Under the pieces are notes generated by a model that saw only the letters and a program-made list of their open reading frames with translations, did no database searches and was not told where the DNA came from. This document shows, piece by piece, positions 1 through 64,000 of a stretch of 64,000 nucleotides of DNA. Position 1 is the stretch's first letter, and every line of letters begins with the position of its first letter. The position numbers were made by a program, and so were the translations under genes. The DNA is taken from NCBI GenBank assembly GCA_017387565.1, contig JAFOEY010000026.1, positions 24,251-88,250 of the forward strand, given 5' to 3'. The stretch is from Lachnospiraceae bacterium (lineage in GTDB: Bacteria > Bacillota > Clostridia > Lachnospirales > Lachnospiraceae).

Positions 1-322
1 ATCCTGTACGAACAAATCCATATACTAATACTGCCGGTATTGCCAAAATCCCCATTCCGGAAAAGTTACTTCCCGCAGCGGTAATTCCATCAGAATACAT
101 TGTTATCAATATAGTTGTTAAAAGACCATAAACAAAAACTACACCAAGCGTTATGAGAATGGTATTTAACCACTTTCCTTCATGATGAATCTTTCTGATA
201 CCAATCCAATTAAGGAAATTGATATATTTTTTTGCAGAAATCAACCACCAGATAAATGGTATGATTAAGAATAGTATTAACTGAAAGATAGCTCCAATTA
301 GTTCCGAAAAAAATACATCCAT
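1..322 (-). CDS. CPBP-type intramembrane protease, N-terminal part (runs off left edge)
   Basis: The reading frame is open from an ATG at 322 to the left edge, giving about 107 residues. The ATG sits six bases after a GGAGG ribosome binding site and one base past the stop of the upstream XRE gene, so the two are probably translationally coupled. Two hydrophobic segments are visible (about residues 8-28 and 55-75), separated by a basic stretch with the FLNWIGIRK-like sequence common near the N terminus of CPBP (Abi) family proteins. The catalytic EExxR and HxxxH-type motifs would lie in the missing part, so the family call rests on N-terminal resemblance only. It could be another polytopic membrane protein. 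Confidence 0.55.
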   Translation of the reverse strand, partial: MDVFFSELIGAIFQLILFLIIPFIWWLISAKKYINFLNWIGIRKIHHEGKWLNTILITLGVVFVYGLLTTILITMYSDGITAAGSNFSGMGILAIPAVLVYGFVRTG

Positions 323-323
323 A

Positions 324-536
324 TCATGCCTCCGGATCATACTCTAAAATATCTCCGGGCTGACAATCTAACGCTTCGCATATCGCTTCCAATGTGGAAA
401 AACGGATAGCACTAATTTTTCCGGTTTTCATTTTAGATAAATTGACATTGCTTACACCGACTTTTTCTGATAAATCTTTTAGAGCAATTTTACGATCAGC
501 CATGACCCGGTCTAATCTAAGAATTATTTTTCCCAT
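324..536 (-). CDS. XRE-family (Cro/CI type) transcriptional regulator
   Basis: A 70-residue protein that is almost entirely one helix-turn-helix domain: LKDLSEKVGVSNVNLSKMKTG forms the HTH core, followed by the usual LEAICEALDCQPGDILEY ending. This is the YozG-like class of short DNA-binding proteins. It lies 18 bases downstream of a DUF2975 membrane protein gene, a recurrent pair in Firmicutes (compare B. subtilis yoaS-yozG), and directly upstream of the partial protease gene. The likely role is local control of this operon. No effector domain is present, so any signal must come from the membrane partner or from the regulator's own level; that is inference. Confidence 0.88.
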   Translation of the reverse strand: MGKIILRLDRVMADRKIALKDLSEKVGVSNVNLSKMKTGKISAIRFSTLEAICEALDCQPGDILEYDPEA

Positions 537-554
537 ATGTCTTACCTTCCTCTA

Positions 555-1268
555 TTATAATGTTTCGTCTGATTCCTGCTGTAACATGGCACCATATTGG
601 AAAATATAAACTAACGCCAGAATGATCAGAACAATAATTAACATATTAATATCTAATGAGATCTGAACATCCATTTTACCATTCAAAATTGAGTTAAACA
701 TAGAATTTGAAATACTGTTTAAAATAACCCACGGAATTAAGGAATATGCAAAATGACGCATTTTTACAATAACATTTTCTTCAAACGGTGACGCACATTC
801 TTTAAATGCTTTGCATAAAAATCCTGCAAAGAATAAAGATACTAAAGTCATGGCAACTGTAACCACTGCTGTGATTAAAGCATATGCCATATCATGTAAA
901 CTAACGGATTGGTTTAATGCTTCGCCCGCTGAAAAAGTAATGGTATTTCCTTCTGCATAAGCCTCTTCCATTGTTATGCTTTTTCCGTTTTCTTCAAATT
1001 TTACACTTCCTCCGTTAAGGCTTTCCCCTTTGTTGATTTTCTCTCTGTCTTCATCAGAAAGAGTCTTTCCGATTGCTTCCATATTTACAATCACAGAACC
1101 ATTGGTTGAACCTTTGAAACAAATAAAATCCTTTGGAATACAAAGGGTAGCAATTGTTCCTGCCATGGCAAAAAGTAATCCTATGATACAGAATACTTTT
1201 GCAATGTTAATAATAATACCTCCGGCTTTACCCATTTTGTTAATTTTTTGAATCGCATTTTCTTTCAT
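555..1268 (-). CDS. DUF2975-family membrane protein
   Basis: About 237 residues. The start at 1268 is chosen because a GGAGG lies just upstream of it; an in-frame ATG at 1289 would put this site inside the gene. Visible features are an N-terminal hydrophobic segment (about residues 20-42), a central extracytoplasmic stretch of about 90 residues, and two or three further membrane segments. The stretch KECASPFEENVIVKMRHFAY and the ending FQYGAMLQQESDETL are typical of DUF2975 proteins. It is the first gene of an operon with the XRE regulator. Function is unknown; a membrane partner for the small regulator is plausible. Confidence 0.8.
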   Translation of the reverse strand: MKENAIQKINKMGKAGGIIINIAKVFCIIGLLFAMAGTIATLCIPKDFICFKGSTNGSVIVNMEAIGKTLSDEDREKINKGESLNGGSVKFEENGKSITMEEAYAEGNTITFSAGEALNQSVSLHDMAYALITAVVTVAMTLVSLFFAGFLCKAFKECASPFEENVIVKMRHFAYSLIPWVILNSISNSMFNSILNGKMDVQISLDINMLIIVLIILALVYIFQYGAMLQQESDETL

Positions 1269-1400
1269 GATCTCATCCTCCATAATCATTCATCTTGCGA
1301 CAGTTTTATACTGTCTCTATGATCTCGTCCGGATCATTTTACATTGATAGTAAATTAATGTGTGATAAAAAATAATTAATTAATGTTTATCGTTAATTTT

Positions 1401-1428
1401 ATTATACGCACTAATTTTCATTTGTCAA
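1401..1428 (-). promoter_or_regulatory. Near-consensus sigma-A promoter of the DUF2975-XRE operon
   Basis: Read on the minus strand there is TTGACA (1428-1423), a 16-base spacer and TATAAT (1406-1401). Two copies of AAACATTAATT in opposite orientation flank it (1378-1388 and 1444-1454). These could be operator half-sites for the XRE protein encoded downstream; that link is inference. Confidence 0.7.
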
Positions 1429-1509
1429 CAATAAATTATCGAAAAACATTAATTTATTTATGATTTATGTTTTTTTAGATAAAATACAAATTAATTATGA
1501 TAAAGAAAA

Positions 1510-1550
1510 AAGGACGAATCCCCGCATGAAACGGCAAATCATTCGTCCTT
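1510..1550 (-). terminator. Intrinsic terminator after the FecR-domain gene
   Basis: A perfect 10-bp stem (AAGGACGAAT with ATTCGTCCTT) encloses a 21-base loop. On the minus strand it is followed by a run of six T. It lies 16 bases past the stop of the gene at 1566-2675. Confidence 0.8.
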
Positions 1551-1565
1551 ATAATACCTACTAAA

Positions 1566-2675
1566 TTATTCAGCTAATACTAATTTTCCATAAAAATAGA
1601 ATCTAACTCCATTCAAATATTCGTAATAATTATATCCATCTTTTCCTTCCACGAATTTTATTTCAGAAAAATAATATGATACATCATCTAGCGAACGATC
1701 TTTTAAAGATTGTGAACCAATACTCATATACATCATTACATTTGAAATAAAAAATTTATGTTTTTTGCCATCTGTTCCGTCAACTGTCATCTCACTTGAA
1801 AACCAGTCAGTTATATCCTCACCCGGATAACTAAAACCAGATTTCGAATCTAACAGTACTTTAAATGCTTCGTCTTTATTATTCTCATAAAACAAATTTA
1901 TTTCATCTAAATGTTCTTCAATCGTATTTTCTTGCTGATCAATAAAAGTATCATCTATTAGAACTTCTTTATTGTCAGAAGGTCCTTTCCTATAAATAGC
2001 TTCATATGTTTGATAATTTTCTCTATTAACATATGCTCTCGTAATATGATATGATGCCTCCTTATAAGTTTCGCCTTCTTTTAACCCCAACAATATTGCC
2101 TTTGCACCGGTATCATCTATTTGTATTTCATCGCCCCGATTAAGAATAAAGGTTTCTCCATTACTTTCTACCCATACAGTTCCTTCGCTTACATTTACAT
2201 ATGTGTAATTTTTGTCTTTATTATAGTATGTATAAAACTGTGTCCCTCTCACTGACATGGTTGCATTTGGCGTATTTACAATAAAACTGGATTTTTCCGG
2301 CAACTTATTCTCAATGTTAAAATCTATGTATCCATATAAAAGTTCAATCGTAATATTTCCATTATCTTCTTTTCCCTTCGCATGGACAATAAAACTTGAG
2401 CTACCAGAAACAGCCATGTGCTTGTCTTCGTCTGCAAGTAACTCAATGGTTGCTTTTTCGTCTGAGGTAATCTTATCCTCCGGCTCTAATTGAAGATCTT
2501 CAAATACTTCAAATTCTTTTTCTTGTCTGTTAATAATAACATTTCCAGTGTAATTTACAATTTTTATAATTCGATAACTTTCTTGCTTATAAAATAATAA
2601 AAATAAGGCACACAAAAGCAAAACGACTACTATAACAGATACCAATATCAATGTTTTTCTTTTTTTATCCATCAT
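1566..2675 (-). CDS. FecR-domain membrane-anchored protein
   Basis: 369 residues. A single N-terminal membrane anchor (about residues 8-30, very hydrophobic) is followed by an extracellular FecR-like domain (about 35-190) containing the signature NTPNATMSVRGTQFYTYY, and then by about 170 unrecognised residues. Start is set by GAGG upstream of the tandem ATGs. In Gram-negative bacteria FecR domains transmit iron-siderophore signals to ECF sigma factors; in Firmicutes similar domains occur in cell-surface proteins without a known sigma partner. No sigma factor gene is next to it here, so a signalling role is not supported. It is transcribed alone, with a terminator downstream. Confidence 0.72.
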   Translation of the reverse strand: MMDKKRKTLILVSVIVVVLLLCALFLLFYKQESYRIIKIVNYTGNVIINRQEKEFEVFEDLQLEPEDKITSDEKATIELLADEDKHMAVSGSSSFIVHAKGKEDNGNITIELLYGYIDFNIENKLPEKSSFIVNTPNATMSVRGTQFYTYYNKDKNYTYVNVSEGTVWVESNGETFILNRGDEIQIDDTGAKAILLGLKEGETYKEASYHITRAYVNRENYQTYEAIYRKGPSDNKEVLIDDTFIDQQENTIEEHLDEINLFYENNKDEAFKVLLDSKSGFSYPGEDITDWFSSEMTVDGTDGKKHKFFISNVMMYMSIGSQSLKDRSLDDVSYYFSEIKFVEGKDGYNYYEYLNGVRFYFYGKLVLAE

Positions 2676-2761
2676 AATTCCTCTTTTATTGTTAAGTACA
2701 TGTCAAAAGTACACTTCTGATGACAATGAACACCTCTTATGCCAAAAGGATCGTCCCAAAA

Positions 2762-4000
2762 TTAACCATACAGATATTTTTCCTGCTCAGGTGTTAGAAC
2801 ATCAATCTGTTTTCCTAAGAAATTCAACTTGCGAACGGCAACATCGCGATCAACTTCTTCCGGAACATCAATCAGTTTTTCTGTAAGCTCAGCTCCTTTT
2901 TCTACCAGATATTTAGCAGAAAGAGCCTGAATGGCAAAACTCATATCCATGATTTCGGCAGGATGTCCGTCACCACAAGCTAAGTTTACAAGTCTTCCTT
3001 CTCCCAAAACGCAAAGAGTATTTCCATTTGATAAAGTATAACCAATAATATTTTTTCTCATTTCTTTGGAAGATACCGCAATTTCACGAAGTCTTGCCAT
3101 ATCAATTTCACAATCAAAATGACCGGCATTGCAAAGAATGGCTCCGTCTTTCATTTCCATAAAATCTTCTTCATCGATGACTTTGTCACAACCGGTAACG
3201 GTCACAAAGAAATCTCCGTATTTTGCAGCTTCCTTCATAGGCATAACATCAAAACCGTCCATAACGGCTTCGATCGCCTTAACCGGATCAATTTCGGTAA
3301 CAATAACACGTGCACCAAGCCCTTTTGCACGCATCGCAGTTCCCTTTCCACACCAGCCGTATCCGGCAACAACTACAATCTTGCCGGCAACAATCAGGTT
3401 GGTTGTACGATTGATGCCGTCCCATACGGACTGACCTGTACCATAACGATTATCAAAGAAATGCTTACACTGTGCATTGTTTACGCGAACCATGGGAAAT
3501 TGTAATTTTCCGGCTTTATTCATTGCTTCCAAACGAATAATTCCGGTCGTTGTCTCCTCACATCCACCGATTACCTGAGGAATCAAATCTGTAAATTCAG
3601 TATGCATCATATTTACCAGATCGCCGCCGTCATCAATGATGATATTGGGACCGATTTTTAATACTTCCCGGATATGGTGATTGTATTCTTCATCCGTCGC
3701 ATCATACCATGCATGTACCTCTAATCCTGCTGCCACCAAAGCTGCTGCCACATCATCCTGTGTGGATAAAGGATTGGAACCGGTCACATACATTTCGGCT
3801 CCGCCGGCTTTTAAAACCTTGCAAAGGTATGCTGTCTTTGCTTCCAGATGAACGGATAATGCAATTTTTTTGCCTGTAAAGGGTTTTGTTTGCTCAAATT
3901 CTGCTTCCAAAGTGCGAAGAAGATCACAATTTCTTTTTACCCATTCTATTTTTTGTTCTCCGCTCTTTGCTAAGTTAATGTCTCTGATTTCGCTACTCAT
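2762..4000 (-). CDS. ahcY: Adenosylhomocysteinase (S-adenosylhomocysteine hydrolase)
   Basis: Reversibly splits S-adenosylhomocysteine into adenosine and homocysteine with bound NAD, clearing the inhibitory product of methyl transfer. The 412-residue protein has the NAD-binding GYGWCGKGTA loop (about 215), the DDGGDLVNMMHTEF segment, and the catalytic-region stretch KHFFDNRYGTGQSVWDGI. The ATG at 4000 is chosen because GGAGG lies 5-9 bases upstream; an upstream GTG at 4012 overlaps that site. Length is normal for bacterial enzymes. Many Firmicutes use the Pfs-LuxS route instead, so this marks the AhcY branch. No SAH riboswitch was recognised upstream. Confidence 0.95.
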   Translation of the reverse strand: MSSEIRDINLAKSGEQKIEWVKRNCDLLRTLEAEFEQTKPFTGKKIALSVHLEAKTAYLCKVLKAGGAEMYVTGSNPLSTQDDVAAALVAAGLEVHAWYDATDEEYNHHIREVLKIGPNIIIDDGGDLVNMMHTEFTDLIPQVIGGCEETTTGIIRLEAMNKAGKLQFPMVRVNNAQCKHFFDNRYGTGQSVWDGINRTTNLIVAGKIVVVAGYGWCGKGTAMRAKGLGARVIVTEIDPVKAIEAVMDGFDVMPMKEAAKYGDFFVTVTGCDKVIDEEDFMEMKDGAILCNAGHFDCEIDMARLREIAVSSKEMRKNIIGYTLSNGNTLCVLGEGRLVNLACGDGHPAEIMDMSFAIQALSAKYLVEKGAELTEKLIDVPEEVDRDVAVRKLNFLGKQIDVLTPEQEKYLYG

Positions 4001-4127
4001 TTTATCCTCCACTACTAATTATAAAATTGAACTTTACTTTCTTTGTATACTAATCATTTTATAGAATCTTTTTGTTACTATAACATATACCGGTTATGAA
4101 ATATACCAATTTATAGATGATATTGGA

Positions 4128-4176
4128 TTAAAAGATATTTTGTCCCATAACACCTACAGATTGCTTGCACACTTAG
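4128..4176 (+). repeat. Degenerate copy of the 29.6-kb structured repeat
   Basis: Aligned by eye to 29603-29651, about three quarters of positions agree, including AATTTTG-like and GATTGCT..GCACACTT-like cores (here AAAGATATTTTGTCCCATAA followed by CAGATTGCTTGCACACTT). The right-hand part of the element is not clearly preserved. Confidence 0.45.
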
Positions 4177-4479
4177 TTTATCTTTTCTGTACCATACTGA
4201 CAAGGGGAATTTTTTCATTTTCTTACATTTCTCCCAATTTTCAATTCTATTTTTAATTGTTTTTGTGCTTTTTAACAAAAAGTAGCTGCGTGCCCGTGAA
4301 CACTCTCACGAAAACAAAGTCAAAAGGCATTCTTTTTTCTACACTTATTATACAAAATGCCCATAAAATACAATTATTTTCGTATTAGTTGTAATTTGAT
4401 TTTCTCCTCGATATGAATTATGATACAGAAAAGTTGAGATATTAACAAACACACACACTTTCAATTTAAAACCCAAACC

Positions 4480-4526
4480 AAAGTAAAGTTTCGGCGTCAA
4501 TCATTAGATTGACGCCGATTTACTTT
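4480..4526 (-). terminator. Intrinsic terminator of the dehydrogenase gene
   Basis: Strong hairpin with core stem CGGCGTCAAT and ATTGACGCCG around a 6-base loop, extended by AAAGTAAA/TTTACTTT arms. It lies directly after the stop of the gene at 4547-5503; the T-rich tail on the minus strand is moderate. Confidence 0.65.
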
Positions 4527-4546
4527 ATATTGCTTTATTAATCATT

Positions 4547-5503
4547 TCACATATTCACTATATTTCTTTTTTCTCCGTTTAAAAAGGCTTTTATATTTTT
4601 ATATACTTCTATGGCAAGCCGGGTTCTGGATTCGGTACTTGCCCATGCCATGTGAGGAGTGATAATCAGTTTTTCACTGTCTTTGATTTTACTAAGAGGA
4701 TTCTCATCCGTAATCGGCTCTTTTTCCAAAACATCCAGTCCGGCTGCATATATTTCTTCTTCTGTCAATGCTCTGTATAAATCCGCATTATTAATAACCG
4801 GACCTCTTGCCACATTTAAAAGAATCGCAGTCTTTTTCATTTTTTTCATGGCGCTATAATCAATGAGATTTTTCGTCAAATCTGATAAAGGACAATGGAC
4901 AGAAATAAAGTCACAGGTTTCCAGCAATTCATCAAACTCTACACGTTTATACTCCTGATTGCTATTTTTTCCTGTCACCGAATAATATACAACTTCACAG
5001 CCAAAGGCTTTTGCAATCTTAGCAGTCTTTTTACCGATATTTCCCAGACCGACAATTCCCCATCTTTTTCCTTCCAGTTCCAAAAATGGTTTGTCGAAAT
5101 TGGAAAAACGATCCTGTGATGCATAGGTACCGGACTTCACATAGTTATCATAATAAGGAAGTCTTTCCAATAAATAGAGGGCCATGGCAAACGTATGCTG
5201 TGCAACGGCAGGAGTAGAATAATCAACTACATTGGCAACGGCAATTCCTCTTTTTTTGCAATATTCCAAATCAACATTGTCATATCCTGTTGCAAACTCA
5301 CAAATGAGCTTAACATTGGGTGCGTCCTTCATGCTCTCCTCATCAAGTCTTGCCTTATTTGCGATGACAATATCTGCATCTTTAATCCGCTCTGCCACTT
5401 CATGAACCGTATTTCCATAATAAGTCACATTGCCAAATTCTTTATAAATCGTAAGATCAATATCTAAACCGATACTGTTTTGTTCCAATACTACAATATT
5501 CAT
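4547..5503 (-). CDS. D-isomer-specific 2-hydroxyacid dehydrogenase
   Basis: 318 residues, two-domain D-2-hydroxyacid dehydrogenase fold. The dinucleotide-binding GLGNIGKKTAKIA lies at about 150-162. The catalytic Arg is in LLNVARGPVINN, Glu in VLEKEP and His in ITPHMAWAS. The segment after the second beta strand reads VVYYSVTGKN and lacks the Asp usual in strictly NAD-dependent enzymes, so NADPH use is possible. The closest named activities are hydroxypyruvate/glyoxylate reductase or glycerate dehydrogenase; the substrate cannot be fixed from sequence. GAGGAG upstream sets the start. It has its own terminator and is a single-gene unit. Confidence 0.88.
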   Translation of the reverse strand: MNIVVLEQNSIGLDIDLTIYKEFGNVTYYGNTVHEVAERIKDADIVIANKARLDEESMKDAPNVKLICEFATGYDNVDLEYCKKRGIAVANVVDYSTPAVAQHTFAMALYLLERLPYYDNYVKSGTYASQDRFSNFDKPFLELEGKRWGIVGLGNIGKKTAKIAKAFGCEVVYYSVTGKNSNQEYKRVEFDELLETCDFISVHCPLSDLTKNLIDYSAMKKMKKTAILLNVARGPVINNADLYRALTEEEIYAAGLDVLEKEPITDENPLSKIKDSEKLIITPHMAWASTESRTRLAIEVYKNIKAFLNGEKRNIVNM

Positions 5504-5607
5504 AATCTGTCTCCTCTTTCAAATAATAGTCATAATAATCAAATCTATGATTCCAAAATCATAAACATCCGATTTTCCCACGAAACTATTCTAAAATAGA
5601 TGAGCCC

Positions 5608-5636
5608 TTGAAATCAATAGAATTATTCGGTATAAT
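5608..5636 (+). promoter_or_regulatory. Promoter of glucose-6-phosphate isomerase
   Basis: TTGAAA (5608-5613), 17-base spacer, TATAAT (5631-5636). It leaves a leader of about 130 bases before the ribosome binding site, which contains small hairpins (for example GTAGTATTACTAC near 5646). Confidence 0.75.
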
Positions 5637-5773
5637 TTCAAATGGTTGTAGTATTACTACCTTATAATAATACAATCACTGAACATCTCATATCGGTGCC
5701 CGGTGTGTAAACACCTGCAACACATTATTTGAATGTTGAAACAATTTTTAACAAATATAAGGAGGAACCAATC

Positions 5774-7357
5774 ATGGTTAAATGGAACAATCTTGATACT
5801 CTGAGCTCATACAAAAGCCTTGTTGCCAAAAAGGGCAGTGTAGATCTCGTTGATGTCATGTCAGGCGAAAACGGTGCAACCCGTGCAAAGACTTACAGTG
5901 TGCCGATGGCAGGCGGCATGGTTTACAATTATGCTGCAAAAGCCGTTGATGATGCAATCTTAGAAGACCTTGCTGCATTGGCAAAAGAAGCTGAGCTTGT
6001 TGATAAATTTGAAGCTCTTTACAATGGAGAAGTCATTAATACAGGTGAAAAACGTCTTGTTTTACATCATATGTGCCGTGGCCAGCTTGGTAATGCAGTT
6101 ACCGCTGACGGTGTTGACAAACGTACTTTCTACACAACACAGCAGGAAAAAATCGCAGAATTTGCAAACAAAGTTCATGCAGGTGAAATTACAAATGCTG
6201 CAGGTGAGAAATTCACTACCGTTGTCCAAATCGGTATTGGCGGTTCTGATTTAGGTCCCCGTGCCATCTACTTAGCACTGGAAAACTGGGCAAAGAAAAA
6301 CAATACATTTAAAATGGAAGCAAAATTCATCAGTAATGTAGATCCTGATGATGCAGCTGCCGTATTAAATTCTATCGATGTTGCTCATTCCATTTTTGTA
6401 CTGGTTTCCAAATCAGGTACAACACTTGAAACACTGACTAACGAATCCTTCGTAAAAGACGCTTTGGCAAAAGCAGGTCTTGATGCTTCAAAGCATATGA
6501 TTGCCGTTACCAGTGAAACATCTCCTCTTGCTAAGAGTGATGACTATCTTGCCGCATTCTTTATGGATGACTATATCGGCGGTCGTTTTTCATCTTCTTC
6601 TGCAGTTGGCGGTGCCGTATTGTCATTGGCATTTGGTCCCGAGGTATTTGCACAGTTCTTAAACGGTGCAGCTGAGGCTGATAAACTTGCCACCAATAAG
6701 AATTTATTAGAAAATCCCGCATTACTGGATGCACTGATTGGTGTATATGAAAGAAATGTTTTAGGTTATCCTTGTACTGCAGTTTTACCATACTCACAGG
6801 CATTAAGCCGTTTCCCTGCACACTTACAGCAGTTAGATATGGAATCCAACGGTAAATCTGTTAACCGTTTTGGTGATCCCATCGACTATGTAACAGGACC
6901 TATTATCTTTGGTGAACCCGGTACAAACGGTCAGCATTCTTTCTATCAGCTGTTACATCAGGGAACCGATATTGTTCCGTTACAGTTTATCGGCTTTAAA
7001 AACAGTCAGATCGGTACAGATGTTGACATTCAGGGAAGCACCAGCCAGCAGAAATTATGTGCTAACGTAGCCGCTCAGATTGTTGCTTTCGCATGTGGTA
7101 AAAAAGATGAAAACAACAATAAGAACTTTGCAGGCGCTCGTCCTTCCAGCATCATTATCGGTGATCAGTTAACTCCCGAAACTGTTGGTGCTTTATTATC
7201 ACACTTTGAAAACAAAGTTATGTTCCAGGGATTTGTATGGAACATCAACAGCTTTGACCAGGAAGGTGTTCAGCTTGGTAAAGTACTTGCAAAACGCGTA
7301 CTGGCACATGACACAGACGGAGCATTAAAAGTATTTAGTGATTTATTAAATATCTAA
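5774..7357 (+). CDS. pgi: Glucose-6-phosphate isomerase
   Basis: Interconverts glucose-6-phosphate and fructose-6-phosphate in glycolysis; cytoplasmic. 527 residues. Family marks in order: GIGGSDLGPRA (about 155), the phosphate-binding SKSGTTLETLTNE (about 213), MESNGKSVNRFG with the catalytic Glu, GTNGQHSFYQLLHQ with the active-site His, and NINSFDQEGVQLGK near the C terminus with the catalytic Lys. The ATG at 5774 follows AGGAGG by eight bases; an upstream in-frame ATG at 5729 lacks such a site. Single-gene unit with its own promoter and a strong terminator. Confidence 0.96.
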   Translation: MVKWNNLDTLSSYKSLVAKKGSVDLVDVMSGENGATRAKTYSVPMAGGMVYNYAAKAVDDAILEDLAALAKEAELVDKFEALYNGEVINTGEKRLVLHHMCRGQLGNAVTADGVDKRTFYTTQQEKIAEFANKVHAGEITNAAGEKFTTVVQIGIGGSDLGPRAIYLALENWAKKNNTFKMEAKFISNVDPDDAAAVLNSIDVAHSIFVLVSKSGTTLETLTNESFVKDALAKAGLDASKHMIAVTSETSPLAKSDDYLAAFFMDDYIGGRFSSSSAVGGAVLSLAFGPEVFAQFLNGAAEADKLATNKNLLENPALLDALIGVYERNVLGYPCTAVLPYSQALSRFPAHLQQLDMESNGKSVNRFGDPIDYVTGPIIFGEPGTNGQHSFYQLLHQGTDIVPLQFIGFKNSQIGTDVDIQGSTSQQKLCANVAAQIVAFACGKKDENNNKNFAGARPSSIIIGDQLTPETVGALLSHFENKVMFQGFVWNINSFDQEGVQLGKVLAKRVLAHDTDGALKVFSDLLNI

Positions 7358-7424
7358 TGAAATATTCATTGCGAATCATTTCATGACGGAAGATATTTCC
7401 TTTCCGTATAAAATATTGTAAGAT

Positions 7425-7457
7425 AGAGCAGAAGTTTTTTCACTTCTGCTCTTTTTT
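7425..7457 (+). terminator. Intrinsic terminator after pgi
   Basis: Stem AGAGCAGAAG with CTTCTGCTCT around an 8-base loop, followed by TTTTTT; 68 bases past the pgi stop. Confidence 0.9.
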
Positions 7458-7490
7458 CGCTCTTTTTTGCTGGAAAAACAGTCATCTATT

Positions 7491-7499
7491 TGATATAAT
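7491..7499 (+). promoter_or_regulatory. Extended -10 promoter upstream of murG
   Basis: TGATATAAT, an extended -10 element, lies 64 bases before the murG start. No good -35 hexamer is seen at 17 bases. Confidence 0.5.
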
Positions 7500-7562
7500 C
7501 AGTGCGTATATGAAATAATAAAAACAAAAATATGATTTACTTGTTTTTAAGGGAGAAAAATT

Positions 7563-8633
7563 ATGAAAAAAATTGTCTTAACCGGTGGCGGGACAGCAGG
7601 TCATGTTACACCAAATATTGCTCTGTTACCCGGGTTAAAAGAATTAGGATATGAAATACATTACATTGGTTCTTATGAAGGTATTGAATCCAAATTAATT
7701 GCTGATTTTGACATTCCCTATTATGGTATTGCAACCGGAAAATTCCGCAGATATCTGGATCCGAAAAACCTGACAGATCCTTTTCGCGTTATCAAAGGCT
7801 ATACAGAAGCAAGAAAAATTTTAAAAGAGATTCAGCCCGATATCGTATTTTCCAAAGGCGGTTATGTATCTGTTCCGGTAGTCAGAGCCGCTGCTTCGTT
7901 GAAGATTCCTTGTATTATTCATGAATCTGATATGACTCCCGGACTGGCAAATAAACTCTGTATTCCGGTAGCTGAAAAAGTATGTTGTAATTTTCCTGAA
8001 ACCATGCAGTATATTCCTGAAGATAAAGCAATCCTTACCGGTTCACCTATCCGGGAGGAGTTATCCAAGGGTAACAAGATTGCAGCCCTGGATTTATGCG
8101 GTTTTGATGCAAATACTCCTGTTATTATGGTAATCGGCGGATCCTTAGGTGCAGCCAATGTCAATAAAGCTGTCAGAGATGCACTTCCGGAATTATTAAA
8201 AGATTTCCAGGTTGTTCACATCTGCGGAAAAGATAAAATAGACAATATGCTGTTAACAACAAAAGGATACAAACAATTTGAATATGTAAAAGCAGAATTA
8301 AAAGATATTTTTGCTATGACTGATGTGGTAATCAGCCGCGCCGGAGCAAATGCCATTTGTGAACTTTTGGCATTAAAAAAACCCAATGTTTTAATTCCGT
8401 TAATGACAGGTAGCCGCGGTGACCAGATTTTAAATGCGAAATCTTTTGAATCTCAAGGCTATTCCAAGGTTTTAATGGAAGATGATATAACCAATCAGCT
8501 TTTGGTTGATACCGTTCACGAATTATATTTTAATAAGCGAACCTATATTGAAGCCATGAGCAACTCTCATCAGCAAAATGCAATTAAGACAATTCTTTCC
8601 TTAATTGAAGAAACTGTTGCAAAAGAAAAATAA
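7563..8633 (+). CDS. murG: UDP-N-acetylglucosamine--N-acetylmuramyl-(pentapeptide) pyrophosphoryl-undecaprenol GlcNAc transferase
   Basis: Adds GlcNAc to lipid I to make lipid II on the cytoplasmic face of the membrane, the last intracellular step of peptidoglycan precursor synthesis. 356 residues, GT-B fold: the N-terminal glycine loop TGGGTAGHVTPN at residues 6-17, SKGGYVSVPVV, the HESDMTPGLANKL segment, GGSLGAANVN opening the C-terminal domain, and the donor-site stretch SRAGANAICELLALKKPNVLIPL. It stands outside any dcw cluster here. GGGAG upstream supports the start. The next gene follows after 27 bases, so the two are likely co-transcribed. Confidence 0.97.
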   Translation: MKKIVLTGGGTAGHVTPNIALLPGLKELGYEIHYIGSYEGIESKLIADFDIPYYGIATGKFRRYLDPKNLTDPFRVIKGYTEARKILKEIQPDIVFSKGGYVSVPVVRAAASLKIPCIIHESDMTPGLANKLCIPVAEKVCCNFPETMQYIPEDKAILTGSPIREELSKGNKIAALDLCGFDANTPVIMVIGGSLGAANVNKAVRDALPELLKDFQVVHICGKDKIDNMLLTTKGYKQFEYVKAELKDIFAMTDVVISRAGANAICELLALKKPNVLIPLMTGSRGDQILNAKSFESQGYSKVLMEDDITNQLLVDTVHELYFNKRTYIEAMSNSHQQNAIKTILSLIEETVAKEK

Positions 8634-8660
8634 TATGCGGTAATGTTGGAGGTATAACAG

Positions 8661-9341
8661 ATGGAATACGTATTTGAGGGTGGTTTTGAAAAAGAAAAGG
8701 AAAACAACAAAAACTATTTTCCCATTCCCTTTAATGTCTGGGAAGTATGTGAAGATAATATCGGTGAAGTACCGGTACATGTTAAGGTAAACGGAAAAGA
8801 ATTTGACTGTATTTTAGAGCCCATAAAAAACGGATATTACAATATTCCCTTAACAGACGCCCAGGCATCCGGTCTTTTCCCCAAAAACTTTTACTCTGTC
8901 ACTTTTTCCATTAACGGAAAAGACGGATCTGATAAGGAATCCAGTCCTTATACATATGAAAATCCCATTCGGAAGATCGATGGAATTGAAACCTTAATCC
9001 AGCCATGGGATGGTCTTTGTGGTCAGGCTGCATTTGCTATGTTAGCCGGAGTAACCATTGAAGAAGCAAGTAATATCATGCACTGTCGTGAATGGCAGGC
9101 CAACATGGGAAAAATTGTCCTTTCCCTCGATTATGTTGGAATTAAACATTCTGGCCGCATTATTTATACAAGAGGAAAAGACGTACAACTTCCTAAATGC
9201 TGTATTATTATGGAACATTTAGGTCGTTTCAGTCATTATTTAATTGGATATAACGGAAAATACTATGATCCAAATGAAGGTGTGAAAGATGAAATTGATA
9301 AGGCAAATATCAAAGGATATCTTGAAATCATCTGCGATTAA
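8661..9341 (+). CDS. Putative C39-like cysteine peptidase domain protein
   Basis: 226 residues with no signal peptide. The N-terminal half (about 1-105) looks like a beta-rich domain. The C-terminal half has QPWDGLCGQAAFAMLAG (Gln and Cys of a papain-like site at about 112-118) and SHYLIGYNGKYYDPNEG (His and Asp), matching the order of a C39-like Cys-His-Asp site. GGAGG precedes the ATG. It sits directly downstream of murG and ends in a terminator. A role in processing a peptide or wall component is possible but unsupported; it may instead be an inactive or intracellular member. Exact family not confirmed. Confidence 0.55.
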   Translation: MEYVFEGGFEKEKENNKNYFPIPFNVWEVCEDNIGEVPVHVKVNGKEFDCILEPIKNGYYNIPLTDAQASGLFPKNFYSVTFSINGKDGSDKESSPYTYENPIRKIDGIETLIQPWDGLCGQAAFAMLAGVTIEEASNIMHCREWQANMGKIVLSLDYVGIKHSGRIIYTRGKDVQLPKCCIIMEHLGRFSHYLIGYNGKYYDPNEGVKDEIDKANIKGYLEIICD

Positions 9342-9370
9342 TCAATTAATATGGATTTTACAAATGATAA

Positions 9371-9396
9371 AGAGGCTAAATATAGAGCCTCTTTTT
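9371..9396 (+). terminator. Intrinsic terminator of the murG unit
   Basis: Stem AGAGGCT with AGCCTCT around an 8-base loop, then TTTTT; 30 bases past the stop. Confidence 0.88.
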
Positions 9397-9482
9397 ACAT
9401 TATAGAATATACAAATATTTGCAAAACTCTACAATAAAGCATTATTTGCATTTATTTTGAATATCAGAGGTGACGTATTAAA

Positions 9483-11252
9483 ATGACATCACAAGAAACA
9501 ATACAAACAAATATAAAGAAAAGAAAAATACATAAACTGTGCAATATTATTTTTTTAATTTTCTTAATTCTTGTCAGTATTTATTGTACATATAAATCTA
9601 TTTACTACGGTTGGGATATTGATGAATCCTATCAGCTCACTATGGCATACCGATACTTACAAGGAGACCGGCTCTTTAAAACAATGTGGGCTGTACATCA
9701 ATCTTCGGTTGTTTTTTCCTTACCCTTTATGTATTTGTTTTTTAAGTTTTCCACAACTACAGCCGGTGTTGTTATATACATGCGAATCTGCGGAACTATT
9801 GTCCAACTGTGCGCATCCATTTACGGCTATCATGTTTTTCGTAAATATATAAATAGAATACCTGCACTTGTATTAGTATCCATGTTTTATAATTTTACAC
9901 CAAAATTTATTCAATCACTGGAATTTTGTTTTTGTGCATATATTTTCTTTTTTGTGTTAATTTGTGCATTTATGAATTTTTTAAAAACAAAAAAATCCAT
10001 TGATTTATTTGTTGCGGGAATTGCAATGGCCTGCTGTGTCCTATCTTATCCCACTCTGATTATTCTATTTTTATATTTTTTCTTTTTAATATTATTTTCA
10101 AAAAAGATGGGTGAAGGTTATATCTCAAAAAAGAATTTATGCTATTTCATTGGCGGAATCTCTCTTGTAGCTTTATTCTTTCTCATTCTTGTTTTTAAAG
10201 ACGTAACATTAAAAGAATTTTTCAGAAATTTGCCTTATATTTATTCCGATCGAGATCACAGTACTTCGATATGGTATAAAAATCATAAATTATTTAGTGG
10301 TTTATGGGATGTTTGTAATGAAATTCTGTTAGTAGTTATTCCTTTGTCCATAATACATCTTATCGCGCGACATTTTAAAAAAGAAAAAATAGACAGAATT
10401 GTCCGGACTATTATGTGTGTTTTTGTAATTGCAGGATGTGTCTTCTTAGGATTATATTATTACCATGATGTTATGAATGCCCAACATTTGTCCATTAACT
10501 GGGTGATATTTTATATTGTTTTCATTATCTGCTTTATGTTGATATTTTATAGAAAGCATCACAAAATACATCTACTGAATTACTATGCTGTATTTCCAAG
10601 TATTATATTTGTTTTGGCGACTTCATGGATATCTGATCTGGACATTTATGCAAATTTTGGATTACTATTACCCGGATTACTGGTTGGATTTATCGATCTT
10701 CATAATGAGATTGAAGAAGATGTTATAACACACCAGAAACTGTCAAAAGGCATTGAAATGTTTTTAATTATTTTCGCTTTTACAGGAATTATATTGGGAA
10801 GAATTTTCTTTGTAAGAATGACGGCTGTTCAGCCGGTTACTACCATAAACACAGATTTTTATGATGTCGGAATTGGACCGGCAAAGGATATCGATGTAAC
10901 CAGAATGGAACATATACAATATCATGATAAAGCTCAAGCTATTTTGAATCATGTTGATCCGGATGATACCATTTTGTATATTGGCGGTGATACTTATTTG
11001 TATATGCTTGCAGGAACAAAGGTCGGAGCGCATACCTGTATTAGTACACCGAATTTTGATTCGGTAATTTTAAAATATTATGAATTTTATCCTGAAAAAA
11101 TCCCGGATGCTATTATCATAGATACCTATTACTACTCACTGGAAGATGTACTCGCAATGCCTGATTTCGGAGATTATGTGAAAGAAAACTATGATATCAA
11201 TGCAGAAAATATAGAGGAAAGTGCTTATACAATAATTATATACAGGAAATAA
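9483..11252 (+). CDS. Polytopic membrane glycosyltransferase (GT-C / family 39-like)
   Basis: 589 residues with about ten or more hydrophobic segments spread over residues 15-440 and a soluble C-terminal part of about 140 residues. After the first membrane helix comes GWDIDESYQLTMAYRYLQGD, with an acidic pair in the first extracellular loop where GT-C mannosyl- and arabinosyltransferases keep catalytic Asp residues. Such enzymes move sugars from polyprenyl-phosphate donors to surface glycans or proteins. Acceptor and sugar are unknown. A weak ribosome binding site (GAGGTG, ten bases) precedes the ATG. It is a monocistronic unit with a terminator downstream. Confidence 0.68.
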   Translation: MTSQETIQTNIKKRKIHKLCNIIFLIFLILVSIYCTYKSIYYGWDIDESYQLTMAYRYLQGDRLFKTMWAVHQSSVVFSLPFMYLFFKFSTTTAGVVIYMRICGTIVQLCASIYGYHVFRKYINRIPALVLVSMFYNFTPKFIQSLEFCFCAYIFFFVLICAFMNFLKTKKSIDLFVAGIAMACCVLSYPTLIILFLYFFFLILFSKKMGEGYISKKNLCYFIGGISLVALFFLILVFKDVTLKEFFRNLPYIYSDRDHSTSIWYKNHKLFSGLWDVCNEILLVVIPLSIIHLIARHFKKEKIDRIVRTIMCVFVIAGCVFLGLYYYHDVMNAQHLSINWVIFYIVFIICFMLIFYRKHHKIHLLNYYAVFPSIIFVLATSWISDLDIYANFGLLLPGLLVGFIDLHNEIEEDVITHQKLSKGIEMFLIIFAFTGIILGRIFFVRMTAVQPVTTINTDFYDVGIGPAKDIDVTRMEHIQYHDKAQAILNHVDPDDTILYIGGDTYLYMLAGTKVGAHTCISTPNFDSVILKYYEFYPEKIPDAIIIDTYYYSLEDVLAMPDFGDYVKENYDINAENIEESAYTIIIYRK

Positions 11253-11342
11253 TGTTTTATTCTAATTCTAACAGTTCTAAGAGATATTCTTTTTTGAATC
11301 AGGTCAATTCTTATAAATTTCTATGATCTTTGTAGGTATGGG

Positions 11343-11376
11343 AACTCCCCATAAGATAATCTTATAGGGAGTTTTT
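11343..11376 (+). terminator. Intrinsic terminator after the membrane glycosyltransferase
   Basis: Imperfect hairpin pairing AACTCCC..ATAAGAT with ATCTTATAGGGAGTT, followed by TTTTT on the plus strand. No T run on the minus strand, so it serves the plus-strand gene. Confidence 0.8.
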
Positions 11377-11398
11377 ATGAAGTATTCTAATCACTATA

Positions 11399-12508
11399 TC
11401 AATAATCTTTCAAATATTCAGCTAATTCATAACACCTTTCTCTTGTTGACTCAGATTCTGAACCATAATAAATCGTTGGATACAGACTACCGCCTTCACA
11501 ATCTGCAGCATCTGCTTCTGCCTTGGCATCTTTTTTCTGTATCCATTCTCTCTGTTCAGATAAGACTATATTGTATTTCTCCTCAGGAAGATATAATTTA
11601 ATATCATTCCAGATACTGTTTAATTCATTATCCCAGCAGGTAAAAATTGTTTGGGATGTCTGATTCATTTCTATCTGAGATAGAAGACCACTTTCCAGAC
11701 TTTCTTCATACTCGTCTGTTTCCTCTTTTACGTGTTGAAGATTTTCCATGATTTCATCATAAACTGATCCCGATTCAAATTGATAACCAATAAATCCATA
11801 TTCGGGATTTTCATTATATATGGCAAAAAATGGTAATTCTTTTTCATCATCCGATAAAAATAACCACATTTGTAATTCTTCCGAAAAATCTTTGGTATCT
11901 TTACCGGGAAGATACATATACAATTTGTCAGCATCATCCAGACCATAAGGATAAGAATAAATATATAATATTTCATCTATAATTTCTTCTTCACCTTCTT
12001 CTTTTTCGCATTTCAACGATTCAATTTCAAATTGGTAAGTATCATCATCTATTTTTACCGGATTAGTAAATTTTCCTGAAAAGTCGCAATAATATATCGT
12101 TCCTCCGGGATATCCTTCACCGGTACATCCCATATCAGAATCGTGAAAATTTCCATAAAATGTTCCATCTTCTTCAATATATAAATAGGTACTCCATCCA
12201 CCGGCACCACTTGCAAATGTAAATTCAATATCGGAAACATCAGCAAAAGCAAAATCTATATTTTTTGTTTCTTTTTGATCTTTATCCTTTTCTTGATTTT
12301 GATCAGATTCTGTATTTGTTTCTTTTTGATTTGATTTTGCATCTATATCTGATTCTTCTTTATTATTTTGATTTTCTACATTATCTTTATCATCTGCATC
12401 GGATTGTTCTGCCTGTTTGGTCTGAATATCTTCTTTTATATCTTGTTGTGCCTGACCGCAACCAAAAAGTAGTAATCCAAGCATAGAAATGAGCACTATT
12501 TTTTTCAT
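11399..12508 (-). CDS. Lipoprotein with C-terminal LprI-like (DUF1311) domain
   Basis: 369 residues from the ATG at 12508, which has GGAG seven bases upstream; a longer in-frame start at 12541 would bury that site. The leader MKKIVLISMLGLLLFGCGQ is a classic lipoprotein signal with Cys at 17. Residues about 20-85 are a low-complexity D/E/K/N/Q linker, then an unrecognised domain (about 90-260), then a C-terminal segment with the spacing of lysozyme-inhibitor LprI proteins (NELNSIWNDIKLYLPEE, LSEQREWIQKKDAKAEAD, ending with a Thr-Arg-Arg helix). The predicted place is the outer face of the membrane. Lysozyme inhibition is a family-level idea, not shown here. Confidence 0.72.
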   Translation of the reverse strand: MKKIVLISMLGLLLFGCGQAQQDIKEDIQTKQAEQSDADDKDNVENQNNKEESDIDAKSNQKETNTESDQNQEKDKDQKETKNIDFAFADVSDIEFTFASGAGGWSTYLYIEEDGTFYGNFHDSDMGCTGEGYPGGTIYYCDFSGKFTNPVKIDDDTYQFEIESLKCEKEEGEEEIIDEILYIYSYPYGLDDADKLYMYLPGKDTKDFSEELQMWLFLSDDEKELPFFAIYNENPEYGFIGYQFESGSVYDEIMENLQHVKEETDEYEESLESGLLSQIEMNQTSQTIFTCWDNELNSIWNDIKLYLPEEKYNIVLSEQREWIQKKDAKAEADAADCEGGSLYPTIYYGSESESTRERCYELAEYLKDY

Positions 12509-12592
12509 ATTTATCTCCATTTTTCTTTTATTACTTTCCATATTTTATATCTTGATTATGACACCACTTAACAAAATTTTCTATCCCAGTCA

Positions 12593-12622
12593 CATCAAAT
12601 CAAAGTACATTAAGTCAAAGTA
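12593..12622 (+). repeat. 15-bp imperfect tandem repeat, two units
   Basis: CATCAAATCAAAGTA followed by CATTAAGTCAAAGTA between two minus-strand genes. Similar short tandem repeats occur at 49029-49072 and 54132-54170. Confidence 0.5.
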
Positions 12623-12627
12623 TTTCT

Positions 12628-12870
12628 TCATTCATCCTTTTTCATATTCTGAATTCCTTTTTCCTTAAAATATTCTTCTGTCTCAATTTTGTATACAATT
12701 AAACGCAGAACATAATCCGGCATTTTTCTGCGACCGGCTTCCCATTCCTCTAAAGTACGAATTGGAATTCCCATATATTCTGAAAACTCTCTTCTGTTTA
12801 ATCCTGCTTTTTTCCGTATTTCTTTCATGGTATCGATTTGATTCTGTATTTCTTTTTCTCTTTCTGCCAT
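12628..12870 (-). CDS. Small XRE-type helix-turn-helix protein
   Basis: 80 residues from the ATG at 12870, which has GGAGGG seven bases upstream. The longer frame to 12966 runs back through the promoter hairpin and is not used. An amphipathic start (about 1-20) is followed by the HTH RREFSEYMGIPIRTLEEWEAGRRKMP. This is the pattern of one-domain regulators often found next to toxins or other stress genes, but no toxin gene is beside it here. A 10-bp inverted repeat at 12890-12912 directly upstream is a candidate operator. Target unknown. Confidence 0.72.
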   Translation of the reverse strand: MAEREKEIQNQIDTMKEIRKKAGLNRREFSEYMGIPIRTLEEWEAGRRKMPDYVLRLIVYKIETEEYFKEKGIQNMKKDE

Positions 12871-12889
12871 TATTATCCCTCCATAAAAT

Positions 12890-12912
12890 AAAACCACTCT
12901 TTGAGTGGTTTT
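12890..12912 (-). promoter_or_regulatory. Inverted repeat in the leader of the small XRE gene
   Basis: Perfect 10-bp arms AAAACCACTC and GAGTGGTTTT around three bases, 20 bases upstream of the gene start. It may be an operator for autoregulation or a small attenuator hairpin. Confidence 0.5.
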
Positions 12913-13035
12913 ATTATAACGCTTATTTGTTATTAAATACAAGTACTTTTTCTTTATCGCGGACAATAATATATCATTTTCTGTTTACACAACTTTTCAT
13001 TAATTGCAAACAATATAAATTCGAAATTGCATTTT

Positions 13036-13542
13036 TTATTTATTTATAATTTTCTTCTTAAATGAATAAAATTTATACGCATATTTACTCGTAAGAATTA
13101 CGCCTAAAATGCAGCATCCTGATAAAACTCCCACACAAAATCCTTTGATAAAATCATATAATTCGGAAGGATTTGCAGGTTCCATATACAACATTATTAA
13201 ATATACAACAGAAAGAATGGTTCCTGCGATAAAAATCCAATTCATTCTTTTCATAATCACTTGTTTTTCTCCATTGCTGTAATCAGCAACTTTTAATACG
13301 GTTTCCTTTAATTCTTTGTCCATTTGCTCGCTTTTCCTTTCTCCATCAATTAATTCTCTCAATTCCACATCGTAATAATCGGATAATTCAATTAGAATAT
13401 CCAAATCCGGTAAGTTACTACCTGTTTCCCATCTTGAAATGGTTCTGCGGGAAGTATTCAAATACTCCGCCAATTGCTCCTGTGTAAGATTTTTCTCTTT
13501 TCGAAGTTCTTTTAAAAAACTTCCTATTTTTTGTTGGTTCAT
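13036..13542 (-). CDS. XRE-family regulator with membrane-spanning C-terminus
   Basis: 168 residues. The N-terminal HTH occupies residues 1-65, with LTQEQLAEYLNTSRRTISRWETG as its core. A polar linker follows, then two hydrophobic segments (about 103-120 and 135-155), so the regulator is probably tethered to the membrane, and the end is lysine-rich. AAGGAGG upstream of the ATG fixes the start. This two-part architecture is common in Firmicutes and often linked to sensing of membrane stress or antimicrobials, but no transporter partner is adjacent. Targets unknown. Confidence 0.8.
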   Translation of the reverse strand: MNQQKIGSFLKELRKEKNLTQEQLAEYLNTSRRTISRWETGSNLPDLDILIELSDYYDVELRELIDGERKSEQMDKELKETVLKVADYSNGEKQVIMKRMNWIFIAGTILSVVYLIMLYMEPANPSELYDFIKGFCVGVLSGCCILGVILTSKYAYKFYSFKKKIINK

Positions 13543-13685
13543 TTTTGTTCCTCCTTGCTTAAAAGATTACATCCCACACATGATAAAGAACAGGACATAA
13601 AGCGGGCAAAATACCTGTTTTTTCATATGAGACAATAAATGTCGCATACACATATCGTCACATGACTCATTATAACATATAAAAT

Positions 13686-13730
13686 AAAAACCTTACTGAT
13701 TTTCATTTCAATAAAATCAGTAAGGTTTTT
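13686..13730. terminator. Bidirectional intrinsic terminator
   Basis: Long hairpin AAAAACCTTACTGATTT with AAATCAGTAAGGTTTTT around an 11-base loop. It has flanking A and T runs on both sides and lies just past the stop of the permease gene on the minus strand. Confidence 0.85.
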
Positions 13731-13751
13731 AAAATTCTATTTATTCAGTTT

Positions 13752-15095
13752 TTATAAGAAAATATATTTCAAAATAAATAATACTGCCAAAATATACATC
13801 AAAGGTTTTACGTCTTTTGCTTTTCCACCAAATACATGAAGAATTACATAAGAGATAATACCAAATGCGATACCATCTGAAATACTGTATGTCAAAGGCA
13901 TTGTTAATAATGCAATATAAGCAGGAATTGCTTCAATCGGATTCTCAAATGAGATATCTTTTACAGCCATGATCATTAAGAAACCTACAAAGATTAATGC
14001 AGGTGCTGTTGCAAAACTGGGGATTGCAATAAAAATCGGGCTTAATACGATTGAAACTAAAAATAATAATGCAGTTACTACAGATGCAAGACCTGTTCTT
14101 GCTCCTTCAGAAACACCTGAAGAACTTTCAACGAAAGTTGTAGTAGTAGATGTACCAAAAATTGCACCAACTGAAGTTGCGATAGAGTCAGCTAATAAAG
14201 CAGGTTTAATTCTGGGAAGTTTTCCGTCTTTATCGAGCATTTTTGCTTTATCTGCACAACCAATTAAAGTTCCCAATGTATCAAAAATATCTACAAATAA
14301 GAATGCACACATAATTGCAAAGAAATCAAGAACATTGAAGTTAGCAAATGCTTCTGCCGTAAAACACTGACCGAATGTTTTACCAATTGCAGCAATATTA
14401 AAATCACTCCATACTGGAAGAACAGAAAGTCCTGTGTATAAACCGGTAAGCTGTGCGATAATTCCTAAAAACCATGTTGCAAAGATACCAATTAAGATTG
14501 CACCTTTTACTTTCTTTACATAAAGAATAGAAATAATTAAAAGACCGATTAATGCTAATAATGCACAAATACCAACATTTGTAAAATCATCTCTAAAATT
14601 AACAAATGTAACTAAGGTTGAATCACTGTTTACAACAATACTGCCGTTTTCAAGTCCGATAAATGCAATAAATAAACCGATACCTACAGATACACCTTTT
14701 TTTAACTGCAAAGGAATGGAATCAAAAATTGCTTCTCTGACATTTGTGAGAGAGAGTATTACGAAAATAATACCTTCTGCAAATACAGCAAATAATGCAA
14801 ACTGCCATGAATAACCCATTGTACCACATACGGTAAATGCAAAATATGCATTTAATCCAAGTCCGGGTGCTAAAGCAAATGGATAGTTGGCCATTAATGC
14901 CATACACATAGTTCCGACAAAGGAAGCAAGTGCAGTTGCGATTAAGATTGCCTGTGCATCCATTCCTGAAGCTGACAGAATAGAGGGGTTTACAGCTAAA
15001 ATGTAAGCCATTGCCATAAATGTGGTAACACCACCAATGACTTCCGTTTTAACATCAGTTCCGTTTTCCTTTAATTTGAAAAACTTTTCTAACAT
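13752..15095 (-). CDS. NCS2-family purine permease (AzgA/PbuG type)
   Basis: 447 residues with about a dozen membrane segments. The start region GGVTTFMAMAYILAVNPSIL and APGLGLNAYFAF are characteristic of the AzgA subgroup of NCS2 transporters, which take up hypoxanthine, guanine or adenine by proton symport. Substrate within the purines cannot be set. AAGGAGA precedes the ATG. I looked for a purine riboswitch in the 150-base leader and did not recognise one, so regulation is unknown. Single-gene unit ending in a strong hairpin. Confidence 0.92.
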   Translation of the reverse strand: MLEKFFKLKENGTDVKTEVIGGVTTFMAMAYILAVNPSILSASGMDAQAILIATALASFVGTMCMALMANYPFALAPGLGLNAYFAFTVCGTMGYSWQFALFAVFAEGIIFVILSLTNVREAIFDSIPLQLKKGVSVGIGLFIAFIGLENGSIVVNSDSTLVTFVNFRDDFTNVGICALLALIGLLIISILYVKKVKGAILIGIFATWFLGIIAQLTGLYTGLSVLPVWSDFNIAAIGKTFGQCFTAEAFANFNVLDFFAIMCAFLFVDIFDTLGTLIGCADKAKMLDKDGKLPRIKPALLADSIATSVGAIFGTSTTTTFVESSSGVSEGARTGLASVVTALLFLVSIVLSPIFIAIPSFATAPALIFVGFLMIMAVKDISFENPIEAIPAYIALLTMPLTYSISDGIAFGIISYVILHVFGGKAKDVKPLMYILAVLFILKYIFL

Positions 15096-15241
15096 TCTCT
15101 TTTCTCCTTTCGCATCTTAAGAATTCATTAGATTTTTATATATTGATTTTAAAAGATATAAAAAAATTTTACAACAAATTTTCCATATCTTTTTAAATCC
15201 AAAAAATTAAATCATGTAAAGGAATCATCATTTTTCTTTGA

Positions 15242-15661
15242 TTAAAGATTAATATATGAAGATAAAACAGATATAATCTTATCCACATTCTCTTCCTGAT
15301 TTGGAAATTTATTTCCTACAACTTTTTTAGACATCTGAAATATTATTTTTTCTTTTTTATAGTCTTCAAAAGTCGTTTTAACATTATATTGACCAAATAT
15401 ATTCTTTTTTATTTTGATTTTTTTTAAGTCATTTAAATTTTTTAAAATTCCTTCGTCGCTAACTAACTGAAATTTGTAACCTACCAGTCTCTTTTTATCT
15501 GTGACTCCAATATATCCGGTAGATGTACTATTATATCTTAAAAATGTATTATTCAAAAAAACACAATATACTGCCACTACAATTGATTCATCCGGATATA
15601 ACAATTGTGAAAGCATATTATTCATTTCAATTTCATTATATTTTTTTTTAAATGAACTCAT
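15242..15661 (-). CDS. Uncharacterised small protein
   Basis: 139 residues from the ATG at 15661, which has CGGAGGA seven bases upstream. No signal peptide or membrane segment. The middle (YCVFLNNTFLRYNSTSTGYI followed by GVTDKKRLVGYKF) alternates beta-type residues and resembles bacterial pleckstrin-homology-like folds, in which such a GVTDKRLI-type strand is frequent; this is only a structural impression. Highly AT-rich with many Lys and Asn. It lies alone between gyrA and the permease. Function not recognised. Confidence 0.55.
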   Translation of the reverse strand: MSSFKKKYNEIEMNNMLSQLLYPDESIVVAVYCVFLNNTFLRYNSTSTGYIGVTDKKRLVGYKFQLVSDEGILKNLNDLKKIKIKKNIFGQYNVKTTFEDYKKEKIIFQMSKKVVGNKFPNQEENVDKIISVLSSYINL

Positions 15662-15763
15662 TATTCTTCCTCCGAATATAATCAATAATTTTAAACTTCC
15701 AAGATTTTTAAATAATATAGATTACTTTTCACTCTTTATCTTTAATATCATAATATAAGGTAA

Positions 15764-15791
15764 AAATGCTGTCGCTTTTGCGACAGCATTT
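15764..15791 (-). terminator. Intrinsic terminator after gyrA
   Basis: Perfect 12-bp stem AAATGCTGTCGC with GCGACAGCATTT and a 4-base loop, right after the gyrA stop on the minus strand, with T-rich flank. Confidence 0.85.
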
Positions 15792-15794
15792 ATT

Positions 15795-18335
15795 TTATAA
15801 CTCATCTGTTTCTTCTGTATCAGATTCGGAATTTTCTATTTCAGAATTTAATTCCTCATCAAGCTCATCCATTTCATTACCAAATTTTTCTCTTACTTTG
15901 GCAACTTTGGCAATCTTAACATTTTCATCAAGATTCATAAGTTTGACGCCGGATGCATTTCTTCCCTGCGTAGAAACATCTTTCATGGAAATCTGAATAA
16001 TAATACCTGCATCTGTAATCATCATAATTTCATGATCATCATTAACAGCCTTAATTCCAACAACATCACCTGATTTTTCTACAATCTTGTAACATCTGAT
16101 ACCCTTACCGCCACGTTTCTGAACATGGAATTCTGAAAGAGGTGTCTTTTTACCATAGCCTTTTTCGGATACAACCAATAATTTTTCACCTTGTGTATCC
16201 AACTGCATACCAACGATTTCATCATCTTTACTTAAATTCATACCAATAACGCCCATAGTATTTCTGCCGGTTACACGTACATCGGTCTCTTTAAAGCATA
16301 TACAAATACCTTTTTTGGTTACCAGATAAATGATATTGTCCGCAGTTGTGGTCTTTACTTCAATTAATTCGTCATCTTCACGGATATTCATTGCAATCAG
16401 ACCACTCTTACGCATATTTTTGTAATCTTCCAACGTTGTCTTCTTAATGATACCTTTTTTGGTTACCATTAAAACATTTTTAGAATAATCTTCTTCGCTA
16501 ATCGGTATCACCGCTGAGATTTTTTCTCCCGGATTAAGTTGTAAAAGATTAATGATAGCTGTTCCTCTTGCAGTTCTTCCTGCCTCCGGAATCTGATAAG
16601 CTTTCATATGATATACACGTCCGAAATTCGTAAAGAACATGACATAATTGTGCGTATTGGTCATTAAAAGATTTTCAATCACATCATCTTCAATTGTCTG
16701 CATTCCTTTAATTCCACGACCACCGCGATGCTGAACCTTAAAGTTGTCGACTGTCATTCTCTTAATATAACCTAAGCTTGTCATGGCAATTACGGTATTT
16801 CCTCTTGGAATTAAATCTTCCATGGAAATATCGTATTCATCATATCCAATCTTACTTCTACGGTCATCACCGAATTTTTCGGCAATTATTGTAATTTCAT
16901 CCTTGATAACACCTAATAAAATCTTTTCATCTGCCAGAATGGATTTTAAATAAGCAATTCTTTCCAATAATTCTTTATGCTCATTTTCAAGTTTTTCTCT
17001 TTCCAGACCGGTCAGAGCACGCAGACGCATATCGACAATTGCCTGAGCCTGTGCTTCTGATAATTCAAATCTTTCAATTAAAGCTTCTTTGGCTGCCTGT
17101 GTATTTGCACTGTTTCTGATAATTTTAATTACTTCATCAATATTATCAAGAGCGATCAATAAACCTTGTAAGATATGATCTCTTTCTTCGGCTTTATTTA
17201 AATCAAATTTTGTTCTTCTGGTTACAACTTCTTCCTGATGTTTCAGATAGTAAGTCAGCATATCCAAAAGATTTAATACTTTCGGTTCATTGTTAACCAA
17301 AGCTAACATAATAACACCGAATGTATCCTGTAACTGTGTATGTTTGTATAACTGATTTAAAATGACATTGGCATTTACATCTTTACGAAGTTCTATTACA
17401 ATACGCATACCTTCACGGTTTGATTCATCTCGTAAATCAGTAATTCCGTCTATTTTTTTCAGTTTAACAAGCTCTGCAATTTTTAAAATCAGATTGGCTT
17501 TGTTTACTAAATAAGGAAGCTCGGTAACGATAATTCTGTTTTTACCGTTTTCCATAGTTTCAATATTGGTAACCGCACGAACTCTTACTTTTCCGCGGCC
17601 GGTACGATATGCTTCCTCACATCCGGCAGTTCCTAAAATAACTCCTCCGGTAGGAAAATCGGGAGCTTTTACAATTTCCAAAATTTCTTCAATTTCGGTT
17701 GCTCTGTCTTCTTCGATACGATTATCAATAATTTTTACAACGGCAGCAACCACTTCTCTTAAATTATGAGGTGGAATATTGGTTGCCATACCTACTGCAA
17801 TACCGGTCGTACCGTTAACCAATAAGTTGGGATAACGGCTCGGTAAAACTGCAGGTTCTTTTTCGGTTTCATCAAAGTTTGGAACAAAATCAACGGTATC
17901 TTTATTTATATCAGCTAAAAGTTCCATAGAAATTTTTGAAAGTCTTGCTTCGGTATAACGCATCGCAGCAGCACCGTCGCCATCCACCGAACCAAAGTTA
18001 CCATGTCCGTCAACTAATGGATAACGGAAAGACCATTCCTGTGCCATATTTACCAATGCACCATAAATGGAACTATCACCATGAGGATGATATTTACCCA
18101 TGGTATCACCGACAATACGTGCACTTTTTCGATGTGGTTTATCAGGTCCGTTATTTAATTCAACCATGGAATAAAGAACTCTTCGCTGAACCGGTTTTAA
18201 ACCGTCACGAACATCCGGAAGCGCTCTGGATGCAATTACGCTCATGGCGTAATCGATGTAAGAGGTTTCCATTGTCTTCTTTAAATCAACATGTTTGACT
18301 TTATCATATTCCTTATCAAAAATCTGATCGTCCAT
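15795..18335 (-). CDS. gyrA: DNA gyrase subunit A
   Basis: Breakage-reunion subunit of gyrase, which introduces negative supercoils as A2B2. 846 residues. The ATG at 18335 follows GGGAG; an in-frame ATG at 18377 lies within the structured spacer and is rejected. The catalytic Tyr is in [12 protein letters not shown] (about residue 120). The quinolone-determining stretch reads [17 protein letters not shown], with Ser at the position of E. coli S83 and Gly at the position of D87. The C-terminal beta-pinwheel (about 500-815) carries the GyrA box QKRGGKGIR, separating it from ParC. An acidic tail closes the protein. Transcribed after gyrB across a 150-base structured gap. Confidence 0.97.
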
Positions 18336-18362
18336 TTTTTTCTCCCTATTATTAACGCTAGT

Positions 18363-18484
18363 AACCATGCCATTCATAAATGCTTCGCATTTATTTCATG
18401 GGCGCTACGCGCCATATATAAACTCATAAATATAAAAATTGTCATAAATGACATTTTTATATTTACTTCGTTTATGCATGGTTT
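18363..18484 (-). repeat. Cloverleaf-like structured element between gyrB and gyrA
   Basis: The outer arms AACCATGC (18363-18370) and GCATGGTT close a domain holding three nested hairpins: ATAAATGC TTC GCATTTAT (18376-18394), ATGGGCGC TA CGCGCCAT (18398-18415), and a 17-bp stem at 18428-18464 with a TAAA loop. It fills nearly all of the spacer. It may act as a transcript-processing or attenuation element within a gyrB-gyrA transcript, or be a palindromic mobile repeat. Confidence 0.7.
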
Positions 18485-18485
18485 G

Positions 18486-20426
<1,941 letters not shown>

Positions 20427-20453
20427 TTACTCCTTATAATTTGATGAAAATGA

Positions 20454-21539
20454 TCAATTTTCACTTTCAATTGCACCATTTACAACTCGAAATACTTTAT
20501 TAATTTCAAAACGGTTATTTACAAATTCATCCAATCCCGTACAAGTAATGATTGTCTGAATATCACCAATGCTTTTTAACAGATAATTTTGTCTGTTACT
20601 GTCAAGCTCACTCAATACATCATCCAGTAATAAAACAGGAGTATCTTTTGTGATCTGTTTTACCAGTTCAATCTCTGCTAACTTTAATGAGAGAGCAGCA
20701 GTACGCTGCTGACCCTGCGAACCGAATTTTCTGATATCAACTCCATTTACAATAAAAGAAAAATCATCTCTGTGAGGACCTACTCCCGTAAATTTTGACT
20801 TGATATCTTTATCCATATTTTTGGATAAATTCTTTTCAAAATCTTCGCAGCTCGTATCAGGTTCATATACAACCAAAAGATTTTCTCTGCCGCCTGATAA
20901 ATTAAAATGAATTTCTTTTATAATTTCATTTAATTTATCCACAAATTTATATCTTGCCTGAATAATCTGATTTCCATAGGTTACAAGCTGATTATCCCAA
21001 ATTGTAATCGTATCTTTTAATTCTGGATTAAAGTAAAAGTCTTTTAAAAGTTTATTTCTCTGGTTGATGATCTTATTATATTGATTCAGATTATAAAGAT
21101 AATATTTGTCTAACTGACATAATTCCATATCCACAAAACTTCTTCTGTTGGCCGGACCGCTCTTTATAATTGATAAATCTTCGGGAGAAAAAAACACGAC
21201 ATTAATAAGCCCCAGTAATTCAGCGGCTTTTTTTAACTTCTGACCGTTGATTGCAATTCCCTTAGATTTATTTTTTCTAAGATGCATATCAACTCTGTAT
21301 TCCATATTGCCTTTTAACAAAAAAGTTTTAATATGTGCTTCTTCTTTATCGAAATGAATGATATCTTTATCTTTACTTCCTTTATGGGATTTTGTAGTGG
21401 AAGAAACATAAATGGCTTCTAATACATTTGTCTTTCCCTGTGCATTGTCACCATATAAAATATTTGTTCCATAATCAAAATTTAAAGACAAAGAATCATA
21501 ATTTCTGAAATTTTCCAATTCCAATGATTTTATAATCAT
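20454..21539 (-). CDS. recF: DNA replication and repair protein RecF
   Basis: SMC-like ATPase that works with RecO and RecR to load RecA at gaps. 361 residues. Walker A is GDNAQGKTNVLEAIY (about residues 30-44), the ABC-type signature is FGSQGQQRTAALSLKLAEI, and Walker B is PVLLLDDVLSELD. CGGAGAAG precedes the ATG. It follows the S4-domain gene by 14 bases in the dnaN operon. Confidence 0.96.
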   Translation of the reverse strand: MIIKSLELENFRNYDSLSLNFDYGTNILYGDNAQGKTNVLEAIYVSSTTKSHKGSKDKDIIHFDKEEAHIKTFLLKGNMEYRVDMHLRKNKSKGIAINGQKLKKAAELLGLINVVFFSPEDLSIIKSGPANRRSFVDMELCQLDKYYLYNLNQYNKIINQRNKLLKDFYFNPELKDTITIWDNQLVTYGNQIIQARYKFVDKLNEIIKEIHFNLSGGRENLLVVYEPDTSCEDFEKNLSKNMDKDIKSKFTGVGPHRDDFSFIVNGVDIRKFGSQGQQRTAALSLKLAEIELVKQITKDTPVLLLDDVLSELDSNRQNYLLKSIGDIQTIITCTGLDEFVNNRFEINKVFRVVNGAIESEN

Positions 21540-21553
21540 TTTCTTCTCCGGTA

Positions 21554-21766
21554 CTAATTTGAAATCATAATTGTTTCTCCTTCAAAAGAAACAATATCTC
21601 CACTATATAATTTTTTTCCACGCTGCAATTCGGTATTGCCGTTTACTAAAACAAGACCATCCTGAATTGCATACTTTGCATCTACGCCGTTTTCAACCAG
21701 ACCGGCTGCCTTTAAAGCCTGTCCGAGTTTGATATAATCATCTCTTAGTTTTATTGTGTGAACCAT
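21554..21766 (-). CDS. yaaA: S4-domain RNA-binding protein (YaaA type)
   Basis: 70 residues, a single S4 RNA-binding domain: LRDDYIKLGQALKAAGLV, then ENGVDAKYAIQDGLVLVNG, with a short beta end. The start at 21766 follows GGAG seven bases upstream; a longer in-frame ATG at 21778 overlaps that site. Small S4 proteins between dnaN and recF are conserved in Firmicutes (B. subtilis YaaA). There the protein is linked to ribosome assembly; the RNA target here is not visible. Confidence 0.9.
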   Translation of the reverse strand: MVHTIKLRDDYIKLGQALKAAGLVENGVDAKYAIQDGLVLVNGNTELQRGKKLYSGDIVSFEGETIMISN

Positions 21767-21805
21767 ATTTTTCTCCATAAACTAAAATTCTGAATAAAAA
21801 TCTAA

Positions 21806-22909
21806 TCAGGCTGTAAAGTTTACAGGTAAAATCAAATATAAATAACTTGATTCAGAATCTCTGATAATACATGGAGCTTTTGGATTTACCATATAAATAT
21901 CAATTTCTTCATCATCAATAACCTTTAAGGCATCCATTAAAAATTTTGGATTAAATCCAATCATGATATCTTTTCCCTCTTTTTCGATATCAATATTTTC
22001 ATCCATGGAACCTAATGTGGATTTGATTTTTAATTCAATATTATTATCGGTAATACTCATAATAATCGGTTTTTTATCTCCCTCTTTTACAAGAAGAGTA
22101 CCACGATCTATACTTTCAAATAATTCTCTTTTATTGATGGTTATCTTTGTTTCATAATCATTGGATAACATCTGGTCAATTTTAAAATATTCACCTTCAA
22201 TTAATCTTGATAAAACGATTGTATCATCAAACTCAAATAAAATATGTCTGTCTGTAAAATAAATTGTTACATCCTTATCTGCTTCTCCGGTTAAAATCTT
22301 GCTAATTTCATTTAATGCTTTTCCCGGAACTACAACTTTAATAGAATCATAATTTTCTTTTAATTCAATATTTCTCAAAGAAATACGATGACCATCCAAA
22401 GATACTACTTTCAGCATATTATCTTTTACTTCAAATAATTCACCTGTCATCAATTTGTTATTTTCGTTTAATGAGATTGAGAATATCGTCTGTCTGATAA
22501 TTTCTTTTAATGTAAACTGACTGATTACAATGCTTTTATTTCTTTCAATCTTTGGAAGATAAGAAAAATCTTCTCCACTTTTTCCTACAATATCAAATTT
22601 GGATTTTTCACATGTAATCGTAGTAGCTAAATTAGAATTGGTTTCAATGGTAATCAGATTGTTTGGAAGTTTACGTACAATTTCTAAAAATATTTTTGCA
22701 TTTAAAGCAATAATACCTTTCTCTAAAATGTCACCTTCAATAATTGTTTCAATTCCAAGCTCCATGTCATTGGCAGTTAATTTAATTTCTCCGTTAGAAG
22801 CATCAATTAAAATACATTCTAAAATAGGCATGGTTGTTTTTGCAGGAACTGCTTTACTAACAATTTGAACTCCATTTAAGAGATTGGATTTTTTACAGAT
22901 TATTTTCAT
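21806..22909 (-). CDS. dnaN: DNA polymerase III beta subunit (sliding clamp)
   Basis: 367 residues forming the three-domain ring clamp that tethers polymerase to DNA. The N-terminal start MKIICKKSNLLNGVQIVSKA and the C-terminal MVNPKAPCIIRDSESSYLYLILPVNF (clamp partner pocket region) are typical. The ATG at 22909 is preferred because AAGGAAG lies about nine bases upstream; the longer frame to 22951 passes through the promoter region. First gene of the dnaN-S4-recF-gyrB-gyrA run downstream of dnaA. Confidence 0.96.
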   Translation of the reverse strand: MKIICKKSNLLNGVQIVSKAVPAKTTMPILECILIDASNGEIKLTANDMELGIETIIEGDILEKGIIALNAKIFLEIVRKLPNNLITIETNSNLATTITCEKSKFDIVGKSGEDFSYLPKIERNKSIVISQFTLKEIIRQTIFSISLNENNKLMTGELFEVKDNMLKVVSLDGHRISLRNIELKENYDSIKVVVPGKALNEISKILTGEADKDVTIYFTDRHILFEFDDTIVLSRLIEGEYFKIDQMLSNDYETKITINKRELFESIDRGTLLVKEGDKKPIIMSITDNNIELKIKSTLGSMDENIDIEKEGKDIMIGFNPKFLMDALKVIDDEEIDIYMVNPKAPCIIRDSESSYLYLILPVNFTA

Positions 22910-23240
22910 TATGTGTATAACTTCCTTTCCAAAAATAATATGAAAAAACAATACGCGTACGCGTTGTTAAATAATTAATTTAAAATGATGAATCATTGTA
23001 TTAATAATAAGGACTGTGGATATGTCCATAACCTAGACTATTATACCATTTTTATGCTTAAAAAGCTATGAATAAGTGTGTGTGTAAGTAATTTTTTTCA
23101 TGTGTAATAGTTTTATTTTTGTGGATGAAAAATTTAAGCTAAATCAATGGATGATTAATTTAATTATTAAAATTCAAAATAATTCATGAGAGATTTGTTT
23201 AAAAATAGTAATTATAATCTTTTATCCACATAAATCCACA
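22910..23240 (-). other. dnaA-dnaN spacer with DnaA boxes (second origin half)
   Basis: Contains a perfect DnaA box TTATCCACA (23222-23230) directly beside AAATCCACA (23232-23240), a pair of overlapping opposed boxes TGTGGATATGTCCATAA (about 23015-23031) and a weaker TGTGGATGA (23120-23128). A strongly AT-rich stretch at 23140-23220 could unwind. A CpG-rich palindrome ACGCGTACGCGT (22953-22964) stands out in the AT-rich spacer. Firmicute origins are often bipartite around dnaA, which fits. Confidence 0.75.
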
Positions 23241-24590
23241 TTATATGTTCATTTTTTTCTTAATGATTTCAATCTTATTTTTTATATCAGGATTTTTTTC
23301 CATTTCATTTTCTATTTTTTTACATCCGTGAAGAATGGTTGTATGATCCTTTTTATTGAGCATTTTGGCGATATTATCAAGAGAAGTAGTAGTATATTCC
23401 CTTATCATATACATACAAATCTGTCTTGGAATCACATATTCTGAATTTCTTTTTTTGGAAATAATATCTTCCTGGGAAACTCCAAAATGTTCCGCAACTA
23501 CTTTTACAATAAAAGAAGGTGTAATTTCCATGGGAGTATCAGGGGAAATAATATCCTTTAAAGTTTCTTCGGCCAAATTCATGGAAAGTTCGATATTATT
23601 TAATCTGGATGCAGCAATCACTTTTTTGAGAGCACCCTCTAATTCCCGAATATTGGATTTTACGTTGGTTGCAATATAATTTAATATTTCATCGTCAATA
23701 TTGCGATCATACAGTTCTACGTTTTTCTTAAGAATTGCCATACGCGTTTCATAATCCGGCGGCTGAATATCTGCCATTAGTCCCCATTCAAACCGGGATC
23801 TGAATCTTTCATCCAATGTTTCCATTTCTTTTGGTGGTTTATCAGAAGAAAGAATGATTTGTTTACCTGCATTATGTAAGGTATTAAATGTATGGAAAAA
23901 TTCTTCCTGTGTAGAATCTTTTCCTATTATAAATTGAATATCATCAACAAGCAGTACATCGACCGTACGGTATTTTTCTCTTAACTGAGTCATTTTTGTA
24001 GAATTACCGCTACGAATTGATTCAATTACTTCATTGGTAAATTCTTCACTATTGACATATAAAACTTTTTTATCCGGATTTTGTTCTAATATGAAATGCC
24101 CGATGGAATGCATCAAATGAGTTTTTCCGAGTCCGGGGCCACCATATAAATAAAGAGGATTCCATGCTTCTCCCGGAGATTCTGCAACAGCCAAAGCTGC
24201 AGAATGTGCTAATTTATTATTACTTCCTACAACGAAGGTATCAAAATTATATCTGGGATTTAAATTAGCATTTTCCTTATTTATATTGTAGGTATTGATT
24301 TTTTCTTCATCCGAATTATCATTTTGAATATCTTTTTCCAAAATAAAAGAAACCTGATATTCGGAATTGAACATTTCAGAAATGGATACCTGAAAGAAAT
24401 TCTTATATTTATTTGTAATATAACTTACGGCATGAGCCTGATCAGAAGGAATCAGAATCGTAACGGTATGATTTTCATCCTTATAAAATTTTAAAGGTTT
24501 GATCCAGGTATTATAAGAAATATCGGTAAGATCATATTCCTTTTTGATGATTTCTTTGATTTCTTCCCATCTGTCTGCAATTTCACTCAT
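23241..24590 (-). CDS. dnaA: Chromosomal replication initiator protein DnaA
   Basis: 449 residues. Domain I (about 1-85) includes YNTWIKPLKFY, domain II is a short variable linker (about 90-115), and domain III is the AAA+ core with LYGGPGLGKTHLMHSIG (Walker A) and VDVLLVDDIQFIIGKDSTQE (Walker B). Domain IV is the DNA-binding end with KKRNSEYVIPRQICMYMIRE and KKDHTTILHGCKKIE. The ATG at 24590 follows AAGGAG; the frame to 24617 is not used. Transcribed from the TTGAAT/TAATAT promoter at 24643-24671; DnaA boxes lie upstream and downstream, so autoregulation is likely. Confidence 0.98.
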   Translation of the reverse strand: MSEIADRWEEIKEIIKKEYDLTDISYNTWIKPLKFYKDENHTVTILIPSDQAHAVSYITNKYKNFFQVSISEMFNSEYQVSFILEKDIQNDNSDEEKINTYNINKENANLNPRYNFDTFVVGSNNKLAHSAALAVAESPGEAWNPLYLYGGPGLGKTHLMHSIGHFILEQNPDKKVLYVNSEEFTNEVIESIRSGNSTKMTQLREKYRTVDVLLVDDIQFIIGKDSTQEEFFHTFNTLHNAGKQIILSSDKPPKEMETLDERFRSRFEWGLMADIQPPDYETRMAILKKNVELYDRNIDDEILNYIATNVKSNIRELEGALKKVIAASRLNNIELSMNLAEETLKDIISPDTPMEITPSFIVKVVAEHFGVSQEDIISKKRNSEYVIPRQICMYMIREYTTTSLDNIAKMLNKKDHTTILHGCKKIENEMEKNPDIKNKIEIIKKKMNI

Positions 24591-25029
24591 GTTAAAGACT
24601 CCTTCAAAAAATAACATACATCAAAAAAAGATGTACGTTTCTATATTAAACCAAATAAAATGAAAATTCAAATATACAAGATTTCCACAATAAATTGTTT
24701 ACAAAAATTTTTAGTTTACATATTCAAGTTAAAATAAAATTATTTGTGTATAAGTTTTATCAACATTATTTTGTAAAATATATGTCAAAATTATTTAATT
24801 TTCGTTGTTTGTATTATTGTTAGTAACAAGTTATAAACAGTTATCCACAAAAAATGCACAAAATGTGGATATTTTATGTAAATTATATAGTTATGAACAA
24901 TAAAAATCTATTATTCTATATCTTGGGCAAGTTTTTATATTTATATACAAAATATTGAAAAAAATTTTTTTTTATGAAATTGTATAAAAATTGTACTTTA
25001 TGAAAAATCTAAAAAAGCCTTGATTTTGC
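24591..25029. other. Replication origin region (oriC) between dnaA and rpmH
   Basis: A 500-base gene-free, very AT-rich gap where core genes change strand. It holds a perfect DnaA box TTATCCACA (24841-24849), an inverted TGTGGATAT (24864-24872) and weaker boxes TTATCAACA (24757-24765), TTATAAACA (24831-24839) and TTATGAACA (24891-24899). Runs of A and T at 24955-24972 could be the unwinding element. Placement rests on gene order and boxes, not on a measured strand-bias switch. Confidence 0.85.
24643..24671 (-). promoter_or_regulatory. dnaA promoter
   Basis: On the minus strand TTGAAT (24671-24666), 17-base spacer, TAATAT (24648-24643), about 50 bases before the dnaA start. An inverted repeat ACATAC/GTACGT lies between promoter and gene. 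Confidence 0.6.
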
Positions 25030-25058
25030 TTGACTTATCAAATTTTTTTACCTATAAT
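25030..25058 (+). promoter_or_regulatory. rpmH promoter
   Basis: TTGACT (25030-25035), 17-base spacer, TATAAT (25053-25058), 42 bases before the rpmH start. Confidence 0.8.
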
Positions 25059-25099
25059 CGTAATGATTGTTTCTAACGGGAAAAAGGAGGTGTTTAATT

Positions 25100-25234
25100 A
25101 TGAAGATGACATTTCAGCCGAAGAAAAGACAGAGAAGTAAAGTTCATGGTTTTAGATCAAGAATGAGCACAAAAGGCGGTAGAAAAGTATTACAAGCCAG
25201 AAGAGCTAAAGGAAGAAAAGTATTATCTGCATAG
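25100..25234 (+). CDS. rpmH: 50S ribosomal protein L34
   Basis: 44 residues, highly basic: it begins [18 protein letters not shown] and ends with [17 protein letters not shown], the standard L34 pattern. AAGGAGG lies nine bases before the ATG. It is the first plus-strand gene right of the origin and heads the rpmH-rnpA-yidD-yidC-jag series; a hairpin immediately after it probably reduces read-through into rnpA. Confidence 0.98.
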
Positions 25235-25258
25235 GCCGCAAATTTGTGGCCTTTTTTT
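25234..25258 (+). terminator. Terminator or attenuator between rpmH and rnpA
   Basis: Palindrome GGCCGCAAATTTGTGGCC followed by seven T, starting at the last base of the rpmH stop codon. It would set a high rpmH to rnpA ratio, as expected from their needed amounts. Confidence 0.85.
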
Positions 25259-25286
25259 CTCTGAATATATATAAGGAAGATTTATT

Positions 25287-25637
25287 ATGAAATTTTCAGA
25301 GTCGTTAAAGAAAAATGACCAGTTTAGAGAGGTTTATAAAAAGGGGAAATCCCTTGCAAACAAATATTTAGTAATATATGTGTTAGAAAACAATCTGGAA
25401 ATAAACCGTCTCGGAATTTCGGTCAGTAAGAAAGTAGGAAACAGTGTTGTCAGACATCATCTGGCAAGATTGATCCGGGAAAGTTACCGACTACATGAAG
25501 ATATGTTTAATAGTGGTTTAGACATAGTAGTCGTTGCAAGAAAAAGTGCTGCCAATATCAGTTATCATGATATGGAGAGTGCTTTATTACATCTTTTCAG
25601 ACTTCATAAAATAATAATAATAGAGAAGTCATCATAG
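25287..25637 (+). CDS. rnpA: Ribonuclease P protein component
   Basis: 116 residues, basic. Protein cofactor of RNase P, which trims tRNA 5' ends. The family marks are near the N terminus FREVYKKGKSLANKYLVIY and the RNR-like helix SVVRHHLARLIRESYRLHE, followed by the DIVVVARKSAAN strand. The RNR motif is the weaker VRHHLARLIRE form seen in related Clostridia. AAGGAAG upstream. The RNase P RNA gene itself is not in this window. Confidence 0.95.
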   Translation: MKFSESLKKNDQFREVYKKGKSLANKYLVIYVLENNLEINRLGISVSKKVGNSVVRHHLARLIRESYRLHEDMFNSGLDIVVVARKSAANISYHDMESALLHLFRLHKIIIIEKSS

Positions 25638-25646
25638 AATTTTGAT

Positions 25647-25856
25647 ATGAAAAAAATATTAATTTTTATTATTAAATTTTATAGAAAATATTTATCTCCA
25701 CTAAAATCTACCAAATGTCCTTATATACCAACATGTTCTCAATATGGTTTGGAAGCTGTTGAAAAATATGGTGCCGTAAAAGGTGGGGCAATGGCAGCCT
25801 GGAGAATTATAAGATGTAATCCTTTTTCAAAGGGTGGGTATGATCCCGTCCCTTAA
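25647..25856 (+). CDS. yidD: Membrane protein insertion efficiency factor YidD
   Basis: 69 residues. An amphipathic N terminus ([18 protein letters not shown]) is followed by the conserved cysteine-containing core [19 protein letters not shown] and the ending [17 protein letters not shown]. It sits in the usual position between rnpA and yidC and assists YidC- or Sec-mediated insertion at the inner membrane. No clear Shine-Dalgarno, so translation may depend on coupling to rnpA, nine bases upstream. Confidence 0.95.
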
Positions 25857-25874
25857 TAAAGTCAGGAGGAAAGA

Positions 25875-27155
25875 ATGTCAGGTATTTTATTAACAAAAAC
25901 TTCTACTTTTATTATCGGACCTGTTGCCACACTTCTTGGTTATTTAATGAGTGGTATTTTTACCATTTTGGAAAAGATTGGTATTCCTAATATTGGTTTA
26001 TCAATCATTATTTTTACTTTGGTAATTTATCTTTGTTTGATGCCGCTTACTGTTAAACAACAGAAGTTTTCTAAGCTTCAGGCTAAAATGGCACCTGAGC
26101 TGCAGGCCATTCAAAAAAAATACGAAGGAAAAAGAGATAATGATTCCATGTTGGCAATGAATGAAGAAACAAAAGAGGTTTATGCCAAATATGGTGTATC
26201 ACCTTCCGGAAGTTGTCTTCAGCTTCTTATTCAGATGCCGATTTTATTTGCTTTATATCGTGTTATCTATAATATTCCTGCATATGTTCCCGCAGTAAAA
26301 AATGTATTTAACAATTTAATTAATGAATTGGTACATTTAGACGGTGTTACAGAATTTTTACAGACATTCCAGAATGCTAACTATTTTAATAAGCAGTTTA
26401 CAAGCGAAAGCTTTGTAGCCGGAAGTGAGTATATGAAAAATACATTTATTGATGTATTAAATAAAGCTTCAACTGCTGAATGGATGTCTTTGGGTGAAAA
26501 ATTTCCTTCTGTTTCAGATCTGGTTCATTCCACATATGAAACAATGACAACCTATAATAATTTCTTAGGCCTGAATATTGGAAATTCACCTTTATATACT
26601 GTAAAAGAAGCTTTTTCAAGCGGACAGTATTTATTAATTGTCGGAGCATTAATGATTCCGATTTTAGCTGCACTTGCTCAGTTTTTGAGTGTAAAACTGA
26701 TGCCTCAGGCAACTAATCAGAGCAGTGGTAATGAAACTGCAGACAGTATGATGCAGTCAATGAAAATGATGAATTATACAATGCCTGTTATGTCTGGTTT
26801 CTTCTGTTTAACATTACCTGCAGGTATGGGAATTTACTGGGTAGCCGGTTCTGTTATTCGTTGTATCCAGCAGATTTTTATTAACAGACATGTTGATAAA
26901 ATCGATTTTGATGAGGTTATCAGAAAAAATCAGGAAAAAGCAGCAAAAAAAGTAAAGAAACAGGTTGATTCTGCTGTTTTATTACAAAATGCAAGCATTA
27001 AAACAAGAGCTAACATTAATGTAAACAGCAAATTAAGCCAGGAAGAAAAAGAAGCTTTGATTGAAGAAGCAAAACGTAAAAATGCTTCCGCTTCTGCAGG
27101 AAGTATGGCTGCAAAAGTTAATATGGTAAAAGATTTTAACGAAAATAAAAAATAG
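25875..27155 (+). CDS. yidC: Membrane protein insertase YidC/Oxa1
   Basis: 426 residues, Gram-positive form without the large periplasmic domain. Membrane segments appear at about 10-30 and 40-60, then a cytoplasmic hairpin (KLQAKMAPELQAIQKKYEGK), then segments near 115-135, 250-272 and 290-325, and a charged C-terminal tail rich in Lys. It inserts and folds membrane proteins alone or with SecYEG. CAGGAGGA precedes the ATG. An unusually long extracytoplasmic stretch (about 140-245) separates two membrane segments. No lipobox is seen at the N terminus. Confidence 0.95.
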   Translation: MSGILLTKTSTFIIGPVATLLGYLMSGIFTILEKIGIPNIGLSIIIFTLVIYLCLMPLTVKQQKFSKLQAKMAPELQAIQKKYEGKRDNDSMLAMNEETKEVYAKYGVSPSGSCLQLLIQMPILFALYRVIYNIPAYVPAVKNVFNNLINELVHLDGVTEFLQTFQNANYFNKQFTSESFVAGSEYMKNTFIDVLNKASTAEWMSLGEKFPSVSDLVHSTYETMTTYNNFLGLNIGNSPLYTVKEAFSSGQYLLIVGALMIPILAALAQFLSVKLMPQATNQSSGNETADSMMQSMKMMNYTMPVMSGFFCLTLPAGMGIYWVAGSVIRCIQQIFINRHVDKIDFDEVIRKNQEKAAKKVKKQVDSAVLLQNASIKTRANINVNSKLSQEEKEALIEEAKRKNASASAGSMAAKVNMVKDFNENKK

Positions 27156-27168
27156 GGGGTTTTAATTT

Positions 27169-27801
27169 ATGGAATATATTGAAGTTTCAGCTAAGACAAT
27201 TGAAGATGCCATTACAGAAGCATGTCAGAAATTGTCAGTAGTAAGTGATAAATTAGATTACGAAGTTATTCAGGAACCTTCTTCTGGATTTTTAGGAATT
27301 AATTCAAAACCTGCTATTATCAAAGCATGTATTAAAGAAGAAGAAAAAACAATTGATATCAAAGCAAAAGATTTTCTGACAGATGTATTTAATTCCATGA
27401 ATATTGCCGTTGTCATCGATGCAAAATATGATGATATCGATCATACACTTGATATTGATTTATCCGGTGATGATATGGGAATGTTAATCGGTAAAAGAGG
27501 TCAGACTTTAGATTCTTTACAGTATCTTGTTTCACTGGTTGTAAATAAAGGTGTTGATAATTACATCAGAGTAAAAGTTGATACCGAAAATTACAGACAA
27601 AGAAGAAAAGATACATTGGAAAATTTTGCAAAGAATATTGCTTATAAAGTAAAGAGAACAAGACGTTCTGTTGCATTAGAGCCAATGAATCCGTACGAGA
27701 GAAGAATTATTCATTCTGCTTTACAGAATGATAAATATGTGACAACACATAGTGAAGGTGAAGAACCTCATCGTAAAGTTGTTGTAACACTCAAAAAATA
27801 A
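27169..27801 (+). CDS. jag: RNA-binding protein Jag/KhpB
   Basis: 210 residues in three parts: Jag N-terminal domain (1-50, with SSGFLGINSKPA), a KH domain (about 80-150, GMLIGKRGQTLDSLQYLV) and an R3H domain (about 155-208, MNPYERRIIHSALQ and EPHRKVVVTLKK). In Gram-positive bacteria it acts with KhpA on RNA and influences cell elongation and division. It follows yidC by 13 bases in the conserved order. A long hairpin terminator follows. Confidence 0.95.
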   Translation: MEYIEVSAKTIEDAITEACQKLSVVSDKLDYEVIQEPSSGFLGINSKPAIIKACIKEEEKTIDIKAKDFLTDVFNSMNIAVVIDAKYDDIDHTLDIDLSGDDMGMLIGKRGQTLDSLQYLVSLVVNKGVDNYIRVKVDTENYRQRRKDTLENFAKNIAYKVKRTRRSVALEPMNPYERRIIHSALQNDKYVTTHSEGEEPHRKVVVTLKK

Positions 27802-27824
27802 ATTGATAAATTTTAATTATTTTT

Positions 27825-27922
27825 CTCCCTTTTTAAAATTGTGAAATACTGATGTTTTATATAGTCTATGAGTTTGGTAGAAAAAATATTCAGTTACACA
27901 ATCGAGAAAAGGGAGTTTTTTT
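27825..27922 (+). terminator. Extended hairpin terminator after jag
   Basis: CTCCCTTTT (27825-27833) pairs with AAAAGGGAG (27907-27915), with an inner AATTGTG/CACAAT pair, and a run of seven T follows. The loop domain is about 50 bases, larger than a typical terminator. Confidence 0.65.
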
Positions 27923-27960
27923 AAGTTTGATATGGCGGTTTTATTTTTTAAATGATAATA

Positions 27961-27969
27961 TGATATAAT
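27961..27969 (+). promoter_or_regulatory. Extended -10 promoter upstream of mnmE
   Basis: TGATATAAT about 120 bases before mnmE, downstream of the jag terminator. The -35 region is weak. Confidence 0.45.
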
Positions 27970-28089
27970 AGTCGGATTTCTAAAAAATATATATTAATTT
28001 GTATTTTTTATAAATCTTATTATTGATATATCATGATGTAGTGTAGATAATTCATATATTTTAAATTATGATTATAAAACGGAGAAAAG

Positions 28090-29481
28090 ATGAAAACAGA
28101 TACAATCGCTGCAATTGCAACTGCAATGTCAAATTCAGGTATTGGTGTAATCAGAATAAGTGGAGAAGAAGCGGTAGAAATTGCAGATAAAATATATCGC
28201 TCAAAAAATGGAAAAAAGAAATTATCAAGTCAAAAAACCCATACAATTCATTATGGATATATTTATGATGAAGATATTCTGATTGATGAAGTTATGGTTT
28301 TAATCATGCGTGCACCCCATAGTTTTACAGCAGAAGATACGGTTGAAATTGACTGTCATGGCGGAATGATTGTCATGAATAAAATTTTGGAGACTGTTAT
28401 AAAAAATGGTGCCAGAATTGCAGAGCCCGGTGAGTTTACAAAACGTGCTTTCTTAAATGGAAGAATTGATTTAACAAAAGCCGAGGCTGTTATGGATTTG
28501 ATTGAATCACAAAATGATTATGCTTTAAAATCTTCAATTGATCAGTTAAAAGGTAGTGTTTATGATAAAATTACATCTTTTCGAAATATAATAATTCATG
28601 AAATAGCTTTTATTGAATCTGCTTTGGATGACCCTGAGCATATCAGTTTGGATGGATATCCAAATGAATTGATGAAGATTGTAGATCAGTTATTGGATGA
28701 AATAAACCGGATGTTAATTTCTTTTCAAAATGGAAAAGTATTAAAAGAAGGAATTAAAACTGTCATTCTTGGTAAGCCCAATGCAGGAAAATCTTCCTTA
28801 TTAAATAAGCTGCTTGGAGAGGAAAAAGCAATTGTTACAGAAATTGCCGGAACAACAAGAGATGTTTTGGAACAGTATATTAATTTGGATGGAATTGGAA
28901 TTCATATTATTGATACGGCCGGGATTCGTGAAACAGAAGATATTGTTGAAAAAATCGGTGTCGATAGAGCAATGAAACAGGCACAGGAAGCAGACTTAAT
29001 ATTATATGTTGTTGATTCTTCAAAACCTCTGGATGAAGATGACTTTTCGATTATGAAATTAATGTCATCTAAAAAATTTATTATTTTATTAAATAAATCA
29101 GATTTGAATACAATTGTTTCTGTAGAAGATTTGGAAAATTTGTGTAAGGAAGATAAAGATCATTATGTCATTATCCAGACTTCCATGAAAGATGAAACAG
29201 GAATTGATCAATTAGAGGATGCGATAAAAAAATATTTTATTTCCGGAAAAATTGATTTTAATAATGAAGCTAATATTACAAATATCCGTCATAAAGAAGC
29301 ATTGTCAGATTCTTATGAATCTTTAAAACTTGTGAAAAAAAGTATTGAAGATGAAATGCCGGAAGACTTTTTATCGATTGATTTAATGAATGCTTATTCT
29401 TCTCTTGGAAAAATCATCGGACAGGAAGTAGAAGATGATTTGGTAAATGAAATCTTTTCTAAATTCTGCATGGGAAAATAA
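28090..29481 (+). CDS. mnmE: tRNA modification GTPase MnmE
   Basis: 463 residues. With MnmG it forms the cmnm5 group at U34 of certain tRNAs. N-terminal folate-binding domain (1-120, MKTDTIAAIATAMSNSGIGV), a helical domain, and an inserted G domain (about 220-380) with GKPNAGKSSLLN (G1), GTTRDV (G2), DTAGIRET (G3) and NKSD (G4). The C terminus is FSKFCMGK; the Cys in this last position is the family's conserved residue. GGAGA precedes the ATG. Between it and mnmG lies a 358-base gap filled by a structured repeat. Confidence 0.97.
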   Translation: MKTDTIAAIATAMSNSGIGVIRISGEEAVEIADKIYRSKNGKKKLSSQKTHTIHYGYIYDEDILIDEVMVLIMRAPHSFTAEDTVEIDCHGGMIVMNKILETVIKNGARIAEPGEFTKRAFLNGRIDLTKAEAVMDLIESQNDYALKSSIDQLKGSVYDKITSFRNIIIHEIAFIESALDDPEHISLDGYPNELMKIVDQLLDEINRMLISFQNGKVLKEGIKTVILGKPNAGKSSLLNKLLGEEKAIVTEIAGTTRDVLEQYINLDGIGIHIIDTAGIRETEDIVEKIGVDRAMKQAQEADLILYVVDSSKPLDEDDFSIMKLMSSKKFIILLNKSDLNTIVSVEDLENLCKEDKDHYVIIQTSMKDETGIDQLEDAIKKYFISGKIDFNNEANITNIRHKEALSDSYESLKLVKKSIEDEMPEDFLSIDLMNAYSSLGKIIGQEVEDDLVNEIFSKFCMGK

Positions 29482-29839
29482 ATTGATTTGATATAATTTG
29501 TAATTGAGTTTTATCAGTTGGTTAACGGTTGCCAAGTGGAATTATATATTTATATTTTGAGAACAAAATAATTAATTTGATAAAAAAATTATGATGTTGG
29601 GGTCAAAAGGTATTTTGACCCCATGATACCAACGGATTGCTACGCACTTTGTGCTCTCGCAATCCATAAACAATCGAAATCCGCCCTAATCGGGCTACTT
29701 TCTCATGTTTTGCGGGTCCCAAAGTCATACTTTTTCATGCAAGCATGAAAAGTATGACCTTTTGACCCTGGTATCAAAATTATATTTTTATATAACATAG
29801 TTAGCATACGCTAACTACTAATAAACAGAAGGAAACATT
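29482..29839 (+). other. mnmE-mnmG intergenic gap
   Basis: 358 bases without an ORF. It contains the structured repeat at 29599-29775 and a short perfect hairpin TAGTTAGC ATAC GCTAACTA (29798-29817) before the mnmG ribosome binding site. Such a long gap is unusual for this normally tight pair. Confidence 0.6.
29599..29775 (+). repeat. Multi-hairpin dispersed repeat element
   Basis: Starts with a perfect 10-bp hairpin GGGGTCAAAA GGTA TTTTGACCCC (29599-29622). Between GATACC (29625-29630) and GGTATC (29770-29775) it holds a GGATTGC...GCAATCC arm (29634-29665), a CGCCCTAATCGGGC arm near 29682 and a 16-bp hairpin GTCATAC..GTATGAC (29724-29758). Part of it recurs at 34571-34610 and, degenerately, at 4128-4176. 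Confidence 0.75.
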
Positions 29840-31762
29840 ATGTCAGAATTACAAAATAGAAAAAAAACAATCATTGATAAAGTTGATGTATGTGTGGTAG
29901 GTGCAGGTCATGCAGGATGTGAAGCTGCTTTGGCATGTGCCCGTCTTGGTCTGAAAACTGTAATTTTTACAGTAAGTGTAGATAGTATTGCACTTATGCC
30001 CTGTAATCCAAATATTGGTGGTTCATCAAAAGGTCATCTGGTTAGGGAACTTGATGCTCTTGGCGGTGAAATGGGAAAAAACATTGATAAAACATTTATC
30101 CAGTCTAAAATGTTAAATGTTTCAAAAGGTCCTGCCGTTCATTCATTAAGAGCCCAGGCCGATAAAGCGGATTATAGTCGTGAAATGAGAAAAGTTCTTG
30201 AAAATCAGGAAAATCTTATTATTAAGCAGGCTGAGGTTTGCGAAATTCTGACTGATATAAATGAAGAAACAGGTAATAAAAGAATTACCGGTGTTCAGAT
30301 TTTTACCGGTGGTGTCTATGAATGTAAAGCAGTTGTATTATGTACCGGTACTTATTTAAGAGCAAGATGTCTTTGCGGAGAAGCAATTACTTATACAGGT
30401 CCGAACGGATTGCAGGCTGCAAATCATTTAACCGAGTGTTTAACAAATCTCGGAATTGAAATGAGAAGGTTTAAAACAGGAACCCCAGCCCGAATGGATA
30501 AACGTTCTATTGATTTTAGTAAAATGGAAGAACAATTTGGTGATAAAAAAATTGTTCCATTTTCTTTTTCGACAAATCCGGATGATGTGCAGATTGATCA
30601 GGTTTCCTGCTATCTGACTTATACAAATGAAAAGACGCATGAGATTATCAGAAATAATCTGGACCGTTCACCAATTTATGCAGGTGTAATCGAAGGTACC
30701 GGTCCCAGATATTGTCCTTCCATTGAAGACAAAGTTGTAAAATTTGCGGATAAAGAAAGACATCAGGTCTTTATTGAGCCTGAAGGATTGCATACAAATG
30801 AAATGTATGTCGGAGGAATGTCTTCTTCTTTGCCTGAAGATGTTCAGCTTCAAATGTATCGTACAGTTCCCGGACTGGAGCATTGTCAGATTGTCAGAAA
30901 TGCTTATGCGATTGAATATGATTGTATTAATCCTAATCAACTCTATGCATCTTTGGCTTTTAAAGATTTTGATGGTTTGTTTGCCGGAGGACAGTTTAAT
31001 GGAAGCAGCGGTTATGAAGAAGCTGCGGCGCAGGGACTTGTTGCCGGAATTAATGCTGCCATGTTTGTGAAAAACAAAGAGCCTATGATTATTGATCGTA
31101 GTGAAGGATATATCGGAGTTTTAATTGACGATCTGGTTACCAAAGAAAATTTTGAACCATATCGTATGATGACCAGTCGTTCTGAATACCGCTTACTTTT
31201 AAGACAGGATAATGCTGATTTACGACTTCGTAAAAAGGGATATGAAGTTGGACTTATTTCACAAGAGCAATATGATTATGTCTGTTTAAAAGAAAAATTG
31301 ATTGCGGAAGAAGTAGAAAGACTTCAAAATACAAAAATCGGTGCTAATAAAAAAGTACAGGAGTTTTTGAGTAAACATGACAGTGCTTCGCTTAAGACTG
31401 CAGTTACTCTTGCAGAACTTTTGTGCAGACCGGAGTTGTCTTATGAACTTTTAAGTGAAATAGATCCGGATCGAAAACCTCTATCAGATGATGTTATTGA
31501 ACAGGTCAATATTAATATAAAATATGATGGATATATTAAACGCCAGATAAAACAGGTAGAGACTTTCCGTAAAATAGAAAATAAAAAGATTCCAAAAGAC
31601 ATTGATTATGATGATGTCAGTTCACTTCGCTTGGAAGCAAGAGCTAAACTTAAAAGTTTTCAACCTGTTTCGGTTGGACAGGCTTCCCGTATTTCCGGAG
31701 TATCCCCAGCTGATATATCTGTATTATTGATTTACCTTGAGACTTATTATCAAAAGATATAA
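29840..31762 (+). CDS. mnmG: tRNA uridine-5-carboxymethylaminomethyl modification enzyme MnmG
   Basis: 640 residues, FAD-dependent partner of MnmE. The FAD-binding [21 protein letters not shown] lies at about 17-37, followed by [24 protein letters not shown] and the second signature [21 protein letters not shown] (about 380). The C-terminal helical domain ends with [26 protein letters not shown] precedes the ATG. Length is normal for the long MnmG form. It is followed at once by rsmG. Confidence 0.97.
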
Positions 31763-31779
31763 TAGAAAAAATAAAGGAA

Positions 31780-31795
31780 TGTTTCACGTGAAAGA
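31780..31795 (+). promoter_or_regulatory. parS-like site overlapping the rsmG start
   Basis: TGTTTCACGTGAAAGA matches the 16-bp ParB-binding consensus TGTTTCACGTGAAACA at 14 or 15 positions. It covers the candidate start codons of rsmG. Confidence 0.8.
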
Positions 31796-32534
31796 TTTAT
31801 CTGATTTTAAAAATGATCTTAAAGAACTTCATATTGATTTATCAGAACAGGCAATTCAACAATTTCTTGATTATTATGAGTTACTGGTTGAATGGAATTC
31901 TTTTATGAATTTAACAGCCATTACTGATTTTAATGATGTACTAAAAAAACATTTTATTGACAGTCTTTCTTTTGTGAAAGCAAATGATCATATAAAGAAA
32001 CATTCTCAATATGTTTTTTTAAATCAGAAAATTTCTATAATTGATATCGGAACCGGTGCAGGTTTTCCGGGTATCCCTTTAAAAATTGCTTTTCCTAATT
32101 TAAAAGTTACATTATTAGATTCTCTTAGCAAAAGAGTTCAGTTTTTAAATACTGTTATTGAAAAACTTGGATTAACGGATATTGTTGCTGTTCATGGTCG
32201 TGCAGAAGATTTTGCAAGAAATAAAGATTATCGCGAACAATATGATATTGCAGTAAGTCGTGCCGTAGCAAATATGAGTACATTATCTGAATACTGCATT
32301 CCTTTTGTAAAACAATCCGGTTTCTTTATTCCATTTAAATCTGAAAAGCTACCGGAAGAATTATCAAATGCACAACATGCTATGGATGTACTTGGATGTC
32401 ATTTGATTGATCAGGTTGAGTTTGATTTACCAAATTCAGATTTACATCGTAATTTGGTTATTATTCAAAAAGAAAAATTGACACCTTCAAAGTATCCAAG
32501 AAAAGCGGGTGTTCCTTCAAAAAATCCATTGTAG
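31788..32534 (+). CDS. rsmG: 16S rRNA (guanine(527)-N7)-methyltransferase
   Basis: Methylates G527 of 16S rRNA. About 248 residues: SAM-binding IIDIGTGAGFPGIPLKIAFP, VTLLDSLSKRVQFLNTV, HGRAEDFAR and DIAVSRAVANM. Two starts are possible: ATG at 31779 directly abuts the AAAGGA site, while GTG at 31788 has about nine bases spacing, so I choose GTG; the protein differs by three residues. Earlier in-frame starts inside mnmG are less likely. The start codon region is itself a parS-like palindrome. Confidence 0.93.
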   Translation: MKDLSDFKNDLKELHIDLSEQAIQQFLDYYELLVEWNSFMNLTAITDFNDVLKKHFIDSLSFVKANDHIKKHSQYVFLNQKISIIDIGTGAGFPGIPLKIAFPNLKVTLLDSLSKRVQFLNTVIEKLGLTDIVAVHGRAEDFARNKDYREQYDIAVSRAVANMSTLSEYCIPFVKQSGFFIPFKSEKLPEELSNAQHAMDVLGCHLIDQVEFDLPNSDLHRNLVIIQKEKLTPSKYPRKAGVPSKNPL

Positions 32535-32583
32535 GTTTTGTATAGGAGAAAGTTATATATTTTGTACAAAAGTTAATGTTTCA

Positions 32584-32599
32584 CGTTTCACGTGAAACA
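32584..32599 (+). promoter_or_regulatory. parS site
   Basis: CGTTTCACGTGAAACA, one mismatch at the first base of the consensus; an extra TGTTTCA half lies just to its left (32577). Confidence 0.9.
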
Positions 32600-32633
32600 T
32601 TTTTATTGAAAAAATATAAAAAACATCATTTTG

Positions 32634-32649
32634 TGTTTCACGTGAAACA
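32634..32649 (+). promoter_or_regulatory. parS site, perfect
   Basis: TGTTTCACGTGAAACA, exact match to the ParB-binding consensus. Half sites CGTGAAACA follow at 32677-32685 and 32701-32709. Confidence 0.95.
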
Positions 32650-32824
32650 TCAATCACTAAATATTGTGAAAAAATCCGTGAAACATAAAAAATAGTAAAA
32701 CGTGAAACATTTTTACATAAAAATCTCATTTGTGAATTATTACTAAAAGAAAATAATCAGATTATAACTTAGAAAAACAAACTAACGATTTCAATAAAAT
32801 GATGTGGATTGATAGAATAAATAG

Positions 32825-32833
32825 TGCTATAAT
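32825..32833 (+). promoter_or_regulatory. parA promoter (extended -10)
   Basis: TGCTATAAT, an extended -10 element, 62 bases before parA; TGGATT at 17 bases upstream is a weak -35. It lies downstream of the parS cluster, so ParB spreading could repress it. Confidence 0.55.
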
Positions 32834-32894
32834 CGTTTATGAGTTTGAAAAGAGAGATGAATGTCGGTAAGAAGAACCGAAAGGAAGGAAAAAA

Positions 32895-33662
32895 ATGAGT
32901 AGAATTATTGCAGTAGCAAACCAGAAAGGTGGAGTAGGTAAATCTACTACATCTATTAATTTAGCGGCTTGTTTAGCTGAATTAGGAAAAAAAGTATTAA
33001 TTATTGATTCAGATCCTCAGGGAAATACAACCAGTGGATTTGGAATTGATAAGAATTTTTTGGAAAATACGATTTATGAATTAATATTGGGAGAATGCTC
33101 CATTGGTGATTGTATTATAAAGGATGCAATTCCGAATGTATCCGTTTTACCTTCAAACGTAAATCTTGCAGCAGCGGAAATTGAATTAATCGGTATCGAA
33201 AATAAAGAATTTATTTTAAGAACGGAAATTGACTGGATAAAAGACAATTATGATTTTATAATTATCGACTGTCCTCCTTCTTTAAATATGTTAACAATTA
33301 ACGCATTAACGGCATCAAATTCTGTTTTGGTTCCTATTCAATGTGAATTTTATGCATTAGAGGGATTAAGTCAGTTAATTCATTCTGTTAATTTGATTAA
33401 AGAAAGACTAAATCCTGAACTGGAAATGGAAGGTGTCGTATTTACGATGTATGATTCCAGAACAAATCTTTCCAGCCAGGTTGTAGAAAATGTAAAGAAA
33501 AACCTGGACGAAAATATATGTGATACGATTATCCCGAGAACCATCAGACTGGCTGAAGCACCCAGTCATGGAATGCCAATTACCATGTATGATCCGAAAT
33601 CAACAGGTGCAGACAGTTACAGAGCTTTGGCAAAAGAAATACTGAATAGGAAAGGTGTATAA
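32895..33662 (+). CDS. parA: Chromosome partitioning ATPase ParA (Soj)
   Basis: 255 residues, deviant Walker ATPase: NQKGGVGKSTTSINLAACLA (P-loop with the signature Lys), IIDSDPQGNTTSGFG and FIIIDCPPSLNMLTINAL. It dimerises on DNA and works with ParB-parS in origin segregation; in Firmicutes it also tunes DnaA. AAGGAAGGA precedes the ATG. It overlaps nothing and is followed after two bases by parB. Confidence 0.95.
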   Translation: MSRIIAVANQKGGVGKSTTSINLAACLAELGKKVLIIDSDPQGNTTSGFGIDKNFLENTIYELILGECSIGDCIIKDAIPNVSVLPSNVNLAAAEIELIGIENKEFILRTEIDWIKDNYDFIIIDCPPSLNMLTINALTASNSVLVPIQCEFYALEGLSQLIHSVNLIKERLNPELEMEGVVFTMYDSRTNLSSQVVENVKKNLDENICDTIIPRTIRLAEAPSHGMPITMYDPKSTGADSYRALAKEILNRKGV

Positions 33663-33664
33663 CT

Positions 33665-34552
33665 ATGGCAAAATCCAGAGGACTTGGAAAAGGATTAGAT
33701 TCTTTAATTCCGGTTGGTAATGCTGACGGTAAAGGTAAAATCGGAATTAACAGTGTACCGGTTTCTGAAGAAAAACCGGATAAAATGGTTAAAATTACAA
33801 TGGTTGAGCCCAATAGAGACCAGCCTCGTCATAAATTTGATGAAGAAGCATTAAATGAATTAGCTGATTCCATTAAACAGTACGGCATTATTTCACCAAT
33901 CATTGTACAGGATCGAAAAGATCATTATGAAATTATTGCAGGTGAGAGACGTTGGCGTGCTGCAAAGATTGCCGGTTTAAAAGAAATTCCGGTTATTATA
34001 AAGAATTTTACGGAACAGGAAATTGTTGAAATTTCTTTAATAGAAAATATTCAGAGAGAAAATTTAAATCCGATTGAAGAAGCGTTAGCTTATAAACGGT
34101 TATTGACAGAGTTTAATTTAAAACAGGAAGAGGTTGCGCAGAGAGTATCAAAAAGCCGTACAGCTGTTACAAATTCTATGCGTTTGTTGAAATTAGCAGA
34201 AGAAGTACAGCAAATGATTATAGATGAAAGTCTGACAACAGGACATGCCAGGGCACTTATTACAATTGAAGATGAAAGTCAGCAGATTGAGATAGCTAAA
34301 AAGGTTGTAAATGAAAAATTAAGTGTTCGTGATATTGAAAAGCTTGTAAAAGATTTAAATAAACCCAAGAAAGAGAAAAAGGAATCAAAACAATTAAAAA
34401 ATGACTTCATTTATCAGGATATTGAAGAAAAATTAAAACAGTCACTTGGAACAAAGGTCGCTGTCAGTGCAAAAGAAGACGGTTCCGGAAAGATTGAAAT
34501 TGATTTTTATTCCAGCGAGGAGTTAGACAGAATTTTGGATCTCTTGAAATAG
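33665..34552 (+). CDS. parB: Chromosome partitioning protein ParB (Spo0J)
   Basis: 295 residues. N-terminal CTPase domain with the GERRWRAAKIAGL motif (about 95), then a helix-turn-helix LKQEEVAQRVSKSRTAVTNSM that reads parS, and a C-terminal dimerisation domain (about 235-295) after a Lys-rich linker. It loads at parS and slides as a clamp, recruiting SMC condensin. Its targets are visible about 1 kb upstream. Starts two bases after parA, so the pair is one unit. Confidence 0.95.
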   Translation: MAKSRGLGKGLDSLIPVGNADGKGKIGINSVPVSEEKPDKMVKITMVEPNRDQPRHKFDEEALNELADSIKQYGIISPIIVQDRKDHYEIIAGERRWRAAKIAGLKEIPVIIKNFTEQEIVEISLIENIQRENLNPIEEALAYKRLLTEFNLKQEEVAQRVSKSRTAVTNSMRLLKLAEEVQQMIIDESLTTGHARALITIEDESQQIEIAKKVVNEKLSVRDIEKLVKDLNKPKKEKKESKQLKNDFIYQDIEEKLKQSLGTKVAVSAKEDGSGKIEIDFYSSEELDRILDLLK

Positions 34553-34570
34553 ATAATAAAGAATGTTTTA

Positions 34571-34610
34571 GGATTGCGAGAGCACAAAGTGGGTAGCAAT
34601 CCGTTGGTAT
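34571..34610 (-). repeat. Copy of the dispersed structured repeat
   Basis: The reverse complement of 29626-29665 with 39 of 40 positions identical, including GGATTGCGAGAGCACAAAGT and GCAATCCGTTGGTAT. It can form a GGATTGC/GCAATCC hairpin. It lies between parB and the DUF4446 gene. Confidence 0.85.
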
Positions 34611-34645
34611 ACAAAGTAGAGATTGTTTTTACAGCGGAGGAATAT

Positions 34646-35158
34646 ATGAATAGTGTACTATTGAATCAAATCGGTCTTGGTTCACTTGATATTGCTTATT
34701 TTTTAATTGGTTTTTTGGTATTAATTCTGATTTTGTTTATTTTAAATATCGTTGCACTGGTTAAATTGAGCAAATGGAAAAAGAAATATGAATCATTTAT
34801 GCTTGGCAAAAATGCCAAAAGCATGGAAAAGGAAATTAAAAATTTATTTACGGATATGGAGTTTTTAAAAAATTCCGTCAGTTCCAATAAAAAAGAAATC
34901 AGGTTGATTTACAGGAGACTGAAAACTACATACCAGAAATTAGGTATTGTAAAATATGATGCTTTCAACCAGATGGGTGGGCAGTTAAGCTTTGCACTTG
35001 CACTGTTAGATGAAAATAATGATGGTTTTGTAATGAACTCGGTTCATAGCACAGACGGAAGTTATTGCTATACAAAAGTAATTCAAAATGGTGAATGTGA
35101 GTTATCACTCGGTGATGAGGAAGCAAAAGCAATCAGAATGGCAATGGAAGAAGAATAA
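34646..35158 (+). CDS. DUF4446 family membrane protein
   Basis: 170 residues from the ATG at 34646 behind GGAGG. One membrane helix (about 15-42), a coiled-coil-like stretch (about 50-95, KSMEKEIKNLFTDMEFLKNS), then a conserved C-terminal domain with GIVKYDAFNQMGGQLSFALALLD. The region from 34574 that could extend the frame is the repeat and is not counted. DUF4446 genes stand between parB and serS in many Clostridia. Function unknown; anchoring with a cytoplasmic domain is predicted. Confidence 0.88.
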   Translation: MNSVLLNQIGLGSLDIAYFLIGFLVLILILFILNIVALVKLSKWKKKYESFMLGKNAKSMEKEIKNLFTDMEFLKNSVSSNKKEIRLIYRRLKTTYQKLGIVKYDAFNQMGGQLSFALALLDENNDGFVMNSVHSTDGSYCYTKVIQNGECELSLGDEEAKAIRMAMEEE

Positions 35159-35175
35159 TTAGGAGGACATAAATC

Positions 35176-36468
35176 ATGTTAGACATTAAATTTTTAAGAG
35201 AGAATCCTGATATTGTAAAACAGAATATCAAAAATAAATTTCAGGACAGCAAGTTACCGATGGTTGATGAGGTTATTGAACTTGATGCAAAGAAAAGAGA
35301 TTGTCAGCAGGAAGCAGATAGTCTGAGAGCAAACAGAAATAAAATCTCAAAACAGATTGGTGCTTTAATGGCTCAGGGCAAAAAAGAGGAAGCAGAAGAA
35401 GTAAAAAAGGAAGTTGCTGCATCTGCTGCGAGACTTTCTGAATTAGAAGAACAGGAAAAAGAGCTGGATGAAAAGATTTTAAAGATTATGATGGTTATTC
35501 CCAACATCATTGATCCTTCAGTTCCGATTGGAAAAGATGACAGTGAAAATGTAGAAGTAACAAAATACGGTGAACCGGTTGTTCCGGATTTTGAAATTCC
35601 TTATCACACCGATATTATGGAAAGATTTGACGGAATTGACCTTGAAGCAGCCGGACGAGTTGCCGGAAACGGTTTCTATTATCTAATGGGTGATATCGCA
35701 AGACTTCATTCTGCAGTGATTTCTTATGCAAGAGACTTTATGATTGACAGAGGATTTACTTATTGTGTTCCTCCTTTCATGATTCGAAGCAATGTCGTTA
35801 CCGGTGTAATGAGTTTTGCTGAAATGGATGCCATGATGTATAAAATTGAGGGAGAAGATCTTTTCTTAATCGGTACAAGTGAGCATTCCATGATTGGTAA
35901 ATTTATTGATACTATTATTCCCGAAGAACAGCTTCCCAAGACACTTACAAGCTATTCACCTTGTTTCCGTAAGGAAAAAGGAGCACATGGAATTGAAGAA
36001 CGTGGTGTTTATCGTATTCACCAGTTTGAAAAACAGGAAATGATTGTTGTATGTAAGCCGGAAGAATCACCGATGTGGTTTGATAAATTATGGCAGAATA
36101 CCGTGGATTTATTCAGATCCATGGATATTCCGGTTCGTACTTTGGAATGTTGTTCCGGTGATTTGGCAGACTTAAAGGTTAAATCTTTTGATGTTGAGGC
36201 ATGGTCTCCGAGACAGAAAAAATATTTTGAAGTTGGTAGCTGCTCTAATTTAGGTGATGCACAGGCAAGAAGATTAAAGATCAGAGTAAAAGGTGAAGAC
36301 GGACAAAAATATTTTGCTCATACCCTGAATAATACTGTAGTAGCACCTCCGAGAATGTTGATTGCATTTTTGGAAAACAACTTAAGAGCTGACGGTTCAG
36401 TAGCAATTCCGGAAGTTCTCCGTCCATATATGGGTGGAATGACGGAATTGACACCTAAGCACAACTAA
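35176..36468 (+). CDS. serS: Seryl-tRNA synthetase, divergent type
   Basis: 430 residues, class II synthetase charging tRNA-Ser. N-terminal coiled-coil arm (about 30-105), then motif 2 CFRKEKGAHGIEERGVYRIHQF, a GTSEHSM serine-binding segment (TSE where most have TAE), VGSCSNLGDAQARR, and motif 3 HTLNNTVVAPPRMLIAFLEN. The end LRADGSVAIPEVLRPYMGG is normal. Motif 3 lacks the GSGLAVGR glycines of ordinary bacterial enzymes and resembles archaeal and eukaryotic forms. Key residues (Arg of motifs 2 and 3) remain. AGGAGG upstream. It is in the conserved parAB-DUF4446-serS position. Confidence 0.93.
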   Translation: MLDIKFLRENPDIVKQNIKNKFQDSKLPMVDEVIELDAKKRDCQQEADSLRANRNKISKQIGALMAQGKKEEAEEVKKEVAASAARLSELEEQEKELDEKILKIMMVIPNIIDPSVPIGKDDSENVEVTKYGEPVVPDFEIPYHTDIMERFDGIDLEAAGRVAGNGFYYLMGDIARLHSAVISYARDFMIDRGFTYCVPPFMIRSNVVTGVMSFAEMDAMMYKIEGEDLFLIGTSEHSMIGKFIDTIIPEEQLPKTLTSYSPCFRKEKGAHGIEERGVYRIHQFEKQEMIVVCKPEESPMWFDKLWQNTVDLFRSMDIPVRTLECCSGDLADLKVKSFDVEAWSPRQKKYFEVGSCSNLGDAQARRLKIRVKGEDGQKYFAHTLNNTVVAPPRMLIAFLENNLRADGSVAIPEVLRPYMGGMTELTPKHN

Positions 36469-36539
36469 ATCATAGTGTATATGGAAGAATAAATTAAAAA
36501 TGGTTTTTGTATAAATCATGTTTGTAATGAGGTAATAAT

Positions 36540-37421
36540 TTGCATACATTTTTAAGAGCGATCGGGTTTAGCGAATACAAAAGTAAAAGACAACTGAATG
36601 ACTTAATCGCAGAAGCTGTATTAAAAGCAGATGAAAAATTGTATACTTCACTAAATAATGATACTATTTTTGCGGAATATAATTTATTCTGCGGAAATAA
36701 TATCGGAATTAGTGTCAGAGGAGAATATGACGAAGAAAATCAGTTCCTGGCAGACTATTCGATTCCTTTTTTCAGGGGGAGCCAGATCAGTTCCTATGCT
36801 GATAATTCTGTAGAGCGCCATGCTGAAAAAGAATCCTATGCAGGTATCTGTGATGATGTTCGCATTGGCGTTTCCTTAATCTTCTATTTACAAAATGTAG
36901 TAGGATATGTTAAAAGAAAAGTAGGCGGAAAGCTCCCTATGAAGGGTACTGCATTAACACTTGCAGGATTATCTACGCAGGGAACAATTTTAATGCCGAT
37001 TGAAAAAAACGAATATGATTTGAAGAAAACCAGAAAACTGGCTCATCATCGACAAAAAATGATTATGAAAGCCAGAAACGGTGATGAGGATGCCATTGAA
37101 AGTCTGACTTTGGACGATATGGATACTTACAGCAACATTTCAAGAATGATTGTGAAACAGGATATTTTAAGTCTTGTGGACAATTATTTTATGCCTTATG
37201 GTGTGGAATGTGATCAATATGCGATTTTAGGTGAAATTCTGGATATGAATTGCGTGGAAAATACCATGACAAAAGAAAAAGTCTGGCAATTAACCCTTAG
37301 TTGTAATGATCTGATTTTTGATATATGTATAAATAGCCTTGATTTGTACGGAGAACCGGCAATCGGCAGAAGATTTAAGGGAAATATCTGGCTACAGGGT
37401 ACAATTCATTTTCCGTCATAA
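36540..37421 (+). CDS. DUF3881-like protein
   Basis: 293 residues beginning with a TTG codon at 36540, six bases after GAGGT; ATG codons just upstream run into a stop. The start LHTFLRAIGFSEYKSKRQLN and the GEYDEENQFLADYSIPFFRG stretch resemble DUF3881 proteins found mainly in Lachnospiraceae. No signal peptide or membrane segment; cytoplasmic. It ends just before the tRNA-Arg promoter. Function not known. Confidence 0.72.
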   Translation: MHTFLRAIGFSEYKSKRQLNDLIAEAVLKADEKLYTSLNNDTIFAEYNLFCGNNIGISVRGEYDEENQFLADYSIPFFRGSQISSYADNSVERHAEKESYAGICDDVRIGVSLIFYLQNVVGYVKRKVGGKLPMKGTALTLAGLSTQGTILMPIEKNEYDLKKTRKLAHHRQKMIMKARNGDEDAIESLTLDDMDTYSNISRMIVKQDILSLVDNYFMPYGVECDQYAILGEILDMNCVENTMTKEKVWQLTLSCNDLIFDICINSLDLYGEPAIGRRFKGNIWLQGTIHFPS

Positions 37422-37434
37422 TTCTGTCATAAGG

Positions 37435-37463
37435 TTATCATGTAATCTAAAGTATGATATAAT
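37435..37463 (+). promoter_or_regulatory. Promoter of the tRNA-Arg locus
   Basis: TTATCA (37435-37440), 17-base spacer with TGA before TATAAT (37458-37463). Confidence 0.55.
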
Positions 37464-37507
37464 TTATAAATATAACTGCCGATATGAATGAGACCGAAGA
37501 GTTTCAT

Positions 37508-37544
37508 AATACGGCATTTGTTCTCATAGTTAAATGGATATAAC
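37508..37544 (+). repeat. Direct repeat spanning tRNA 5' half, left copy
   Basis: 37 bases reading AATACGGCATTTGTTCTCAT and onward, 35 identical to 37725-37761. It covers leader and the first 25 bases of the tRNA. Confidence 0.85.
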
Positions 37545-37625
37545 AAGCGCCTCCTAAGGTTCAACCATGGTTGACACCTGCGGAAGTTGAAAAGTGGTAA
37601 GTCAGAGTTCGATTCCAGTAAGGAT
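37520..37625 (+). pseudogene. Disrupted tRNA-Arg(CCT)-like copy
   Basis: The first 25 bases match the 5' half of the intact tRNA-Arg downstream (GTTCTCATAGTTAAATGGAT and on), and CTCCTAA of the anticodon loop follows. After that the sequence no longer pairs as an anticodon stem; a TTCGATTCC T-loop-like stretch reappears about 55 bases later. No acceptor stem can be closed. It looks like a tandem copy broken by insertion or rearrangement. Confidence 0.6.
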
Positions 37626-37724
37626 TGACCTGAATGTCAAAATAAGTTACAATAGAAATTCATCACGGAAGTGATTGGATTCATAGATATGGCGACCGTA
37701 GTCAAAAGAGCTGAAAAGCCCGAA

Positions 37725-37761
37725 AATACGGCATTTGTTCCCTTAGTTAAATGGATATAAC
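37725..37761 (+). repeat. Direct repeat spanning tRNA 5' half, right copy
   Basis: Second copy of the 37-base repeat, offset 217 bases from the left one. Confidence 0.85.
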
Positions 37762-37808
37762 GGGGTCCTCCTAAGACTCTATTGTAGGTTCGATTCCTAT
37801 AGGGAACG
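37737..37808 (+). tRNA. tRNA-Arg (anticodon CCT)
   Basis: Acceptor GTTCCCT pairs with AGGGAAC. The D arm is AGTTAAATGGATATAAC. Anticodon stem GGGTC/GACTC holds loop CTCCTAA, anticodon CCT (reads AGG). T arm includes GTAGGTTCGATTCCTAT. CCA is not encoded. A strong terminator follows after nine bases. Confidence 0.93.
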
Positions 37809-37816
37809 CTCATTTT

Positions 37817-37853
37817 AAGCAGTAATGACTAGAAAATCATTGCTGCTTTTTTC
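37817..37853 (+). terminator. Intrinsic terminator after tRNA-Arg
   Basis: Stem AAGCAGTAATGA with TCATTGCTGCTT around eight bases, then a T run. Confidence 0.9.
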
Positions 37854-37873
37854 ATGCAAAAACAGCATTTTCG

Positions 37874-37972
37874 GTGACAAATTTGTCAGCGAAATGTGTC
37901 ATGGAAAACTGATTTTGTCAGCGAAACTGATTTCTTGTCAGCAGTCCATATTTTTCAAAACTGTCAGCCATA
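37874..37972 (+). repeat. Cluster of TTGTCAGC repeats, transposon-end-like
   Basis: A 14-bp perfect palindrome TGACAAATTTGTCA (37874-37887) followed by TTGTCAGCGAAA at 37883 and 37915, TTGTCAGCAG at 37935 and CTGTCAGCC at 37961. Several short repeats spaced 20-32 bases recall the multiple transposase sites at IS21-type ends. No transposase gene is nearby. Confidence 0.5.
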
Positions 37973-38003
37973 GGGATTAAGTACAAAGTAGGATAAGGTT
38001 TAG

Positions 38004-38093
38004 GTTGTAAAAGTAAGAAAAGATGGAAAGAAAAACACTATAGTCTTGCCAGTAAAAGGCCGTCCGGTCATCGAAGACCTGTATAAAATGTAG
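38004..38093 (+). pseudogene. Short ORF remnant, unidentified
   Basis: A 29-codon open frame after a stop codon, with ordinary-looking protein content (KDGKKNTIVLPVKGRPVIED) but no start codon or ribosome binding site. It may be the 3' end of a lost gene. Low certainty. Confidence 0.3.
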
Positions 38094-38259
38094 ATATAGT
38101 GCAATTATTCCATGAGATATTACTAGAATTATTGTGTGTTATGTCATATTATTAATACATATCAGCTTCGCGCATACATATATTCCTCTCCTAATTTGAA
38201 GTTTTCTGCGGGAAATATGGAAAATAATAATTATCTAAGCAGATGTGGGGGCAGTTTAA

Positions 38260-39579
38260 ATGGAAGTTCATAGAAAATCACTAACGCAGCTTTTTGTACC
38301 AATATGCTTCGAAACACTTTTTTATATGCTTTCCGGAATGATCGATACGCTTATGCTGTCATCTGTGAGCGATCAGGCAGTAGGTGCAGTCGGAACAGCA
38401 AATACTTATATTAGTGTGTTTATCATAATGTTTGGAGTTATATCGTCTGGCATGGTTGCGGTAATGACTCAAAATATCGGTGCGGAAAAACCGGGAGTTG
38501 CATATCAGGCAAGACAATTGGGGCTTATTTTTAATGCGGTTATTGGAGTGATGATGTCAGCATTTCTGGCTATTTTCTCAGGAAAAATTTTAGAGATAGT
38601 AAGTATTGCGCCCGCTCTTTTGGAACCGGCTGAAACTTATTTGAAAATAGTAGGTGGTGCATGCTTTTTAAATGCTCTTATACCTATATTTTCCAGCTAT
38701 CTTAGAGTGTTTGGATATACAAAACAGTCGCTTTTTGCGTCAATCATAGGAAATGTAATTAATTTCTTTCTTAATTCTATATTTCTTTTTGTACTGAACT
38801 GGGGAGTGATGGGCGTTGCCATAGCTACTGTTATCTCACGAGTAATCAATTTGATAATTGTAGCAGCTATGGGAGCAGTGCTCATAAAAGCTAAAAATAA
38901 CCTACAGCGGGAATCTTCACGCAAGATATTGGTGCAGATAATAAAAATAGGTTTTCCATCAGCGTGCGAGACAGCTCTTTATAATATTGCGATGACTTTG
39001 GTAGTTCGTTTCATGAATCAGATGGACTCGGATGGAATGAATGTTACCGCGCGTTCGTATGCAATTCAAATTGCGAATTTTTCATATTGTGTGGGAGCTG
39101 CTTTAGCGCAAGCAAATGCGATAATGACAGGCTGGCGAATTGGGGCAAAAGAGTTTGAGGAATGTGATAAGGGCACAAAAAAGGCCGCTATTTACGGAGT
39201 GATAACAGCAACCTGTTTTTCTGTGATATTTGCATTAACCGGTCGATTTATAGTACATATTTTCACAGATGATCCACAGATGATAAATCTGGTCGTAAAA
39301 TTGCTTATCATTGACATTTTTCTTGAATTTGGGCGTGTGACGAATCTGGTCTATGGACAGGCACTCAAAACAAGCGGAGATGCGGTTTTTCCCGTAACAA
39401 TTGGTGCGATATTTATGTATTTGGCGGCAGTGGGTGGCACATATTTCTTTGGTATACGGCTGGGGTTGCTTGCTGTGGGGGCATACATTGGTATGGCAAG
39501 TGATGAATGTGCAAGAGCCATAGGGATGGTGCTCCGCTGGAAGACAGGAAAATGGAAGACGAAACGATTAGTGGAGTAG
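38260..39579 (+). CDS. MATE-family multidrug/cation exporter
   Basis: 439 residues with about twelve membrane segments. The start HRKSLTQLFVPICFETLFYML followed by GMIDTLMLSSVSDQAVGAVG is a classic MATE first-helix pair, and the second half repeats the pattern at about 240-260. These proteins expel cationic drugs or metabolites by sodium or proton exchange; substrate unknown. The ribosome binding site is weak (GGGGG with eight bases). The gene after it is an AraC regulator, which may control it. More G+C rich in parts than the origin genes. Confidence 0.93.
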   Translation: MEVHRKSLTQLFVPICFETLFYMLSGMIDTLMLSSVSDQAVGAVGTANTYISVFIIMFGVISSGMVAVMTQNIGAEKPGVAYQARQLGLIFNAVIGVMMSAFLAIFSGKILEIVSIAPALLEPAETYLKIVGGACFLNALIPIFSSYLRVFGYTKQSLFASIIGNVINFFLNSIFLFVLNWGVMGVAIATVISRVINLIIVAAMGAVLIKAKNNLQRESSRKILVQIIKIGFPSACETALYNIAMTLVVRFMNQMDSDGMNVTARSYAIQIANFSYCVGAALAQANAIMTGWRIGAKEFEECDKGTKKAAIYGVITATCFSVIFALTGRFIVHIFTDDPQMINLVVKLLIIDIFLEFGRVTNLVYGQALKTSGDAVFPVTIGAIFMYLAAVGGTYFFGIRLGLLAVGAYIGMASDECARAIGMVLRWKTGKWKTKRLVE

Positions 39580-39610
39580 AAATGAACCTATTGCTTTTAG
39601 TGTGTTATTT

Positions 39611-40525
39611 ATGTATGATACAACTATGTATTTCAAATTAAAAGAAAACCGACCACATGGAACTTCGGAGCGACCGTTCAGTTTATATCATATACGAGAT
39701 ATTCACCATGCATTTCAGATTCCGGTGCATTGGCATGATGAACTTGAGATTATATATGTGAAAAATGGAGCGCTCAGTGTGACCATATCAGGAGAAAATT
39801 ATATAGGAAATCAAGGTGAAGCATTTGTTGTATCACCGGGCAATTTACATTTTATGGGATCTCAGACAGGGGAAGTGGACTACTATACGTTCCTTTTTCC
39901 GCTGGAGTATGTGTCATTTCAGGTGAATGATCTACTTGAGAAAGAGGTAATGGCACCGCTGAAAAGTGGGAAAATGATGATAAAACCGCAGATTGGTGAT
40001 AGGTTAAGTGATATATGTGATGGTCTAATAGCTTTGGAATATTCAAATTTAGTTCCGTTTGGTGCCAAGAAAGATACAGAATTTTCAGAAAATCAAAACG
40101 AAAATATGAATGACTTGGCAATTCAGCTTGAGATAAAAAGTATATTACTTCAATTTTTTAAGAGGATACTGAAACACGGCTTTATAGTAGAAAACAACAC
40201 CAGTGGCAGAAACACTACGGAAAAAGAAATGATTTCGTATATACAGCAGAATTTTACAAGAGAAATTTCACTTAAAGAATTTGGAAAACAGTTCCACTTA
40301 TCTGAAAAATATATTTCGCGCTATTTCAAGGAACACTTTCATATTACTTTATCGCAGTACATAAATCATTTACGTTTGGAACATGCTAGACAGTTATTGC
40401 AAGAGACAACTCTTTCAATTACGGAGGTTGCAATGCAGAGCGGTTATGAGAATGTAAGCTATTTTATCCGAAGCTTTAAGAAGATGTATGGAATGTCACC
40501 GCTGAAATATCGAAAACGGGTGTGA
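39611..40525 (+). CDS. AraC-family transcriptional regulator with cupin domain
   Basis: 304 residues from the ATG at 39611; a GTG at 39602 and ATG at 39626 are in the same frame and no clear ribosome binding site decides. Residues about 30-110 form a cupin-like sensor (HWHDELEIIYVKNGALSVTI), and the C-terminal hundred residues carry the double HTH (SLKEFGKQFHLSEKYISRYF and SITEVAMQSGYENVSYFIRS). It lies 32 bases after the MATE gene and probably regulates that gene or itself. Inducer unknown. Confidence 0.9.
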   Translation: MYDTTMYFKLKENRPHGTSERPFSLYHIRDIHHAFQIPVHWHDELEIIYVKNGALSVTISGENYIGNQGEAFVVSPGNLHFMGSQTGEVDYYTFLFPLEYVSFQVNDLLEKEVMAPLKSGKMMIKPQIGDRLSDICDGLIALEYSNLVPFGAKKDTEFSENQNENMNDLAIQLEIKSILLQFFKRILKHGFIVENNTSGRNTTEKEMISYIQQNFTREISLKEFGKQFHLSEKYISRYFKEHFHITLSQYINHLRLEHARQLLQETTLSITEVAMQSGYENVSYFIRSFKKMYGMSPLKYRKRV

Positions 40526-40575
40526 GGAGTTACTTGGTAAAATATGGTCAAAAAATCATCGATAACCGTCCCAAT

Positions 40576-40621
40576 GCACGATATAATATAGGTAATCTAA
40601 TAAGAAAATAGTGTTATCATT
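40576..40621 (+). repeat. Direct repeat flanking a cassette, left copy
   Basis: 46 bases starting GCACGATATAATATA and ending in an exact 31-base segment (40591-40621) shared with 44115-44145. Confidence 0.85.
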
Positions 40622-40705
40622 ACTGCTTTGATGAGAGTGAATGGTAGCCATAGATATTTTATCCTAATATATATACTATAGTAAATAGATCACGGAGGTG
40701 CTCAT

Positions 40706-40948
40706 ATGACTATAGATACAAAAACAATGGTTTCTATTTCAGAAGCTAACCAGAATTTTTCTAAAGTAGCAAGACTGGTAGACGAATGCGGTTCAGCAGT
40801 AATTTTAAAGAATAATGTACCAAGATATCTTGTTATAGACTTCAGTAAAGCAGATAAGGATTTTACGGCATCTGATGAAGATGTGTTAAGTATTTCAAAG
40901 CAAATTATGGAACAAAATAAGGAAGCGTATGAGGTACTGGCTAAATGA
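40706..40948 (+). CDS. Phd/YefM-family antitoxin
   Basis: 80 residues: VSISEANQNFSKVARLVDECG then SAVILKNNVPRYLVIDF is the Phd/YefM fold that binds operator DNA, and the acidic C-terminal tail (about 50-80) is where such antitoxins neutralise Doc-type toxins. CGGAGG lies eight bases before the ATG. It overlaps the next ORF by four bases (ATGA), the classic antitoxin-toxin spacing. The partner, however, retains only the first 17 or so Doc-like residues, so the antitoxin is probably an orphan. Confidence 0.9.
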   Translation: MTIDTKTMVSISEANQNFSKVARLVDECGSAVILKNNVPRYLVIDFSKADKDFTASDEDVLSISKQIMEQNKEAYEVLAK

Positions 40949-42012
40949 AAAAATTGAGCAAAGAGCAGATTCTTATGCTTCATACTCAATTGATAAAAAC
41001 GGTATTGATTGATCCGAAAAAGGCGGCCGATATTTACGCTTTTGCTGATGACCAGTTCAGATCCCTTTGTCAGAATAATGCATTGCTTGAGATTACGGAA
41101 AATGTTGATGAGATCATTGAGGCAAATGGAGGAAAAGAATCCGCAGCTGTTAAGTCTGCTTCATATGATGGAAAGTTATATGCATACCCAATGACTGCAA
41201 GTAATGGATATTTCCTGTACTATAATAAAGAGTATTTTACAGAGGAAGATGTTAAGAGTTTTGATAAAATGCTTGAAATAGCTAAGGAAAACGACAAAAA
41301 AATTGCGATGGATTTTACAAGTGGATGGTATCTTTATTCTTTCTTTAAAGGAGCCGGCTTAAATGTAGAAATTAGTGAGGATGGACTTACCAATATTTGT
41401 GACTGGAATACGACAGAAGGTAAATATAAAGGGATTGATGTTGCTGAAGCAATGTGTAAAATTGCCGATCATCCAGGCTTTTTAAATTGCGGAGACGCGG
41501 ATTTTGTGGCAGGCGCAAAGGATGGAAGCATTATTGCAGGGATCAACGGAGCATGGAATGATAAAAAAATACAGGAAGCATATGGAGATAATTATGCAGC
41601 AACCAAGCTTCCGGAGTATTCAATTGCAGGGGATTCTGTTCAGATGCACAGTTTTGTTGGATATAAATTAGTAGGTGTAAATGCTTACACTGAGAATGCA
41701 AAATGGGCACAGCGTCTTGCGCAGTGGATTACAAATGAAGAAAATCAGATGATACGCTTTGAGCGAAAGGGTGATTGTCCTTCCAATGTAAATGCGGCAG
41801 CTTCGAAAAAAGTAATCGAGTCTCCTGCGATTGCCGCACTTGCTGCTCAGTCAGAATATGCTCATATTCAGCGCGTGTCAGACAGTTTTTGGATGCCGGT
41901 ATATGTTTATGGAACTACAATAACTGCCGGAAATCTTGATGAAAAGAGTTTGCAGGTTCTTTTAGACCAGATGGTGAAGGATATTACCATACTACCGGAG
42001 GAGAATAAGTAA
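40945..42012 (+). pseudogene. Chimeric ORF: Doc toxin start fused to leaderless ABC sugar-binding protein
   Basis: 355 residues. Residues 1-17 (MKKLSKEQILMLHTQLI) look like the beginning of a Doc/Fic toxin and start in the ATGA overlap expected of a phd-doc pair. From about residue 24 (DPKKAADIYAFADDQFRSLC) the protein matches the solute-binding protein family of carbohydrate ABC importers, continuing to a normal end. About 80 N-terminal residues of that family, including lipoprotein signal and part of lobe I, are missing, so it cannot be exported. No Fic core motif is present. Best read as a deletion junction between two genes. Confidence 0.75.
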
Positions 42013-42016
42013 AAAA

Positions 42017-42175
42017 ATGAAAAGAATACCGCTACGAATATTTATAATTGTTCTGATAACCGGAATTATTGGTGTTACGGGAATGGTGGTATTAAAATAC
42101 AATATCGATAAATTATCCAATACATATCATGTAATCATGGATGAACATGCAGTGAATGTCTTGCGTATTGTGTGA
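42017..42175 (+). pseudogene. N-terminal membrane fragment of a histidine kinase
   Basis: 52 residues beginning MKRIPLRIFIIVLITGIIGV, one membrane helix then a helical stretch, stopped by TGA at 42173-42175. It reads like the start of the sensor kinase whose catalytic body follows in another frame four bases earlier. The extracellular sensor is missing, so an internal deletion with a frame change is inferred. It could in principle be made as a separate small membrane protein. Confidence 0.6.
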
Positions 42176-44091
42176 AGCTTACTACCAAATTGGAAAATGC
42201 CAGAAGAGAGGCTGATGCAGCGAATCAATCCAAGTCACTTTTCCTCGCCAAAATGTCTCACGAAATCAGAACACCTATCAATGCAATTATCGGAATGAAT
42301 GAAATGATTTTGAGAGAGGAAGATCGGCAGGATATCATAGATTATGGGATGGATGTAAAACGTTCTGCATATTCACTTTTAAGCACAATTAACGATATTC
42401 TGGACCTCTCGAAAATTGAATCGGGCAAAATGGAACTTATCTTCGTAGAGTATGATGTCAGTACTTTATTACATGATATTGTAAATATGATATCTATGAA
42501 GGCAAAAGATAAAGGGTTAGAGATAAAATTATCCGTAGATGAACAGTTGCCATCCAAATTATATGGAGATGATGTCCGGTTACGCCAGATTTTGATTAAT
42601 TTGCTAAATAATGCTGTTAAATACACGGATACCGGAAGTGTAACACTTTCTGTTTCAGGCGAGATTCAGGATTCAAAGGTAAATCTGTATTTTGAAGTAA
42701 AGGATACCGGAATTGGAATAAAGAAAGAAGACCTGAACAAATTATTTGCGGAGTTTGAAAGAATAGAAGAAAAGCGTAATCGAAATATTGAAGGTACCGG
42801 CCTTGGAATCAGTATTACAACGCAACTGTTAGCAATGATGGACAGCCAGTTGGAGGTTGATAGTGTTTATGGTGAAGGTTCCAAATTTTATTTTCATTTA
42901 TTACAGAATATTGTTGATAAAGAACCTATCGGTGATATTGAAAAACGAATACACGAACAGGCCGTGGAATATAGCTATGAGGTAAGTTTTGTTGCTCCGG
43001 AAGCTAAAATACTTGTAGTAGATGATAATCAGTTAAACCGCAAAGTATTTTTCAATTTATTAAAAGAGTTGCAGATGGAAATTCATGAGGCTACAGGTGG
43101 TTTAGCATGTTTGGATATGGTTACTAAACAACCGTATGACTTAATTTTCCTTGATCATATGATGCCGGATTTGGACGGTGTGGAGACCATTAAAAAATTG
43201 CAAGTTTTAGAAAATAATTTATGTAAAGAAACACCTGTAATTGCGTTGACTGCCAATGCGCTTTCAGGAGCACGGGAAATGTATCTTGATATCGGTTTTT
43301 CAGATTATTTATCAAAGCCGTTTGAACCGGAAAAACTTGAGGAGATGCTACTGAAATATTTGCCAAAAGAAAAGATTGTTGCAGTTGATACTTCTGAGCT
43401 TCCTAAGAAAAAGAAAAGAGACAAAATATTGGATTTTGCAGACCAGGGATTCCCGGATGTCGAGGGAATGGACTGGAAGTACGCAGCAATTGTTCAGCCG
43501 AATGCAGAATTCCTGCTGGATGCGATATTGATGTTTACAAGTCTGTTGAAGTCCGATGCACAAGTGTTAAAGGAGAACTACAATATACTTTCGGAGATGC
43601 TGGCTACGAATCTGTCAGAGTCTGAAGAGGTGTTGGAAGCATGGAGACAATACCGTGTTAAAGTGCATGCAATGAAAACCTCCGCAGCAATGATAGGAGC
43701 TATATCGCTAAGTAGTTTTGCAAGGCTTCTTGAGGATTTTTCCAAAAAACAAATAATTGAACCAATTAAAGCATTAACAGATATATTTCTTGAGGAATGG
43801 TTAAGCTACGAGGAAAGATTATCTGTATTTAAAGTAAATGAAGAGAATATGGAGAACGAGAAAAAGTTTTCGGCTTCAGCTATTTTAGATTTCCTAAGCC
43901 CTCTGGATGCAGCGATGGAAGATATGGATGTAGATACAGCGGATGAAATTATTAAGCAGATACAGTGCTATGAAATGCCTGACAATCTCAAGGAATTAAT
44001 AGATCAGTTAGCATCTGCTGTTATGAATCTGGATATTCAGATGGAACATGAAATAGTAAAGAAATTGCGTGAAGAGATGAAAACATCGTAG
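42172..44091 (+). CDS. Hybrid histidine kinase body (HisKA-HATPase-REC-Hpt), sensor lost
   Basis: 639 residues from a GTG at 42172 that overlaps the stop of the fragment before it. HisKA with phospho-acceptor His30 in KMSHEIRTPINAI, HATPase (about 125-245) with EFERIEEKRNRNIEGTGLGI, receiver (about 280-400) with ILVVDDNQLNRKV and LDHMMPDLDGV, and a C-terminal Hpt-like helical domain with His in KVHAMKTSAAMIGA. There is no transmembrane or sensor part. Whether it is expressed depends on coupling to the upstream fragment; otherwise treat as a pseudogene. Situated after a sugar-binding ORF, as in carbohydrate-sensing clusters. Confidence 0.75.
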   Translation: MKLTTKLENARREADAANQSKSLFLAKMSHEIRTPINAIIGMNEMILREEDRQDIIDYGMDVKRSAYSLLSTINDILDLSKIESGKMELIFVEYDVSTLLHDIVNMISMKAKDKGLEIKLSVDEQLPSKLYGDDVRLRQILINLLNNAVKYTDTGSVTLSVSGEIQDSKVNLYFEVKDTGIGIKKEDLNKLFAEFERIEEKRNRNIEGTGLGISITTQLLAMMDSQLEVDSVYGEGSKFYFHLLQNIVDKEPIGDIEKRIHEQAVEYSYEVSFVAPEAKILVVDDNQLNRKVFFNLLKELQMEIHEATGGLACLDMVTKQPYDLIFLDHMMPDLDGVETIKKLQVLENNLCKETPVIALTANALSGAREMYLDIGFSDYLSKPFEPEKLEEMLLKYLPKEKIVAVDTSELPKKKKRDKILDFADQGFPDVEGMDWKYAAIVQPNAEFLLDAILMFTSLLKSDAQVLKENYNILSEMLATNLSESEEVLEAWRQYRVKVHAMKTSAAMIGAISLSSFARLLEDFSKKQIIEPIKALTDIFLEEWLSYEERLSVFKVNEENMENEKKFSASAILDFLSPLDAAMEDMDVDTADEIIKQIQCYEMPDNLKELIDQLASAVMNLDIQMEHEIVKKLREEMKTS

Positions 44092-44100
44092 AGACTGAGT

Positions 44101-44145
44101 GCACGCTATAATAAGGTAATCTAATAAGAAAATAGTGTTATCATT
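44101..44145 (+). repeat. Direct repeat flanking a cassette, right copy
   Basis: GCACGCTATAATAA then the exact 31-base segment (44115-44145). It begins ten bases after the kinase stop codon. Confidence 0.85.
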
Positions 44146-44176
44146 TTATCTGCAAAAGCTACAAGCTCTATATAAT

Positions 44177-44230
44177 AAAAGAAAGAGAAACGAATTTGTG
44201 AGTAAACTCACATTTGTTTCTCTTTCTTTT
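44177..44230. terminator. Strong hairpin terminator
   Basis: Very long near-perfect hairpin: AAAAGAAAGAGAAACGAAT-type left arm against ATTTGTTTCTCTTTCTTTT with a TAAA loop bounded by GTGAG/CTCAC. T-rich on both exits, so it may work in both directions. Confidence 0.85.
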
Positions 44231-44249
44231 ATTTTATAGGGCGCCAACC

Positions 44250-44351
44250 CGCGATAATATTGATAACTATACTCTTTTTTATTATAAATTTTTAAGGGAT
44301 AAAGTTCATAATGATGACTATTGGAAGGAATTAAGTAACAGAGAAATTTAA
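44250..44351 (+). pseudogene. 3' remnant of an unidentified gene
   Basis: An open frame ending in TAA at 44349-44351 with a tail YYKFLRDKVHNDDYWKELSN that reads like real protein, but without start or ribosome binding site and entered through the terminator hairpin. The rest of this 420-base gap holds a GGGGG/CCCCC hairpin at 44416-44460. Confidence 0.35.
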
Positions 44352-44415
44352 AGGCGGATCAACCATGGATATTAATTTCATGTTAAGAAGAACGTCAAAT
44401 GATACATAAAAGTAT

Positions 44416-44460
44416 TTAAAGGGGGAATAATTTTAAAAAATAAAAAAATTACCCCCTTAA
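44416..44460 (+). terminator. Hairpin upstream of the AAA ATPase gene
   Basis: TTAAAGGGGGAATAATTTT pairs with AAAATTACCCCCTTAA. It lies about 55 bases before the ATPase gene and may insulate it from upstream transcription. Confidence 0.5.
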
Positions 44461-44514
44461 CTTGAAAAATAAAATTATCTGTAATAATATAAAATTAGAA
44501 ACGGAGATATAATT

Positions 44515-45747
44515 ATGGATTTCTATAGGCGTGAAAATTACTTAAAAAAAATGCGAGGATTCTATCATGATTCTGAGATGATAAAGGTGATAACCGGTGT
44601 TCGAAGATGTGGAAAATCTTCTTTGATGAAAACAATCATGGAAGAATTAATAGAGCAAGGTATATCGGAAGAAAATATCATTTTATTGGATTTGGATTTA
44701 AGAGGCTATAAGTCGGTGAAGCAACCGGAACAATTAGAATCAATAATAGATAAATATAATCATATTCAAGGTTTAAAGTACTTATTTATAGATGAAATTC
44801 AAAATGTAAGTGGATTTGAAGAAGTAATAAATGCATATCGTGGCGAAGGTGAGTATTCAATATTTATTACAGGGTCAAATTCCTATCTGTTAAGTGGAGA
44901 GTTAATCACAAAGCTTACCGGTCGATATATTGAATTTGAAATGTTTCCACTTTCGTTTGAAGAATATGTTGGCATGAAGGAATACTTCGGAAAAACAGTT
45001 AGTTCAAATTTGACAGAAGAATTGGATCAATATATGAATGAGGGAGGATTTCCAAAGACAATATTTTATGATAATCCGGAAGATAAGCGGACATATATAA
45101 AAAGTGTCATTAGTGAGATTTTTGAAAAGGATATCAAACGGAGAGTAAAAATCAGAAATGTTTCCGTATTTAAAGTAATTCAAACATATTTGATTAACAA
45201 TTTTGGTGCAACAACAAGCTTGACAAATATGTTGAAAGAATTGCATAAATCCGGTATGGATATTAAACGAGAGACGTTGAATCGATATATTCAGATTCTG
45301 ATTGATGCAAAAATATTGTATGAGTGTAAAAGATTTGATTTAAAATCAAAAAAATCAATTCAAGGTGAACAGAAATATTATTTATCAGACCTTGGTTTCT
45401 ACTTCGCAACCAATACAGATAACAGGATAAATTATGGACCGGCATTGGAAAATATTGTTTATCATTATGCACGATCAAAGGGATATGAAATAAGTATTGG
45501 TAGAATTGGAAAATTAGAATGTGATTTTATTATGCGTGATCAAACTATGGAATATAGTTATGTGCAGGTTGCTATGACAATTATGGCAAACAAGGAAACT
45601 GAGAATCGGGAATATATACCATTAGAATCCATTGCAGATAATTACCCCAAATATGTACTTACCAGAAATGATATGATACAGAAGAGAAATGGAATTATTC
45701 ACAAAAATATTCCGGAGTTTATGTCAAATGGAGAATTGTTTTCATAG
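44515..45747 (+). CDS. AAA-type ATPase with DUF4143 domain
   Basis: 410 residues. AAA_14-type ATPase with Walker A GVRRCGKSSLMKTI (about 27-40), Walker B YLFIDEIQN (about 92), sensor-like SIFITGSNSYLLSGEL, and a DUF4143 C-terminal region (about 200-400) with DLKSKKSIQGEQKYYLSDLG. Such proteins are frequent in accessory DNA of anaerobes and are often present in many copies per genome. Their function is unresolved. GGAG upstream. It lies just outside the right repeat of the decayed cassette. Confidence 0.9.
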   Translation: MDFYRRENYLKKMRGFYHDSEMIKVITGVRRCGKSSLMKTIMEELIEQGISEENIILLDLDLRGYKSVKQPEQLESIIDKYNHIQGLKYLFIDEIQNVSGFEEVINAYRGEGEYSIFITGSNSYLLSGELITKLTGRYIEFEMFPLSFEEYVGMKEYFGKTVSSNLTEELDQYMNEGGFPKTIFYDNPEDKRTYIKSVISEIFEKDIKRRVKIRNVSVFKVIQTYLINNFGATTSLTNMLKELHKSGMDIKRETLNRYIQILIDAKILYECKRFDLKSKKSIQGEQKYYLSDLGFYFATNTDNRINYGPALENIVYHYARSKGYEISIGRIGKLECDFIMRDQTMEYSYVQVAMTIMANKETENREYIPLESIADNYPKYVLTRNDMIQKRNGIIHKNIPEFMSNGELFS

Positions 45748-45802
45748 ATTCTGTGAAAATGTAGTTCTATAATTATCTGCTTTATAATTCGGAGGGATAT
45801 TA

Positions 45803-47767
45803 ATGAAAAGAGAAGAAAAGATAAAAGAAGTGTCGGATTGTCTGGTACAAAATCTAATAAAGGAGAAAAAAAGCCTTATTATTGTAAATAACAGGACAAA
45901 GAAATACGAATGCCTGGAGTTAGATGAGGTGTTAAAAACGATTCTTCCGGATAGTGGAAGTATTGATGAATTATATAATACCTTGTTTTTAGATAATAAG
46001 AACAATGGTATGGAAGATAAGGGCGGGTATAAGCAGTTTGAAGATTTGTCTGTTTTTCAACGGGATCAATATCGGGTAAATCTCAGTTTTGTAGTAGATA
46101 ATAAAGAATATATGTATGAGTTAGTGCAATCCCGCATGAATGATGATGAGATGGCTATTTTTATTATGGGGCAGAGCTACTTATTTGAACATACTACAAT
46201 AGAAAAGGAAAAAGCAGACACGATTCAAGAGGCTTATTTATTTTCTATGATTGTAAATTTGTCGGATGATTCCTGCATCAATCCCAACACCACGGAAGTA
46301 AGGTCAGACCGTCAGGATTTTATGGACATTAAGTATTCTGATTGGAGATTAATGATTTCTAATATGTTTAAAGAGCAGGACAGAATTTTGTTTTTGCGTG
46401 CTTCATCTCCGGAAAATATTATTAATACTTTAGAGACCAAGCCCCGTTTTAATATTGACCTGCAGATGATGAATTTGCAGGGAGAATACATATGGTCCAG
46501 ACTTAATTTTGCAAGAATGAAGAATTTTTCCCGTGAAAATCCGAGATTTCTGTATACAGTTTATGATATTTCTGAGGATATGAATCAATTACTGCGTCAG
46601 GAAGGTATCACAAAAGCAGTAGAAGAACAGAATGAGATATTGCAGCGATTAGACCAGAAAAAAACACAGTTCTTTGCCAATATGTCACATGAGTTCAGGG
46701 CTCCTATTAATGCTATTATGGGTATGAGTGAGGTAATTTTATGCAATAGCAAAGAGGCCAACATACGGGAGTATGCAGGAGATATTAAAAATGCCAGTAA
46801 GATGTTACTGTATCTGGTAAATGATATTTTGGATTTATCTAAGATTCAAGCAGGAAAGATGGAAATTGTTCCTGTTGAATATGAAACGGAAGATCTTTTA
46901 AGAAATGTTGGAAATGTGATTAGATTATCGGTTCAGGACAAATCTTTATCTTATGAGGTTAATATAGCTAAGGATGTACCTAAGAGACTTTTTGGTGATG
47001 AAATTCGTATTGCCCAGGTTTTAACCAATTTATTAACCAATGCTGTAAAGTATACGGATGAGGGAAAGGTAACATTAACCTTAAATGCTGTCAAAGACTT
47101 AAAGGGTATGGATGCGATTGAATATATCGTAGAAGATACCGGTTGTGGAATTAAACCGGAAGATATGGATAAACTGTTTGATTCCTATGGACGAGTTAAT
47201 CTTGAACGTAACCGCCGTGTAGAAGGAACCGGTCTCGGAATGGGTATCGTAACAGGTCTTTTAGAGGCGATGAACAGTAAGCTCCATGTGAAAAGTCAAT
47301 ATGGAGAAGGTTCTCGTTTTTCATTTGTACTTGCACAAAACTATGTTAATTCTTCACCTGAAATCCAAAATATTAGTGACGCCAAGGAATTAGAGTTGGG
47401 TGATAAGCTGATTCTGGTTGTAGATGATGTTCCGCTTAATTTAAAGATTGTAGATGTATTGCTTAAACCGCTCGGCGCCAATGTAGAATTGGCAAACAAT
47501 GGAAAAGATGCATTAGAGATGATGAAACAAAAGAAATATGATCTGATACTCTTAGACCATATGATGCCAGGTATGGATGGAGTTGAAACATTAAAACAGG
47601 CTCGTGAAATTAACGATTATTATAAGGATGCAGCTATTATTGCTTTGACAGGAAATGCGTCCGTAACAGCCCGTGATGAGTATCTTTGTATGGGATTTAC
47701 AGATTATCTTGAAAAACCGATACTGCCGGATAAGATGAAAGAGATATTAAGAACATACATTGGGTAG
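45803..47767 (+). CDS. Cytoplasmic hybrid histidine kinase (PAS-like, HisKA, HATPase, REC)
   Basis: 654 residues with no membrane segment. Two PAS-like sensor regions seem to fill about 15-270. HisKA has FANMSHEFRAPINAIMG, a less common variant of HEIRTPIN. HATPase includes YGRVNLERNRRVEGTGLGMG. A C-terminal receiver (about 530-654) has LILVVDDVPLNLKI and LDHMMPGMDGVETL. It has a domain set like the kinase at 42172 but lacks Hpt, and its target regulator is not nearby. CGGAGGGA upstream fixes the start. Ends in a hairpin terminator. Confidence 0.9.
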   Translation: MKREEKIKEVSDCLVQNLIKEKKSLIIVNNRTKKYECLELDEVLKTILPDSGSIDELYNTLFLDNKNNGMEDKGGYKQFEDLSVFQRDQYRVNLSFVVDNKEYMYELVQSRMNDDEMAIFIMGQSYLFEHTTIEKEKADTIQEAYLFSMIVNLSDDSCINPNTTEVRSDRQDFMDIKYSDWRLMISNMFKEQDRILFLRASSPENIINTLETKPRFNIDLQMMNLQGEYIWSRLNFARMKNFSRENPRFLYTVYDISEDMNQLLRQEGITKAVEEQNEILQRLDQKKTQFFANMSHEFRAPINAIMGMSEVILCNSKEANIREYAGDIKNASKMLLYLVNDILDLSKIQAGKMEIVPVEYETEDLLRNVGNVIRLSVQDKSLSYEVNIAKDVPKRLFGDEIRIAQVLTNLLTNAVKYTDEGKVTLTLNAVKDLKGMDAIEYIVEDTGCGIKPEDMDKLFDSYGRVNLERNRRVEGTGLGMGIVTGLLEAMNSKLHVKSQYGEGSRFSFVLAQNYVNSSPEIQNISDAKELELGDKLILVVDDVPLNLKIVDVLLKPLGANVELANNGKDALEMMKQKKYDLILLDHMMPGMDGVETLKQAREINDYYKDAAIIALTGNASVTARDEYLCMGFTDYLEKPILPDKMKEILRTYIG

Positions 47768-47776
47768 TTTCTTTTT

Positions 47777-47816
47777 AAAATCCACCCTACAATGATTGTG
47801 TGGTGGATTTTTATAC
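47777..47816 (+). terminator. Intrinsic terminator after the second kinase
   Basis: AAAATCCACC pairs with GGTGGATTTT around 15 bases, with T-rich tail. A further AACAACAC/GTGTTGTT inverted repeat follows at 47832-47880. Confidence 0.75.
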
Positions 47817-47992
47817 TCATAGAGAAGATGATTTTAACAACACATATTTTAATTAATTTACAAAAAGTGTGTTGTTAAATCCATATATAAGAGTTAAGAA
47901 TCGCAATGTGAAAGTTTTCGAAGCGGTTAGAGAATTAGTCAATCAACAAATCATAAACAGATGAAAGATTAAAAGAGAGGAATTGAAATTAT

Positions 47993-48970
47993 ATGAAAGT
48001 CGAACGCTATGTATCAAAAAGAACACTTTGGATAATAGCTTTAATTTTTGCAGTTTTAAGTATAGTAGCCCTGTATTTTGGTACTTTCTATCGTTTTGTA
48101 TTGAAGGAAAAATACAAAGATTACAAAATCTGCAAGGCAACTGTAATTTCATTAGAAGAATATGAATATGAAGACAGTGATGACAATACTTATTACCACT
48201 ATTCGGCTGAGCTTGAATATCAGATAGATGGAGTTTCCTATTCACAGGTGACGGATGATATTTTTTCGGTGGATAATGTACCGGATAAAGGGGAAAGAAT
48301 TAAGATATGTTATCAGAAAGAAAATCCAAACGAATATTTTGTCGCAAAGTATGATTGGATGACTCGCTCTTACCTTCCGCTGGATAATCGTGGAGATGAT
48401 ATACTTTTTACCGCAATAATTTTTATCAGCTTTGTATTAATTATTGTTCCTATGGCATTGGATACTGATCAAGTACAGGGAGTGCTTTTAGGTAGTGGTT
48501 TTTTATTAATGGGACTAGATGGTATTGTAATGGGATTTTTATGCAAAAATTTCGGAATGTTTTTCTTGATTATTTTCGGAATTGTCGGTGCAATAATTTT
48601 ATATCGTTATTTATTTATACCAAAAGAACGGCGAATAAAAGAAGATGAAGCGTCGGAATATTTACGGCTCTTTAAAGTTGTTGATATTTATCAGGATTTT
48701 CAAACCAATATCAGAACCGTTGTATTTTCATTACCGGAAAACAATGGTAGTACACAAGGATTATACTCTTATGATGACAATAATAATTATTTTGGCTATG
48801 GTGATATGTATCAGATTGATAAAAGAGTTCTTCAGAATTTTCAGGAAACCCGCATAGTGAACGGCTCATATACAATAAATATTAACGGAATTAACGGATC
48901 TGATATCCAACCTTTAAATCCGATTGTTAGGAAAATGTTTTCTCTGACAGGAATTGACAGAACTTCTTAA
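47993..48970 (+). CDS. DUF3592-like membrane protein
   Basis: 325 residues. One N-terminal membrane helix (about 12-34), an extracellular domain (about 40-125) with ATVISLEEYEYEDSDDNTYY followed by YSAELEYQIDGVSY and RIKICYQKENPNEYFV, which is the DUF3592 pattern. Then three more membrane segments (about 137-215), and a cytoplasmic end of about 100 residues. AGAGGA lies fifteen bases upstream, a weak site. Function unknown; it stands alone. Confidence 0.7.
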   Translation: MKVERYVSKRTLWIIALIFAVLSIVALYFGTFYRFVLKEKYKDYKICKATVISLEEYEYEDSDDNTYYHYSAELEYQIDGVSYSQVTDDIFSVDNVPDKGERIKICYQKENPNEYFVAKYDWMTRSYLPLDNRGDDILFTAIIFISFVLIIVPMALDTDQVQGVLLGSGFLLMGLDGIVMGFLCKNFGMFFLIIFGIVGAIILYRYLFIPKERRIKEDEASEYLRLFKVVDIYQDFQTNIRTVVFSLPENNGSTQGLYSYDDNNNYFGYGDMYQIDKRVLQNFQETRIVNGSYTININGINGSDIQPLNPIVRKMFSLTGIDRTS

Positions 48971-49028
48971 CATACATAAAAAATTGATTGATACAATACC
49001 TTGTTTTCATTACATTAACATGGTTTAT

Positions 49029-49072
49029 ATTTCAGTAGATTAAATTTCAGTGGATTATATTTCATTACATTA
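49029..49072 (+). repeat. 15-bp imperfect tandem repeats, three units
   Basis: ATTTCAGTAGATTA, AATTTCAGTGGATTA and TATTTCATTACATTA in tandem; CATTACATTAACA also occurs at 49008. The surrounding 195-base gap has no ORF. Confidence 0.5.
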
Positions 49073-49165
49073 ACAATGGAAAAAATATCGACATCCGGCT
49101 TTATACACGTTAAAATAGAAGTAATCATATTTTTTTAATAAAAATTCTGATGAGAAAGAATAGAA

Positions 49166-50149
49166 ATGAATTACATTGTTTTGGATTTAGAATGGAATCA
49201 ATCGCCGTCGGGTAAGATTTATTCCAACAAAAGCCTCCCTTTTGAAATCATTGAAATAGGGGCGGTAAAACTGAATAGCTGTTTTAAGGAAACCGGAAGA
49301 TTTAACGAACTGATTAAGCCGAGAGTGTATAAAAATATTAACCATATTATTGGAAACATTATACATATAGAAGAATCAGAGCTTAAAAATGCCCGTTCTT
49401 TTAAAGAAGTCATGGATTCTTTTTTAGAGTTTTGTGGTTCCAATTACATTTTTTGTACCTGGGGTTCTCTGGATTTATTAGAACTCCAGAGAAATATGAA
49501 GTATTTCGGTTTAAAACCTCTTTCGAAAGGTCCCATTTGTTATATTGATGTTCAAAAAATATTTGCACTTCAGACAGAAGGCAAAAAACATCAACATACG
49601 CTGGAGTATGCGGTTGATTACTTTAAAATCAAAAAAGACATCTCTTTTCACAGAGCTTTTTCTGATGCGTATTATACAGCAAAAGTATTGCGGATGATCA
49701 AGAGAAAAAACCGCAAAAAGCTATCGTTTGATACGTATTGTATTCCCGAGAGTAAGAAAGAAGAAGTACATATTGTTTTTGACAGCTATTACAAATATAT
49801 TTCCCGTGGTTTTGGCTCAAAAACGGAAGCAATGCATGATGAAGAAATCTCTTATTGCGGATGTTACCTTTGCAAAAGAAAAACCACAGAAGTAATTCCG
49901 TGGTTTAGCAATAACAGTAAACATTATTATAGTGTCTCACAATGTAAAAGGCATGGTTTTATTAAATGCAAAAACCGTATCAGAAAATCAGAATCCGGAA
50001 AAATCTATGTGGTAAAAACCATGAAAAAGATTTCGGAAGAGGAAAAAGATATTCTGATGGAAAAATACCGGAAAAATCAGATTTCAAATTTACCGGAAAC
50101 ATCGACTTTAAAAATACCGAATTCTTCAAGTGATTACCAGGAATCATGA
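49166..50149 (+). CDS. DEDDh 3'-5' exonuclease family protein
   Basis: 327 residues. The N-terminal 180 form an RNase T/DnaQ-like exonuclease: VLDLEWNQ (first Asp and Glu), SLPFEIIEIGAVKLN, then TWGSLDLLELQRNMKYF, and FHRAFSDAYYTAKVL holding the fourth Asp and the His of DEDDh. The C-terminal 140 residues contain a CGCYLCKRKTT and SQCKRHGFIKC pair of cysteine pairs that could bind zinc, an addition not seen in plain KapD-like exonucleases. Substrate unknown. It converges with the carboxypeptidase gene and overlaps its last 16 bases. Confidence 0.82.
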   Translation: MNYIVLDLEWNQSPSGKIYSNKSLPFEIIEIGAVKLNSCFKETGRFNELIKPRVYKNINHIIGNIIHIEESELKNARSFKEVMDSFLEFCGSNYIFCTWGSLDLLELQRNMKYFGLKPLSKGPICYIDVQKIFALQTEGKKHQHTLEYAVDYFKIKKDISFHRAFSDAYYTAKVLRMIKRKNRKKLSFDTYCIPESKKEEVHIVFDSYYKYISRGFGSKTEAMHDEEISYCGCYLCKRKTTEVIPWFSNNSKHYYSVSQCKRHGFIKCKNRIRKSESGKIYVVKTMKKISEEEKDILMEKYRKNQISNLPETSTLKIPNSSSDYQES

Positions 50150-51651
50150 AAACGATCATTTCTGCGTCTTTTTCGTCTTCGTTTTTTAGGGCGATTTATT
50201 TTTATGGTTGAGCCTCTTCTTCTACGGGATGAAAAACTGTAATTACGGAAAAAAGTGACAACCCAAATAATGCCAAGTACAAGTAAAAATGCAGCTATAA
50301 CGGCAATGAGGACATGAATAACATTGATAAAAAGTACATTATCACCGTTTTGTTGCGTTACATTACCGGAATTGTTTTCCATTTCTGAAGAAAAGCTTTC
50401 CGAAGGATTTGTCTGCGTAATGGTAACATCGGCAGATCCTAAATAAATGCCCTGATATTCATAATCAATGGTAGCAAGTACCGATTCGGATTCCTGTGCA
50501 TTTTCATAAGATAAAGAAGATGTCAGGTCGTCGAAGGCAACTGTTTTTGGCATGATAATATAAGCATTTGGATCTATTTCCATGATAGGATTACTACTAA
50601 AAAAGATATCATGATCACTTTCAAACAATGATGATTCGTTAACGGAATAATTAGTTTCGTTGTCTGCAATAACTATTTTTTCAAAGTTGTTGAATCCATA
50701 ATCAAACAATGCAATCGTATCTAAGAACTGATTCGGTGATTCTTCTTTCATAATTACACAGATCAGTTTTATACCATCACGTTCTGCACAGGAGACAAGA
50801 GTCTGCCTTGCCACTGTGGTATATCCCGTTTTTCCACCGATATATCCTTCATAATCATAGGTTTTTTTGGTCAATAAATTGTGTGTATATAAATCCACAT
50901 CATCATCGGGCTGCGTCGGAGACTGCGGAACGTGATAATATGCTGTACCCGACATTTTTGAGAGTGTGGGATTTGCAAAAAAAGCACGTGCAATGGTTGC
51001 AAGATCTCTGGGAGTTGTATAGTGGTTTTCATCATGAAGACCGTTTGTCGTAACAAAATGTGTATTGGTACAACCAAGCTGTGCAGCTTTCTGATTCATC
51101 ATTTCAACATAGGAATTCATGTCGCCGGCAATATGTTCGCCAACTGCATTACATACTTCATTTGCAGAATATACTAAAATACCGTAAAGAGCCTGCTCCA
51201 TCGGAATAGACTGTCCTTCATCCATTCCCATGTTGGAGGAACCTCTTTCTATGGAAAAAACCGCATCATGTGAAAATGTAACCATTTCGTCCATCTGAGA
51301 ATTTTCGATAGCAAGAAGAGCAGTCATAATTTTTGTGGTACTTGCAGGATAAAGTTTTTCATCAATATTTTTTGCATATAAAACCGTACCGGTGTTGGCC
51401 TCCATTAAAATAGCACCTTCTGCACCAATCTGTGGTCCCTGCGGCCAGTTCGCAATTTCATTACTTTGAATGGGAAGAGATTTTCGAGCTTCTGCCAAAG
51501 CATAATAATCATGAGGATCTATTTGACCGGATGAATCGGAATCAGTAGCAGGTTCTGCATAAACAGTGTTTGCATTTGTAAGAAAACCGGAAAAAGCAAT
51601 TGCAACAGAAAGACAGAGGGGCAATGCTTTTTTGATCAAGTTTTGATGCAT
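50134..51651 (-). CDS. D-alanyl-D-alanine carboxypeptidase (DacF-like PBP)
   Basis: 505 residues. The ATG at 51651 is chosen because AAGGAG lies seven bases upstream and a proper signal peptide follows (KKALPLCLSVAIAFSGFL, cleavage near TVYA). Peptidase S11 domain: catalytic STTK in YPASTTKIMTALLAIE, SxN as YSANEVCNAVGEH, and GGKTGYTTVAR. A C-terminal PBP5-like beta domain, a membrane helix (about 450-475) and a strongly basic tail RRKRRRND follow. It trims the terminal D-Ala of peptidoglycan stems outside the cell. It faces trmB divergently. Confidence 0.93.
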   Translation of the reverse strand: MHQNLIKKALPLCLSVAIAFSGFLTNANTVYAEPATDSDSSGQIDPHDYYALAEARKSLPIQSNEIANWPQGPQIGAEGAILMEANTGTVLYAKNIDEKLYPASTTKIMTALLAIENSQMDEMVTFSHDAVFSIERGSSNMGMDEGQSIPMEQALYGILVYSANEVCNAVGEHIAGDMNSYVEMMNQKAAQLGCTNTHFVTTNGLHDENHYTTPRDLATIARAFFANPTLSKMSGTAYYHVPQSPTQPDDDVDLYTHNLLTKKTYDYEGYIGGKTGYTTVARQTLVSCAERDGIKLICVIMKEESPNQFLDTIALFDYGFNNFEKIVIADNETNYSVNESSLFESDHDIFFSSNPIMEIDPNAYIIMPKTVAFDDLTSSLSYENAQESESVLATIDYEYQGIYLGSADVTITQTNPSESFSSEMENNSGNVTQQNGDNVLFINVIHVLIAVIAAFLLVLGIIWVVTFFRNYSFSSRRRRGSTIKINRPKKRRRKRRRNDRFHDSW

Positions 51652-51844
51652 GTAAGTTCTCCTTATATAAATTGATATGAATGAAACAAAAATCTGTCTC
51701 ACTAAATATAAAATGGTGTGAGTGAAGCAGAAATATGACCACATATCATAAAGTATCGAAATATTTGTTGTATAGTTCTTGAAAACAACTACAATTATGA
51801 TACAATAAAACAATTGAAAAACAAAGCGAAAAAAGGAGAAAAGC

Positions 51845-52483
51845 ATGCGACTTCGTAATATCAGTGGTTCCAGGGAAGTAATTGCCGATTCAAAATATGT
51901 CATACAGAATGCTACAGAGCAGAAAGGAAAAATCAAAAGTTTTTTTGAAAAAGACCAGCCTCTTCAGATTGAAATTGGGATGGGAAAAGGGCGTTTTATC
52001 ATGGCTTTGGCAGAACAAAATCCGGATATTAATTTTATTGGGATTGAAAAATATTCCAGTGTATTGTTACGTGCCATACAGAAAATGGAACAGAATGAAT
52101 TGCCAAATTTAAAGTTTATCCGCATGGATGCGGAAGATATTACTGAGGTTTTTGAGCAAGGTGAAGTAGATAAAATCTATTTGAATTTTTCAGATCCCTG
52201 GCCTAAAGACCGGCATGCAAAAAGACGTCTTCCATCCAAAGAATTTTTGAAAAGATATGATGAAATTTTAAAAAAGGATGGATTTATTGAGTTCAAAACT
52301 GATAACCGGGATTTATTTGATTTCGCAGTTGAACAGTTAGAATTAGCCGGCTGGAAGGCAAAGGTCATTACCTATGATTTACATAGTGATCCGGTCTTAA
52401 ATGAAGGCAATATCATGACCGAGTACGAAGAGAAATTTTCTTCGATCGGAAATCCGATTTGTAAATATATTATATATAGATAG
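51845..52483 (+). CDS. trmB: tRNA (guanine(46)-N7)-methyltransferase
   Basis: 212 residues. SAM-binding IEIGMGKGRFIMALAEQNP (about 41-59), INFIGIEKYSSVLLRAI, and the family signature NFSDPWPKDRHAKRRL (about 118) with the catalytic Asp, then FIEFKTDNRDLFDFA. It forms m7G46 in tRNA. AAAGGAGA upstream fixes the start. A separate unit divergent from the carboxypeptidase gene. Confidence 0.96.
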   Translation: MRLRNISGSREVIADSKYVIQNATEQKGKIKSFFEKDQPLQIEIGMGKGRFIMALAEQNPDINFIGIEKYSSVLLRAIQKMEQNELPNLKFIRMDAEDITEVFEQGEVDKIYLNFSDPWPKDRHAKRRLPSKEFLKRYDEILKKDGFIEFKTDNRDLFDFAVEQLELAGWKAKVITYDLHSDPVLNEGNIMTEYEEKFSSIGNPICKYIIYR

Positions 52484-52588
52484 GCTATGATCCAAAAGTG
52501 CAAGTCGCCCAAATTAAAATGATATATCTTTGCCCGCCGGCTTTTACGAGGTTTTGTAACTTTCTTAGCGGCATGGCGAACAAAAAGG

Positions 52589-52643
52589 AATGCCCGGTTT
52601 CAACTGTCTGAAGACGAAGTCTGAGTTTTGAAACCGGGCATTT
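52589..52643 (-). terminator. Terminator between trmB and the antiporter gene
   Basis: Stem AATGCCCGGTTTCAA with TTGAAACCGGGCATT around 24 bases; on the minus strand it exits into CCTTTTTG. It lies just past the antiporter stop. Confidence 0.8.
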
Positions 52644-52649
52644 AATAAT

Positions 52650-53834
52650 TTACGCTACTACCTCTTCCTTATCTCTTGAAAATAAAAACTTTAGAATAAT
52701 CGGTGTCATAACGGAAGAACTGATAATGAGTAAGATGACAGCTGTAAAGTATTCGGACGAAATCATTCCGACTGAAAGACATTTCTGGGCAACAATCAAT
52801 GCAACTTCACCACGTGTCATCATTCCGACACCAATTTTTAAAGAGTCGGACCAGTTAAACCGACATAGCTTTGCCATAAAGCCACAGCCAATGATCTTAG
52901 TCAGAAGGGCAACAATAACAAAGCAGAGACTAAACAGCAGGAATTTGCCGTTCATTGCCGAAAAAGTTGTTTTTAAACCAATTCCTACAAAGAAAACCGG
53001 AGCAAAAATCATATAAGTGCTGATATGAGCCTTTGTATTGATATATTCGGCATCTTTTAAGCTACATAATATAATGCCGGCTGCATATGCACCGGTGATG
53101 TCGGCAATGCCGAAATACTTTTCAGCAACATATGCGAGAGCAAAGCACAAAACAAATCCCAAAATCGGAATTCTTTGGGTATGTGGATTTCGGTTATCTA
53201 ACCATTTGAATCCCTTGTATGCAAAATATCCGCCAACGAAGGCCACGATAAAGAACAATACCGTTTTAATTACAATCATGGAAGGTTTTACGGAGGTATC
53301 CTTAAAACCGATGACAACTGTCAAAACAATAATGCCGATGACATCATCAATAATGGCAGAACTTAAGATGGTGGTTCCGACTAATCCTTTTAATTTTCCA
53401 AGTTCCTGTAGGGCAGCCACAGTAATACTGACACTGGTCGCTGTCATAATGGCACCGATACTCATACCGGCAAAGAAGGAAGGTGTTCCAATTCCTTCAA
53501 ATCCGTAAAAAGCAAAGTATAAAAGCGAACCGAAAATAAAAGGAATAAATACGCCGAAGCAGGCAATGGCAAAAGCCTTGGGTCCGGTTTTAATTAAATC
53601 CTTGAGGTCTGTTTCCAGTCCGGCAGAGAACATGACAAGAATAACGCCGATTTCAGCCATTTTTGCAATAAAATCCGATTGTTCCACCAGTCCTAAACAA
53701 CAGGGTCCGATAATTAATCCGGCAATAATCTGTCCGGCTACCTGCGGTGCTTTACATTTTCTGGCAAGCATACCGCACAGTTTTGCGGAAAAAAGAATGA
53801 TTGCCAGATCGCGTAATATTTCATATGTTTCCAT
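52650..53834 (-). CDS. CPA2-family cation:proton antiporter
   Basis: 394 residues from the ATG at 53834, which follows AAAGGA; an earlier frame start at 53867 is not favoured. About twelve membrane segments. Early motifs RKCKAPQVAGQIIAGLIIGP and GVILVMFSAGLETDLKDL are typical of Kef/NapA-like exchangers, as is the SSAIIDDVIGIIVLTV segment with the paired Asp that binds the cation. No C-terminal TrkA-N domain is present, so it is a short form. Na+ or K+ specificity unknown. Confidence 0.9.
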   Translation of the reverse strand: METYEILRDLAIILFSAKLCGMLARKCKAPQVAGQIIAGLIIGPCCLGLVEQSDFIAKMAEIGVILVMFSAGLETDLKDLIKTGPKAFAIACFGVFIPFIFGSLLYFAFYGFEGIGTPSFFAGMSIGAIMTATSVSITVAALQELGKLKGLVGTTILSSAIIDDVIGIIVLTVVIGFKDTSVKPSMIVIKTVLFFIVAFVGGYFAYKGFKWLDNRNPHTQRIPILGFVLCFALAYVAEKYFGIADITGAYAAGIILCSLKDAEYINTKAHISTYMIFAPVFFVGIGLKTTFSAMNGKFLLFSLCFVIVALLTKIIGCGFMAKLCRFNWSDSLKIGVGMMTRGEVALIVAQKCLSVGMISSEYFTAVILLIISSSVMTPIILKFLFSRDKEEVVA

Positions 53835-53949
53835 GTTATCAGTCCTTTCATATCTTATGTCCAACACAAAATGTAGCAGAGTCTTCCCAATACTTCAAGT
53901 ATAAATAAACTTTTTCTTAAAAAATTTTTGCTAAAAAGTAAAAAATAAG

Positions 53950-53978
53950 TTGAAAGAAAAATTATTGTATTGTATATT
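53950..53978 (+). promoter_or_regulatory. Promoter of tRNA-Pro
   Basis: TTGAAA (53950-53955), 17-base spacer, TATATT (53973-53978), about 36 bases before the tRNA. Confidence 0.7.
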
Positions 53979-54014
53979 AGTATATGTGCCGAGAAAAAAC
54001 GGCATACATAATAC

Positions 54015-54088
<74 letters not shown>

Positions 54089-54091
54089 TTG

Positions 54092-54121
54092 GCTGTAAAC
54101 TTTACGGTTTGCAGCTTTTTT
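54092..54121 (+). terminator. Intrinsic terminator after tRNA-Pro
   Basis: GCTGTAAAC pairs with GTTTGCAGC around six bases, then a T run. Confidence 0.88.
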
Positions 54122-54131
54122 AATTCTCTTA

Positions 54132-54170
54132 CATTTCAATTCATACATTTCATTTCATACATTTCAAAAA
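54132..54170 (+). repeat. 14-bp tandem repeat, nearly three units
   Basis: CATTTCAATTCATA, CATTTCATTTCATA, CATTTCAAAA directly after the tRNA-Pro terminator. Confidence 0.55.
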
Positions 54171-54319
54171 AGAAGAATAAAATGGTTATTTTTTACAATA
54201 TCTTGTCTATTTTTTACATATATATAATTTTTTCTCTTTTTTTCGATATAATTTTACTTTGTGACATAGGAAATCAAAAACTATGAACATAGCGAAATAA
54301 AAAGAGAGTGGGAGAGAAA

Positions 54320-54724
54320 ATGAAAAAAATTAAAAAGTATGTATTGATTGATTTATTAACCGGTATAGGATTCTGTATTCTTGCCGGTTTTTTGGTGTTT
54401 GTCCTAAATAAAGAAACAATATCACAAAAAATGATTGAGCAGTGTCTGGATCTTTTTGGAACTATAACAGGAAGTTTTTATATAACAATTATTTTGTCAC
54501 GTATAAAAACAAAAGACTTTAGTGAAAGAAAGACAAAAGAAGAAATCAGAAAAATTACAATACTTTCTATAATGCTTATTATTATTCGACTGATTAGTCT
54601 GATTCTATATCAGGTAATTTGGAACAATGCAAAAATATCGGCAAACATCCTATCCGGAGTTATTGATTTTTTGGGGATAGTCATCTTATACAGGCTGTTA
54701 CCTAACAAAAAACAAAAGAAATAA
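54320..54724 (+). CDS. Small polytopic membrane protein, unrecognised
   Basis: 134 residues from the ATG at 54320, behind GGGAGAG; a GTG at 54308 is in frame but overlaps that site. About four membrane segments (8-28, 42-60, 80-100, 108-128) joined by short charged loops. It ends 19 bases before the giant RHS gene, so both are probably one transcript. An immunity or export-helper role is tempting because of the RHS neighbour, but immunity genes usually lie downstream, and nothing in the sequence supports it. Confidence 0.6.
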   Translation: MKKIKKYVLIDLLTGIGFCILAGFLVFVLNKETISQKMIEQCLDLFGTITGSFYITIILSRIKTKDFSERKTKEEIRKITILSIMLIIIRLISLILYQVIWNNAKISANILSGVIDFLGIVILYRLLPNKKQKK

Positions 54725-54743
54725 AATGAAAAAGGAAAGAAAA

Positions 54744-57700
54744 ATGAAAATACGATTAAGAAAAATAATTATACGTGTTATAGCATTATTGTTAATATCA
54801 ATTATGGTTTTTGATAACAGCGGATATGTATTTGCAACCGAACTGTCAGAAGCCATTACAAAAAATCGGGAAAAACTGGAAAAACAAAAAATTGAGGAGA
54901 ATACAAAACAAAAACAGGAATTATTGTATGAACAATATTTTGGGGAAAAGCAATCCATTTCCTTATCCGGAAACGAGCAGCTGTTTAAGCAGGAAACAAT
55001 AGCTGAAGCAGAAGATAAATTTGTTGAAAATGAAATGAAAAACACAGAAGCCTGCCGAGATCCTTTTTTTGAAGAGGATTTTGAAAAAGATAAGCCTGTG
55101 CATGTCGGATGCTTTGAAAAAACATATCAAACATCAGAAAATCAATATAAAACAGTTTTTACAACTTATCCAAATACTTACTTAAAAGACGGAACAGAGA
55201 AGATTATTGATAACACACTGATAAAAGAAACCGAGGCAAATAAAACAACAGAAAAAAGTATAAGCCAAAATGCGATAGAGCATACAGAAAGTTATACCAA
55301 TGCAGAAAGTTATATTGACACAGTTATAAAAGGAAATAATGAAGAACTTCAATTGCAGATGTCCATGGAAGATACGACATTGGAAATGTATTCGGACAAA
55401 GGAAATTTCAGTAAAGAAAGTGTATCTGAAAATGCCATACGATACAATGATGTGTATGAAAATGTAGACATACAATATACCATTACAAATGCAGGAGTTA
55501 AGGAAGATATTATTCTCTTAACAAAAGACAGCCGGAATACGTTTTATTATACGTTAAAAAAAGATGGAATTTATGCAGAAAAACATGGTGATAATATCAA
55601 TGTTTATAAAGAAGAAAATGACATCTGTGATGATGAAGTATGCATTGACGGAGTCAGTAGTAATACAGTCAGAAATAATACTGTCAGTCATAATGATATA
55701 AGTGAAAATACAAAAATTCCTTTTGCTGTCATTAGTGCACCGAAAATGGAAGATGCCGTAGGTGCTGTTTCAAAAGAAATAAAAATGGAGCTTACGGAAA
55801 AGGAAGATGAATACATAATTACCATAGCACCGGATACAGAATGGTTAAATAGTAAAGACCGTATTTATCCGGTTATGATTGATCCGACAACAACTATACA
55901 ATCAGAAATCATGGATTATACTGTGATGAGTGGAGGAGGATTTATAGCCGGTGAAAGCAAACATTATACCGGAAATTTAGGGGTGTTTGGAACAGCCAGA
56001 TATTATTTAATTACGGGATTTATGTATCAGAGTATTTTTGATCTGGCCGGAAGTAATCATGTTGAGATTTTAGATGCAACACTCAGATTGGTACAGACTA
56101 ATGACAGTAATGATTCTGTTATTGGATGCTATCGAAATATGGAGCAAATCCCGGTAGATAATCCAAGCTTTGATACAGTAGCTGCTATTGACAGGAAGAT
56201 AGCCGGAGAGAATGCAACCAGTCCATCCGGTTATGGAGTTCATATCTTTGATGTGAAGGATGCCGTGAACGGATGGATGAACAGTATATATCCCAGTCAT
56301 GGATTCGTATTTATATTGGATAATGAAACAAAAGAAGGCGTTCGAATAGCCGGAATAGGAGCTGAAAACATAGAAGAAAGACCCAGTTTGACTATAAACT
56401 GGCAGGTTGCGGGAGACGTATCCATTGACTATCCCTTGGATGATACTACAATTAATTTACGGCCCATGGTAAAAAGTGATATTTCAGGTGCATTACAATG
56501 CTATGGTGTTTTTGCGGACGGAATTGCTAATCCAAGATCTATTGTAACTTATGACCTGAGCGATACATCAAAAAAATTCGGACAGAGTATTTTGATTTCA
56601 AATCAGAAAATATATCCCAATAGTTCTGCTTTTGATTCTGCATTTCCAAGCGGAACTGTAAGATATGCAGATTCTAAGTCTAACTGGCAGACAATTGTTC
56701 CGTTTACGGAGTTTTCTTATGATACTTTATATAATATGAATGTAAAAGCATCATATAATGGAAAAACCGGGAAGACTACAAATAGTGATAATTTTTTGAT
56801 CTATAAAGTTTCAAGATATGACACTATGAAGAAGATTGCAGATCATTACGGAGTTTCTTTGTCAGACCTTTTATTTGATAACAAGGCACCCGATATGCTT
56901 CTGGTTGAAAATAATACACTTTTCATCAAAAATCCAACAAAAAATCAGAACAATCCGTACCAGCCAACAGATTTAACGGATGAGGAAAAAGCACAGATAG
57001 ACCGTTCACTTCTTGGAAGAGCCAGACATTGCGAATATGGATTTGAGCCAATAAACTTAAGTACGGGAAATTACTATCTGTCACAGGAAGATTTACATTA
57101 CAGCGATTCTTTTGGAACATTTTCTGTTATCCGTTCATACAATAGTCTGAATCCGACGAGAATTGGCAGCTTTGGACGTGGATTTACTTCGTTTTTGGAT
57201 GAAAATATAGCGAAAAACGCAAGTGGAGATATCTATTATAACAGAGAAGATGGAAGTACTTTACTGTTTTCTAAGCAAGGGGATGGAAGTTATAAAGTCG
57301 AAGAAGGCAACGATCTGAAACTAATAACAAAGCAGGTTGGAGAAAAAATTGTAACTCTTTCAACAGGAGAGACAAGGGTTCCGATTAATATATATCAAAT
57401 TGAACGAGAAGACGGAAGTCAAGTAACCTTTGATGAAAGTGGTGTCTTGGTAGAAATTGCAGAAAAAAATGGTGCGATAATGCAGATTATGCATGACAAT
57501 ACAAGCGGAAATGTTATCGGATTTATGCGGGAGAGTGCATATTTTGCAGTAGAGACAAATGCGAGAGGAAGCGTTAAAAAAATTACAGCTCCGGATGGAA
57601 GTGTTATGTCTTATGGATATGATGCGGAAGATAATTTGATTACGGTTAAAAATCCGTTAGGATATGAAAAACGTTTTGTTTATGATTCAAATCATTTAAT

Positions 57701-60700
57701 GCTGTCCTGGTATAACGAAAACAATATAGCAATTGTACAAAATACTTATGATGTGATGGGAAGAGTGGTAAAACAGCTTGATGAGGGTGGCATAGCCCAT
57801 ACCTTGTCTTATGAACCAGGGAAAACCATAACAACAGACGGTAATGGCAATCGCACAGAATATTACTATGATTCACAGGGAAGGACGACACAAATACTTT
57901 ATGCAGACGGAAGTAAGGAAACAAAAACATATCAAAACGGATATTTATCATCTGAAACAGATGCAGCCGGAAATCTAACCACCTATTCTTATAATGAAAA
58001 CGGAAAAATTACAGAAAAAAAGATAGAAGATAAAAAGTGGACTTATAGCTATGATAATTATGGAAATATAATAAAGACTGTTGATCCTCTGGGTAATATA
58101 TCTACTGGTATCTTTAATGAAAAGGATCTGGTGACAAAGACAGTGGATGGAGATGGACGAGAGGAATTATATACATATGATTCCAGAGGCAGGCTTATTT
58201 CATATACCGATTCGGACGGATTGAAAACGGTATATACTTATCAGAATAACCAATTATATTCCAAATCAATCGGTAATAACCTGATTGCAACCTATGCCTA
58301 TAACAGAATGGGTGATTTAACAGAAGAAAAAGATGCTTTGGGACATACTATGCAGTATGCATATGATAGTTTGCATCATTGCATTGCCAAAAAAAATAAA
58401 AATGGCATTCAGACAACTTATACTTTCTTTCCAAATGGATTATTGAAAAGTGCAACAGATGGGAAGAGTCATACAGTTACCTATGACTATGATGTATATG
58501 GAAATATCGAAAAAATAACCAGACCGGATGGCACAGTAAATCTATATACCTATGATGCAGAAGGAAATATGTTATCCCAAACAGATTCAAAGGGCAATAT
58601 GAAAACATTTTCTTATGACAACAGAAATCGTCTGATAAAGTCAACGGATGAAAGTGGATATATTGTTTACTTCGAATATGATAACATGGGCAACCTCATA
58701 AAAAAGAGAGATGATAAAGGAAGTCTTTTAGAAGCAGATTATGACACTGTCTGGGGGCTTCCGGTTTGTGAGACCGATGCCATGGGACATAAAACAGTCT
58801 ATGATTATGATTCCATGGGTAATTTATTGAGAGTATATTATGAAGATGAACTGCAATTTTCCTATGAATATGATGCATCAATGCGCCGTGTCAAAGAGAC
58901 CTTTGCAAACGGACTAAGCTATTCTTATCTTTTTGATGCAAGAAATAATCTGATTTCAAAAAAAGATTCGAACGGTTATATAGAAAAAACGGAATATAAT
59001 GTATTTTGTGAACCGATAAAAGAAATCAGTAAAAGCGGAAGAACTACAGCTTATACTTATGATGCATGTGGCAATTTGCTATCACAAACCGATGCATTGG
59101 GATATGTGACAGAATATGTTTGTGACAATGCGGGAAATGTTTTAAAAGTAACGGACGGAAACGGAAACAGTACGGAATATACCTATGATGCATGCGGCAA
59201 TATAACAACATTAAAAAGAGCAGACGGTTCTGTTCTACAATACGCGTATGATGAAAATGAAAATCTTACAGCATATAAGGATGGAAATGACAAGATCACA
59301 ACCTATTCTTATGATAAAAACGGAAACCGGATTCTCGTCACAGACGCATTGGGATATACGACGGCATTTGAATATAATGAAGCCAACTATCTGACAGAAA
59401 CAACAGATGCCCTTAATAATAAAACAAAAATTGAATATGATTATGCCGGTAATATCAGGAAAGTTACAGATGGAAACGGTGCGGATATTACATTTACCTA
59501 TGACAGAAATCAGAATCTGCTTTCCGAAACAGATGAAAACGGACATACTGTTACCTATCTATATGATGCGTTTGGTCGGATTAGCAGAAAAAAAGACGCA
59601 TTAGGTAATGAAACAACTTACTCCTATGATTCCGTGGGAAATCTTATAAAAACAACCGATGCTCTCGGAAAAGAAACCAATTATACATATGATATATATG
59701 GAAATCTAATCAAAAAGACCAATGCCTTAGCAGAAGAAACGACATATACTTATAATAGAGAAGGAGAATTGTTAAAAGTCACGGATGCTAAGGATTGTAG
59801 TGTGTCATATAAGTATGATACAGCCGGTAATCTGGTAAAAGAAATCGATGCATTGGGAAATATGAAAAGCTATTCATATGATGCAATCGGTAATTTGATA
59901 GAAGAATGCAACACGCTGGGAAATAAAACGGAATACTTTTACGATTCTGTTTATAATCTGATCAGAACGACCGGAGCGGACGGAAACAGTACAAAGTTAG
60001 CATATGATAACGAAAATCATGTAATTGAAGTATCAGATGCCAAGGAAAACAAAACAATATACGACTATGATGCATTGGGGCGTCTTATCAAGATTACTGA
60101 TGCAGAAGGATATGAAGAATATACGGCCTATGATGCACTTTCCAGAGTGTTGGCTGAGAAAAAAGGTGACAGCCTTTACCAATATACATATGATGCAACC
60201 GGTAATCTGATAACAGAAACAGATCCTTTGGAAAATACAATATCCTATGTATATGATAAAGCCGGTAATCTGATTAAAAAGAAAACTGCGGACGGAAGCG
60301 AATGGATTTACGGATATGATGCAGAAAATCAAGTAACAAACTATACAGATGGAGATGGAAAAGAAACTACTTATACATATGATGCATTAAAACGATTGCG
60401 TGAAATTGCAAATGTGAATGGTACCTATCTGAAATATGACTACGATGCCGTTTCCAATGTAATAAGTACAACTGATGGAAAGGGTGCGACGACACACTTT
60501 GTATATGATGCCACGGGAAATCTGGTAAAAGAAGAAAATGCAGAAGGAATAAGTACGACATTTTCATATGATAAAGCCGGTAGATTAGTTAAAAAGATAT
60601 ATGCAAATAAGGCAGAGGAAACCTATGAATATGATAGTGAAGGCAATCTGCTAAAGCTTACAGATGTTACCGGACTTGTTACAACCTATGACTATGATGT

Positions 60701-63700
60701 TATGGGAAGGCTGATAAAAGAAACGCAGACTGCCGATGGAAAAAGCCATAGTAATTCTTATGAATATGATGAAAATGGAAATCTTTTAAAGAAGACAGAT
60801 CCTTTAGATTATGAAACAAAATATAAATATGACACCAATGACCGCCTGATAGAGGTAATATCACCTCTAAATCATGAAACAAGCTATACCTATACAGAGC
60901 TAGATAATATTGCTTCTGTCAAAGATGCTTCAGGAACTGTTTATCATTTTACTTATGATAAAAAAGGAAGAGTATTAACAGAATCTGTAGATAATGAAAA
61001 TATCCGCAGTTATGAGTATGATGCATTGGATCGTGTTGCCGGTGTACAAAGCGGTGAAAGTAAAGCCATCTATTATTATGGAGCAACCAATCTTTTAAAG
61101 ACAGAAAGAAACGGGGAAGAAGAACAATATCGGTATAATGCGGTAGGAGAACTGGAAAAGAAAATTGACAGTCTTCAAAATGAAATTAGTTATTCTTATG
61201 ACAATGTTGGAAACCTAACACAAAAGACAGATGAAAACGGAACAACCATCCGGTATACCTATGATGCCTTAAACCAACTTACAGATATAGACAGTGGGGA
61301 GGAACAAAGCAGTGCAAAATATTCTTATGATGACATGGGAAATCTTGTCTATGTGGAGGATGTGACCGGTAAAAGTACTTATACTTATGATCTCGCCGGA
61401 CGTTTGATTCAGTCTGTAGATGGAAGCGGACAAAGAGTAGGATATTCCTATGACGGATTCGGAAATCTTTCTACGATTATGTATCCGGACGGAAGTGTAG
61501 TACGGTATGAATATGATGATAACAATCGCCTAAGTAATGTTTCTTCAGAAACAGGTAAGGTAACCTACGATTATGACGCAGAAGGAAATGTTATAAAAAT
61601 AACCAGAGAAAATGGATATACGATTATTAGTTATGATGAATTAAATCGTGTGAAAAATCTGGTAAATACCTGTGATGGAACTGTTATCTCCGCTTATGGA
61701 TATGCATACGATAAACGTTCCAATATTACAAAAGAAATAATACTTATCTATGCAGACGGAAAGGAAACAAAGAAAGAAAACAGTTATAAATATGATGTAC
61801 TGGGAGAACTGATTGAGTGTAAATCCATAGAAAACAATAAAGAAACAGTTGTAAAATATTCTTATGATCCGAACGGAAACCGCATTAAAATGGATACCAC
61901 ATCTCCTGAAGGAAGACAGACGGTATCCTACCGGTATGATCATGAAAGGCTGGTCTATGAGGAAGAAAAAACAAATGATGTTATTACCCGCGTTACAGAA
62001 AAGAGCTATGATAAAGCCGGCAATCTGGTAAAAGAAATTATTCGGGAAAGCGGAACGAATCAAGATCAGGAAACGGTTATTACATCGGAGGAAGAAAGCA
62101 ACAGTACCGAGAGATATTACAGTTATGATGCAAAGGGACGCTTATCTGCCATTGCAGACAAAGAAAGACTTCTTTTTGCAGCATTATATGATGGTGGGGA
62201 TAACCGTGTCTTTACTTTGGAGTACGATCAGAAAATAAAAGAAGTGGAGAAAGAGGAACCGGCAGATGTTTGGGATGAGAATTCCAGAATAGAAGAAAAT
62301 ACGGCAAAGATAATACCATCGGATAATCCTGCAGAAGCGGATCAGACAAAAACACTGCAGGATAAGGAAGAAACAAAACCGGACATGGAGAGCCAACCGG
62401 AACAAAAGAGGCCGGAAATGTCTGAAAACGCACAGGAAACTCCTGTAACCAGAGAGGAAAAACCGGAGTCGGAAGAAAAAAATGCTTTCTTATTTGGTGT
62501 ACTTATGGAAGCAGCAAGCTTTTTACCCATATCAACACCGGTAAAGCAGTGGATACAGAAACATGTGGATTTTTACATATCCTGTGCTATAGTTAAAGAA
62601 AAAGCTACTGAAAGTGGTGCACAAGGGACAGGGTGTTACTTTGAGGATTTAGAATCCGTAGATTATGAAAAGGGCTTTACCGCATTTGATGCAATAAATG
62701 AAGCCATAAGAGAAAACACGGGAACAGGTCTTGAGGAAGAAGATTACCAAAAAATCAGTTACGTCAATGACATCAACCGGACAAATGAGGAGGTGCTATA
62801 TGAAACCGTAGCAGGAGGAAACGGGGCAAACGGAAGCTTTTCATACCACTACGGATTACAGAGGGAAAACTACAGCTATGAAGGTGTAACAACGACATCC
62901 GGTTATACGGCTTTTGATGCCGTAAAAACCGGACAGACGGGAACCTACTATTATGACGGATATGGCAGTGTGTCAAACCTTGCAGCCGGTAAGGACAGTC
63001 TAAGCTATGTCTATGATGCCTATGGCAACATACAAAAACTCGGCATGTACAAAGATGTATCAACAGACAGTGCAGCCTATGCCAGTCCCTATGGCTACAA
63101 TGGCGAATACAGTCATGCACTGTCAGGTCTACAGTACCTGAGGGCAAGATATTACAACGCAGAAAGCGGAAGCTTTATCAGTAAGGACAGTTATGCAGGG
63201 AATATCCGAAGCATCCTGAGCGCCAACCGTTATACGTACGGAGAAAACAATCCGTTAGGATATGCGGATCCAAGTGGGCACTCGATTCTTTCCAAGATAA
63301 AGAATACTGCGACAAGTATAAAAAATTCTATCAGCAATGCGGTAGCCAGTGTAAAAAATACGGTAAAGAATGCAGCAACAGCAGTAAAGAATTTTGTGTC
63401 GGATAGATATAACAGCATAAAAAGTGTGAGGCAGACGATTTTCAATGCAGAAACACCGGTTCATACGGCAAGATATGCAGGGGAAACCAACAGCCAGTAT
63501 CAAAACCGTGTGGCACAGGAAAAAGCAAGGAAATCAAGTGCAAAGGCAGATATTATCAGTACTCCACTGAATCTGTATGAAAGCACAAAGGGGTGGCTTA
63601 ACAGGACCGTGGAAAACTATGTGTCCGCAGTTGATTCTTCTATATTCGGATCGGCGGTCTATACTGCATCAAATGCAATATGTGAAGTAGAAAGAGCTAC

Positions 63701-64000
63701 CTGTAAGGGCTTCCAGTACTGCTTTAATTATGTACAGGAAAAGATACCGGATAAGGATCTGTCACGCATACTCAAAGGTGTGGGTCTGATTGCACTTGGA
63801 AGTGGAAAGGTAGCCGGAGCTGTGGGGCTTGCCGTTATCAGTGCACCGTTCTGCGCTGCCGGAATTGGAGTAGGCGGAGAAATAGCAGCCGGAATTGTGT
63901 CGGCATCCGGAGGCGGTGACATTGCACAAGGCATATATGAAATTGCGTATGGCTGGAATGGGGACAGTGAAAGCAAGAGTTTCAATCTGGTACGTGATAC
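54744..64000 (+). CDS. Giant secreted RHS/YD-repeat protein with LysM domain (runs off right edge)
   Basis: Open for over 3,080 codons, still open at 64000. The ATG at 54744 has AAGGA six bases upstream; ATG at 54726 is in frame without one. Signal peptide residues 1-33 (ending VFA). Residues about 390-550 are a DNRLRE-like beta domain, 688-735 a LysM-like peptidoglycan-binding domain (YKVSRYDTMKKIADHYGVSL), 770-810 a DUF6531-like RHS opening (LSTGNYYLSQEDL). Many 20-22-residue YD repeats fill about 950-2480. An acidic E/P-rich linker (about 2495-2585) interrupts before the RHS core end (YNGEYSHALSGLQYLRARYY, about 2785). A variable C-terminal domain with Ala-Gly-rich hydrophobic helices begins near 2845. 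Probably a cell-surface polymorphic-toxin-type protein; the toxic tip is not visible. Confidence 0.92.
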   Translation, partial: MKIRLRKIIIRVIALLLISIMVFDNSGYVFATELSEAITKNREKLEKQKIEENTKQKQELLYEQYFGEKQSISLSGNEQLFKQETIAEAEDKFVENEMKNTEACRDPFFEEDFEKDKPVHVGCFEKTYQTSENQYKTVFTTYPNTYLKDGTEKIIDNTLIKETEANKTTEKSISQNAIEHTESYTNAESYIDTVIKGNNEELQLQMSMEDTTLEMYSDKGNFSKESVSENAIRYNDVYENVDIQYTITNAGVKEDIILLTKDSRNTFYYTLKKDGIYAEKHGDNINVYKEENDICDDEVCIDGVSSNTVRNNTVSHNDISENTKIPFAVISAPKMEDAVGAVSKEIKMELTEKEDEYIITIAPDTEWLNSKDRIYPVMIDPTTTIQSEIMDYTVMSGGGFIAGESKHYTGNLGVFGTARYYLITGFMYQSIFDLAGSNHVEILDATLRLVQTNDSNDSVIGCYRNMEQIPVDNPSFDTVAAIDRKIAGENATSPSGYGVHIFDVKDAVNGWMNSIYPSHGFVFILDNETKEGVRIAGIGAENIEERPSLTINWQVAGDVSIDYPLDDTTINLRPMVKSDISGALQCYGVFADGIANPRSIVTYDLSDTSKKFGQSILISNQKIYPNSSAFDSAFPSGTVRYADSKSNWQTIVPFTEFSYDTLYNMNVKASYNGKTGKTTNSDNFLIYKVSRYDTMKKIADHYGVSLSDLLFDNKAPDMLLVENNTLFIKNPTKNQNNPYQPTDLTDEEKAQIDRSLLGRARHCEYGFEPINLSTGNYYLSQEDLHYSDSFGTFSVIRSYNSLNPTRIGSFGRGFTSFLDENIAKNASGDIYYNREDGSTLLFSKQGDGSYKVEEGNDLKLITKQVGEKIVTLSTGETRVPINIYQIEREDGSQVTFDESGVLVEIAEKNGAIMQIMHDNTSGNVIGFMRESAYFAVETNARGSVKKITAPDGSVMSYGYDAEDNLITVKNPLGYEKRFVYDSNHLMLSWYNENNIAIVQNTYDVMGRVVKQLDEGGIAHTLSYEPGKTITTDGNGNRTEYYYDSQGRTTQILYADGSKETKTYQNGYLSSETDAAGNLTTYSYNENGKITEKKIEDKKWTYSYDNYGNIIKTVDPLGNISTGIFNEKDLVTKTVDGDGREELYTYDSRGRLISYTDSDGLKTVYTYQNNQLYSKSIGNNLIATYAYNRMGDLTEEKDALGHTMQYAYDSLHHCIAKKNKNGIQTTYTFFPNGLLKSATDGKSHTVTYDYDVYGNIEKITRPDGTVNLYTYDAEGNMLSQTDSKGNMKTFSYDNRNRLIKSTDESGYIVYFEYDNMGNLIKKRDDKGSLLEADYDTVWGLPVCETDAMGHKTVYDYDSMGNLLRVYYEDELQFSYEYDASMRRVKETFANGLSYSYLFDARNNLISKKDSNGYIEKTEYNVFCEPIKEISKSGRTTAYTYDACGNLLSQTDALGYVTEYVCDNAGNVLKVTDGNGNSTEYTYDACGNITTLKRADGSVLQYAYDENENLTAYKDGNDKITTYSYDKNGNRILVTDALGYTTAFEYNEANYLTETTDALNNKTKIEYDYAGNIRKVTDGNGADITFTYDRNQNLLSETDENGHTVTYLYDAFGRISRKKDALGNETTYSYDSVGNLIKTTDALGKETNYTYDIYGNLIKKTNALAEETTYTYNREGELLKVTDAKDCSVSYKYDTAGNLVKEIDALGNMKSYSYDAIGNLIEECNTLGNKTEYFYDSVYNLIRTTGADGNSTKLAYDNENHVIEVSDAKENKTIYDYDALGRLIKITDAEGYEEYTAYDALSRVLAEKKGDSLYQYTYDATGNLITETDPLENTISYVYDKAGNLIKKKTADGSEWIYGYDAENQVTNYTDGDGKETTYTYDALKRLREIANVNGTYLKYDYDAVSNVISTTDGKGATTHFVYDATGNLVKEENAEGISTTFSYDKAGRLVKKIYANKAEETYEYDSEGNLLKLTDVTGLVTTYDYDVMGRLIKETQTADGKSHSNSYEYDENGNLLKKTDPLDYETKYKYDTNDRLIEVISPLNHETSYTYTELDNIASVKDASGTVYHFTYDKKGRVLTESVDNENIRSYEYDALDRVAGVQSGESKAIYYYGATNLLKTERNGEEEQYRYNAVGELEKKIDSLQNEISYSYDNVGNLTQKTDENGTTIRYTYDALNQLTDIDSGEEQSSAKYSYDDMGNLVYVEDVTGKSTYTYDLAGRLIQSVDGSGQRVGYSYDGFGNLSTIMYPDGSVVRYEYDDNNRLSNVSSETGKVTYDYDAEGNVIKITRENGYTIISYDELNRVKNLVNTCDGTVISAYGYAYDKRSNITKEIILIYADGKETKKENSYKYDVLGELIECKSIENNKETVVKYSYDPNGNRIKMDTTSPEGRQTVSYRYDHERLVYEEEKTNDVITRVTEKSYDKAGNLVKEIIRESGTNQDQETVITSEEESNSTERYYSYDAKGRLSAIADKERLLFAALYDGGDNRVFTLEYDQKIKEVEKEEPADVWDENSRIEENTAKIIPSDNPAEADQTKTLQDKEETKPDMESQPEQKRPEMSENAQETPVTREEKPESEEKNAFLFGVLMEAASFLPISTPVKQWIQKHVDFYISCAIVKEKATESGAQGTGCYFEDLESVDYEKGFTAFDAINEAIRENTGTGLEEEDYQKISYVNDINRTNEEVLYETVAGGNGANGSFSYHYGLQRENYSYEGVTTTSGYTAFDAVKTGQTGTYYYDGYGSVSNLAAGKDSLSYVYDAYGNIQKLGMYKDVSTDSAAYASPYGYNGEYSHALSGLQYLRARYYNAESGSFISKDSYAGNIRSILSANRYTYGENNPLGYADPSGHSILSKIKNTATSIKNSISNAVASVKNTVKNAATAVKNFVSDRYNSIKSVRQTIFNAETPVHTARYAGETNSQYQNRVAQEKARKSSAKADIISTPLNLYESTKGWLNRTVENYVSAVDSSIFGSAVYTASNAICEVERATCKGFQYCFNYVQEKIPDKDLSRILKGVGLIALGSGKVAGAVGLAVISAPFCAAGIGVGGEIAAGIVSASGGGDIAQGIYEIAYGWNGDSESKSFNLVRD

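What the first reader, a model, noticed from the sequence alone, without database searches (positions are those of the whole stretch)
4128..34610. Dispersed multi-hairpin repeat family in intergenic gaps
A 177-base element at 29599-29775 folds into at least four hairpins inside closing GATACC/GGTATC arms. Forty bases of it recur in reverse orientation at 34571-34610 (39 of 40 identical), and its left part recurs degenerately at 4128-4176. Each copy lies between genes, next to mnmE, parB and ahcY. This suggests a mobile or RNA-level element family in this genome, larger and more structured than REP or ERIC-type repeats. I do not recognise it.
Basis: partly seen in the sequence, partly recalled or inferred. 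Interest (0 to 1): 0.7.

Follow-up and report, generated by a model that had tools for sequence, protein, structure and literature searches.

The report
Hopping DNA carrying a folded RNA
The repeat is a short jumping DNA element, present in scores of copies in this bacterium, whose body matches a known but unexplained folded RNA, so an RNA listed as function unknown turns out to be part of a mobile element whose helper enzyme has not been found.

Summary
The feature is a 183-bp element (29593-29775) with 18-bp terminal inverted repeats (GATNNNNGGGTCAAAAGG) and an 8-bp target duplication (AAAATTAT). On the minus strand it matches Rfam RF01699, Clostridiales-1 RNA (125 bits), a 2010 candidate RNA with no function given. 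The genome has 127 RF01699 matches, 90 over cut-off; 20 of 22 full copies with both flanks have exact 7-8 bp duplications (at most 5 in 1000 re-pairings). A sister species (about 95% DNA identity, a metagenome assembly) is empty at two sites, occupied at a third, and has 9 matches over cut-off, which suggests a lineage burst. 63 of 120 genomes of the same family have matches. Across 25 other genomes the fold is kept by many compensating changes, and some copies keep the fold without the mobile ends. The window's other two sites are a solo hairpin (also in the sister) and a decayed left end. Best reading: a MITE, moved in trans by an unidentified DDE-type transposase, whose body is a conserved fold. 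No transposase gene between such ends was found in what was checked (four Pfam families; partly capped lists). RNA-level versus DNA-level selection is unresolved.

The parts
29593..29775 (.). Complete 183-bp MITE-type element between mnmE and mnmG
   Evidence: Ends defined by 22-23 own-genome copies with conserved ends and varying flanks; empty in the sister species
29585..29592 (.). Left copy of the 8-bp target duplication AAAATTAT
29776..29783 (.). Right copy of the 8-bp target duplication AAAATTAT
29593..29610 (+). Left terminal inverted repeat GATGTTGGGGTCAAAAGG
29758..29775 (-). Right terminal inverted repeat (read on - strand: GATACCAGGGTCAAAAGG)
29599..29622 (.). Outer hairpin GGGGTCAAAA..TTTTGACCCC that overlaps the left terminal repeat; outside the RF01699 model
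   Evidence: similar outer hairpins in relatives
29624..29776 (-). RF01699 Clostridiales-1 RNA match, full model 1-166, 125.2 bits (cut-off 48)
29714..29768 (-). P2 arm (GGGTC/GACCC plus long hairpin with GCUUGC-type tip)
29668..29711 (-). P3 arm with two conserved purine-rich internal loops
29634..29665 (-). P4 hairpin GGAUUGC...GCAAUCC
34571..34611 (-). Solo P4 hairpin with a little of the flanking arm, between parB and the next gene; also in the sister species, so older than the split
4119..4177 (+). Decayed left end (terminal repeat, outer hairpin, start of P4) upstream of an ahcY gene

Best explanation
It is a non-autonomous DNA transposon (MITE). Shown: 18-bp terminal inverted repeats, precise ends, 7-8 bp AT-rich target duplications, no ORF of 80 aa or more, two empty sites in a sister species and many more copies here than there. 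Inferred: a DDE-type transposase, acting in trans and not identified here, binds the GATNNNNG.G.CAAAAG ends, cuts the element out or copies it, and joins it to staggered cuts 7-8 bp apart in AT-rich intergenic DNA. The body is not arbitrary filler: it is the RF01699 fold, a closing stem (P1, formed by the terminal repeats themselves) and three arms, kept across 25 other genomes by compensating changes and conserved loops. Inferred: the fold is selected because the element is transcribed from neighbouring genes or because it folds as single-stranded DNA; it keeps the insert stable and tolerated, and in some lineages the folded RNA seems to persist without mobile ends.
For: RF01699 match 125 bits. 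Own genome: 127 matches at E<=0.01, 90 over cut-off (my count of the table; 150 of 192 candidates scored; some rows are halves of copies broken at contig ends). Exact flush duplications of 7-8 bp in 20 of 22 full copies with both flanks; 1000 re-pairings of flanks: mean 1.2, maximum 5. First target base A in 22 of 22, second T in 20 of 22. Empty site at this locus and a second, exact one (L017 against L265, single ATACTAT). Sister species: 37 matches at E<=0.001, 9 over cut-off. Same family: 63 of 120 genomes with RF01699 at E<=1e-4, 53 over cut-off; 33 of 120 with the exact end pattern, reversed-pattern control 0. In 40 relatives' elements, 14 of 30 with an outer-hairpin end have exact flush duplications of 6 bp or more (300 re-pairings: mean 0.6, maximum 3), 0 of 10 without one do. 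Fold: 1845 of 2071 cells paired, 350 double-change cells; 500 shuffles at most 1549 and 147. One row per genome (26 rows): one P3 pair occurs as CG, AT, TA and GC.
Against: No transposase gene was found between two such ends in the own genome (100 of 106 exact end places listed; 21 isolated exact ends inspected in DNA), in the most copy-rich relative (100 of 154 places listed) or in one Butyrivibrio plasmid. PF00872, PF01610 and PF12762 have no match at E<=0.001 in the own genome and the two PF01609 genes lack these ends. One own site is occupied in the sister too (L030/L241). The sister is a metagenome assembly (title), in which repeats can be lost, so 9 may undercount. Own copies differ from their consensus by 2.1% on average, about half the 4-5% between the species, so the burst may be as old as the split. 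G-U pairs are rare for an RNA: 19 of 1334 cells in the six well-aligned helices, against 14 of 210 tRNA stem pairs, which leans towards DNA-level constraint. Full copies lie in both orientations to co-directional genes (9 and 8 of 17), so no cis-acting strand is favoured. The fold was tested with pairs that I chose from one member.
Confidence: 0.82

Rival explanations
1. The hairpins matter only in DNA: as cruciform or single-stranded DNA they help a transposase or replication, or are kept perfect by template switching at quasi-palindromes. The element is then a plain MITE and RF01699 is not an RNA gene.
For: Watson-Crick pairs dominate and G-U is rare (19 of 1334 cells; tRNA control 14 of 210). 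No orientation bias to neighbours, 9 against 8. The terminal repeats form P1 and part of P2, so transposase recognition alone would pair them.
Against: The Rfam strand folds better than its complement in 41 of 41 cores (mean -79.4 against -67.6 kcal/mol), and bases outside my chosen pairs are conserved (24 columns at 90% or more). G-U exceeds A-C 19 to 7 in the well-aligned helices, but only 59 to 57 over all nine. Relatedness of the sequences was not corrected for.
Confidence: 0.3
2. It is a host-serving structured RNA, and mobility is incidental: the RNA was captured by a transposon in some lineages.
For: Ten of 40 relatives' copies lack the outer-hairpin end and show no duplication. Several copies keep P1 with different sequence, e.g. 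L307, L310, L314, L315, L318, and score 124-131 bits on re-scan. L315 was scored as having an end by a loose pattern but has no duplication.
Against: Copy number over cut-off is 90 in one species and 9 in its sister (the sister may be undercounted), and 57 of 120 genomes of the family have no match at E<=1e-4.
Confidence: 0.1
3. A REP-like element moved by a tyrosine HUH transposase (RAYT/IS200-IS605 kind).
For: Intergenic, palindromic, high copy number.
Against: Regular 7-8 bp target duplications and true terminal inverted repeats, which that recalled mechanism does not make.
Confidence: 0.02
4. It serves mainly as a transcription terminator or untranslated-region stabiliser for neighbouring genes.
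For: Intergenic in 21 of 22 full copies, 17 of 22 between co-directional genes by a crude ORF caller.
Against: No terminator-like site in 29470-29860; no orientation preference.
Confidence: 0.05

Closest known systems
Rfam RF01699, Clostridiales-1 RNA
   Same: Full-model match, 125.2 bits against a cut-off of 48; the window element is a member by score.
   Different: PMC2864571 lists it as probably RNA, probably not cis-regulatory, Clostridiales and human gut; the name occurs once in its main text, in that table (passage seen). Terminal repeats, outer hairpin, target duplications and mobility are not in that row, and the outer hairpin lies outside the model match.
MITEs of bacteria (e.g. QMITE2 of Coxiella, reviewed in PMC10969869)
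   Same: Short, terminal inverted repeats, 7-9 bp duplications in QMITE2, AT-rich intergenic targets, stable transcript fold (passages seen).
   Different: Here the body is a multi-arm fold kept by compensating changes across a bacterial family; no parent insertion sequence found. The review's text has no word starting Lachnospir, Clostridi or Firmicutes.
bcr1 and related repeats of the Bacillus cereus group
   Same: 100-400 bp, bcr1 up to 130 copies, bcr1-3 called MITE-like; bcr10 and bcr18 have conserved structures (passages seen in PMC6542083 and PMC3446304).
   Different: bcr mobility is linked there to a TTTAT motif; this element duplicates varied ATNNNNAT-like sites.

Membership tests
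Rfam RF01699 Clostridiales-1 | Score over the curated cut-off along the full model | tested here: met
   125.2 bits against 48, positions 1-166
MITE | Terminal inverted repeats at exact ends | tested here: met
   GAT[GTTG/ACCA]GGGTCAAAAGG at both ends
MITE | Target-site duplication | tested here: met
   20 of 22 exact, 7-8 bp; control maximum 5
MITE | Empty site in a relative | tested here: met
   Two empty sites; a third site (L030) is occupied in both species
MITE | No own transposase gene | tested here: met
   183 bp; no ORF of 80 aa or more listed inside 29593-29775
MITE | Related autonomous element with the same ends | tested here: inconclusive
   Four transposase families and listed end pairs checked, none found; lists were cut at 100 places and the assembly breaks at the repeat
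MITE of the ISL3, IS256, IS1595 or IS4 type | Matching transposase family with these ends in the genome | tested here: not met
   PF01610, PF00872, PF12762: 0 matches at E<=0.001; PF01609: 2 genes without such ends. The enzyme could have been lost or be unassembled.
bcr1-type repeat | Insertion linked to TTTAT | tested here: not met
   Duplications vary, e.g. AAAATTAT, ATGTAAAT, ATACTAT
REP/RAYT or IS200-IS605 type | No target duplication | tested here: not met
   Duplications present; the defining feature is recalled
ERIC | ERIC consensus sequence | not tested
   No ERIC sequence was compared

The most novel reading that the evidence does not exclude
The RF01699 fold is a working part of transposition: a transposon-encoded structured RNA (or its single-stranded DNA twin) bound by an unknown transposase or host factor, so that terminal repeats and RNA closing stem evolve together. 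This would be an RNA-dependent DDE-type mobile element, with the 'solo' copies as domesticated RNAs.
Probability: 0.1. Interest if true: 0.85.

Novelty: new variant of a known kind. Interest (0 to 1): 0.55.

Why it matters
An Rfam family listed since 2010 as a probable non-coding RNA of unstated role is shown here to sit in a mobile element, which changes how its many copies and its covariation should be read. It gives a family-wide, recently amplified repeat as a strain marker and an assembly hazard (at least 26 of 138 contig ends of this assembly fall in it, within 11 bases of the end, counted by hand with contig lengths), and it raises a testable question: why a jumping element keeps a multi-arm fold under compensating change, and which enzyme moves it.

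Tried and rejected
Chance similarity: rejected. Intrinsic terminator: none found. Search for the autonomous partner: four Pfam transposase families in the own genome; distances between listed end places in the own genome, in 119 other genomes of the family (listing cut short) and in the copy-rich G038; the one pair at insertion-sequence distance (G038 C13) is an element and a further outer-hairpin end flanking a methyltransferase-like gene; a Butyrivibrio plasmid; plasmids and phages by DNA. None gave a partner. A 14-base end pattern in viral contigs returned rows up to its limit and was not used as evidence; a 20-base one returned none. The script crashed at its last step after printing the duplication table. 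One search used a faulty boundary rule for relatives and was replaced. demands exact flush duplications and so undercounts; it also scored L315 as having an end. Helices P2a, P2b and P3c align poorly (77, 84 and 59% paired) and were left out of the G-U comparison for that reason; with them G-U and A-C are equal (59 and 57). The tRNA control is small: 10 tRNAs found in all DNA then in hand, viral contigs included. I first read the 2.1% copy divergence as younger than the species split; on recheck it is only about half of the pairwise distance and does not show that.

Papers: PMC2864571, PMC10969869, PMC3446304 and PMC6542083 by passages found. PMC4081043 was listed as holding RF01699, but the find in its main text returned no passage, so what it says is not known to me. 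PMC3466250 and PMC7302867 hold the words 'Clostridiales-1 RNA' and were seen in the listing only. That I found no description of the family as mobile rests on (15 of 1,435 listed; 20 of 44 listed; 10 of 125 listed), 89 and 90, in open-licence papers only.
Full report
OBSERVATION. The sequence at 29593-29775 is a discrete 183-bp unit. Comparing own-genome copies fixes the ends: GATGTTGGGGTCAAAAGG on the left and CCTTTTGACCCTGGTATC on the right, with flanks that differ from copy to copy. Here it is flanked by AAAATTAT on both sides. It folds much better than shuffles on both strands. The two other window sites are real: a solo hairpin at 34571-34611, and a decayed left end at 4119-4177 that none of 1000 shuffles reaches.

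IDENTITY. The Rfam scan of the window gave RF01699 (Clostridiales-1) on the minus strand, full length, 125.2 bits, cut-off 48. The 2010 paper lists it in a table as probably RNA and probably not cis-regulatory (passage seen). The literature searches named in Tried and rejected, several of them capped listings, showed no description of it as mobile.

MOBILITY. The own genome has 127 RF01699 matches at E<=0.01, 90 over cut-off by my count (150 of 192 candidates scored); several rows are pieces at contig ends. Of 22 full copies with both flanks, 20 have exact flush duplications of 7 or 8 bp; 1000 re-pairings of flanks gave a mean of 1.2 and a maximum of 5. The target begins with A in 22 of 22 and has T second in 20 of 22. 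A search with MnmE found a sister species with 97% identical protein, a metagenome assembly titled Lachnospiraceae; this is also why I take the family of the 120 genomes to be Lachnospiraceae, which the genome tool does not name. The sister's mnmE-mnmG gap lacks the element, with flanks about 96% identical. A second own site (L017) is empty in the sister with exactly one ATACTAT where the own genome has two. A third (L030) is occupied in both, so some insertions predate the split. Of 30 own loci compared with 33 sister loci in hand, these three gave flanks reaching the site and one more matched distally only; the other sites are untested. The sister has 37 matches at E<=0.001 and 9 over cut-off, against 121 and 90 in the own genome by my count; a metagenome assembly may lose repeats. 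The 21 equal-length own copies differ from their consensus by 2.1% on average, about half the 4-5% between the species. Together this suggests a burst in this lineage at about, or after, the split.

FORMS. Besides full copies, the genome holds shorter forms with one or both ends, and a relative has a 36-bp form made of the outer hairpin and the other end, with ATATTAT on both sides. In the window the solo hairpin is shared with the sister, where its inner stem is intact while the window copy has a changed base.

DISTRIBUTION. In 120 genomes of the family (own included), 63 have RF01699 at E<=1e-4 and 53 over cut-off, and 33 have the exact end pattern. A Butyrivibrio fibrisolvens plasmid has six places similar to one of its copies, three of them with both ends and repeated 7-8 bp flanks, so the element can sit on plasmids. 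Distribution outside the family was not tested.

FOLD. Forty cores from 25 other genomes plus the own element were aligned. Over nine helices 1845 of 2071 cells pair and 350 cells differ on both sides from the commonest pair; 500 shuffles reached at most 1549 and 147, and sliding the partners gave 591-842 and 42-85. With one row per genome (26 rows) single pairs occur in up to four Watson-Crick types. Twenty-four columns outside my chosen pairs are conserved at 90% or more. P1 is made by the terminal repeats themselves, and its middle positions vary together. Some copies keep the whole fold with unrelated P1 sequence and no outer hairpin or duplication.

RNA OR DNA. For RNA: the Rfam strand is the more stable in 41 of 41 cores, and loops are conserved. 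Against: G-U pairs are rare (19 of 1334 cells in six helices; tRNA control 14 of 210), G-U and A-C are equal over all nine helices, and 17 full copies between co-directional genes split 9 to 8 by orientation. I cannot decide; both may apply.

MECHANISM. Regular duplications and terminal inverted repeats are the mark of DDE-type transposition (established knowledge). The enzyme is inferred. Four transposase families were searched in the own genome: PF00872 (IS256 type), PF01610 (ISL3) and PF12762 (IS1595) without a match at E<=0.001, PF01609 with two genes that lack such ends. Listed end pairs enclosed no transposase; lists were cut at 100 places for the two richest genomes and shorter for others. 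The partner may be lost, unassembled, or lack these ends.

CONCLUSION. A MITE family whose body is the RF01699 fold: known as an RNA family, to my searches new as a mobile element, unusual in its family-wide structural conservation, with its transposase and the role of its fold open.

Noticed in passing
window 54726-63998 (+): A single open frame of at least 3091 codons runs off the window end, a giant protein gene.
   Followed up: no
L203 2861-2972 (sister species, upstream of mnmE): A degraded element-like stretch ending TTGGTATCAT sits upstream of mnmE in the sister but not in the window.
   Followed up: partly
L065 1501 onward (unnamed relative G026): A 36-bp form, outer hairpin plus the other end, with ATATTAT on both sides: the shortest form of the element seen here.
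   Followed up: no
L015 (own genome C34): In 1 of 22 full copies a neighbouring frame of 372 codons reads into the element.
   Followed up: no
L294, L296, L310, L315 downstream flanks: Extra partial copies or single hairpins lie in tandem next to the RF01699 core in these relatives.
   Followed up: no
L201 4001-4030 (Agathobacter plasmid): An end-like match lies between the 3' end of an annotated ribosomal-protection resistance gene and an aminotransferase gene.
   Followed up: no
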